IMG/VR virus record: IMGVR_UViG_3300028197_000139
Location: 1 to 25,596 of that record
DNA length: 25,596 nt
From: a virus
Direction: 5' to 3' (one strand)
Shown here: positions 1 to 25,596 of the stretch, one piece after another
How positions within the stretch are numbered: position 1 is the first letter of the stretch
How the letters are laid out: each line of letters opens with the position of its first letter
Position numbers and translations under genes: made by a program
The notes under the pieces: generated by a model
The model's input: the letters and a program-made list of their open reading frames with translations, nothing else
The model's database searches: none
Told to the model about the DNA's origin: nothing

Positions 1-37
1 TACAATGGCAGACGATAAGATTGTAGCAGTTTCATAA
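1..37 (+). CDS. 3' end of a plus-strand gene (partial)
   Basis: A plus-strand reading frame enters from the left edge and stops at TAA 35-37; its visible C-terminus reads TMADDKIVAVS. A strong rho-independent terminator follows 19 bp later, as expected for the last gene of a plus-strand unit. Too little is visible to name the protein. The terminator suggests a well-expressed unit, but that is inference. Confidence 0.45.
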   Translation, partial: TMADDKIVAVS

Positions 38-56
38 CACAAAATAAAATAAAAAT

Positions 57-83
57 AAAAAGGTCCTTCGGGGCCTTTTTTTA
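57..83 (+). terminator. Bidirectional rho-independent terminator with UUCG loop
   Basis: The arm 57-66 (AAAAAGGTCC) pairs with 71-80 (GGGCCTTTTT) around a TTCG tetraloop at 67-70, with one G-T pair. A T run follows on the plus strand. On the minus strand the hairpin is also followed by a T-rich tract, so it can end both the plus-strand gene stopping at 37 and the minus-strand unit ending near 160-282. Confidence 0.9.
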
Positions 84-159
84 TTTCTAAAAAATATTTC
101 GAGGTCGAGGCTTAGTAATAAGTAATTTTAAAAAGTGGTAGTGGTAGCTAATCACCACC

Positions 160-231
160 TCACTTCTGTAAGTACTTCTCTATAATTTTTTGTAATCTAT
201 TTTTTTGGTCTGCAGAACCAATTTCGGACAT
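160..231 (-). CDS. Possible 23-residue peptide
   Basis: A short minus-strand frame, MSEIGSADQKNRLQKIIEKY and three more residues, lies just before the terminator. It is charged, probably helical, and has no clear Shine-Dalgarno site. It overlaps, in another frame, the possible membrane peptide at 197-292, so at most one of the two may be real. Weak call. Confidence 0.2.
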   Translation of the reverse strand: MSEIGSADQKNRLQKIIEKYLQK

Positions 232-292
232 ATGCCATCACAGCTATAATGAGTGCTACTAGTACTCCAATGCCTAGTGTGTTAGTAGTCAA
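197..292 (-). CDS. Possible small single-span membrane protein, TTG start
   Basis: A 31-residue frame starts at TTG 292 inside the last codons of the gene at 282-635, in another frame. It encodes a polar N-terminus, one hydrophobic helix (LGIGVLVALIIAVMAYV) and a basic tail ending near RPKK, the usual layout of a small inner-membrane protein with the positive tail in the cytoplasm. AGGA lies only 2-3 nt before the TTG, which is too close for a good ribosome site, so the start is uncertain. The frame is open further upstream, to a TGA, with a CTG as another possible start. The downstream terminator at 57-83 would close this unit. Function unknown. Confidence 0.4.
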   Translation of the reverse strand: MTTNTLGIGVLVALIIAVMAYVRNWFCRPKK

Positions 293-635
293 GTCCTGCC
301 GCTCTGTTAACAGTCATAGCAGGTTCCGCATCTAGTATACGTTGTGGATTGCGTTCTACTGTGTACTCTGCATACATAAGGTCCAACATGTGTGGATAGC
401 TGTTCAAGAACTCTACTACATTCTGCATACTACAGCCTGCCGCTTTGAGTACATTAACACCTTTCTCTGTAAGCCATATGTCACCTGTGCGATTAGTTTC
501 TATATAGCCCATACCAAAGTACGGTGCAATACTATCCATTTCACCTTTGTTGTGTCTATCAAATGCTCCTGCTCTAGCATCTAGTATCAGCTTGTAGTCT
601 TCATACTTTAGTCTAGGATCAAAGTTCTTGTTCAT
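282..635 (-). CDS. Conserved-looking small protein, possible winged-helix fold
   Basis: This is a 117-residue soluble protein of unknown function. Around residues 38-67 it has a pattern like the wing and recognition region of winged-helix proteins (YIETNRTGDIWLTEKGVNVL), so a nucleic-acid-binding role is possible but unproven. Its ATG overlaps the TGA of the 24-residue membrane protein upstream (TGA at 632-634, ATG at 633-635), which supports both starts and implies translational coupling. There is no signal peptide or membrane segment. It belongs to the short minus-strand unit that begins around 706 and runs toward the terminator at 57-83. Confidence 0.7.
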   Translation of the reverse strand: MNKNFDPRLKYEDYKLILDARAGAFDRHNKGEMDSIAPYFGMGYIETNRTGDIWLTEKGVNVLKAAGCSMQNVVEFLNSYPHMLDLMYAEYTVERNPQRILDAEPAMTVNRAAGLDY

Positions 636-706
636 CCTTTTACTCCCAATAGCACAACTGTTACTACTAGTGTTAAAAAGAATACTGTGATGATTGATTT
701 GTTCAT
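632..706 (-). CDS. 24-residue single-span membrane protein
   Basis: This short frame is well supported: a Shine-Dalgarno AGGAGT sits 8 nt before the ATG, and its TGA overlaps the next gene's ATG. After MNKS the product is almost all hydrophobic (IITVFFLTLVVTVVLLGV) with a KG end, so it should insert as one membrane helix. Small membrane proteins of this kind are common in T4-like phages and mostly uncharacterised. The coding strand also contains an inverted copy of the repeat found at 770-833. Confidence 0.65.
   Translation of the reverse strand: MNKSIITVFFLTLVVTVVLLGVKG
656..675 (-). repeat. Inverted third copy of the 23-bp repeat
   Basis: The minus strand here reads TAACACTAGTAGTAACAGTT, matching the direct repeats at 770-792 and 811-833 (TAACACTATAGTAACAGTT) apart from one inserted base. 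It lies inside the coding sequence of the 24-residue membrane protein, so the likeness could be partly chance. Confidence 0.45.
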
Positions 707-769
707 ATCTAGTTACTCCTGCACATGTATTTACTGTGACAGAGTCTAAGCTACAGTAGATATGGCACT

Positions 770-792
770 ACTAACACTATTGTAACAGTTAG
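770..792 (+). repeat. 23-bp direct repeat, copy 1
   Basis: The sequence is ACTAACACTAT then TGTAACAGTTAG. It differs from copy 2 by one base and lies 41 bp start to start from it. Each copy carries CTAAC and GTTAG as inverted ends, giving partial dyad symmetry like an operator or a short hairpin. Confidence 0.85.
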
Positions 793-810
793 ACGCAGTA
801 TGGGTATTGG

Positions 811-833
811 ACTAACACTATAGTAACAGTTAG
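811..833 (+). repeat. 23-bp direct repeat, copy 2
   Basis: The sequence is ACTAACACTAT then AGTAACAGTTAG, matching copy 1 at 22 of 23 positions. The minus strand contains TACTATAGT here and TACAATAGT in copy 1, each vaguely like a -10 box but without a -35 partner. Confidence 0.85.
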
Positions 834-939
834 CGCCAACGGGTAGATCACCGCTTCCGATTTTTCTGCGAAACTACTTCGTAGCTATTTTTTAGCTAAC
901 CGATTCTCGGCTTTTCTGGCGCAGAGCCGCTTCACGGCT
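833..939. other. Candidate structured RNA or multi-hairpin element
   Basis: GCGCCA at 833-838 pairs with TGGCGC at 917-922, closing a 90-nt domain. Inside are CGG/CCG around an 8-nt loop, CTAC-TTC-GTAG (which competes with CGAA-ACTAC-TTCG), TAGCTA-ttttt-TAGCTA and CCGA-TTC-TCGG. Directly after comes AGCCG-cttca-CGGCT at 925-939. The size and closed end recall a tRNA, but no T-arm consensus or normal anticodon arm is present. It could be a small RNA, a 5' leader structure for the frame at 950, or a protein-binding site. The direction of transcription is unknown. Confidence 0.45.
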
Positions 940-949
940 AATTACGAGT

Positions 950-1147
950 ATGCGAGAGATCAAGTTTAACTATACCACTAGTGAGAGTTCATGGGACGCA
1001 AGTACCTGTAGTGTGGTGTTGGAACTACATGCATATGGCTATGATGTAGCACAGAACAGTAGCAACACTATACTAGTAGATGAACTAGAGTGGGGTCGTG
1101 TGTTGTTTTTATTGCTCAAGTACACGCACTTTACATGTGTCGTATAA
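950..1147 (+). CDS. Possible 65-residue plus-strand protein
   Basis: An open frame on the plus strand starts at ATG 950 and gives an acidic N-terminal two thirds and a hydrophobic C-terminal stretch (VLFLLLKY). The ribosome site is weak (ACGAG close to the ATG). It fills otherwise empty sequence between minus-strand genes and follows the hairpin cluster at 833-939, which could be its leader. I recognise no family. It may be real or a chance frame. Confidence 0.35.
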   Translation: MREIKFNYTTSESSWDASTCSVVLELHAYGYDVAQNSSNTILVDELEWGRVLFLLLKYTHFTCVV

Positions 1148-1286
1148 GCACGTAAACACCCGTTAAACACGCATATAATACTAAATGGTAGTTGTGTATG
1201 CAAAAATGCCTTATGTGCAATCTAAGAGCCATATAGGTGGTAATTTCGTATGTTTAAAGTGTCTGTCGTGGTGGCGAAAAAACTGC
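1148..1286. other. Short non-coding gap
   Basis: No confident gene. A TATAAT at 1174-1179 on the plus strand has no -35 partner at 17 bp. Two short plus-strand frames with CxxC pairs (1198-1236 and 1206-1343) are discussed under findings; neither is convincing alone. Confidence 0.5.
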
Positions 1287-2072
1287 CTATGTGTTGTGTG
1301 CAGAGGGAATTGTGTTGCCAGGAGCTCTAGCCATATCCAATAGTTCAGGCAGTAGACCATCAGCTGTGAGCTTGTCTGTGTGTGCAAGGAAGTGTCTGTC
1401 AAAGCCTTGTTCTAGATCTATACTAGTGTTGTGTAAGTAGCTGTCAATTAGTTTGTGTGCAAACACTTGATGATTGTTCTGTACCATGTGATTGGCACGT
1501 GTGTCTATACTCTGTTGATACCATAGAGTCATTTCACTTGGATGTTGGAACTCTTGATCGCATATGCTAAAGGTCATGTTGCCGTTGGTGTACACTAGGT
1601 CTGTGTAGTTCCAGTTGCTCATAAAGCTGGGAATTACTCTTAGGTTCAGTTCACGTTCGATCATGATCACACGCACAGCATAAGCAAAGTGTTCTAGTCT
1701 AAGTTCATCTACTTTGTGATCCTGTAGATGTACAAAGTAGTCTATCACTGCTTGATACTTTTCAGGTTCTTTCTTTTTGAGCTGTGCCGCATCCGGAGTA
1801 TCTACTATACTGGGCAAGTTGCTGAGATGTGGTCTGTCTTTCCAAAAGCCCTGTCTTGAACTTTCAGTTGGCATCATAATCACATAGTCATTTGGTTTGT
1901 GTGCATCGTCTTTGAAGCACTTGGCAATCCAATCATTCGAACAGCCCGAACATGCTTGATTCACAACTCTATCTACATCAGGTAACCCGTTGACTAGTAT
2001 GCGTTGCCAACCCCAATCTACTTTCCAATCAACAGCAAAGCTGTCTCCGTATATCCAAAGAGTCTTGCTCAT
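1287..2072 (-). CDS. SGNH/GDSL-hydrolase-like protein
   Basis: A 261-residue protein. The N-terminus has the block I signature of SGNH hydrolases (IYGDSFAVDW, with the candidate nucleophile Ser at residue 11), followed by a possible block III Asn in SGCSNDWI near residues 42-49. A clear block V Asp-His pair is not obvious, so activity is uncertain. Family members are esterases or acyl/acetyl hydrolases, often acting on glycans; in phages some are virion-associated. I chose the ATG at 2072 rather than a GTG at 2090 because it overlaps the stop of the upstream small gene as ATGA and has AGGA 8 nt before it. It is the last gene of the gp41 unit. Confidence 0.75.
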   Translation of the reverse strand: MSKTLWIYGDSFAVDWKVDWGWQRILVNGLPDVDRVVNQACSGCSNDWIAKCFKDDAHKPNDYVIMMPTESSRQGFWKDRPHLSNLPSIVDTPDAAQLKKKEPEKYQAVIDYFVHLQDHKVDELRLEHFAYAVRVIMIERELNLRVIPSFMSNWNYTDLVYTNGNMTFSICDQEFQHPSEMTLWYQQSIDTRANHMVQNNHQVFAHKLIDSYLHNTSIDLEQGFDRHFLAHTDKLTADGLLPELLDMARAPGNTIPSAHNT

Positions 2073-2230
2073 TTCTCTAGTCCTAAACACGGCAGGAGAA
2101 TAGATTGTTTACAGTTGTCTGGATAAGCAATCGCTGACCCAAGAATAGGTACACCTACCATACCAACAATAATAATCAAGAAAGCCCAGCCTAGACCTTT
2201 GTTATGATAGGGTTGGTTTGGATTACTCAT
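2069..2230 (-). CDS. 53-residue single-span membrane protein
   Basis: It begins MSNPNQPYHNKGLGW and continues into one hydrophobic helix (AFLIIIVGMVGVPILG) with a polar tail containing two cysteines. Its ATG overlaps the end of the heme oxygenase gene by 8 bp, and its TGA overlaps the ATG of the SGNH-like gene. This tight coupling on both sides is good evidence that it is translated. No family is recognised. Lying between heme oxygenase and an SGNH-like protein, it does not suggest a specific job. Confidence 0.75.
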   Translation of the reverse strand: MSNPNQPYHNKGLGWAFLIIIVGMVGVPILGSAIAYPDNCKQSILLPCLGLEK

Positions 2231-2759
2231 CTTCTAACTCCGCAAACAATCGCATAGCATAGTTAAAGCAGGTGTTGGCTTCAGGTGCCATACCATCGTG
2301 CAGTTGAGCTCTTACATCTTCTATCAACTGTTTGGGATTGTCAAAGTCATACATTGTGCCTGAGCCTGGTGCTTTGCGTTTGATCATTTGTCCACCATGC
2401 AGTTCACCAAAGTGTCTTACATATAGATGTGCTAGTATTCCGTCGTTGTCCAATGACTCTACATAGTCTGTGTACTCATGTACCACAGGACATAATTCTG
2501 TTGTTGCTCTATCAAAGCCGTGGTCTCGTTCTAGTTCCATCATGTCATTTACCATACCTGGTACTCTGCATATACCTTCTATGCCTTTGAGCAAGCCTCT
2601 GTCACGTGCTTGATCTTCTAGTGCGCCATACTGAACGCATTGGTTGTATATAAATTTGTGATACTCTTGTGGTTCCATTCCCTTGAGCAGTTTACGTGCA
2701 TGTCCCATACGTTCTGCTTTCTTGTGGTTTTCCCAAGTTAGTTCTTTTAGTTTGCTCAT
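2223..2759 (-). CDS. Heme oxygenase
   Basis: A 178-residue, single-domain heme oxygenase. These enzymes use O2 and electrons to open heme into biliverdin, CO and iron. His12 in LTWENHKKAE fits the proximal heme ligand, and YVRHFGELHGGQ (113-124) matches the distal-helix signature usually written YxRYLGDLSGGQ, with the glycines kept. The length is somewhat short for a cellular enzyme (about 200-240). Its ATG overlaps the upstream nitrilase stop as ATGA. Phage heme oxygenases are known from marine T4-like phages, where bilin synthesis or iron release has been proposed. No bilin reductase such as PebS or PcyA is visible here, so the product may simply be biliverdin plus iron. Confidence 0.9.
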   Translation of the reverse strand: MSKLKELTWENHKKAERMGHARKLLKGMEPQEYHKFIYNQCVQYGALEDQARDRGLLKGIEGICRVPGMVNDMMELERDHGFDRATTELCPVVHEYTDYVESLDNDGILAHLYVRHFGELHGGQMIKRKAPGSGTMYDFDNPKQLIEDVRAQLHDGMAPEANTCFNYAMRLFAELEDE

Positions 2760-3547
2760 AGTATTATCCTTTGTGTTGCATGTTGTAGTCCTACCTTGGC
2801 GGCTCTAAGTACCCATTGTCCGTTTGGACCAATGATGCCTGTAGGAACTTGTGTGTGCTGAATCTCTTCACCATCCATTGTTAAGCTACTTCCACTTACT
2901 ACTGTGTACATGTTATAGCTTCTGCTCATCATCTGTAGTGTGCTTTCGTGATAGCTGTACACTATAGGGTCTTTGTGGTCAATGCAACAATTAGCACTAA
3001 CGAACATTACCCTGCACCCTTGATCATATGCAGTCTTGTAGTAGTAGGGATTTCCGTGCGGACTAACAGGAGGGAATGCCCATACATCATTACATATCAA
3101 TGCACTGGCTTTGACTTGATCATAGTTGTCAAGTGTGAAGTATTTCATTCCTCTACCAGGTGCAAAGAAACGCATTTCCCCTGCATCGTCTTCGGCATGT
3201 GTCAGCATCTGCTTTGAGTATGCTGTAACAAACTTTCCCTTCTTGTATATCCTTACTTGGTTATACGGCAAGCCATCTTGTTTTTCTTGATAGCTAGTTC
3301 CTAGTGCTACACTAATTTGTTCTTTGTAGATCAAATTTTCTAATACGCCTAGGTGTGTATTAAACTCTTCTATTTCTTTTTGACTGGATTTAAAGTTAGG
3401 TGCTTGACAATATCCGCTGAGGGCACCTTCGGGAGTTACAATCCAATCACTATTTTTGTGTAATACCAACTGGTCACTTAGACATGCAAAGTTTTCTTTG
3501 ACATCTCGGAACACTGGTATCTGTAGTGCTGTTGCTGTTAATTCCAT
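2756..3547 (-). CDS. Carbon-nitrogen hydrolase (nitrilase superfamily)
   Basis: A 263-residue protein with the full nitrilase-superfamily triad: Glu40 in VTPEGALSGY, Lys112 in AYSKQMLT and Cys152 in ALICNDVWAFP. The length and motif order are normal for a single-domain omega-amidase, carbamoylase or amidase. Members hydrolyse C-N bonds of amides or N-carbamoyl compounds; the substrate cannot be read from sequence. AGGA precedes the ATG by 8 nt. It overlaps the genes on both sides and belongs to the gp41 unit, next to heme oxygenase. A role in nitrogen salvage during infection would be inference only. Confidence 0.88.
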   Translation of the reverse strand: MELTATALQIPVFRDVKENFACLSDQLVLHKNSDWIVTPEGALSGYCQAPNFKSSQKEIEEFNTHLGVLENLIYKEQISVALGTSYQEKQDGLPYNQVRIYKKGKFVTAYSKQMLTHAEDDAGEMRFFAPGRGMKYFTLDNYDQVKASALICNDVWAFPPVSPHGNPYYYKTAYDQGCRVMFVSANCCIDHKDPIVYSYHESTLQMMSRSYNMYTVVSGSSLTMDGEEIQHTQVPTGIIGPNGQWVLRAAKVGLQHATQRIIL

Positions 3548-4239
3548 TTCTTTTTCCTGTGAAACATTCTAGCATAGGCATTGCCTAACCAGAACTTTAG
3601 TCCTGTATCTCTATTGTTGGCCTTTTCAGTATACTCTACTTCCATGGCCCACTCTTCTCTTTTGAACGGTATTACTTGTACTAGTGGACACCCTGGCTCA
3701 ATTACTGCACGGTCTTGATCAACAGTACCAGGCCAGTTACTCCAGGGTACATCAATTGTGTCTGTGTCCACTATACCCGGGAACACAGTAAACCTTTGCT
3801 CGTGATGGTAAAAAGGCGCCATGATAAGACATGAGTAACCCGGTGGTGTTTCGATACGCCAGGGTACACTAAACGTTACATAGTCTTGTTCTTGACCTTT
3901 GTGGGCTACTGGACATTGTGTAAAGTCGTGTCCTTCTTGTGGATCTTGTTTGTCCCACGCCATAGGGTACCTACGCATAAATCTTTTAACGTCAGGGTTT
4001 TCGTCTTTGGGTGAACGTATAACTTCCATCTCAACTGGATTGTAAATCATATACCCACCAGTAATGTAATCATATACTGGCATACATTTTTTGATAGTAG
4101 GCCAACTGTTGTGTGGTTCACCTAACCACCCTCCTAGTTTGTTGTACCATTCAGGTCGAGCCTTGCTCATAGGTGTTGGTGGAAAGTATTTTTCTACGTG
4201 AGGGTCACCTGTAATAAATCTAATCTTATTCGTCATCAT
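3538..4239 (-). CDS. Conserved phage-type protein, possibly DUF6065-like
   Basis: A 233-residue soluble protein of unknown biochemical function. It has a Pro-rich start (KYFPPTPMSKARPEWY, from about residue 17), a CMPVYDYITGGY block and a PPGYSCLIMAPF block. These resemble a family of uncharacterised proteins in cyanophage-like genomes and bacteria (DUF6065-like), but this assignment is from memory of the pattern and tentative. Two ATGs occur in tandem (4239 and 4236); AGGA lies better for the second. Its start overlaps the gp41 end by 14 bp and its stop overlaps the nitrilase start. The beta-rich, jelly-roll-like composition may suggest an oxygenase-type fold, but no HxD motif was found. Confidence 0.7.
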   Translation of the reverse strand: MMTNKIRFITGDPHVEKYFPPTPMSKARPEWYNKLGGWLGEPHNSWPTIKKCMPVYDYITGGYMIYNPVEMEVIRSPKDENPDVKRFMRRYPMAWDKQDPQEGHDFTQCPVAHKGQEQDYVTFSVPWRIETPPGYSCLIMAPFYHHEQRFTVFPGIVDTDTIDVPWSNWPGTVDQDRAVIEPGCPLVQVIPFKREEWAMEVEYTEKANNRDTGLKFWLGNAYARMFHRKKKWN

Positions 4240-5653
4240 CGTTTCCTAAGTTAGTAATAAAAGATCTTAACTTAGTACTGTCTGCTTCTGCTTTAATCTT
4301 AGGTGCAGTTGTTCCTGCGTCTGGAGTTGCATTAGGATCTGTAACAGTAGATTGTCTTTTGAATCCACTTAGCAGACTGTTGTTGCTTGGTGATGTTGCA
4401 CCATCCTCATCATCCTCATCAAGATCTATAATACGTAGTGTATCAATATCAAAGCCTAAATCAATCTTTTGTCCTACACCGCCACTGTTACGTGTCTTCA
4501 TTAGCTGTAGTTGATAACGTCCACGTTCACGCATAGCCCTACTTGTAAAGATACCAAACACATTATCAGCAGTTTGTATCTTACTAAGTCCACCACTGAT
4601 GTGCGAATGATCAAATTCAATTTCTTCTACAGCACCTCTATTCAACTGTGCCGCAGTTACAAATACTGTGTTCAATTCCATTGCTAGGTTACGTAGTTCT
4701 TCTGATACAAACTTATCTTTAATGTACAAGTTCTCTGCACTAACCTTTGCACCGTTCGGCATAAGCAAGTCTAAGTAATCGATCAATAATACATCAATCT
4801 TCTTGCCTGTTTTAATTTCATATTCTTTAATATAACTTCTTACATCATTAGGCGTCTTACCACTAGGCATATACTTAACTTGAAATGCTCCATTCTTCTT
4901 ACCTATCATCTTAACTTTCATCTCAACGTCATCAATGTTTTTAAATATCTCACGACTTGGAATACCAGTTATCATACTATCTACACGCATACTAACCAAG
5001 CTCTCACTAAGCTCAAGTGTTAGATACAATACGTTAAGTCCTGCCGCGGCCCAGTTCACTCCTAGGTTTGCTAAGAACAAACTCTTACCTGCACCTGATC
5101 CACCTGCAAATATATTAAGCTCACCTCTGTTGAACCCACCAAATAGTTTCTTATCAATGGCGGCCCACCCTGTACTTACTTGTCCGTTTGTACTCTTAAT
5201 TGCTTCTAGTCTTGCTCTAGGGTCTGCCCAATAGTCTGTACCCAAGTCTTTCTGCAATCCTATTTGTACTGCTTTCTTAACTAAGTCCTCTACTGGACCA
5301 TACTCACCTTTCTCAAGTAAGTCTGCACCTTTAAGTATTGCACTCTCTAATGCTTTGTGTCTACTAAATGTTTCAAACTCTGCAAGTAACCAATCATAAT
5401 GATTCTCTTGTAAGTCACCTGGGCTCTGTAGTCCTGCTTGTGTTGCCGCATTAATCATTTCAAACGTAGGCAATGCATTATGTTCTATAACATAATCACT
5501 AAGAAACTTTGCTGGTGATTGTAATCTTCTATCAAAAGACTGTGGATCAAATACAGTTTGACATCTAACAAATGTTTCTGCATCTGTTAACATCATTTCT
5601 AGATATACTTTTTGTATATCATATCCATAGTCTGTGTTTTGTCTAGTTGTCAT
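4226..5653 (-). CDS. 41: Replicative DNA helicase, T4 gp41 / DnaB type
   Basis: A 475-residue hexameric helicase that unwinds DNA at the fork and works with the gp61 primase. The N-terminal helical domain spans about residues 1-140 and the RecA-like domain about 155-415. Visible motifs are Walker A GGSGAGKS (184-191), Walker B VLLIDYLDLL (about 288-297), the H3 motif TAAQLNR (333-339) and an arginine-finger region LMKTRNSGGVG (384-394). The length equals T4 gp41 (475). The acidic tail ending NLGNDDDE resembles flexible C-termini that bind partner proteins. A perfect TTGACA-17-TATAAT promoter lies 6 nt before the ATG and there is no SD, so a leaderless mRNA is likely. First gene of its unit. 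Confidence 0.96.
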   Translation of the reverse strand: MTTRQNTDYGYDIQKVYLEMMLTDAETFVRCQTVFDPQSFDRRLQSPAKFLSDYVIEHNALPTFEMINAATQAGLQSPGDLQENHYDWLLAEFETFSRHKALESAILKGADLLEKGEYGPVEDLVKKAVQIGLQKDLGTDYWADPRARLEAIKSTNGQVSTGWAAIDKKLFGGFNRGELNIFAGGSGAGKSLFLANLGVNWAAAGLNVLYLTLELSESLVSMRVDSMITGIPSREIFKNIDDVEMKVKMIGKKNGAFQVKYMPSGKTPNDVRSYIKEYEIKTGKKIDVLLIDYLDLLMPNGAKVSAENLYIKDKFVSEELRNLAMELNTVFVTAAQLNRGAVEEIEFDHSHISGGLSKIQTADNVFGIFTSRAMRERGRYQLQLMKTRNSGGVGQKIDLGFDIDTLRIIDLDEDDEDGATSPSNNSLLSGFKRQSTVTDPNATPDAGTTAPKIKAEADSTKLRSFITNLGNDDDE

Positions 5654-6655
5654 TTACTTATTATACCATATATTATCAGGAATGTCAAGATGTTTTTTAG
5701 TTTTAGAAAGTACTGCTCCAATACAACTACCAGGGTCTCCAGGGTTCTTAGGAACATATATGTTCTTCCAGTCTTGGCTAATAGTTTCATTAGCTTGTTT
5801 GTTTAATGCACAGCCTCCTACAAGTATTAAATTTTTACTTGGTAAGTTTTTTATACACCAATCACTAAGTGATTTAAGTATACGTTCGTATATTGCTTGT
5901 GTAGCATATGCAAGGTTGTTCATATCTTTTTTACTTGTAAGCTCAGGCATAAACCAATTACACCCTTTGTGTAGGTTATGTTTAAAATGAACTCCGGGTA
6001 TTGCGCCATCTAGTTCATCGTCAATAAAAGCCTTAGTTACTAAACCAACTAGACTATCATTACCTTTCTTTGCCATTTCAGCAATCTTATATTCATCTCT
6101 ATTAGCAACAAGTCCACAACGTTGTGTCATTGCACTATAAAACAGTCCAACACTATGCGGATAGCTTTGTGAGTAAACAGATTTAAGTTTACGTTTTTCA
6201 CCGTTCCATATAGTAAGAGTTTCAAACTCTCCAATACTGTCTAAACATATTACTGTTGCACTACGTTCCATAAACGGACTTGTATAATATCCGTAGGCCG
6301 CGTGTGCTTCGTGGTGTTTAGCATATACTATCTTACAGTCAATATCCCATCGGGCTAGATATTTTTTAATATTATTTTCTTTCCAGTTCCATCCTTGGCC
6401 TGCTCTAAACTGTCTTAGTGTTTTTAGAAAAGGTTTTTCATACCAAACAATTAAGTCAGGTGACCCATACGTCTGTCTTGCAGTTTCTAGCATTGTCCAA
6501 TTAAAGTCAGGATCATTAGGTACACCAGTAAAGTCCTTTGCAAGACCTGCCCACTTCAGTTTAGTTTTAAGTCTGTCAGTTAATCCTGCAATCTTTGTTT
6601 CAAAGACTGCTAAACTAGCATCGTGGCTGTTACCAACCATACCCCAAGTAATCAT
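5654..6655 (-). CDS. Short carbamoyltransferase (NodU/CmcH/TobZ N-domain type)
   Basis: A 333-residue protein with the Kae1-like fold of NodU/TobZ carbamoyltransferases, which move a carbamoyl group from carbamoyl phosphate to an O- or N-acceptor via a carbamoyl-adenylate. The hallmark HHEAHAA is at 114-120, followed by VICLDSIGEFETLTIW, LVGGCALN and PGDPGSCIGA. Cellular members are about 500-600 residues and have a C-terminal Carbam_trans_C domain; here the protein ends after the PGDPG block, so that domain is missing. Similar short forms occur in marine T4-like phages. The ATG overlaps the upstream membrane gene stop (ATGA). The acceptor is unknown; a sugar or modified nucleotide is plausible. 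Its stop abuts the gp41 ATG. Confidence 0.85.
   Translation of the reverse strand: MITWGMVGNSHDASLAVFETKIAGLTDRLKTKLKWAGLAKDFTGVPNDPDFNWTMLETARQTYGSPDLIVWYEKPFLKTLRQFRAGQGWNWKENNIKKYLARWDIDCKIVYAKHHEAHAAYGYYTSPFMERSATVICLDSIGEFETLTIWNGEKRKLKSVYSQSYPHSVGLFYSAMTQRCGLVANRDEYKIAEMAKKGNDSLVGLVTKAFIDDELDGAIPGVHFKHNLHKGCNWFMPELTSKKDMNNLAYATQAIYERILKSLSDWCIKNLPSKNLILVGGCALNKQANETISQDWKNIYVPKNPGDPGSCIGAVLSKTKKHLDIPDNIWYNK
5660..5688 (-). promoter_or_regulatory. Sigma70-type promoter of gp41, leaderless geometry
   Basis: The minus strand has TTGACA (5688-5683), a 17-bp spacer and TATAAT (5665-5660), both boxes full consensus. The ATG of gp41 begins 6 nt after the -10 box, so +1 is expected at the A of the start codon. 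The promoter lies inside the last codons of the carbamoyltransferase gene. Confidence 0.88.
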
Positions 6656-6879
6656 TTATATTTCTTCCATAGTTTGTGTAATACGTAAAACCATACCCCA
6701 TTTATACAAGGTTCAACAAGTGCTACTGTACCTGCCTCCCATATACTTGCACCAGTCATCCAGTACACAACATTCATTGCTATTATAACATGACCGGAAG
6801 TATAAATTAATGCTAAAGCTAAACTTTCGTCTAACTTGTTTTTTATTACATTAAATATACCTTTTGTTAGTTCAGTCAT
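6652..6879 (-). CDS. DUF2061-like small membrane protein
   Basis: A 75-residue protein with two hydrophobic helices: about residues 20-42 (ALALIYTSGHVIIAMNVVYW) and about 47-67, ending WFYVLHKLWKKYK. The order helix-short turn-helix with a final Tyr/His/Trp-rich segment before a basic tail matches the DUF2061 family of small inner-membrane proteins, whose function is unknown. AGGAG lies 8 nt before the ATG and partly overlaps the stop of the 47-residue gene upstream. The TGA overlaps the carbamoyltransferase start. Confidence 0.75.
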   Translation of the reverse strand: MTELTKGIFNVIKNKLDESLALALIYTSGHVIIAMNVVYWMTGASIWEAGTVALVEPCINGVWFYVLHKLWKKYK

Positions 6880-6888
6880 TAATCGCTC

Positions 6889-7032
6889 CTATTTGTAGAT
6901 AAACGGATCTCTTTTTTGTAGTTCCTTAATTTTTTTATCTAATGCTTTTTGTCTTTTTCGTTCTTTGAACATCTCAGCCCAATATCTTAAAGGGAATGTA
7001 ACCTGTTCCCACATAGCTTTTAACCAAACCAT
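6889..7032 (-). CDS. 47-residue basic amphipathic protein
   Basis: A short gene beginning MVWLKAMWEQVTFPLRYWAE and ending in a Lys/Arg-rich helix (KERKRQKALDKKIKELQKR). The N-terminal half is aromatic and amphipathic and may lie on the membrane; the rest is strongly charged and probably coiled. AGGAG lies 5 nt before the ATG. The start overlaps the last 13 bp of the primase gene, and the stop lies 9 bp before the next ATG. It is missed by length cut-offs but has the signals of a real gene. Function unknown. Confidence 0.7.
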   Translation of the reverse strand: MVWLKAMWEQVTFPLRYWAEMFKERKRQKALDKKIKELQKRDPFIYK

Positions 7033-7997
7033 TTCTTGCTCCTTAGTTGTATTTTTAATTTATTAAACTCAGCTGATCCAACAATAGTATGAAGTGTGTA
7101 TATTTTTCCGTACTTTTGTACTGCTTCATTAACATCGTTTACATCTTCCCAGTCTGGCATTGCAACTCCCCAACCTAGCTCTATTGCCTGCTCAACTAGT
7201 TTATGTCCTGCATCATCTCTATCAGGAACAACAATTACCTTAGTATTAATACTATTAATTAGCATGGCTTGCTGATCTTTAATCTCACTTCCGAGCAATG
7301 CAACACCTTCAACAGCAATAGCATCGAAGGGTCCTTCTACTACAACTGTATATACACGACCGTTTGCTTGTGAATCTAAGTTGAATACATATCCTGGTTG
7401 CTGATTACTTAGGTACTTAGGCTTTGCACTATCTCTATATGACCTAGCAGTGAAGCCAACTATTTCATCATCGTGATAAAACGGAACTATCAATCTATCT
7501 CTATAGCCTAGTTTATCAGTCCAATAAAAATTATAGTCATCTAAGTATAGCTGTCTTGAATGTAAGTAGTTAAGCACAGGAACTAAGTTCTCAGGTATGT
7601 CTTGTGCATAGTGTGTTAACGGCTTTGCTCCTTCAGGTAGCTCTACTGTATTAAACTTAGGTAGCTCTAGTACTTGTTGTAATTCTATATTTTCTGTTTC
7701 AAGTACAGCAAGACTTACTTTAGTAATAGTAACGTCAGGTACGTTAATCCATTCCATTAACTTTTTCAGTTTATAACTTATCTTACGTCCAGGTTTCCAA
7801 CTTGCTTTGTATCCACAATTAAAGCAATGGTAGCTAACACCGTCTTGTTCGTTATTAATGAGTCCGCCACGCTGGCGCTTGTCTGCACTATCTCCGTTAT
7901 GTATACAACAGGGTGCATTAAAACTTATCCAGCCGCTAGGAGTTTGTTTCCTTTTAGAAGGCAAGTGTGCTACTAGTGTTTCAAAGACTATACTCAT
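7020..7997 (-). CDS. 61: DNA primase, T4 gp61 type
   Basis: A 325-residue primase (T4 gp61 is 342) that makes RNA primers for lagging-strand synthesis with gp41. The N-terminal zinc site is seen as Cys30, Cys31, His33, Cys58 and Cys61 (four of these presumably bind the metal). The TOPRIM core has the catalytic Glu221 in VVVEGPFDAIAVEG and the DxD pair in VIVVPDRDDAGHK (Asp259, Asp261). A perfect TTGACA-17-TATAAT promoter lies 6 nt before the ATG and there is no SD. It leads a four-gene unit ending with the carbamoyltransferase. Confidence 0.95.
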   Translation of the reverse strand: MSIVFETLVAHLPSKRKQTPSGWISFNAPCCIHNGDSADKRQRGGLINNEQDGVSYHCFNCGYKASWKPGRKISYKLKKLMEWINVPDVTITKVSLAVLETENIELQQVLELPKFNTVELPEGAKPLTHYAQDIPENLVPVLNYLHSRQLYLDDYNFYWTDKLGYRDRLIVPFYHDDEIVGFTARSYRDSAKPKYLSNQQPGYVFNLDSQANGRVYTVVVEGPFDAIAVEGVALLGSEIKDQQAMLINSINTKVIVVPDRDDAGHKLVEQAIELGWGVAMPDWEDVNDVNEAVQKYGKIYTLHTIVGSAEFNKLKIQLRSKKWFG

Positions 7998-8003
7998 AAC
8001 ACT

Positions 8004-8032
8004 ATTATAGCGTCTTATAGGTTAAATGTCAA
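8004..8032 (-). promoter_or_regulatory. Sigma70-type promoter of the primase, leaderless geometry
   Basis: On the minus strand TTGACA (8032-8027) starts directly after the TAG of the structural gene. A 17-bp spacer and TATAAT (8009-8004) follow. Six nt later comes the primase ATG. Both boxes are full consensus. Expected +1 is the A of ATG. Confidence 0.88.
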
Positions 8033-8803
8033 CTAGTTTCGGTATAAAATTTTATCGATTGTTCCAGAATTACCAGAGTCGTTAGCAAACTTAAATCTAA
8101 CATAATTGAATACACCGTTAAAGCTGTAAGGTATAGGAGCAGTTGGTGAAGATAATGTAACTGTACCAAGGTCTGCCCAGTTACTAGTATCACTAGAGCC
8201 TGATAGTGTAGCTTGTATAGTAACAGTACCTGCAAAGCCTGTGGAGTATATAGCCGCTGTATGTAATGCTTCATTAGCATTTTGCTCAGGGTGTGATTCA
8301 GCTACTGAGCTAATAGAGTCAAGGAATGTATTAATATTAGTAGAGTCTTTTGCACCTGGGAACGCACTACCAACAACTTCAATAGTACCCTTAACGCCAA
8401 ATTGTGTATCAGCATATGTTATTGCATTTGTAGAGTCTGAAGTCTTAGTTAGGTAAACAGTAAAGCTCATATACTGAGATTTATAGTTAAGTAGGTCGTT
8501 GTCTGTAATAGTAACTGTGAACTGCCCTTTGAAGTTAGGTGTTGATGTTTCTTTAATGGTTCCTGTATACTCTTTTACAATGTTGCCATCTTCGTCGAAC
8601 AAATGTAGGTAAGGTGTGTAAGTACTAAGTATGCTTACAGGTTTATGATCTGCATTTTTTATTTCAAAGGTTAAAGTATTGTCTATTCCTCTGTTTACTT
8701 TTAGGTTACGTTGATACACTTTGTTATACTCCGTGTTGGTGACGAACTCATCTATGATAAGTACGTTGTGATTAGCGACTAAATATCTAGGTGTTAATTG
8801 CAT
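8033..8803 (-). CDS. Virion structural protein of T4-like marine phages
   Basis: A 256-residue, beta-rich, Ser/Thr-rich protein. The start MQLTPRYLVANHNVLI and the following VYQRNLKVNRGIDNTLTFEI pattern resemble a virion protein found in many T4-like cyanophages, usually annotated only as structural. Repeated immunoglobulin- or lectin-like beta stretches run to the end (FNYVRFKFANDSGNSGTIDK), as expected for a baseplate or fibre-associated part; the exact location is unknown. A T4-late-type GATAAATA sits 5 nt before the ATG with no SD, fitting late expression. It stands alone: the primase promoter begins right after its stop. Confidence 0.75.
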   Translation of the reverse strand: MQLTPRYLVANHNVLIIDEFVTNTEYNKVYQRNLKVNRGIDNTLTFEIKNADHKPVSILSTYTPYLHLFDEDGNIVKEYTGTIKETSTPNFKGQFTVTITDNDLLNYKSQYMSFTVYLTKTSDSTNAITYADTQFGVKGTIEVVGSAFPGAKDSTNINTFLDSISSVAESHPEQNANEALHTAAIYSTGFAGTVTIQATLSGSSDTSNWADLGTVTLSSPTAPIPYSFNGVFNYVRFKFANDSGNSGTIDKILYRN

Positions 8804-8808
8804 ATAAT
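8803..8808 (+). promoter_or_regulatory. Possible -10 box for the divergent plus-strand gene
   Basis: A perfect TATAAT on the plus strand, with the gene's ATG at 8825 about 10 nt after the expected +1. The -35 position is poor (TAAATA at 8780-8785), so this is a weaker call than the minus-strand promoters. It interleaves with the late element read the other way. Confidence 0.4.
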
Positions 8809-8816
8809 TATTTATC
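8809..8816 (-). promoter_or_regulatory. T4-late-type promoter element of the structural gene
   Basis: The minus strand reads GATAAATA, then five nt (ATTAT), then ATG at 8803. In T4, late promoters are TATAAATA at -13 to -6 and need no -35 box. That rule places +1 on the A of the ATG, so the mRNA would be leaderless. Confidence 0.65.
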
Positions 8817-8824
8817 GGAAAACC

Positions 8825-9193
8825 ATGCTAAGAAATGATATAGAAGAAAAATTTCCATTCTTGAGCGTTGTAACATACGGCGGGCAGGAGTACATTGGAA
8901 TTATCAACAACCAAGACAATTTTGTAACGACAATGTATGTCTATACAAATTTAAGGTCTGAGGTTGAAAAACAAGGTTTCGTTGACGTTGGAGAAATATG
9001 GTGGTGGGAATCAAACAGGATGATTCCTATTAATATTTTCCTTACAAAAGAAATGGAACCATTTAGATACTGTATGCAGACTATGAACAGTAAAGATGTT
9101 AGGATTACACTTGGGCCAACAGTTAATCTTAATAATTTAAGCGTAAAAAGGGTGAAGAGAAAAAGCGTTCAGTTACTTAAGAAACCTAAGTAA
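8825..9193 (+). CDS. Conserved T4-like cyanophage-type protein, unknown function
   Basis: A 122-residue soluble protein and the only confident complete plus-strand gene. It starts MLRNDIEEKFPFLSVVTYGG and contains VDVGEIWWWESNRMIPINIF, a pattern I associate with an uncharacterised protein conserved in T4-like marine phages. The tail is basic (VKRVKRKSVQLLKKPK), which could bind nucleic acid. I chose the ATG at 8825 over one at 8798 because the longer form would overlap the divergent structural gene; GGA lies 7 nt before the chosen ATG. Its end overlaps the end of the opposing gene at 9186 by 8 bp, with no terminator between. Confidence 0.8.
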   Translation: MLRNDIEEKFPFLSVVTYGGQEYIGIINNQDNFVTTMYVYTNLRSEVEKQGFVDVGEIWWWESNRMIPINIFLTKEMEPFRYCMQTMNSKDVRITLGPTVNLNNLSVKRVKRKSVQLLKKPK

Positions 9194-9413
9194 TATTATT
9201 CTTCCATTGTATATACGTAACATAGTCAATTACAAGTAATTGAATAAAAAATCCTAATGGTGTTAGGATAGTTCCGAATAGGGCAAACGGAATAATAACT
9301 GTCCAAAAAATTATTCTCCATATAATTCCAAAGGCTTGATCTCTGGGCCAAGCCCATTCAGACCATTTTGGTATTGGAGTTTTCTTTCTGTAGTCTTCGA
9401 ATTCCCAATTCAT
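9186..9413 (-). CDS. 75-residue membrane protein
   Basis: The first 28 residues are polar and Trp-rich (MNWEFEDYRKKTPIPKWSEW). One long or two short hydrophobic helices follow (IIWRIIFWTVIIPFALFG and LTPLGFFIQLLVI), and the end is polar. GAGGAT lies before the ATG, within the end of the upstream gene, and the two genes are 3 bp apart. It is the last gene of the long unit that starts at 19600. No known family is recognised with confidence. Confidence 0.65.
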   Translation of the reverse strand: MNWEFEDYRKKTPIPKWSEWAWPRDQAFGIIWRIIFWTVIIPFALFGTILTPLGFFIQLLVIDYVTYIQWKNNIT

Positions 9414-9416
9414 ATA

Positions 9417-9659
9417 CTAATCCTCTAAGTAATCATCTATGTGTTTTATACTATGTGTGTTAATAAAGATAGGTGTATCTTCACCTACCCAACTTCCGAT
9501 TACGTTATATTGAAAATGCTCGATTGCATCTTCTTCACTCATATCTTTCATTAACACAGCAATACATTCTTCGTAATCATATATTGCAACTTGCTCTCTG
9601 CTAAACGCACTTATTGAACTTCCGACAAGTGCTTGTTCAAATCCATCAGCTAACTTCAT
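9417..9659 (-). CDS. Conserved small phage protein, unknown function
   Basis: An 80-residue acidic soluble protein (MKLADGFEQALVGSSISAF at the start; YDYEECIAVLMKDMSEEDAI and NVIGSWVGEDTPIF further on). This pattern recurs in T4-like cyanophage proteins of unknown function. I chose the ATG at 9659 over a GTG at 9674 because AAGGA sits 8 nt before it. Its start overlaps the DnaE-like gene end by 14 bp. No catalytic motif is seen. Confidence 0.75.
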   Translation of the reverse strand: MKLADGFEQALVGSSISAFSREQVAIYDYEECIAVLMKDMSEEDAIEHFQYNVIGSWVGEDTPIFINTHSIKHIDDYLED

Positions 9660-10215
9660 GTTGTAATCCTTCACATATTAAATTCATATGCACAACAACT
9701 CCTACTGCATAAGCAACAGCATGTGCTTTCTTAAAATAGTATTCATTAGTTGTTGGTTTGATCCATACTTGCCCTAATACCTCTTTCCATGTCTTACCTA
9801 TCAAGTGTCTCTTAGCAGGTCGAATCATTGCTAGTATTGCCGCTAGTTGTTCTATTGTTCTAGGCTTCATTGTTCGTAGTATATCTCCGTGTCCGTTAAC
9901 ATGGAATAGTAAATCTACAAACTCGTCTTTCTCTAAGAGATCCCACAAAGGTGTTGTGTTCATTAATTTTTGTAAATGCGTATCATCTTTAACATCTTTG
10001 TATATACTAACATTAAGGAAGTCTAACTTGAAGTAACCTCTATCTTCTGCTGTCTTATGTTCGATAGTAGATATATTATCTACAGGGTTGTGTGGAATCT
10101 CTGTAGTATAGACTCCTGTGTTATGTTTCTTTCCAGATCCAAGACGTGCTACTCTATGCTCAATCTTATCAAGCACAATGTTTCTATCAGCAAAGTCTAT
10201 ATCAATATCTGGCAT
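9646..10215 (-). CDS. Miniature DnaE/PolC-like (DNA polymerase III alpha) protein
   Basis: A 189-residue protein that carries, in order, pieces typical of the DnaE palm and its surroundings. PDIDIDF (2-8) is like PDFDVDF with the first two catalytic Asp of E. coli DnaE. HNTGV (31-35) is like THAAGV. KLDFLN (63-68) has the third catalytic Asp in KFDFLGL. LRTMKPRTIEQLAAILAMIR (113-132) is like the KRLQP..IALVALFRPG region, and KKAHAVAYAVG (162-172) is like NKSHSAAYA. The whole is several times shorter than DnaE: the PHP, most finger, tau- and beta-binding parts are absent. It may be an accessory or regulatory relic rather than a polymerase. Its ATG overlaps the oxygenase stop (TAATG). Confidence 0.8.
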   Translation of the reverse strand: MPDIDIDFADRNIVLDKIEHRVARLGSGKKHNTGVYTTEIPHNPVDNISTIEHKTAEDRGYFKLDFLNVSIYKDVKDDTHLQKLMNTTPLWDLLEKDEFVDLLFHVNGHGDILRTMKPRTIEQLAAILAMIRPAKRHLIGKTWKEVLGQVWIKPTTNEYYFKKAHAVAYAVGVVVHMNLICEGLQHEVS

Positions 10216-10721
10216 TAGAAATAATTCACATTAATTGTTACACGAAATTTATCATCAGTACAAGTTGAACTAAAGTGTGCTTCACTAGGATCAAATAATA
10301 AAATACTATTCTCTATTGAGTCTACCTTTGTACCGTCATTTGTAGTTGTATATCCGTTGTTAGTATTTACAAAATATACAGCACCGTTATGACTAAATGG
10401 TTCATCTATGTGCGGATCATGTTCAAGTATAGTTTCAGTTGCAGGATATAAGTTTCCTTTAACACGTATTAAACTTCTTGGTTGTAGTTGTTGCATTAAC
10501 GGCATTAGTATTTGTCCAAACCATTCACTAGCTGGTGCATGGTCCCAGTAGAACGGATGGTACATATAGAATTCATTTTTAGTATCACTGTTTTGCGAAT
10601 CAGAAACATTACGAGACAAGTACCAAGGAAACTGTGTATGATTAACAGTATCAAGATTACACATTACATTTTTAATTTGCTCGTGTGCTTCTTTTGGCAA
10701 AAAGTTTTGTACTACTTTCAT
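10215..10721 (-). CDS. 2OG-Fe(II) oxygenase (prolyl-4-hydroxylase-like)
   Basis: A 168-residue single-domain dioxygenase. Candidate iron ligands are His104 and Asp106 (HDPHIDEPF) and His149 (SEAHF), with Arg160 (KFRVTINVNYF) for 2-oxoglutarate binding. These enzymes hydroxylate proteins, nucleic acids or small molecules using O2 and 2-oxoglutarate. Such proteins are common in T4-like marine phages, mostly with unknown substrates. Its ATG overlaps the peptide deformylase stop as ATGA, and its stop overlaps the DnaE-like gene's ATG. Confidence 0.85.
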   Translation of the reverse strand: MKVVQNFLPKEAHEQIKNVMCNLDTVNHTQFPWYLSRNVSDSQNSDTKNEFYMYHPFYWDHAPASEWFGQILMPLMQQLQPRSLIRVKGNLYPATETILEHDPHIDEPFSHNGAVYFVNTNNGYTTTNDGTKVDSIENSILLFDPSEAHFSSTCTDDKFRVTINVNYF

Positions 10722-11206
10722 CTATTTAATTTCCTTGCTTTTTTTGTAGCCATATCCCATTTAAGTTTACTAACACGATCTTTAAATGTTATTCCTTGTA
10801 GATGATCCCATTCGTGTAGAAAGCATTTAGCACTATAGCCTTCAATCTTACCTTGTTGTTTTACAAGACGTTCATCGTACCATTCTGCAAGTATCTCTCT
10901 AGGTCTTGTAACCCTTACATATATTCCTGGAAAACTTAAACAACCTTCCATATCCATTACTGTTTCTTCTGTATGTTGTAGTATCTTAGGATTAATAATA
11001 ATAGATGTGTTCTGTTCTTTATCTCCCATAACAAATACTTGTGCATTAAGTCCTATTTGATTTGCTGAAAGTCCTATGCCATTATTAGATAACATACATT
11101 CAATCATTTCTTTACGTAGCTCAATAGGATCTCGTATTGGATTTTCAAGATCAAGATCGTCAACTTTTTTATCTAAAAATTCATCCGGGTAATATATTAG
11201 TTTCAT
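10718..11206 (-). CDS. def: Peptide deformylase
   Basis: A 162-residue metalloprotease-fold enzyme that removes the N-formyl group from new proteins. All three signatures are present: GIGLSANQ (43-50), EGCLS (87-91, with metal ligand Cys89) and HEWDH (131-135, with ligands His131 and His135 and catalytic Glu132). The length is typical of phage forms, which lack part of the C-terminal helix of bacterial enzymes. In cyanophages these are thought to help process short-lived host or phage membrane proteins. It sits between two 2OG oxygenase genes. The ribosome site is weak; it may be coupled to the gene ending 1 bp upstream. Confidence 0.95.
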   Translation of the reverse strand: MKLIYYPDEFLDKKVDDLDLENPIRDPIELRKEMIECMLSNNGIGLSANQIGLNAQVFVMGDKEQNTSIIINPKILQHTEETVMDMEGCLSFPGIYVRVTRPREILAEWYDERLVKQQGKIEGYSAKCFLHEWDHLQGITFKDRVSKLKWDMATKKARKLNR

Positions 11207-11207
11207 A

Positions 11208-11771
11208 TTATTCTTTATCCTTATAAAAGTAATCTACTACAAATACTCTATTTGATTTTCTTGTTGGATACTTTCCATGTAGTACTGTGCTTTTAAATAT
11301 CAACAAGTCTCCAGCCATTGGCCTGTAGCATAAGTCATGTGTATTACCTTGTCCGTCATACAAATATGCAAACGTTCCTCCATGTGACGCAGACTCGTCA
11401 TCGTCACCGTCATCTAAATAACACACAGCACTAATCTTTTTAACAGTATGATCACCATGCCTGTGTGCTTTTTGCCAGCCACCTTTTCTATACTCAACAG
11501 CCCATAATGTACAAAGTTCAGTAAGTTCAATAGGTAAGCCTACTGCATCTATTTTGCTTTGTAGATACTCTTTGTACTTCCATTCGTTAACATAACACTT
11601 TGGATGAATTTCAAACTGATTACCTCTATACGTTGATGTTTGGTCACTCACATCTGTTCTTGACTCTGCTGGAAACATCTTTCGATCCCAGTGCCAAAGA
11701 AACTCGTCATAGTCTTCATAACCTGATTCAATTATCCACTGATGCTCGTTACCTAATAAATGATCTTTCAT
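11208..11771 (-). CDS. Second 2OG-Fe(II) oxygenase
   Basis: A 187-residue dioxygenase of a different subtype from the one at 10215. The HxD pair is His105 and Asp107 in AHRHGDHTVKK, the distal His is His165 in STVLHGKYP, and Arg175 in NRVFVVDYF fits the 2-oxoglutarate-binding residue. An acidic insert (DDGDDDESAS) lies between core strands. C-terminal LHG..P...NR is typical of this superfamily. Its ATG overlaps the stop of the small gene upstream (ATGA). Substrate unknown. Confidence 0.85.
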   Translation of the reverse strand: MKDHLLGNEHQWIIESGYEDYDEFLWHWDRKMFPAESRTDVSDQTSTYRGNQFEIHPKCYVNEWKYKEYLQSKIDAVGLPIELTELCTLWAVEYRKGGWQKAHRHGDHTVKKISAVCYLDDGDDDESASHGGTFAYLYDGQGNTHDLCYRPMAGDLLIFKSTVLHGKYPTRKSNRVFVVDYFYKDKE

Positions 11772-12037
11772 ATTGATGTTCCCGGGGTTGCTTCTATTGC
11801 ATTTTTCAACTCTTGTTCTTCAACACAAACAACCGATTCAATCTTTTTTAATTTCTTGTATTCTAAAACAAGTTTTTCTATAAACGTAGGATAGATGTCT
11901 GGGTTCAGTATATCTGCTTGACATTTTTCTAGATCACTGTAAACCGGTTTGGTAAAAACATACATATCTCTCATACCCATACCATTGTTATACTCTTGCG
12001 GACTCATTGCGAATACTACAACTATTAACCATTTCAT
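11768..12037 (-). CDS. 89-residue protein with N-terminal hydrophobic segment
   Basis: It starts MKWLIVVVFAMSPQEYNNG, a short hydrophobic stretch after one Lys that resembles a weak signal peptide or anchor. The rest is polar and helical with two Cys (residues about 39 and 71), compatible with an export-type disulfide. AAGGAGT lies 7 nt before the ATG. It overlaps both neighbours by 4 bp (ATGA). No family recognised; similar small exported proteins occur in T4-like marine phages. Confidence 0.7.
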   Translation of the reverse strand: MKWLIVVVFAMSPQEYNNGMGMRDMYVFTKPVYSDLEKCQADILNPDIYPTFIEKLVLEYKKLKKIESVVCVEEQELKNAIEATPGTSI

Positions 12038-12720
12038 AAATTTGACTCCTTACATACTTCTTTTACAATTTCAACATCGGCATTGTTCTTTCTAAACTTC
12101 ATTGCCCAGTGTTGGGGATCTATAATTGTATATACAAATCCTAGTTGTTCATCACTAAACTTACTAAGCATACTCTTACCAGAGCTACAGTTTAATACAA
12201 GCCAAGGACTTACCTTACCATCTTTAATATCTCTAGTAACTCTATTTAAACTAGCATACTTAAAGTATCCGTTCCATGGAGCTTCTTGTTCATCACCCCA
12301 ATCCATTAATGTTTTAATACTACGTTCAAGTGCAGTTTCCATACCTTCTTTAAGTACTAGTTGTGTTGCATACTTCTCATATAACTCATCTCGACACCAA
12401 TGATCAAGTTTAACACCTGATGTAACAACATAGTTAATATACTTCTCAGGATATAGAGGACGCACATTATTAACAAAACTACCAAACTTAACAAATGCAT
12501 TATAGTAAGGACTCTTGCAAAAGTCCTCGTATGTTTTTTCTTTCTTTGCACCTGCACTTAGTTTATAAAATTGATTAAATGCATACAAGCCTAACGTTGC
12601 TGGCTTTTCACTACGTTGTAAATGTCTACGTTTTTGCTCACACATATGCACAGACAGAGTCTTTTCTCTAGTAAATCTTGATCCACAGTATTCACACTTA
12701 TATGGTTTAGATACTGACAT
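12034..12720 (-). CDS. Protein with an N-terminal TFIIIA-like zinc finger
   Basis: A 228-residue protein. The N-terminus has Cys9-X2-Cys12-X3-Phe16-X5-Leu22-X2-His25, the exact spacing of the first three ligands of a classic C2H2 finger; the fourth ligand would be Cys27 or His33, both unusual. A basic stretch follows (EQKRRHLQRSEK). The remaining 190 residues are helical, with no recognised fold. Binding to nucleic acid is likely from the finger; a regulatory or processing role is inference. I chose the ATG at 12720, which overlaps the upstream stop by 14 bp, over an earlier start that would overlap by 80 bp. Its stop overlaps the next ATG. Confidence 0.75.
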   Translation of the reverse strand: MSVSKPYKCEYCGSRFTREKTLSVHMCEQKRRHLQRSEKPATLGLYAFNQFYKLSAGAKKEKTYEDFCKSPYYNAFVKFGSFVNNVRPLYPEKYINYVVTSGVKLDHWCRDELYEKYATQLVLKEGMETALERSIKTLMDWGDEQEAPWNGYFKYASLNRVTRDIKDGKVSPWLVLNCSSGKSMLSKFSDEQLGFVYTIIDPQHWAMKFRKNNADVEIVKEVCKESNL

Positions 12721-13162
12721 CTTTTTTATCAATCCCGTGGTCTTGGGCAAGTCCAAGCAATTCTTTTTTTGTAGATATTCTAGCAAGTAGTTCTACCTCA
12801 TCTCGTTTCATGTTAGGAAATAACTTACTCAAAAACTTTGTTGCCTTAGAGTTATCTCCTGCTTTCTTTTTATATCCTATCCATTCGTGATATTCAATTT
12901 TATTTGTGTTACCGCTTAAACATAACAGTTGCCATAATAGTTTTTTATGTTTTTGTAGTGTAAAGAAGTGTTTGTTGTAGTACTCGTTTGTTTTAAATAC
13001 TGCAAGTTCTTGATTGTCCCTACTACCTTTTATACTAGATGTGTATCTGTTTAACAGATAAAAACTAACTTGTTTACGTTGTTCGTCTGTAAGTTCATCC
13101 CATACATCTTTAGCACCCATATCAATAGCACCAAGTATATCTTTTAATGGAAGTTTATTCAT
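12707..13162 (-). CDS. Conserved phage protein, possibly clamp-loader small subunit-like
   Basis: A 151-residue helical, Lys-rich protein. Its middle (NEYYNKHFFTLQKHKKLLWQ) and its C-terminal helices (DEVELLARISTKKELLGLAQ) are laid out somewhat like short gp62 proteins of T4-like cyanophages, which pair with gp44 to load the sliding clamp. I could not verify this and gp44 is not in the window, so treat it as a lead only. The ATG overlaps the FkbM gene stop by 8 bp. A sigma70-type promoter lies 35 bp upstream (13197-13225), which would give this gene a leader of about 28 nt. Confidence 0.7.
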   Translation of the reverse strand: MNKLPLKDILGAIDMGAKDVWDELTDEQRKQVSFYLLNRYTSSIKGSRDNQELAVFKTNEYYNKHFFTLQKHKKLLWQLLCLSGNTNKIEYHEWIGYKKKAGDNSKATKFLSKLFPNMKRDEVELLARISTKKELLGLAQDHGIDKKDVSI

Positions 13163-13595
13163 AATATGCTACCGTGCCGTTGTTGTATTCTATTATATTA
13201 TACTTGAGATTCTTCAAAAAGTCAACCACTAACTTATTGTTGTTAACTAGTATAACTGGTTTTGATTTAAGTATAGTTTGTATTGCACCTTTAAGTACTT
13301 GCAAGTCAAACTCTCCTGTGTTTATTTTTATAACGTCTACAGTAGTAAATCTAAATTCGTCTAATGTTTTTTGATCTATTACGTATTGCCTTGTTCCGTC
13401 TTTAATAATAACTTCTTTATTAAGGTCTCCTAAAGCATATGGAAACATTTTAATAGTATTAGGTATTAAAATATTTAGTACAGGGTTAGGTTCAAATGCA
13501 TACACTCTTGTAAACTTACTAACGTATTCTGTACAAGCATTACCGTCGCCAGCGCCTATGTCAATATACGTTCTAAAGTTCTTTACGTATTCCAT
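13155..13595 (-). CDS. Short FkbM-type methyltransferase
   Basis: A 146-residue SAM-dependent methyltransferase fragment or minimal form. The SAM-binding motif I is YIDIGAGDGNACTEYV (10-25), followed by VYAFEPNP (31-38). The FkbM signature region TTVDVIKINTGEFDLQVLKG stands where family members usually have DFIKIDVEGFELEVLKG; Asn and Thr replace the Asp and Glu of that motif. Usual family length is 200-280, so it is compact. FkbM enzymes often O-methylate sugars. It overlaps kdsB by 23 bp, which suggests a role with the Kdo genes, but this is inference. Confidence 0.75.
   Translation of the reverse strand: MEYVKNFRTYIDIGAGDGNACTEYVSKFTRVYAFEPNPVLNILIPNTIKMFPYALGDLNKEVIIKDGTRQYVIDQKTLDEFRFTTVDVIKINTGEFDLQVLKGAIQTILKSKPVILVNNNKLVVDFLKNLKYNIIEYNNGTVAYYE
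13197..13225 (-). promoter_or_regulatory. Internal sigma70-type promoter inside the FkbM gene
   Basis: On the minus strand TTGACT (13225-13220), a 17-bp spacer and TATAAT (13202-13197, immediately followed by a second overlapping TATAAT) are read through as codons of the FkbM gene. Expected +1 is near 13190, about 28 nt before the ATG at 13162. Unlike the other strong promoters here, it would not give a leaderless mRNA. Confidence 0.6.
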
Positions 13596-14271
13596 TTTTA
13601 TAATTCCATAGGTGTATATCTTCTTGTGTGTTTATTTCTACTCCGTTAAATTCTACTTTTGAACAACCAATCTGCCAACCTGCTTTTAACCATCTTAGTT
13701 GCTCTAACTTCTCAACTTGTTCTTCTACAGTTAAGTCTAATGTTCTATACCATTCCAAAGGATTACGTTTATATCCATAAACACCTAAGTGCCAATTGCC
13801 GTATCCTGTCATGCCTCTCCCAAACCATAATGCTTGATCTCCTGCTGTAACCATCTTAACTGAGTTAGGATCATTTTGTAGTTCTTCAGACATATCTGTC
13901 CACACAGTACTAATAGGATAATACTTTAGCCAGTGTACACAACGTTCAATCATTTGTACAGTTATGTCAGGCATATCGCCTTGTACATTTACAAACTGAT
14001 CATACTTGTCTAAGTAATCTTGACTTAATGCCCCGGCACATCTTTCAGTACCGTTCTCATATTCTGTATCTTCTATAAGGACTGTATATTGATCGTTAAC
14101 ACAATTAGCAACACGTACATCATCAGTTAACACATATACAGGTAGCTCTGACTTACGTGCCGCATCTGCTACACGTCTAATCATAGGTACACCATCTAGT
14201 TCAACTAATGGCTTGCCTGGATATCTTGTACTTGCATATCTAGCGGGTATAAGAATAGCTGTGGATTTCAT
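13573..14271 (-). CDS. kdsB: CMP-Kdo synthetase (3-deoxy-manno-octulosonate cytidylyltransferase)
   Basis: A 232-residue enzyme that activates Kdo with CTP to CMP-Kdo, the donor for Kdo transferases. Nucleotide-binding IPARYASTRYPGKPL is at 8-22, NGTERCAGA at 73-81 and NVQGDMP at 95-101 (usually NVQGDEP; Met replaces Glu while the metal-binding Asp stays). WHLGVYGYKRNPLEWY and VEKLEQLRWLKAGWQIG match the Kdo-binding and dimer parts. Cellular enzymes are about 245-250 residues. It overlaps kdsA by 32 bp, which strongly supports the Kdo assignment over other sugar-acid cytidylyltransferases. Confidence 0.92.
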   Translation of the reverse strand: MKSTAILIPARYASTRYPGKPLVELDGVPMIRRVADAARKSELPVYVLTDDVRVANCVNDQYTVLIEDTEYENGTERCAGALSQDYLDKYDQFVNVQGDMPDITVQMIERCVHWLKYYPISTVWTDMSEELQNDPNSVKMVTAGDQALWFGRGMTGYGNWHLGVYGYKRNPLEWYRTLDLTVEEQVEKLEQLRWLKAGWQIGCSKVEFNGVEINTQEDIHLWNYKNGIRKEL

Positions 14272-15031
14272 CTATAGTCCTTTCGAAATCATCTAAGTGT
14301 AGCATATTGGGTCCGTCACTGGGTGCATTGTCAGGATCAGTATGAACTTCTAAAAAGAAATTCCTAATCCCCAAAGCACTACCTGCCCTACATAAACCAG
14401 GAACGTAATTGCGATTGCCGCCGCTACTGCCTCCGAGACCGCCAGGTTTCTGTACGCTGTGGGTGGCATCAAGAACCACAGGGGTATCGTAATTACTAAG
14501 CATGTAGTCCAAGCCAGTAAAATCAACAACAAGGGTATTGTATCCAAAACTTGTTCCTCTCTCTGTTATCCAAACTTCTTTGGCACCTTCTGTCTTTGAC
14601 AGTATACCATTCATGTCCCAGGGTGCAAGGAACTGGCCTTTCTTTATATTTACTATCTTGTCTGTAGCACAAGCCGCCTGTAACAGATCTGTTTGCCTAC
14701 ATAAGAATGCTGGAATTTGTAATACATCTACTGCATCATTAAATTCTCTTACTATATGTGCAACCTGCACATAGTCATGTACATCAGTAAGTGTTTTAAT
14801 ACTTACGTTCATGTATTTTATTTTTTGTTTAATAGTAGCAAAGTCTGTTAATGTTTGTTCCATACCAACACCACGCTTACCTCCTAAGCTACTTCTATTA
14901 GCTTTGTCATAACTTGCTTTGAATATATATTCTGCACCATACTTATGACACACGTCTGCACAATGTTGTGCAATCTCTAAGCTATGTTCTAAACTTTCGT
15001 GTTGGCAAGGCCCAGCTATAATTTTAATCAT
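14240..15031 (-). CDS. kdsA: Kdo-8-phosphate synthase, metal-dependent class
   Basis: A 263-residue enzyme condensing phosphoenolpyruvate with arabinose-5-phosphate to Kdo-8-phosphate. Signatures include FKASYDKANRSS (37-48), DVLQIPAFLCRQTDLL (102-117), VNIKKGQFLAPWDM (127-140) and DATHSVQKPGG (188-198). Cys9 in AGPCQHES, His191, Glu228 and Asp239 match the metal ligands of class II enzymes such as that of Aquifex; metal-free enzymes like E. coli have Asn at the first site. I chose the ATG at 15031, overlapping the phosphoribosyltransferase stop (ATGA), over a GTG four codons earlier. KdsD and KdsC functions are not encoded nearby and would come from the host. Confidence 0.95.
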   Translation of the reverse strand: MIKIIAGPCQHESLEHSLEIAQHCADVCHKYGAEYIFKASYDKANRSSLGGKRGVGMEQTLTDFATIKQKIKYMNVSIKTLTDVHDYVQVAHIVREFNDAVDVLQIPAFLCRQTDLLQAACATDKIVNIKKGQFLAPWDMNGILSKTEGAKEVWITERGTSFGYNTLVVDFTGLDYMLSNYDTPVVLDATHSVQKPGGLGGSSGGNRNYVPGLCRAGSALGIRNFFLEVHTDPDNAPSDGPNMLHLDDFERTIDEIHSYSYTR

Positions 15032-15447
15032 GGCGTATTCCACGGCGGAGTTGGCATTGTAAATAGTGCTTTGGTGTGATAAGGGTTTACATTGCTAGGC
15101 TTTCTAGCAAACACTACCCAACGATATCCTTGACCCATAGACCACATTGGATATTCTTCTTTAATAAAATCTAACATACTTGTGCCTGTAGTAAACACAT
15201 CATCACAGATCATAATTTGATCTGTGTCGTTACCACTTGCATATTCATTCATTGCTTCTGCAAATTTGAGTCCACCTCTTGGAATACCAACTGCTTTATA
15301 AAAAGGTCGAGTTTGGTGATCCATAACCATTTTTGCTAGGCAACGCCATTCATCATCTGTAATAGCATCGCATTCTATCTTCCAACTCATAGGAATACCT
15401 GCATGACTAATAAAATCTAATTTCTGAAATAAATCAATATTGCTCAT
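15028..15447 (-). CDS. Phosphoribosyltransferase-fold protein
   Basis: A 139-residue type I PRTase-like protein. The PRPP-binding signature IMICDDVFTTGTSM is at 78-91, and GIPRGG at 54-59 fits the pyrophosphate loop region. The N-terminal hood resembles orotate- or xanthine-type enzymes but is short. The base substrate cannot be read from the sequence. Such proteins occur in T4-like marine phages and may act in nucleotide salvage. Its ATG overlaps the upstream stop and its stop overlaps kdsA (both ATGA). Confidence 0.85.
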   Translation of the reverse strand: MSNIDLFQKLDFISHAGIPMSWKIECDAITDDEWRCLAKMVMDHQTRPFYKAVGIPRGGLKFAEAMNEYASGNDTDQIMICDDVFTTGTSMLDFIKEEYPMWSMGQGYRWVVFARKPSNVNPYHTKALFTMPTPPWNTP

Positions 15448-15704
15448 TTACTATCCTTTACTACATGGAATATATCCATGAGTTTGTCTAATTGTTTTTT
15501 TACTGTAATATATTTTTCAGCTGACATCATAACTTCTTTCCAAGTATCGTAATCTACAATACCCATTTCTTTAGCTACTCCTTTTGAGTCTCCACCTATT
15601 ATCCATCTTGGTATTTTATTATGTGGTGGGTCACGATAACGAGCAAACACAACACCGTTGGCTCGCTCGTATATCAGTGCTTGATCGGGTATAAGATTAC
15701 CCAA
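15444..15704 (-). CDS. Conserved small phage protein, TTG start
   Basis: An 86-residue soluble protein. Its N-terminal half (ALIYERANGVVFARYRDPPH) is a short beta-type block I associate with T4-like cyanophage proteins of unknown function; the C-terminal half is helical and Lys-rich. The only usable start is TTG at 15704, with AAAGGG 9 nt before it, placed inside the stop region of the Lys/Ala-rich gene 6 bp upstream. No catalytic residues recognised. Its stop overlaps the phosphoribosyltransferase ATG. Confidence 0.7.
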   Translation of the reverse strand: MGNLIPDQALIYERANGVVFARYRDPPHNKIPRWIIGGDSKGVAKEMGIVDYDTWKEVMMSAEKYITVKKQLDKLMDIFHVVKDSK

Positions 15705-15709
15705 TCTAC

Positions 15710-15862
15710 TTAACCCTTTTTAGCTTTTATCTTACGAGGTGCTGGTTTTTTAGCTGTAGTCTTTTTAGCTGTAGTTTTCTTAGCTGGGGCTTTTTTAGCT
15801 TTTGGCTTTTCTACTACTTCATCCTTTTTACCTGTAAAGAAGTTTAAAATTTTTCTAAACAT
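15710..15862 (-). CDS. 50-residue Lys/Ala-rich histone-H1-like protein
   Basis: A short gene with a good Shine-Dalgarno (TAGGAGAACTT) before its ATG. After MFRKILNFFTGKKDEVVEKP, the product is made of KAKKAPAKKTTAKK-type repeats and ends RKIKAKKG. This composition is that of the C-terminal tails of histone H1 and of bacterial nucleoid proteins such as HctB-like or AlgP-like tails; it should bind DNA or RNA through charge. The coding DNA is a 15-nt tandem repeat. It lies between a cupin gene and the TTG-start gene in the uvsW unit. Packaging or genome compaction is a guess. Confidence 0.75.
   Translation of the reverse strand: MFRKILNFFTGKKDEVVEKPKAKKAPAKKTTAKKTTAKKPAPRKIKAKKG
15751..15810 (+). 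repeat. 15-bp tandem repeat in the Lys/Ala-rich gene
   Basis: Four units start with TAGCT at 15751, 15766, 15781 and 15796, each 15 bp (for example TAGCTGTAGTCTTTT). They encode five-residue AKKTT/AKKxP repeats on the minus strand. The first two units are nearly identical and the later two have diverged. Length change by slippage is expected. Confidence 0.8.
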
Positions 15863-15875
15863 AAGTTCTCCTATT

Positions 15876-16235
15876 TTATTTTTTTATTTTTGTTCCAACA
15901 GTTCTACGCACAATATCATTGTGGTTAAACTCGGCCCAATACAGTTCAAACGCAACTCCATCTTCGAGTCCTTCAAACTGGTGAACCTTACCCGGTTTAA
16001 CTTGGGTAAAGTCTCCTGCTTCTAGTATAGTCTCATCAACGAGACCATCTTGATCATCTTGCCAAACTCGAACAAGCATCTTGCCCGATTCAACAAAGAA
16101 TCCGTTCCACTTAAATTCATGTGCATGTTCACTACACTTGAATCCTGAATTAAATTCAATACGGTGAAATTCTAGTACACCGTTAGCATGGATCAATTCT
16201 GTTTGACCCCATACCTTTCCTGCTTTAATTCCCAT
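15876..16235 (-). CDS. Cupin-domain protein
   Basis: A 119-residue single-cupin protein. The first cupin motif is seen as CSEHAHEFKWNGFFVESG (34-51, with His37 and His39), and the second as PGKVHQFEGLEDG (81-93, with His85). These give a three-His metal site. Small cupins act as sugar epimerases, isomerases or dioxygenases, or as sensors; the substrate cannot be read here. A strong AAGGAGG lies 8 nt before the ATG, and the ATG overlaps the TGA of the membrane gene upstream. Confidence 0.85.
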   Translation of the reverse strand: MGIKAGKVWGQTELIHANGVLEFHRIEFNSGFKCSEHAHEFKWNGFFVESGKMLVRVWQDDQDGLVDETILEAGDFTQVKPGKVHQFEGLEDGVAFELYWAEFNHNDIVRRTVGTKIKK

Positions 16236-16399
16236 CAGTAATCCTCCTTAAGGTTATCTGGTATCATATATAGTTCTTGGTCCCAGTCTTGTATTTCCAT
16301 TGTATAGTAACTGTATACATTTTCTACTTCTGGTATATAGATAATAATAAATTGTGCAATAAGGATTATTGCTAATATTTTGATAGTATTATTTAACAT
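16235..16399 (-). CDS. 54-residue single-span membrane protein
   Basis: It starts with MLNNTIK, has one hydrophobic helix (ILAIILIAQFIIIYIP) and continues with an acidic, aromatic tail (MEIQDWDQELYMIP). The ATG directly follows the TAA of the upstream gene, and its TGA overlaps the cupin ATG, so translational coupling is likely. No family is recognised. It is one of at least four tiny membrane proteins in this window. Confidence 0.7.
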   Translation of the reverse strand: MLNNTIKILAIILIAQFIIIYIPEVENVYSYYTMEIQDWDQELYMIPDNLKEDY

Positions 16400-16906
16400 T
16401 TAAAATAACTCCCCGTACTTGACGATTTCTGTTTGACGTGTGACATCTTTAATAAAATATGCACACATTGGATTCTCGCCGGTAGTAAGCGGTACACTTA
16501 GTAATTGGCCATTTTTCATTTTTGGAAAATACCATTTAACATCATTATAAAAATTAGTTACCTTAACAGGAGCAAACTCAGGTTTGAAACTGGTTAACGG
16601 ATTAAAGATAAATGCTTCAAATCCTCTATCTCCAATACTTGTTAATGGTAAAACTTCTAAGTCGTTTCCGCTATCACTACATCCAACTGCCAGGTGCCAA
16701 TCAATAGGCATCTGTACTTCATATCCACCTATGTCCATAAGGATCGCAGGTGAACTAAAACTTTCTAAAAAGATTAAAGGTAAAAAGAAAAAATCTGGTA
16801 CATCGTTATCAGAATTGTCAAGCACACTGAAACGTATGTCTTCTTCAATTTGATCGGGTAACAGATTTAGATCTAATGTTTTGTTTTCTAAGGTCATTAT
16901 ATGCAT
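16400..16906 (-). CDS. Conserved protein next to uvsW, unknown function
   Basis: A 168-residue, largely beta protein. The segments YEVQMPIDWHLAVGCSDSG, RGFEAFIFNPLTSFKPEF and DVKWYFPKMKNGQLLSVPL follow a pattern I associate with an uncharacterised protein of T4-like cyanophages; no catalytic motif is visible. ATG 16906 lies 1 bp after the uvsW stop; a second ATG three codons on (16897) is also possible. It is probably expressed with uvsW. Confidence 0.8.
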   Translation of the reverse strand: MHIMTLENKTLDLNLLPDQIEEDIRFSVLDNSDNDVPDFFFLPLIFLESFSSPAILMDIGGYEVQMPIDWHLAVGCSDSGNDLEVLPLTSIGDRGFEAFIFNPLTSFKPEFAPVKVTNFYNDVKWYFPKMKNGQLLSVPLTTGENPMCAYFIKDVTRQTEIVKYGELF

Positions 16907-16907
16907 A

Positions 16908-18365
16908 TTAGTTCCAGTCTATTTTTTCGATTGTAAAAGGGTACTCTGCCTCTTTGTAGAATTTCTTACGTTGAGTCAAGTGTCGCTTTGCAAACTTACA
17001 TGAAGATGTAAGATCCCATATTTGTACAAAGTCTTTGTCTTTTGCCTTTCTTACGCCTCTACCAATTGATTGGATTACCCGAACAAAAGATTTTCCAGGT
17101 TCAATAAGTACAAGATTAAAGATCCTAGGTATATTAATACCCACTGCCGCAACTCCGTAGGTTGCAATAATAACTTCATTAGTACCTTCTTTAATCGTAT
17201 CATACGTTTCCTTGCGGTCTTTTAATTTAACATCGCCTTTAATGAACACAGAATCTTCTATGTGTTCTTGTAACATTTCGCCAGCACTAATTCTATCTAC
17301 AAGTATTAATGTGTTACCTGACTTCTTAATTGAGTTTAACATTTTGCCTATGTACGTTATCCTATCTTTGTTAGTAACAAGATATTTTAATTCTTCTTGG
17401 TAATTACTATGTGCAGGAATGTCAAGTAACTGACAAACGTTTACATGACATTGTGCAAGTACACCTCTATCTTGTAATTCTTTTGCTGTAATATTACCTG
17501 TAACAGGACCTAGACTTGCAAGTATACTTTGAAATTCAAACTGTTCTTTTGGTATTGTTCCTGTTAGTCCCCAACGTATTGGAGCATTACGCAAGTTACG
17601 TGTGAGTAAGTTTTTAAGCACTTCTGCTTTTGCTTGGTGTACTTCGTCAACAATAATTGTACTGACACCTTCTAAAAACTCGGCAAGACTCAATATGGCA
17701 GTACCGTCTTTATTTTTTTTATCTAGAATATTTAGACTTTGCCAAGTACAAATAGTATGAGTCTTGCCTAGTTCTTTCCTATCACCAAAATACACACCTA
17801 CATCTAAGCCACAGTTAATATAGTCTTCCTCAGTCTGCGTGACTAGACTTTTATTGGGAACCACTACCAGGCTACGCCCGTAAGTTTCTGTTAACTTGCT
17901 CAGTGTCGCAGTTATGATAGTCTTGCCTGCTCCAGTTGCAACTTCCTGCAAGGCCTGGGGGTTACTTAAGAAGTTATTGACTACCTCAACTTGATAGTCC
18001 CGCAACCGGATTGTTTCACCTTCAGCAGGATGTCCTTTGGGCCAACATGTGTCTTTCCAAAAGTCTTCAGCTACTGTAGGAAATTTAAAATCAATAGAAG
18101 CACGTCTATCTATTACATCTGTAATTTCAACGCCACTATCGATTAAGGTATTGACAATAGTATCAAGATGATTAACATATCCTGTACCGCCAATACCGAA
18201 GAAAGCTACCTTACCATCCCAACGCCCTAGTTTATACTGAGGCATATAACGAGCATAAGGTACCTCGAATTTTAATTTATTTGCTATCTTACGTCTGTAT
18301 TCAACCGGAAGTCCTTCAACCTTCATATTAACTTCATCTTCGATAATAATCTTACATGTTGTCAT
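16908..18365 (-). CDS. uvsW: UvsW-type SF2 DNA helicase
   Basis: A 485-residue superfamily 2 helicase (T4 UvsW is 502). UvsW unwinds R-loops and branched DNA and promotes fork regression, so it favours recombination-dependent late replication. An N-terminal DNA-binding part (1-115) precedes the Q-like motif LRDYQ (121-125). Motif I is ATGAGKT (143-149), motif II is DEVH (240-243), motif III is LTGT (267-270), motif V region IIATYGVAAVGINIP (399-413) and motif VI QSIGRGVRK (432-440). The ATG overlaps the TAA of the 411-residue gene. There is no strong own promoter, though a TTGACT-17-GATAAT lies about 50 bp upstream (18419-18447). Confidence 0.95.
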   Translation of the reverse strand: MTTCKIIIEDEVNMKVEGLPVEYRRKIANKLKFEVPYARYMPQYKLGRWDGKVAFFGIGGTGYVNHLDTIVNTLIDSGVEITDVIDRRASIDFKFPTVAEDFWKDTCWPKGHPAEGETIRLRDYQVEVVNNFLSNPQALQEVATGAGKTIITATLSKLTETYGRSLVVVPNKSLVTQTEEDYINCGLDVGVYFGDRKELGKTHTICTWQSLNILDKKNKDGTAILSLAEFLEGVSTIIVDEVHQAKAEVLKNLLTRNLRNAPIRWGLTGTIPKEQFEFQSILASLGPVTGNITAKELQDRGVLAQCHVNVCQLLDIPAHSNYQEELKYLVTNKDRITYIGKMLNSIKKSGNTLILVDRISAGEMLQEHIEDSVFIKGDVKLKDRKETYDTIKEGTNEVIIATYGVAAVGINIPRIFNLVLIEPGKSFVRVIQSIGRGVRKAKDKDFVQIWDLTSSCKFAKRHLTQRKKFYKEAEYPFTIEKIDWN

Positions 18366-19600
18366 TAAATAACTCCCGTCATCTTTCTTGTATTAGGATT
18401 ATAAAACTTTTGGAAAGTATTATCTTCGTAATACAGTTGAAAGTCAAATGTTTGTATGTACATGTTTACCTTTTGTAGTCTTCCTCCAAGTGAGTTTTTA
18501 AATGAAAAAACAGACGAAGGCTTCCAGTCACTTCTTAATAGTGGCTTAGGAAGTTTAATATTATTAATATACACTACTTTAGTATGTTTGTCAACCATAT
18601 TATTAAGTTTATTTTCTTTTACAAATGAATTAAAATTATCTCCTTTAGGACTATCTAATCTAAATAACACAGCCATTTCTTCTATAGGAATAATATTCTT
18701 AAATATAGAATGCATTAACACCAAATGATCATATGCGTCATCTTGTTCGCAAACTACTAGTAAAGGTAGTCTTTTTAGTTCTAGTAGTACATCAATAATA
18801 GCATTAAGATGATAAGTTTTTTTATCAACTACGATTATTTCGTCTTTACGATTAACAACTTTTTGTCCTAGAATACTTAGTTTTGAGATTGCTTTAGATA
18901 CATCTTCAAAATAATCTAAGCCATATAAAAATCTTCGATCGTAGTACAATGCTAAATTTTCTTCAACATCGCCTAGTGTTTCTTTTAGACTTGTTACTGC
19001 TAAGTTAGGAATATTACGTAATTCGTTATTATAAATTCCAGGAATAAAATTATCTTTATCGTTATCAATATCAACAAGTTGTTCGTATATCTCTAATATT
19101 TGCTCTTCAATAATAAATTTAGTTTCAAAACGTTTAGCTATCTTTACTAATCCAAAAAGAGTTTTAGTTGAATAGGGGAATGCATGAGTATTAGTATCTA
19201 ACTTTTGCTGTTCTATTCTTTGAAACCTACGTAACTCTTCAAGTCTATCTATAATTTTTTTACTAAACGGAAAACGCATTGTTAAAATAGTTTCACCAGT
19301 TTTATCTTTTGCTATTTTTAGTTCGTGAGTTCTATCAATTTGTCGTAGTGGATATTTTAAATTTTTAACACATTCATCTACGTCTACATCTCTAATATAT
19401 AATGCATGATAATAGGTTTCAGAAAGTAACTTTGACTTAACAAGTTCGTATTGTCTATCAGTTAGTGCAATGCCACGATCTAGTTGCCTAGCAATGCTAG
19501 ATAAAATCTTAACATCAGAATCTAGTATAGTAAACCATTTAACTGGATCACGTAATAGGTAGAGGAGGCAATCTTCACAAGTATTAATTTTAATAAACAT
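18365..19600 (-). CDS. 411-residue unknown protein coupled to uvsW
   Basis: Charged, Lys-rich and helical. Near residues 10-110 it is unlike anything I recognise. In the C-terminal 150 residues, LLELKRLPLLVVCEQDDAYD, then THTKVVYIN-like strands and a short Ser/Arg/Gly-rich stretch (FKNSLGGRLQKVNMYI) recall the order of a helicase C-terminal RecA lobe, but no Walker A, DEAD or motif VI is present. It may be a degenerate helicase-like partner for UvsW; this is a low-certainty inference. Promoter TTGACT-17-TATAAT lies 6 nt before the ATG with no SD, and the stop overlaps the uvsW ATG. It is the first gene of a unit of about 10 kb. Confidence 0.75.
   Translation of the reverse strand: MFIKINTCEDCLLYLLRDPVKWFTILDSDVKILSSIARQLDRGIALTDRQYELVKSKLLSETYYHALYIRDVDVDECVKNLKYPLRQIDRTHELKIAKDKTGETILTMRFPFSKKIIDRLEELRRFQRIEQQKLDTNTHAFPYSTKTLFGLVKIAKRFETKFIIEEQILEIYEQLVDIDNDKDNFIPGIYNNELRNIPNLAVTSLKETLGDVEENLALYYDRRFLYGLDYFEDVSKAISKLSILGQKVVNRKDEIIVVDKKTYHLNAIIDVLLELKRLPLLVVCEQDDAYDHLVLMHSIFKNIIPIEEMAVLFRLDSPKGDNFNSFVKENKLNNMVDKHTKVVYINNIKLPKPLLRSDWKPSSVFSFKNSLGGRLQKVNMYIQTFDFQLYYEDNTFQKFYNPNTRKMTGVI
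18419..18447 (-). promoter_or_regulatory. Weaker candidate promoter upstream of uvsW
   Basis: The minus strand has TTGACT (18447-18442), a 17-bp spacer and GATAAT (18424-18419), inside codons of the 411-residue gene. Expected +1 is about 45 nt before the uvsW ATG. One mismatch in each box makes it weaker than the other promoters listed. Confidence 0.35.
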
Positions 19601-19606
19601 ACGTAT

Positions 19607-19635
19607 ATTATAGCTTAATTTATCTTAGAAGTCAA
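19607..19635 (-). promoter_or_regulatory. Sigma70-type promoter of the uvsW unit, leaderless geometry
   Basis: The minus strand has TTGACT (19635-19630), a 17-bp spacer and TATAAT (19612-19607), then 6 nt (ATACGT) and the ATG at 19600. The -35 box falls within the last codons of the upstream glycosyltransferase-like gene. Expected +1 is the A of ATG. Confidence 0.85.
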
Positions 19636-20460
19636 GTGTTTTAATGGTATTCCTTGAGCAATTTCATCAATTCCATATTCGGTATGTGCATAATCATTTA
19701 GCCATTGTGTTCTATCACAGTACAAAGGAGTTTCGATATTACGTAAGTTTTGTTCTGCTACATCAAATGCTAAACTACTCGGCCCTGTAAATGCTGGTAC
19801 ACCGTTTATTATACTATGTATACCAGGGTTACTTGACCAACTAACTGTAGCCCATATGTTATTGAATTGCATATCAAAGTCATCATATGTATTTTGAATT
19901 TGTTTAGGATTTTGTCTTTTTACATTTTTGAATTCATGTTCTATAGCAGGTAATGTACAACGTGGGTGTGGTCTAAATATAATTGGTCTACTAGTTTGTG
20001 CTCTTATAAACTGTATAGTGTCACTTACCCATTGACTCATAGATTGCATATCTTTCCATTGCAAACTCTTATCATGTTGTCCTGCTATAAGAATATATTC
20101 GCCGTCATACTTCCAGGGTTTAAGTTCTAGTCCCAAACTCCTAGCACGATCATTACTATTATTATTAGGGCAAAAATACCCATCACGGTTGATACCATTA
20201 AGTCCTACCTTCCATGTTGTTCCCCTTTTAATGCCGCCGACTTCTAATACTATTGTTGGTTTGTTTTGTTCTTGGTTTCGTTGCCATATATTTTGATTAC
20301 TAGCCATGCGACCATTGAATAGTACGCTCCAGATAACATCAATACCATCATCCCCATTATCAATACAATCATGGCCAAGAGACAAAGCCCCAGTACGAAA
20401 GGCATCAAAAACAGGTTTGCTATTAAGTGCGCCATACGCAGTCCTTAAATTAAATTTCAT
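19615..20460 (-). CDS. GT-B-like transferase, capsule/Kdo-transferase-like (paralogue A)
   Basis: A 281-residue protein with the C-terminal lobe layout of KpsC/KpsS-like capsule polysaccharide proteins. A strand EYILIAGQHD (121-130) is followed by RPIIFRPHPRC, an invariant-looking WSSNPGIHSIINGVPAF and NLRNIETPLYCDRTQWLNDY. The same blocks recur in the genes at 21292 and 22223. KpsC/KpsS proteins transfer Kdo from CMP-Kdo to lipid acceptors; whether this protein does so is inference, supported by kdsA and kdsB in the same genome. The N-terminal lobe is short. The ATG overlaps the upstream stop by 11 bp. The uvsW-unit promoter starts inside its last codons. Confidence 0.78.
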   Translation of the reverse strand: MKFNLRTAYGALNSKPVFDAFRTGALSLGHDCIDNGDDGIDVIWSVLFNGRMASNQNIWQRNQEQNKPTIVLEVGGIKRGTTWKVGLNGINRDGYFCPNNNSNDRARSLGLELKPWKYDGEYILIAGQHDKSLQWKDMQSMSQWVSDTIQFIRAQTSRPIIFRPHPRCTLPAIEHEFKNVKRQNPKQIQNTYDDFDMQFNNIWATVSWSSNPGIHSIINGVPAFTGPSSLAFDVAEQNLRNIETPLYCDRTQWLNDYAHTEYGIDEIAQGIPLKHLTSKIN

Positions 20461-21295
20461 TCCAATATGCTTCGTTACGATTACCCATTAAGTCTTTACG
20501 TTTTGAATGTCCATCGTCCTTACGAGCACCTTTCATATGATCAATCCATTTACCTAAATCACTGTTAATAAGCGGATGTCCTCCTCCGCCTGTCTTAGCA
20601 GTCTGTACATAAATATTTTCACTGTAATCATGTACACTAGCATCTGTAACTCTCATCTTATTTAAAATATCTCCGAACACAAAACTATCATGCCATTCTT
20701 CTAATAAGAAAATTCCGTTATCTGGATCTTGATATACTCTTTCAAACTCTTTTAAAAACAGCTGGCATGTTGGATGATTTAAGTTCATTCCATAAAATCC
20801 GCACTCTGGCCAAGTTTGTGATCCTTTTCCTCTACCTACATATGTAAGCCATTTATCATTTGGTAGTAGTTCTGCAAACTGTTCATAACTCCAAGGACTA
20901 TGTACAAACGTGTCTGCGTCCATCCATACTACCCAATCGGTGCTACGTTCACATGCATCATATACTGCATAAGTTTTGTTAGCAAATCTTACAGCGTCCC
21001 ATTTAAACTCTTTGTGCCAATCTCTTGGTCTACGTGCTTTAATATCATCTGGTGGAATACCGTTTGCTTTAGGTACATTACCCCAACGTTCTTTAAATGC
21101 ATTTAGTTTTGGTAAAACTTCTTTTGCATTTAGTACTGTAATTTGATCTGTGTTAGTTACTATAGGACTACAGTTTTCAGCATAAACTAAAAGTTTGATT
21201 CTTGAATCAACCATTGACGAAAAACTATCTAAGAATCGTTGTCCGTACTTGTCTAGTCCGGGCTGATGAAAAGTTGTTAGTGCGGTTATGTTCAT
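20450..21295 (-). CDS. GT-A family glycosyltransferase
   Basis: A 281-residue soluble glycosyltransferase. The metal- and nucleotide-sugar-binding DxD is in WVVWMDADTFVHSPW (Asp126 and Asp128). Before it, FANKTYAVYDACERSTDW is a typical pre-DxD helix. The C-terminal part VQTAKTGGGGHPLINSDL and DHMKGARKDDGHSKR is common to phage and bacterial GT8-like enzymes. I chose the ATG at 21295, overlapping the upstream stop (ATGA), because the longer frame would overlap by some 90 bp. It lies between two KpsC/S-like paralogues, so it presumably adds sugars to the same glycan. Donor and acceptor are unknown. Confidence 0.85.
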   Translation of the reverse strand: MNITALTTFHQPGLDKYGQRFLDSFSSMVDSRIKLLVYAENCSPIVTNTDQITVLNAKEVLPKLNAFKERWGNVPKANGIPPDDIKARRPRDWHKEFKWDAVRFANKTYAVYDACERSTDWVVWMDADTFVHSPWSYEQFAELLPNDKWLTYVGRGKGSQTWPECGFYGMNLNHPTCQLFLKEFERVYQDPDNGIFLLEEWHDSFVFGDILNKMRVTDASVHDYSENIYVQTAKTGGGGHPLINSDLGKWIDHMKGARKDDGHSKRKDLMGNRNEAYWNEI

Positions 21296-22230
21296 GGCTT
21301 TGCCCACTTTCTCATGTGTGCCCAACATGTTCCATCCTTTAACTCGTCTAGTCTCCAATGGAACATTGCTAGTCTTTGTAACCAAGGAACTCTATCGAAC
21401 TCTCTTGGTGTATCTAGATCTTGCAAGTTAGTGTGTGAAACTTCTCGTGCTTGACTTCTAGCAGGGTCTAATACGTAACAAGGTACACCTTCAATAGCGG
21501 CAACTATTGCAGGGCTACTGTTATAACTTACTATTGCATGTGCATCGTGTAAATCTTTTTGTAAACTTGATGACGTACTTGAGTATGCTACCTTGTGTCC
21601 TATAGCATGTAACTGTTGCATGTGTTTAGCGTTCTTTTTATCACCTGGATGAAACCTAACTTGTATTGGCTTATTAGTATATTTTTTGATATGATTAATA
21701 ACAGGATGTAACCAGTTAATTAATGCTGTACCATCCATACTCCAACCTCCGTCACGTTGACATGTAATTAATATATAATCACCTTGTCGCTTCCAAGGCT
21801 TCATTTGTATTCCTAAATCATCTCGTAGTTTTTCCCATCTAGCAGGATCTTTATTTGCATCACAGTACTCTCCTGTAGTAGGAAAGATACCATCATAACT
21901 ATATCTTAGATACGTTTTTGTATTACCAGGATCATATGCTAAGAATAAATTACTGTCTGCAATAATTGTTCTACCGCCTACTTCTTTTTGTCCTGTTAGT
22001 ACATTACGTCTAAGATTTAAATGAGGAACATGTTTACTTTGTGGGTGTACGTACCCTTGTAGTACACCAACATGTGCTGGTTCAAAATGGAAAGAATTAA
22101 TAATTGAACCTTTGTCACCGTACTTTTGTACACCTGAAATAAAATATTCTAGTAGTCTAGGCTTTTCAGGATTTTTATTTCCAGGCGGAATTGCCTGCAT
22201 GTATGCATTAACTCTTAATATATCAGTCAT
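21292..22230 (-). CDS. GT-B-like transferase, capsule/Kdo-transferase-like (paralogue B)
   Basis: A 312-residue protein with the same ordered blocks as its neighbours at 19615 and 22223: DYILITCQRDGGW, KPIQVRFHPGDKK, a strand into VSYNSSPAIVAAIEGVPCYV and NLQDLDTPREFDRVPWLQRL. The R-x-HP and S-S-PA/G-I-x-x-I-x-G-x-P segments fit the nucleotide-binding lobe of GT-B enzymes such as KpsC/KpsS. I chose the ATG at 22230 (AAGG upstream, short overlap with the gene before) over a TTG six codons earlier. Its stop overlaps the next gene as ATGA. Exact sugar transferred is unknown. Confidence 0.78.
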   Translation of the reverse strand: MTDILRVNAYMQAIPPGNKNPEKPRLLEYFISGVQKYGDKGSIINSFHFEPAHVGVLQGYVHPQSKHVPHLNLRRNVLTGQKEVGGRTIIADSNLFLAYDPGNTKTYLRYSYDGIFPTTGEYCDANKDPARWEKLRDDLGIQMKPWKRQGDYILITCQRDGGWSMDGTALINWLHPVINHIKKYTNKPIQVRFHPGDKKNAKHMQQLHAIGHKVAYSSTSSSLQKDLHDAHAIVSYNSSPAIVAAIEGVPCYVLDPARSQAREVSHTNLQDLDTPREFDRVPWLQRLAMFHWRLDELKDGTCWAHMRKWAKP

Positions 22231-23065
22231 ACAATTTATACCTTTCAATCATATGAAGGGCCGTTCCGTTTGCCATTTCATGTAGGGTGTATTGGCAATA
22301 TGCTAACCAATTTAATATTTTTCTAAAGTGTTCTTCTTCAGGATATATAGGATTTTCAATTTGGCTTAGATCCTTATTTGAAACACTTTCAACACATGTT
22401 GGAGCAGTTGCAAAGGCAGGAATACCGTAATGTATTGCTTCTAGTGCGGCCATACTTTGATATGTAACTACAGCATACACATGATCTCTAGCACATTGTC
22501 CAGCAACACTATTATGCCTAATTCTATCTGGTCTCAACCCTTTTTCTCTTACCATAAGGGGTCTATCAGTATGTTGTTTAAGTTCGTCAATAGTATTTTG
22601 TAACCATTCCTTCTTTTCAACATTATAAAATGCACACGGCTTATCACTAGGTGTTACAATTAAGATAGGACCGTTTTGATTTTCACGAGGTTTTCTTCCC
22701 TGGTATTGCATATACGGTGCGAATCTACATAGCTCTTGATATCTATCAGGTTGCATATCTAGTTTTGGTTTAAAGTGTTGAATGTTATTTTTAACAATCC
22801 TATAATAGAGTTTACGCTTTTCTAGGTTACCCATATAACCATTATCAATATAATAAAAAGGTCTGCCAACGTCCCAGCACTTCCAAATTTCTTTACGCTT
22901 AGTCATACTTCTAAAAGATACTGGCACTTCTATTGGCCAGGGAGAATCTTTAACTTTACTACAAACTTCTTTTCTATCAATCCAAAGTCCACCAGTACCT
23001 GCTTGCCAGTGTTTCATAATTTCGTCTGAGCCATCTACACATAGCATTGAAGGTATATTGGACAT
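22223..23065 (-). CDS. GT-B-like transferase, capsule/Kdo-transferase-like (paralogue C)
   Basis: A 280-residue, more diverged member of the trio. Blocks are GPILIVTPSDKPCAFYN, RPLMVREKGLRPDRI (here the HP pair is replaced by Glu-Lys), VVTYQSMAALEAIHYGIPAF and LSQIENPIYPEEEHFRKIL. The loss of the His-Pro pair could mean a changed donor or an inactive subunit. Its ATG overlaps the upstream TAA (TAATG), and its end overlaps paralogue B by 8 bp. Part of a surface-glycan block; acceptor unknown. Confidence 0.75.
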   Translation of the reverse strand: MSNIPSMLCVDGSDEIMKHWQAGTGGLWIDRKEVCSKVKDSPWPIEVPVSFRSMTKRKEIWKCWDVGRPFYYIDNGYMGNLEKRKLYYRIVKNNIQHFKPKLDMQPDRYQELCRFAPYMQYQGRKPRENQNGPILIVTPSDKPCAFYNVEKKEWLQNTIDELKQHTDRPLMVREKGLRPDRIRHNSVAGQCARDHVYAVVTYQSMAALEAIHYGIPAFATAPTCVESVSNKDLSQIENPIYPEEEHFRKILNWLAYCQYTLHEMANGTALHMIERYKLYD

Positions 23066-23742
23066 TAAGTGTTCTCCATCATACTATACAATTCATCTTT
23101 CCATAACTGATGAAACTCGCAGTCTCTATAGTTTTCAAACCAAGGTCCACCTTCTGTATAGTGTATTAGTTTTGGTTTTGGAATATCGTTATATACACTT
23201 ACTAAGTAGTTCCACGTATGGTTAATACTACCAATCTCTTCATCCTTTAACCAGCTAAAGCGATGCATGTATGCACCATTTAGTTCAATGTCATTAACAA
23301 AGTCTTGTGTAACTACAGCATTACTTGGGTGTCCGCAGTTCCATAGTACCATTGAACTCCAATTTTTACGTGGGTATATTGTTTGTTTCTGTCCATCCAT
23401 TTTAGTATCTTCTGTAACCTTATAATCATGTTGTACACACATTACAGCATACTTATCGTCAGCTTGATCAAACAATTCTTTAATGTCTGTTGTTAGTATC
23501 ATATCACTATCCATAAACACAGCCCAACCTTTAAAGTTAGTAAGTTCAGGAATAAGGAATCTTGTAAACGTAAATTCTGTTGATGCTAGTTTATCAATTG
23601 GTCTTTTATACCAACCTGCATCTCTTAGTTCTTGTTGCTTTAATGGACGTACATCTACATCTTTGCTTTTATTTTCAATACTATGTTTACACACTTGATA
23701 TGCGATATCTTCTCGTGTGTCGTATCCTACAAATACTTTCAT
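23065..23742 (-). CDS. GT8-like glycosyltransferase
   Basis: A 225-residue GT-A enzyme. It starts MKVFVGYDTREDIAYQVCKH, and the DxD motif is in WAVFMDSDMILTTDI (Asp78 and Asp80). C-terminal KPKLIHYTEGGPWFENY has the His/Gly-rich loop seen in GT8-type enzymes. Such proteins are frequent in T4-like marine phages and are presumed to modify LPS or virion proteins. I chose the ATG at 23742, overlapping the preceding stop as ATGA, over a GTG three codons earlier. Confidence 0.87.
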   Translation of the reverse strand: MKVFVGYDTREDIAYQVCKHSIENKSKDVDVRPLKQQELRDAGWYKRPIDKLASTEFTFTRFLIPELTNFKGWAVFMDSDMILTTDIKELFDQADDKYAVMCVQHDYKVTEDTKMDGQKQTIYPRKNWSSMVLWNCGHPSNAVVTQDFVNDIELNGAYMHRFSWLKDEEIGSINHTWNYLVSVYNDIPKPKLIHYTEGGPWFENYRDCEFHQLWKDELYSMMENT

Positions 23743-24515
23743 GGATCCCACCTTTCTATATCATCTTCTCTTAATTTATCAGTCTTGCCTTTCCACACTT
23801 CTACAATATGTGCAGGCTTGTCGCTATCGTTACACCCTTGATGCCAAACATTAGATGGAATATCTAACGGGTTAGCAGGGTGCAAATGATTTACAAGACA
23901 TCCATCAAATGGATCTCCACCGTTCTTCATTTTAACATGTGCCTTGCCACTTACAATATTCCAAGTTTCACTTCTGTGTTTATGTCGTTGCATACTAAGT
24001 TTACTATGTGGATATATAACAAGTTCTTTAACTTGAAATCCTTCACCTTGATATAGCTCTCTATAATGACCCCAACTTCGTTCTACCTTAGGTACTTTCC
24101 ATTCTTTAAGTATCCAACTACTTGAATTCTTTTTATCTTCGCCACCTATACCATATACAAATTCTACCTTATCGTGGTACGTATCATACTCGGGTACGTT
24201 ACCATCAATTCTATCTCCGCCATTAGCAAATACAATTTCAACGCCACTCATTGTTGCTAGTGTTTTATAAATTGCCCCACATGCTGTATCGTCTGAATCA
24301 TCGAAACTAATAACATCATCTACAACACTTAGTCCGTTAATGATCTCAATACGTTCTTGGAAGGGCATAAAAGGTTTGCCTTTTTTACGTGTAAGCCACT
24401 CGTCACTATTAAGACCAACAATTAATTTATCACCTAATTGTTTTGCGGCTTTGAAATAAGCTAAATGTCCTGAGTGTATAGGATCAAATCCACCTGTAAC
24501 TAATACGACTTTCAT
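23739..24515 (-). CDS. Nucleotidyltransferase-cupin fusion (TagD/RfaE-C plus ManC-type cupin)
   Basis: A 258-residue two-domain protein. Residues 1-133 form a cytidylyltransferase-like domain with GGFDPIHSGHL (8-18; HxGH is 14-17) and LTRKKGKPFMPFQER (41-55), as in TagD or the ADP-heptose-forming part of RfaE. Residues about 145-245 are a mannose-6-phosphate-isomerase-type cupin (MQRHKHRSETWNIVSGKAHV). The pair suggests making and remodelling an activated sugar or polyol for the glycosyltransferases downstream. A CATAAATA late-type promoter lies 5 nt before the ATG, with no SD. It is the first gene of a six-gene unit. Confidence 0.87.
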   Translation of the reverse strand: MKVVLVTGGFDPIHSGHLAYFKAAKQLGDKLIVGLNSDEWLTRKKGKPFMPFQERIEIINGLSVVDDVISFDDSDDTACGAIYKTLATMSGVEIVFANGGDRIDGNVPEYDTYHDKVEFVYGIGGEDKKNSSSWILKEWKVPKVERSWGHYRELYQGEGFQVKELVIYPHSKLSMQRHKHRSETWNIVSGKAHVKMKNGGDPFDGCLVNHLHPANPLDIPSNVWHQGCNDSDKPAHIVEVWKGKTDKLREDDIERWDP

Positions 24516-24520
24516 GTAGA

Positions 24521-24528
24521 TATTTATG
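24521..24528 (-). promoter_or_regulatory. T4-late-type promoter element of the nucleotidyltransferase-cupin unit
   Basis: The minus strand reads CATAAATA, five nt (TCTAC), then ATG at 24515. It lies in a 24-bp gap between two genes that are otherwise tightly packed. The spacing is identical to the element before the structural gene at 8803, and the T4 rule puts +1 on the start codon. Confidence 0.6.
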
Positions 24529-24539
24529 TGAGTAGTTAA

Positions 24540-25205
24540 CTAGTGTTTTGTGAAATGGTAAGTGTAGCTGTTAAATCCTTTAATAGGCTTGCCAAATGCT
24601 TTCATTATTTCTGTTTGCATTCCGCCTATTACTGACTTTTGAAACTTTAAATTTGTTTTTAAAAATATCTGACCTCCTGTATTAAGATAGTCAAACATAT
24701 TATCTTTCCAGTAGTGCCAGTCTGCTTCTTTATATTCTCGTGTACGTATATCGTTAAACTGTGTACGTAGTAATGTTATAACATCATATGTATCAGGTAA
24801 TTTAACATATTCACTAGGCATAAGTTGTAGTTGAAACAATTTTAAATCATAATGATCATGTATTTTATAAACAGGATCGTCTAAACGCTTTTGTACTTCT
24901 GTTCCTGTTGCAGTATGACCTAGTGTATTACATAGCTTCACAAATTGTCCTGAACCTGTACCAATGTCTAATATTTTACATTTGCTTCTATTCTTTAAAT
25001 CTAGATAGTTTATAAAAGCAACCTTTTCTGCTGTTTTACGATCCTTAGGAGGAAAGTATCCCTCCATAGCATATACAGTATCACTATGATAGCCAGTCCA
25101 AAATTCAGTATACTCATCAAATAGAATTGATTGTGCCCATTGAAGATCTCCGCCGGTGCAGTTTTGTAAACTTCTGTCGCTTCTATATTCTGGTAAATTT
25201 ATCAT
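24540..25205 (-). CDS. Class I SAM-dependent methyltransferase
   Basis: A 221-residue methyltransferase. Motif I is KILDIGTGSGQFVKL (77-91), the acidic end of strand 2 is in TATGTEVQKRL, and TYDVITLLRTQFNDI fits motif IV. The C-terminal part is typical of enzymes acting on sugars or small molecules (methyltransferase_23-like). The ATG overlaps the upstream stop (ATGA). The gene ends 24 bp before the next ATG, and a late-type promoter element fills that gap. Substrate unknown; the neighbourhood suggests a glycan. Confidence 0.85.
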   Translation of the reverse strand: MINLPEYRSDRSLQNCTGGDLQWAQSILFDEYTEFWTGYHSDTVYAMEGYFPPKDRKTAEKVAFINYLDLKNRSKCKILDIGTGSGQFVKLCNTLGHTATGTEVQKRLDDPVYKIHDHYDLKLFQLQLMPSEYVKLPDTYDVITLLRTQFNDIRTREYKEADWHYWKDNMFDYLNTGGQIFLKTNLKFQKSVIGGMQTEIMKAFGKPIKGFNSYTYHFTKH

Positions 25206-25596
25206 TTGCTTGTTGTTGATTTAATCCCTTGTACTTTTGTAAAATATGGTTTATAGGATCGTAACCATGTACATAATTGTTTACACATAATAGCATCATT
25301 AGGCCACCAGCCAATTGTATCTTGTAAACTACAAACTTTCTCGGCGGCTTCTGGCTTAATAATATAAGCACTATGTCCTGGTAATCCTTGTGGAATTGTT
25401 TGGTCTGCTACCCAAGGAACTTCTTGTTCACCTGAATCGTCTAACTTATTATAAAGTTTCCAATTAAACGTAGCATGGTCTGGATTGTTAATACTAATAG
25501 CACCGCCTTCAAACTTAAATGGCTTAAACTGTCTTGTAAAAATAGCATCATGTTCAAGTATCATAATAGTTTCATTAAGCTCAATACTCTTTTGCC
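25202..25596 (-). CDS. GT25-like glycosyltransferase (partial, 5' end beyond window)
   Basis: The frame is open to the right edge (QKSIELNETIMILEHDAIF is continuous), so the ATG at 25564 is internal and about 131 residues of the C-terminal part are visible. MILEHDAIF is the catalytic region seen as ILEDDA in family 25 LPS glycosyltransferases, with His for the first Asp. GHSAYIIKPEAAEKV and PNDAIMCKQLC are the usual following blocks. The family often adds galactose or other hexoses to LPS core. Confidence 0.75.
   Translation of the reverse strand, partial: QKSIELNETIMILEHDAIFTRQFKPFKFEGGAISINNPDHATFNWKLYNKLDDSGEQEVPWVADQTIPQGLPGHSAYIIKPEAAEKVCSLQDTIGWWPNDAIMCKQLCTWLRSYKPYFTKVQGIKSTTSK

Follow-up and report, generated by a model that had tools for sequence, protein, structure and literature searches.

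Several genes in a clade of aquatic giant phages appear to be leaderless. Their start codons stand where RNA polymerase is expected to begin transcription, the arrangement occurs with two classes of promoter, and it alternates in evolution with leaders that carry a Shine-Dalgarno (SD) sequence. The probability that these are genuine leaderless genes is put at roughly 0.85, the RNA 5′ ends, the translation from them and the early or late timing being inferred. The window analysed is a stretch of 25,596 nucleotides of the virus record IMGVR_UViG_3300028197_000139 (Table 1).

Table 1. Genes and promoter elements of the window
Feature	Coordinates	Strand	Basis or remark
gp41-like DnaB-type replicative helicase, predicted leaderless	4226..5653	-	PHROG 19 E 6.8e-71; Pfam DnaB_C
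gp41 promoter TTGACA-17-TATAAT-6-ATG	5688-5651, boxes 5660..5688, ATG 5653	-	exact match
Carbamoyltransferase-like gene, last codons carry gp41 promoter	5654..6655	-	Pfam PF02543 E 6.7e-30
DnaG-type primase (T4 gp61 counterpart), predicted leaderless	7020..7997	-	PHROG 47 E 2.7e-42
Primase promoter TTGACA-17-TATAAT-6-ATG	8032-7995, boxes 8004..8032, ATG 7997	-	exact match
256-aa gene of virion-structural type, next upstream of primase; predicted to be late and leaderless	8033..8803	-	PHROG 14467 (head and packaging), a weak match, E 3.5e-5
Late promoter element ATAAATA, 5 nt to ATG 8803	8809..8815	-	T4-type
Fourth promoter TTGACT-17-TATAAT, leadered, 34 nt to ATG 13162	13197..13225	-	internal contrast
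UvsW-like DNA helicase, directly after 411-aa gene, with SD (GGAG)	16908..18365	-	PHROG 16 E 1.1e-74
411-aa protein, predicted leaderless; divergent phage family without named relative	18365..19600	-	tblastn and alignment
411-aa gene promoter TTGACT-17-TATAAT-6-ATG	19635-19598, boxes 19607..19635, ATG 19600	-	exact match
258-aa nucleotidyltransferase with second, cupin-like part, predicted leaderless	23739..24515	-	PHROG 7878 E 1.6e-29; PHROG 7851 E 8.4e-5
Late promoter element ATAAATA, 5 nt to ATG 24515	24521..24527	-	T4-type

Early-type promoters next to start codons

A first-pass annotation of the window had claimed that gp41, the primase gene and a 411-aa gene each follow the pattern TTGACW-17-TATAAT-6-ATG without an SD site, and that such repetition argues against chance. 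All three sites are present on the minus strand as described, the record holds no further exact match, and a backwards control of the pattern matches nowhere in it. SD-like sequence is indeed absent upstream of the three genes, and none of their open frames has a start codon farther upstream than this ATG. At the primase gene, the promoter and the 6-nt gap occupy the entire 35-bp space from the upstream stop codon to the ATG. With up to two mismatches, the window contains five matches against a shuffled mean of 0.65, and none of 100 shuffles reached five. The exact motif before an open frame of at least 50 codons appeared in 0 of 400 fourth-order Markov copies of the window. Shuffles and Markov copies together rule out a chance origin of the motif. 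There are four TTGACN-17-TATAAT sites in the window, three of them with a gap (the distance from promoter element to start codon) of 6 nt and one with a gap of 34. The label "early" is inferred for these promoters from their type alone.

The first-pass annotation had also proposed a scan of related genomes, in which absence of enrichment of the 6-nt spacing would count as refutation. The spacing was found to be enriched. In 155 related loci and the window, starts after TTGACN-17-TATAAT fall at gaps 5, 6 and 7 in 16, 79 and 22 cases, respectively (117 in total), at gaps 8-14 in four cases, and at gaps 15-40 in 72. All 117 starts at gap 5-7 are ATG, with no GTG or TTG. An SD sequence (GGAG, AGGA or GAGG at -16 to -4) precedes 0/117 of these starts versus 39/72 at gap 15-40, although the absence is in part inevitable, as the -10 box fills this position. 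Since the loci were fetched around primase and gp41, the raw peak is inflated; nor are the counts independent events, as the loci share ancestry and some of them a contig. Ascertainment was considered as the cause of the peak and rejected, since the peak persists without the gp41, primase and 411-aa families. With these three families removed and three large contigs included, 27 of 109 families have a start at gap 5-7, which makes 9 families per gap; the corresponding figure is 1 for gaps 8-14, 2.9 for gaps 15-30 and 5.3 for gaps 31-40.

Leaderless-type promoters are a minority in whole contigs, three of which have 25 starts at gap 4-7 from sigma70 sites versus 112 at 15-40. A general sample of viral contigs gave a modest early peak (16/108 starts at gap 5-7). 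In Atu_ph07, Phosso, Vibrio 2.275.O and T4, a perfect TTGACN-17-TATAAT is absent from the 30 nt around every ATG, so that by this measure they neither support nor contradict the early pattern.

Late promoters with a 5-nt offset

The leaderless geometry is real, but it is not a peculiarity of early promoters as had been supposed, since late promoters show it likewise with an offset of 5 nt. Two T4-type late elements, ATAAATA-N5-ATG, lie in the window at 8815 and 24527 and were missed by the first-pass annotation. The second belongs to the 258-aa gene, for which a gap-5 ATAAATA is also found in the G001, G004 and G006 orthologues (4/7 rows); the second part of its product is cupin-like. Among 298 ATAAATA elements in the related loci there is a peak of 44 at gap 5. 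Three large contigs add 20 more at this gap, and their total at gap 4-6 is 28 against a Markov mean of 1.05, with 2 GTG versus 28 ATG starts. Late sites in the three whole contigs gave 29 starts at gap 4-7 versus 77 at 15-40. The intermediate zone is sparse but not empty, with 18 starts at gap 8-14 versus 66 at 4-6 in the related loci. The general sample of viral contigs has a modest late peak as well, with 7 of 414 sites at gap 5.

AT-rich composition was considered as a cause of the late peak, and rejected, by means of six control heptamers. No comparable peak was seen with three of them, ATATAAA, AAATATA and TATAAAA. The others, TAAATAA (gap 4), AATAATA (gap 2) and ATAATAA (gaps 3-4), do peak and are merely assumed to represent the same promoters in a shifted reading.

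By a published description, the TATA box of T4 late promoters precedes the start site by about one helical turn, and the offset of the late elements fits this description (PMC2988020). A box (N)ATAAATA at that distance, the mark of a T4-type late promoter, is present here, with the start site itself only predicted. A gp55-family sigma match to HTVC008M gp099 was found in 7/7 records: the large contigs G001, G004, G005 and G006, PA5oct (25-31% identity), T4 and HTVC008M itself. The window, being a fragment, was excluded from this comparison.

Start base, compaction and codon constraint

Transcription by sigma70-type RNA polymerase begins some 7 nt past the -10 box, and that by the late (gp55-type) polymerase some 6 nt past ATAAATA. 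The ATG of a set of genes would sit on this very base, so that the mRNA would begin with 5′-AUG and lack an SD. Translation is inferred to begin at the terminal AUG, as it does on leaderless mRNAs already known, and many later genes use SD sites or overlaps. A gene of the clade is mostly either of the leaderless type or provided with a leader that has room for an SD, and genes have switched repeatedly between both states. Transcription from the A of the ATG, as the first-pass annotation had deduced, is predicted from promoter geometry and withstood the computational tests capable of refuting it: gap-specific enrichment in relatives, the sparse zone at gap 8-14, an SD-bearing leadered class in the same genomes, ATG-only early starts, and the base at -1. 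These ATGs are usually preceded by a pyrimidine, which is an initiator (YR) signature. At early promoters it is found in 129/155 leaderless-type versus 95/182 leadered starts, and at late promoters in 86/91 leaderless-type starts versus 111/198; it is weak at early gap 7 (22/37).

Transcription might instead start 1-3 nt before the ATG and leave a tiny leader, translated in another SD-independent way, e.g., with the help of S1 or S21. In sequence, genes with leaders of 1-3 nt could hardly be told apart from leaderless ones, and sigma70 start sites vary by one or two nucleotides. Indeed, gaps 5 and 7 occur beside 6, late starts are also found at gaps 7-10, and an S21-like protein is present in 4/7 records (G001, G004, HTVC008M and PA5oct). 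However, G006 has leaderless-type genes and yet no S21-like protein, the peaks lie at the +1 expected for each class, with different offsets (early 6, late 5), and the pyrimidine that precedes the A fits an initiator YR. Such nearly leaderless transcripts are therefore regarded as improbable.

A tight genome is another conceivable cause. The upstream stop touches the -35 box exactly in 34/76 leaderless primase rows, and it overlaps or lies within 20 nt of the ATG in 24/29 leaderless gp41 rows, as would be expected from compaction only. In that case the first gene would be translated mainly on read-through RNA, through coupling or re-initiation, and the short RNA made from the promoter would serve the downstream genes. 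However, compaction predicts a spread of gaps rather than the observed spike at 5-7 with few at 8-14, it leaves the ATG-only early starts and the -1 preference unexplained, and non-leaderless genes often have leaders of at least 15 nt, many with SD. Compaction as the only reason is thus very unlikely.

Leaderless geometry at the primase gene is conserved: the gap is 5-7 in 75 of 80 dereplicated orthologues, against 1.4 in shuffled sequence (6 of the 80 rows came from the scan for the motif itself). Pairwise identity among 55 primase orthologues is 0.89 in the -35 box, 0.37 in the spacer and 0.87 in the -10 box, although the identity of the boxes is partly due to selection because the rows were chosen for having the site. 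TTGACA and TATAAT separated by 16-18 bp, with conserved boxes and a free spacer, are the features of a sigma70-type promoter, and all of them are present here.

The gp41 promoter sits inside the 3′ end of the upstream carbamoyltransferase gene, where an IDFxPxVWYN-like peptide is indeed encoded in 18 dereplicated rows, the window included. The notion that the promoter-like sequence is mere codons of this conserved peptide is hardly tenable and was rejected by the synonymous test, as synonymous positions are fixed to promoter letters (GAC in 18/18 rows versus a background of 34%, TATAAT in 17/18), the TGG-TATAAT context is absent in 20/27 leaderless gp41 rows, and the primase promoter of the window is intergenic. 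The test shows that synonymous-codon constraint acts on the embedded promoter. A gap of 5-7 was found in 29/87 gp41 orthologues, against 0.95 in shuffled sequence, and the other 58 are not leaderless. Placing the leaderless label on a quick tree of gp41 needs 18 changes, 15 of them forced by starred branches; gp41 alternates between leaderless and leadered states in evolution.

The promoter of the 411-aa gene overlaps the 3′ end of its upstream gene. A gap of 5-7 occurs in 15/20 dereplicated family members against 0.25 in shuffled sequence, in a set partly seeded with leaderless members. For the protein itself, no PHROG match at E 0.001, no PDB match and nothing convincing by sequence was obtained; a first search for relatives found none, and tblastn inside the fetched loci gave 46 matches. 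Its fold model (mean pLDDT 81, pTM 0.52) matches, along most of their length, two phage proteins that are uncharacterised, and weak helicase-like matches rank lower.

Orthologues of the 256-aa gene have ATAAATA (at most one mismatch) at gap 4-6 in 34/80 rows, at 7-12 in 7/80 and at 17-28 in 37/80. In both the window and PA5oct, the gene next upstream of the predicted early leaderless primase, and on its strand, is a structural gene predicted to be late and leaderless; late transcripts are therefore expected to enter the primase frame. The primase start codon would be internal and without SD in such read-through RNA. Leaderlessness might then be a temporal gate, in which only RNA starting at the primase's own promoter is translated, insulating early from late expression. 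This proposal is doubtful; if true, it would provide early/late insulation without a terminator, and switching between leaderless and SD-leader states would be switching of the gate.

Cultured phages, host and known systems

Among cultured phages, the Pelagibacter phage HTVC008M (host HTCC1062) has 10 late starts at gap 4-7, every one of which coincides with an annotated start; 9 have a gap of 5, among them those at 16007(-), 18916(-), 19456, 31132 and 49760. A single late start at gap 5 occurs in P-SSM2; T4 and syn9 have no late start at gap 4-7 and no late peak. Pseudomonas phage PA5oct has the leaderless-type arrangement at the primase and at the gene before it, and no general early peak overall. 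Its primase has GTG at gap 6, an exception to the ATG-only early starts, while the annotated start is a GTG at gap 0. In PA5oct coordinates, the predicted leaderless starts include those of the primase (145890), gp262 (144985) and the exonuclease gp244 (158242). Its relative Paride, with PAO1 as host in its record, has the same primase promoter. The PA5oct record tags gp262, predicted to be late and leaderless, with "ESI-MS/MS", which means that the protein exists but does not show its initiation route. As to the host, the sole clear match in a bacterial genome comes from a metagenome-assembled "Rickettsiales" genome, where it lies on a contig of 60 kb (primase 47%) that may be a binned phage contig. 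Read by eye, the primase of this contig carries TTGACA-17-TAAAAT-6-ATG. When 58 genomes of that bacterial class were scanned, 9 had any match, and perfect promoters were too few to bear on the use of leaderless starts by the host.

Leaderless genes look like a selected and recurrent design in this aquatic giant-phage clade, across two sigma-factor classes. The pattern, a start on the ATG or else room for an SD, gives a clear prediction that can be tested in culture with HTVC008M on Pelagibacter or with the PA5oct group on P. aeruginosa. Some start codons, e.g., that of the PA5oct primase, are probably misannotated, and geometry by itself suffices to locate promoters in uncultured phages.

A handful of phages are known to have leaderless mRNAs, and lambda cI is among the individual leaderless genes. 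In the open-licence literature, whose coverage is incomplete, no report was found that describes early or late genes without a leader in T4-like or jumbo phages such as these; this absence is weak evidence. The present phages resemble T4 in having a late class with a TATA box and, in relatives, a gp55-like sigma match. Unlike the clade of the window, T4 has 29 late-type starts at 15-40 nt, 23 of them with SD-like sequence; in T4 an SD precedes gp41, and such a promoter is absent next to the starts of both gp41 and gp61. Thermus phage phiYS40 is reported to have many leaderless transcripts, of the middle and late classes, linked to a shift in initiation factors (PMC3594737). That phage infects a host of another phylum, and its leaderless genes are middle and late, not early. 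In mycobacteria, a 5′-terminal ATG or GTG is reported to be sufficient and nearly a quarter of transcripts to be leaderless, and leaderless genes of E. coli mobile DNA are described as few cases (PMC4633059). The leaderless genes of mycobacteria and other bacteria are cellular, not of phage. In the mobile DNA of E. coli (lambda, P2 and Tn1721) the start site is the AUG and there is no SD, as is predicted here. Unlike in lambda, P2 and Tn1721, the leaderless state described here is conserved or regained in many genes, with two promoter classes, across a phage clade.

Early-type promoters and the spacing of start codons

The first-pass annotation described three early-type promoters with the same spacing, and these were confirmed exactly: all lie on the minus strand, their boxes are 17 bp apart, and ATG follows TATAAT after 6 nt. 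Its argument against chance also held, since the window, a virus record of 25.6 kb, has three exact copies of the motif and none of the backwards pattern, and 400 Markov copies of it have no match. The genes encode a DnaB-type replicative helicase (counterpart of T4 gp41), a DnaG-type primase (counterpart of gp61) and a 411-aa protein of no named family, whose fold model gave only weak helicase-like matches and whose gene is directly adjoined downstream by a UvsW-like helicase gene. The 411-aa family is wide and fast-evolving beside the latter gene. The fourth TTGACN-17-TATAAT site of the window is leadered, with a gap (the distance from the -10-type element to the start codon) of 34 nt. An SD-like tetramer precedes 16 of the 36 listed window genes, whose start codons were not refined. 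A peptide deformylase, whose substrate is the N-terminal formyl-methionine of new proteins, is also encoded (see table).

The 6-nt spacing, for which a scan of relatives had been proposed, recurs widely. Searching viral contigs with primase and with gp41 (80 loci each) gave 155 distinct loci, some overlapping on one contig, from source contigs of up to 358 kb. Among cultured phages, jumbo phages are the closest relatives: Agrobacterium Atu_ph07, Sinorhizobium Phosso, the Pseudomonas PA5oct group, Vibrio 2.275.O and Salicola SCTP-2, and after these the RaK2/121Q group. These loci and the window hold 188 distinct TTGACN-17-TATAAT sites, identical sites being counted once. ATGs opening frames of at least 50 codons stand at gaps 5, 6 and 7 in 16, 79 and 22 cases, at gaps 8-14 in 4, and at gaps 15-40 in 72, 39 of them with SD; no GTG or TTG start occurs at gaps 5-7. 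With one mismatch allowed, the numbers become 19, 107 and 38, then 9, and 150 (82 with SD). All counts include related sequences. As a control for the centring of the loci on primase and gp41, the three families were removed and three large contigs added, which left 235 of 382 starts; gaps 5-7 have 61 of these and gaps 8-14 have 8. Among the 109 remaining protein families, a start was found at gaps 5-7 in 27 (9 per gap), at 8-14 in 7 (1 per gap), at 15-30 in 46 (2.9 per gap) and at 31-40 in 53 (5.3 per gap). Among viral contigs at large, a sample carrying the early promoter has 16 of 108 starts at gaps 5-7; the clade is therefore enriched strongly, though not uniquely. In three whole contigs, with up to two mismatches, 25 early starts at gaps 4-7 stand against 112 at 15-40, so that leaderless genes are a selected minority.

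Coordinates of features in the window and in the PA5oct record
Feature	Sequence	Position	Remark
Late-type start, structural-type gene (256 aa) directly upstream of primase	window	ATG 8803	ATAAATA at gap 5
Late-type start, nucleotidyltransferase (258 aa)	window	ATG 24515	ATAAATA at gap 5
411-aa protein	window	18365-19600	
Peptide deformylase	window	10718-11206	Pfam PF01327, E 1.9e-40
Intergenic space before primase	window	7998-8032	nothing but the core promoter
Primase start, annotated and in-frame GTG	PA5oct, NC_071039.1	145884-145890	annotated GTG directly after -10 box
Perfect TTGACA-17-TATAAT-6-ATG	PA5oct, NC_071039.1	12831-12868	no gene annotated, no 50-codon frame opened

Orthologues, the embedded gp41 promoter and the start nucleotide

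Orthologues were dereplicated to upstream regions (45 nt) less than 80% identical. The best primase promoter lies at gaps 5-7 in 75 of 80 rows (shuffles, 1.4), at exactly 6 in 60; six rows came from a scan for the motif itself. The remaining five comprise gaps of 8, 25, 28 and 29 and a single row with no site. Where the primase gap is 6 and the spacer 17 (55 rows), mean pairwise identity is 0.89 in the -35 box, 0.37 in the spacer and 0.87 in the -10 box. Among 76 leaderless primase rows, 34 have a -35 box that exactly abuts the preceding gene's stop codon; the intergenic space there is thus the core promoter and nothing else. The 411-aa family, a set partly seeded with leaderless members, has gaps 5-7 in 15 of 20 rows (shuffles, 0.25), and gp41 in 29 of 87 (shuffles, 0.95). 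Of the other 58 gp41 rows, 13 have the best site at gaps 22-27, mostly followed by an AAGGA-like sequence in the rows inspected, and 38 have no site. On quick trees with long branches, the leaderless state of primase (86 rows) takes 3 changes. RaK2 group, XaC1, Vibrio 2.275.O, Atu_ph07, Phosso and one uncultured gap-8 row were scored not leaderless; one related locus, L229, was scored leaderless, yet its best site is at gap 25. The gp41 tree has 84 rows, of which 27 are leaderless, 18 leadered and 39 neither; the leaderless label takes 18 changes on it, and starred branches force 15 of these.

The gp41 promoter coincides with the final codons of the gene before it, which encode an IDFDPxVWYN-like peptide (window plus 17 dereplicated rows out of 48 found). 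The aspartate codon is GAC in 18/18 rows, against a background of 34% in long open frames of the same loci, and Tyr-Asn is written TATAAT in 17/18 (background 68% TAT, 60% AAT). Judged by codon choice, the promoter, and not the peptide alone, keeps these letters fixed; no formal probability is claimed, as the rows are related.

Bacterial RNA polymerase prefers a YR initiator, and the pyrimidine before ATG is this preference. It precedes 129 of 155 leaderless and 95 of 182 leadered early starts (Fisher 1e-9), and 86 of 91 leaderless versus 111 of 198 leadered late starts (2e-12); at early gap 7 alone it is found in 22 of 37. The rows are related here as well. The preference is not a consequence of box geometry.

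Late-type promoters

The early and late labels are inferences from promoter type. On the two strands of the window together there are only three ATAAATA, and for two of them a gene's ATG follows at a gap of exactly 5 nt. Among 298 distinct copies in related loci, ATG follows at gap 5 in 44, at gap 4 in 14 and at gap 6 in 8, with 18 starts at gaps 8-14 and a second hump at 17-26. Of six control heptamers in these loci, three gave no comparable peak, and the three able to overlap promoters do peak. A general sample of 105 viral loci has 7 gap-5 starts among 414 ATAAATA, and three large contigs (818 kb) have 28 late starts at gaps 4-6 (Markov mean 1.05). In 80 dereplicated orthologues of the 256-aa gene, the element lies at gaps 4-6 in 34, 7-12 in 7 and 17-28 in 37 (29 of these leadered rows with SD-like sequence), and is absent in 2; a quick tree (79 rows, 8 in neither class) requires at least 10 changes between the two states. 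For the 258-aa gene, gap 5 is seen in four of the seven rows found, namely the window and all three large contigs. Each of the four large contigs tested has a gp55-like match, and so does PA5oct.

Start-on-ATG model and comparison with known systems

Transcription is expected to start at a polymerase-specific distance, about 7 nt past the -10-type element for the sigma70 class and about 6 nt past it for late promoters. In leaderless genes the ATG would be placed on this start nucleotide, so that the predicted RNA, for which there is no RNA evidence, begins with AUG. The ribosome may take up such RNA without SD, as inferred from known leaderless mRNAs (PMC4633059). This model is the most likely one; the RNA 5′ ends are inferred, and actual start sites 1-3 nt off are not excluded. 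The sparse zone at gaps 8-14, clear for early promoters and weaker for late ones, fits a leader that is either absent or long enough for SD.

Leaderless genes are known in lambda, P2 and Tn1721, and nearly a quarter of mycobacterial transcripts are leaderless (PMC4633059). Phage phiYS40 has such genes (PMC3594737), and a passing remark on AR9 calls phage transcripts often leaderless (PMC5312081). Cyanophage late promoters NATAAATA are described without mention of leaderlessness in the part seen (PMC2984593). No report of the leaderless design in T4-like or jumbo phages was found in searches of open-licence literature.

T4 has no late-type starts at gaps 4-7 and 29 at 15-40 (23 SD-like); syn9 has none at 4-7, P-SSM2 one and PA5oct two. 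Pelagibacter phage HTVC008M has 10, nine at gap 5. All ten are annotated CDS starts and include those of CsgF, tape measure, tail tube cap, DNA end protector and two baseplate wedge genes. Four of seven phage records tested (large contigs G001 and G004, HTVC008M, PA5oct) encode a homologue of ribosomal protein S21, with no match in T4, G005 or G006; its link to leaderlessness is loose, because G006 has leaderless-type genes. A related locus, L431, is a 60-kb contig (NZHE01000029.1) of a 'Rickettsiales' genome assembled from a marine metagenome. It may point to a host or reflect a binning error, and it has a 47%-identical primase with the same leaderless geometry.

In Pseudomonas phage PA5oct, a general early peak was looked for and none was found. 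Its primase has TTGACA-17-TATAAT-6-GTG, and the record places the start at gap 0, which is probably wrong; the promoter fits an in-frame GTG 6 nt further on. For the relatives Callisto and Paride, the records disagree with each other on this start. The exonuclease gp244 has the same promoter type at gap 7. The structural gene directly before primase, gp262, has ATAAATA-5-ATG, and its record is marked ESI-MS/MS. Thus, a cultured phage shares with the window the pair of a late leaderless structural gene followed by an early leaderless primase.

What the first reader, a model, noticed from the sequence alone, without database searches (positions are those of the whole stretch)
9646..10215. A 189-residue miniature DnaE/PolC-like protein keeping all three catalytic Asp motifs
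The order PDIDIDF, HNTGV, KLDFLN, MKPRTIEQLAAILAMIRP, KKAHAVAYA follows bacterial DnaE across more than 500 residues, but here within 189. The three Asp of the polymerase site are kept, so it is not simply a decayed fragment, yet PHP, most of the fingers and the clamp-binding parts are missing. T4-like phages use a B-family polymerase (gp43), so this may be a special short-patch enzyme, a nucleotide-binding regulator, or a decoy for the host polymerase complex. I do not know of an established function.
Basis: partly seen in the sequence, partly recalled or inferred. Interest (0 to 1): 0.75.

Follow-up and report, generated by a model that had tools for sequence, protein, structure and literature searches.

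The report
Half of a split mini-DNA-polymerase III
The small phage protein is real and is the metal-binding half of a miniature bacterial-type DNA polymerase whose nucleotide-binding half is made from a distant gene; this two-part enzyme was described from other giant phages in 2021 but has not, as far as the papers searched here show, been tested in the laboratory, and it lacks three of the four arginines that normally grip the incoming nucleotide.

Summary
The 189-codon ORF at 9646-10215 (minus strand) is homologous to the palm and a stub of the fingers of DnaE, in DnaE order, with all three catalytic Asp (D3, D5, D65 = E. coli D401, D403, D555). Its family (PHROG 11778) has hundreds of relatives, is under purifying selection, and a confident AlphaFold model finds only DnaE structures among credible PDB matches. 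The interpretation misses the main point: this is the C-terminal half of a SPLIT minimal Pol III alpha. A separate gene (PHROG 11127), 30-220 kb away in complete relatives, encodes the missing GRGS nucleotide-binding half and stops where DnaE would run into PDIDxDF. Of the 60 listed reference records with the C half, 59 also have the N half. Iyer et al. 2021 (PMC7824862) already described this two-gene enzyme in group 2.2 jumbo phages, so this is a new member of a known kind. New here: of four arginines reported to contact the nucleotide, R362 is kept, R390 is Glu/Asp in 80/80 N halves, and R709/R710 are deleted, so catalysis cannot be assumed. Many related contigs also carry a 551-aa single-chain PHP-less DnaE. 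Function is untested; a two-subunit repair/gap-filling polymerase beside gp43 is most likely.

The parts
9646..10215 (-). C-terminal half of a split minimal DnaE-type Pol III alpha (189 aa, PHROG 11778): Mg-binding palm carboxylates plus a stub of the fingers
10192..10215 (-). MPDIDIDF: start codon and palm motif with catalytic D3 and D5 (E. coli D401, D403) and DnaE-type D7 (D405); the chain begins where the N half stops
10111..10125 (-). HNTGV, equivalent of E. coli H511-G514 (HAGGV); thumb lost just before it
10012..10029 (-). KLDFLN with K63 and third catalytic D65 (E. coli K553, D555)
9811..9834 (-). LAMIRPAK: finger helix and R132-P133 (E. coli R639-P640); K135 is an invariant Lys not seen in DnaE
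9721..9735 (-). FKKAH: steric-gate helix, H165 = E. coli H760; K162 replaces N757; the E. coli R709/R710 segment before it is deleted
8798..9193 (+). phrog_11637, unknown function: opposite-strand neighbour convergent with the C-half gene in five diverse jumbo phages, candidate partner or regulator (context)
7020..7997 (-). Toprim primase (context: same replication cluster in relatives)
4226..5653 (-). DnaB-like replicative helicase, gp41 type (context)
16908..18365 (-). UvsW-like helicase (context; upstream flank of the same cluster in relatives)

Best explanation
The ORF encodes the C-terminal subunit of a two-subunit (split) minimal DnaE-type family-C DNA polymerase. It supplies the Mg2+-binding Asp triad, the conserved palm lysine, the steric-gate His and a short template-side finger helix. 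A second protein (about 165-185 aa, PHROG 11127) encoded far away supplies the GRGS helix that holds the nucleotide. The two must dock to complete one pol-beta-like palm. Without PHP, thumb, most of the fingers, clamp motif or OB domain the enzyme should be distributive and depend on partners, so the likeliest job is short gap filling, repair or restart beside the family-B replicase gp43. Shown: homology, complementary split, co-occurrence, conservation of active-site residues, purifying selection. Inferred: physical assembly, catalysis, biological role.
For: C half matches E. coli DnaE from residue 399 on, N half matches 322-392, with no overlap and a cut in the loop between; profile-profile E 1.5e-8 and 8.8e-12. 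Both models (pLDDT 91.7 and 90.6) retrieve DnaE/PolC structures first. Of the 60 listed phage records with the C half, 59 also have the N half; the exception is a 109,507-bp record. Among IMG/VR contigs of at least 250 kb with either half, 9 of 11 have both. Catalytic residues invariant in 78-80 divergent sequences; median dN/dS about 0.11 (C) and 0.19 (N). The C half lies in a replication cluster with primase and DnaB-like helicase in all five annotated relatives examined. Family-B polymerase present in 5 of 5 complete relatives. PMC7824862 reached the same split-enzyme reading independently.
Against: Three of four arginines reported to contact dATP in E. coli (R362, R390, R709, R710; PMC4374717) are gone: R390 is Glu (78) or Asp (2) in 80/80 N halves, and the R709/R710 segment is deleted; mini-specific invariant lysines K135 and K162 may compensate, but that is inference. 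No natural fusion of the halves was found among 165 C and 173 N ORFs. The two genes are far apart, so joint expression is not shown. Two large contigs carry only one half (359 kb: N only; 262 kb: C only), though they may be incomplete. No complex could be modelled.
Confidence: 0.72

Rival explanations
1. The two halves assemble but are no longer a template-directed DNA polymerase: a repurposed metal-dependent nucleotidyltransferase (for example adding a nucleotide to a DNA or RNA end or to a protein), with a rewired phosphate site.
For: Mg2+ Asp, GS motif and steric-gate His are kept but R390 is reversed to Glu/Asp in all 80 N halves and R709/R710 are deleted; new invariant Lys at positions 135 and 162; no thumb to hold a duplex.
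Against: The steric-gate His and the finger helix, features of dNTP selection on a template, are invariant; the gene sits with primase, helicase and UvsW.
Confidence: 0.15
2. The C half works alone as a nucleotide- or DNA-binding regulator of gp43 or of the host replisome (or as a decoy), without catalysis.
For: Small size; lacks the GS motif in its own chain; dNTP-contact Arg missing from the family.
Against: Absolute conservation of all three catalytic Asp and of K63 and H165 is not expected of a non-catalytic binder; near-perfect co-occurrence with the N half.
Confidence: 0.1
3. A decayed remnant of a former full-length phage DnaE (for example of the 551-aa PHP-less DnaE seen in related contigs).
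For: Most DnaE domains are missing; full single-chain DnaE relatives exist in the same phage group.
Against: Purifying selection, invariant active-site residues in many relatives, conserved synteny across very different hosts, and co-existence with the 551-aa protein in 11 of 11 contigs tested.
Confidence: 0.03

Closest known systems
Split minimal DNA polymerase III alpha of group 2.2 jumbo phages (Iyer et al. 2021, PMC7824862; PHROG 11127 + 11778)
   Same: Same C-terminal Mg2+/template-binding protein, same separate N-terminal NTP-binding protein, distant genes, accompanied by a family-B polymerase, no PHP or other Pol III domains.
   Different: This member is in a T4-like metagenomic lineage; the N half is not on the 25.6-kb window but is seen in relatives; loss of R390 and R709/R710 is not mentioned in the passages read.
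Bacterial DnaE (Pol III alpha; solved structures 5lew, 2hpi, 2hnh)
   Same: Palm motifs PDIDxDF, KxD, IRP finger helix, FxKxH steric-gate helix in the same order; DnaE-type D405.
   Different: No PHP, thumb, most of fingers, HhH, clamp motif, OB, CTD; GRGS in another gene; R390 to Glu/Asp; R709/R710 absent.
Phage single-chain DnaE (PHROG 405 and 11165; also the 551-aa PHP-less DnaE found here in related contigs)
   Same: Family-C palm, phage-encoded.
   Different: One chain with thumb and fingers and R390/R709 retained.
CBB_328 of phage CBB, 'truncated' Pol III alpha of 172 aa (PMC5259590)
   Same: The N-half partner, noted in 2017 as truncated.
   Different: It is the other half; its C-half partner was not recognised in the passages read.

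Membership tests
Split minimal Pol III alpha of group 2.2 jumbo phages (C-terminal subunit) | Member of the C-terminal family (PHROG 11778) with D401, D403, D555 equivalents | tested here: met
   E 3.3e-59
Split minimal Pol III alpha of group 2.2 jumbo phages (C-terminal subunit) | Separate distant gene for the N-terminal GRGS half in the same genome | tested here: inconclusive
   not on the 25.6-kb window, which is a fragment; present in most large relatives and in 59 of 60 listed reference records
Split minimal Pol III alpha of group 2.2 jumbo phages (C-terminal subunit) | Family-B polymerase in the same genome | tested here: inconclusive
   not tested on the window fragment itself; present in 5/5 complete relatives and in 5 of 7 large related contigs (G001, G002, G004, G018, G026; not G003, G031)
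DnaE (family C DNA polymerase) | Three catalytic Asp and DnaE-type D405 (Asn in PolC) | tested here: met
   D3, D5, D7, D65; criterion from PMC3919608
DnaE (family C DNA polymerase) | Intact polymerase core in one chain with GRGS and dNTP-contact Arg R362, R390, R709, R710 | tested here: not met
   GRGS/R362 in another gene; R390 is Glu/Asp; R709/R710 deleted
DnaE (family C DNA polymerase) | PHP and (HhH)2 domains nearly universal | tested here: not met
   no such Pfam match in the 189-aa chain, against E. coli DnaE as control
DnaE (family C DNA polymerase) | Template-directed DNA synthesis | not testable with these tools
   needs purified proteins

The most novel reading that the evidence does not exclude
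The split enzyme keeps the metal site and steric gate but has replaced the DnaE triphosphate-binding arginines (R390 to Glu/Asp, R709/R710 lost, new invariant lysines K135 and K162), so it is a family-C nucleotidyltransferase with altered chemistry or substrate rather than a small replicase, active only when two distantly encoded subunits meet.
Probability: 0.2. Interest if true: 0.75.

Novelty: new member of a known kind. Interest (0 to 1): 0.45.

Why it matters
A two-gene, roughly 360-residue family-C polymerase beside a family-B replicase would be an unusually small member of its class, and Iyer et al. propose it as a model of ancestral Pol III. No experimental work on it turned up in the papers searched. 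The paired genes, clean cut, invariant active site and conspicuous Arg losses make the question directly testable with two small proteins.

Tried and rejected
Stand-alone mini-polymerase: rejected because the GS motif is supplied by another gene. Intein or trans-splicing split: the N half ends ...EFLR/K and the C half begins MPDIDIDF with no intein sequence visible. Natural fusion of the halves: none among 165 C and 173 N ORFs. N half on the window: none. Solved homologue by single-sequence search: only E 0.91, profile needed. PolC origin: not favoured, D405 is Asp as in DnaE. A rooted tree against DnaE/PolC was not built (short alignable region, no PolC set). The lone halves in the 359-kb and 262-kb contigs stayed unexplained; those contigs may be incomplete. 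That the contigs are marine was not tested.

Full report
What is there. The 189-aa ORF lies at 9646-10215 on the minus strand. The window is a 25,596-base virus record, with T4-type replication genes on the same strand: UvsW-like helicase 16908-18365, Toprim primase 7020-7997, DnaB-like helicase 4226-5653. The ORF's ATG overlaps the stop codon of the gene before it.

Is it DnaE-like? Yes. Single-sequence searches are weak (Pfam finger domain E 0.01; NCBIfam polc E 3.6e-4; PDB E 0.91), but the ORF belongs to PHROG 11778 (E 3.3e-59), and a profile of 79 non-redundant sequences (A6) matches a DnaE profile at E 1.5e-8. Against E. coli DnaE the matches are collinear: 399-420, 596-641 and 753-767. 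The AlphaFold model has mean pLDDT 91.7 and the first 14 Foldseek hits in the PDB are all DnaE; nothing else has E below 1. TM-scores normalised to the query are modest (0.37-0.45), as expected for part of a palm and a stub of the fingers.

What is kept and lost. Residues equivalent to D401, D403, D405, H511, G514, K553, D555, R639, P640 and H760 (the steric gate, PMC8485763) are invariant in 78-79 sequences. Lost: PHP, thumb, most of the fingers including R709/R710, HhH, clamp motif, OB and C-terminal domain. The GRGS motif is not in this chain.

The missing half. In five complete jumbo phages a PF07733 search found exactly one strong match each, elsewhere in the genome, covering only the part upstream of PDIDxDF (GAP32 also gave one weak sub-threshold match). 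These ORFs (PHROG 11127) encode a W/KGxGRGSxVxSY motif and end ...LDxxEFL plus one or two residues, just where DnaE continues into the PDIDxDF strand; the profile of 80 N halves matches E. coli 322-392, E 8.8e-12 profile-profile, and its model (pLDDT 90.6) retrieves DnaE/PolC structures first. N and C halves are about 31 kb apart in PBECO4, 34 kb in GAP32, 44 kb in Paride, 120 kb in contig G001 and over 180 kb in Atu_ph07 and Phosso. The N gene sits beside a small MNARGD protein and a GroES-like protein.

Co-occurrence. Comparing the listed hits record by record, 59 of 60 phage records with the C half have the N half; the exception, PP728206, is only 109,507 bases. One further C-half record was not listed. 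Of 11 IMG/VR contigs of at least 250 kb with either half, 9 have both, one (359 kb) only N and one (262 kb) only C. Family-B polymerase is present in all five complete phages.

Is it functional? Median pairwise dN/dS is about 0.11 for C and 0.19 for N (Nei-Gojobori, pairs not independent), so both are under purifying selection. Yet the nucleotide site is altered. PMC4374717 lists R362 and R390 (palm) and R709, R710 (fingers) of E. coli as contacting dATP. R362 is kept in 80/80 N halves; R390 is Glu in 78 and Asp in 2; the R709/R710 segment is deleted. In the DnaE set (A9) R390 and R709 are invariant. Two lysines, K135 (E. coli P642) and K162 (N757), are invariant or nearly so in the mini family and are never Lys in A9; whether they take over phosphate binding is inference.

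Known status. Iyer and colleagues (PMC7824862) described exactly this: a phage-specific minimal Pol III alpha split into an N-terminal NTP-binding and a C-terminal Mg2+/template-binding protein in group 2.2 jumbo phages, with a possible role in one-strand synthesis or repair, and as a model of ancestral Pol III. Earlier genome papers saw one half as 'truncated' (PMC5259590) or as a Pol III alpha (PMC6102473). A 2026 jumbo-phage review does not mention it. No biochemical study turned up in the searches made, which cover open-licence papers only.

Extra finding. In contigs such as those behind L033 and L049 a 551-aa single-chain DnaE without PHP, with R390 and R709 retained, lies just after the DnaB-like helicase. 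308 candidate stretches encoding relatives of it were found, all 11 tested contigs also carry the C half, and a distant relative (36%) is in the 484-kb phage LR756508, which has a family-B polymerase but no convincing separate C half (only E 0.004, inside the single-chain protein). It was not found in the large contigs with both halves. The window does not have it at that place.

Verdict. Observation confirmed; the protein is the catalytic-metal half of a split, already described mini-Pol III. Mechanism is inferred, with the arginine losses as the main doubt.

Noticed in passing
L106:1444-3099 (+), L107, and contigs behind L356-L435: A 551-aa single-chain DnaE-like polymerase without PHP domain next to the DnaB-like helicase in many related contigs; all 11 tested also carry the mini C half. 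No family-B polymerase was seen on those contigs, but they are at most 101 kb.
   Followed up: partly
window 8798-9193 (+): phrog_11637, unknown function, convergent with the C-half gene in five diverse jumbo phages (3' ends overlapping) and with nearly the same phage distribution (58 vs 61 records); candidate partner or regulator of the split polymerase.
   Followed up: partly
L103:1885-2555, L104:2071-2861, L105:2062-2856: The N-half gene is followed by a small 'VNARGDELGPGGKI' protein of unknown function and a GroES-like protein, an arrangement also seen in GAP32, PBECO4, Paride, Phosso and Atu_ph07.
   Followed up: no
window 2223-2759 (-): Heme oxygenase (PF01126, E 7.8e-14) in the phage window.
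   Followed up: no
window 13573-15043 (-): DAHP/KDO-8-P-synthase-like gene next to a cytidylyltransferase (KdsA/KdsB-like), plus a cytidylyltransferase-cupin fusion at 23739-24515: a sugar-activation module.
   Followed up: no
window 5654-6655 (-): Carbamoyltransferase (PF02543, E 6.7e-30) between primase and helicase.
   Followed up: no
window 10215-10721 (-): Gene directly upstream of and overlapping the C half matches phrog_274, labelled endonuclease V, but by eye resembles a 2OG-Fe(II) dioxygenase; the label may be wrong.
   Followed up: no
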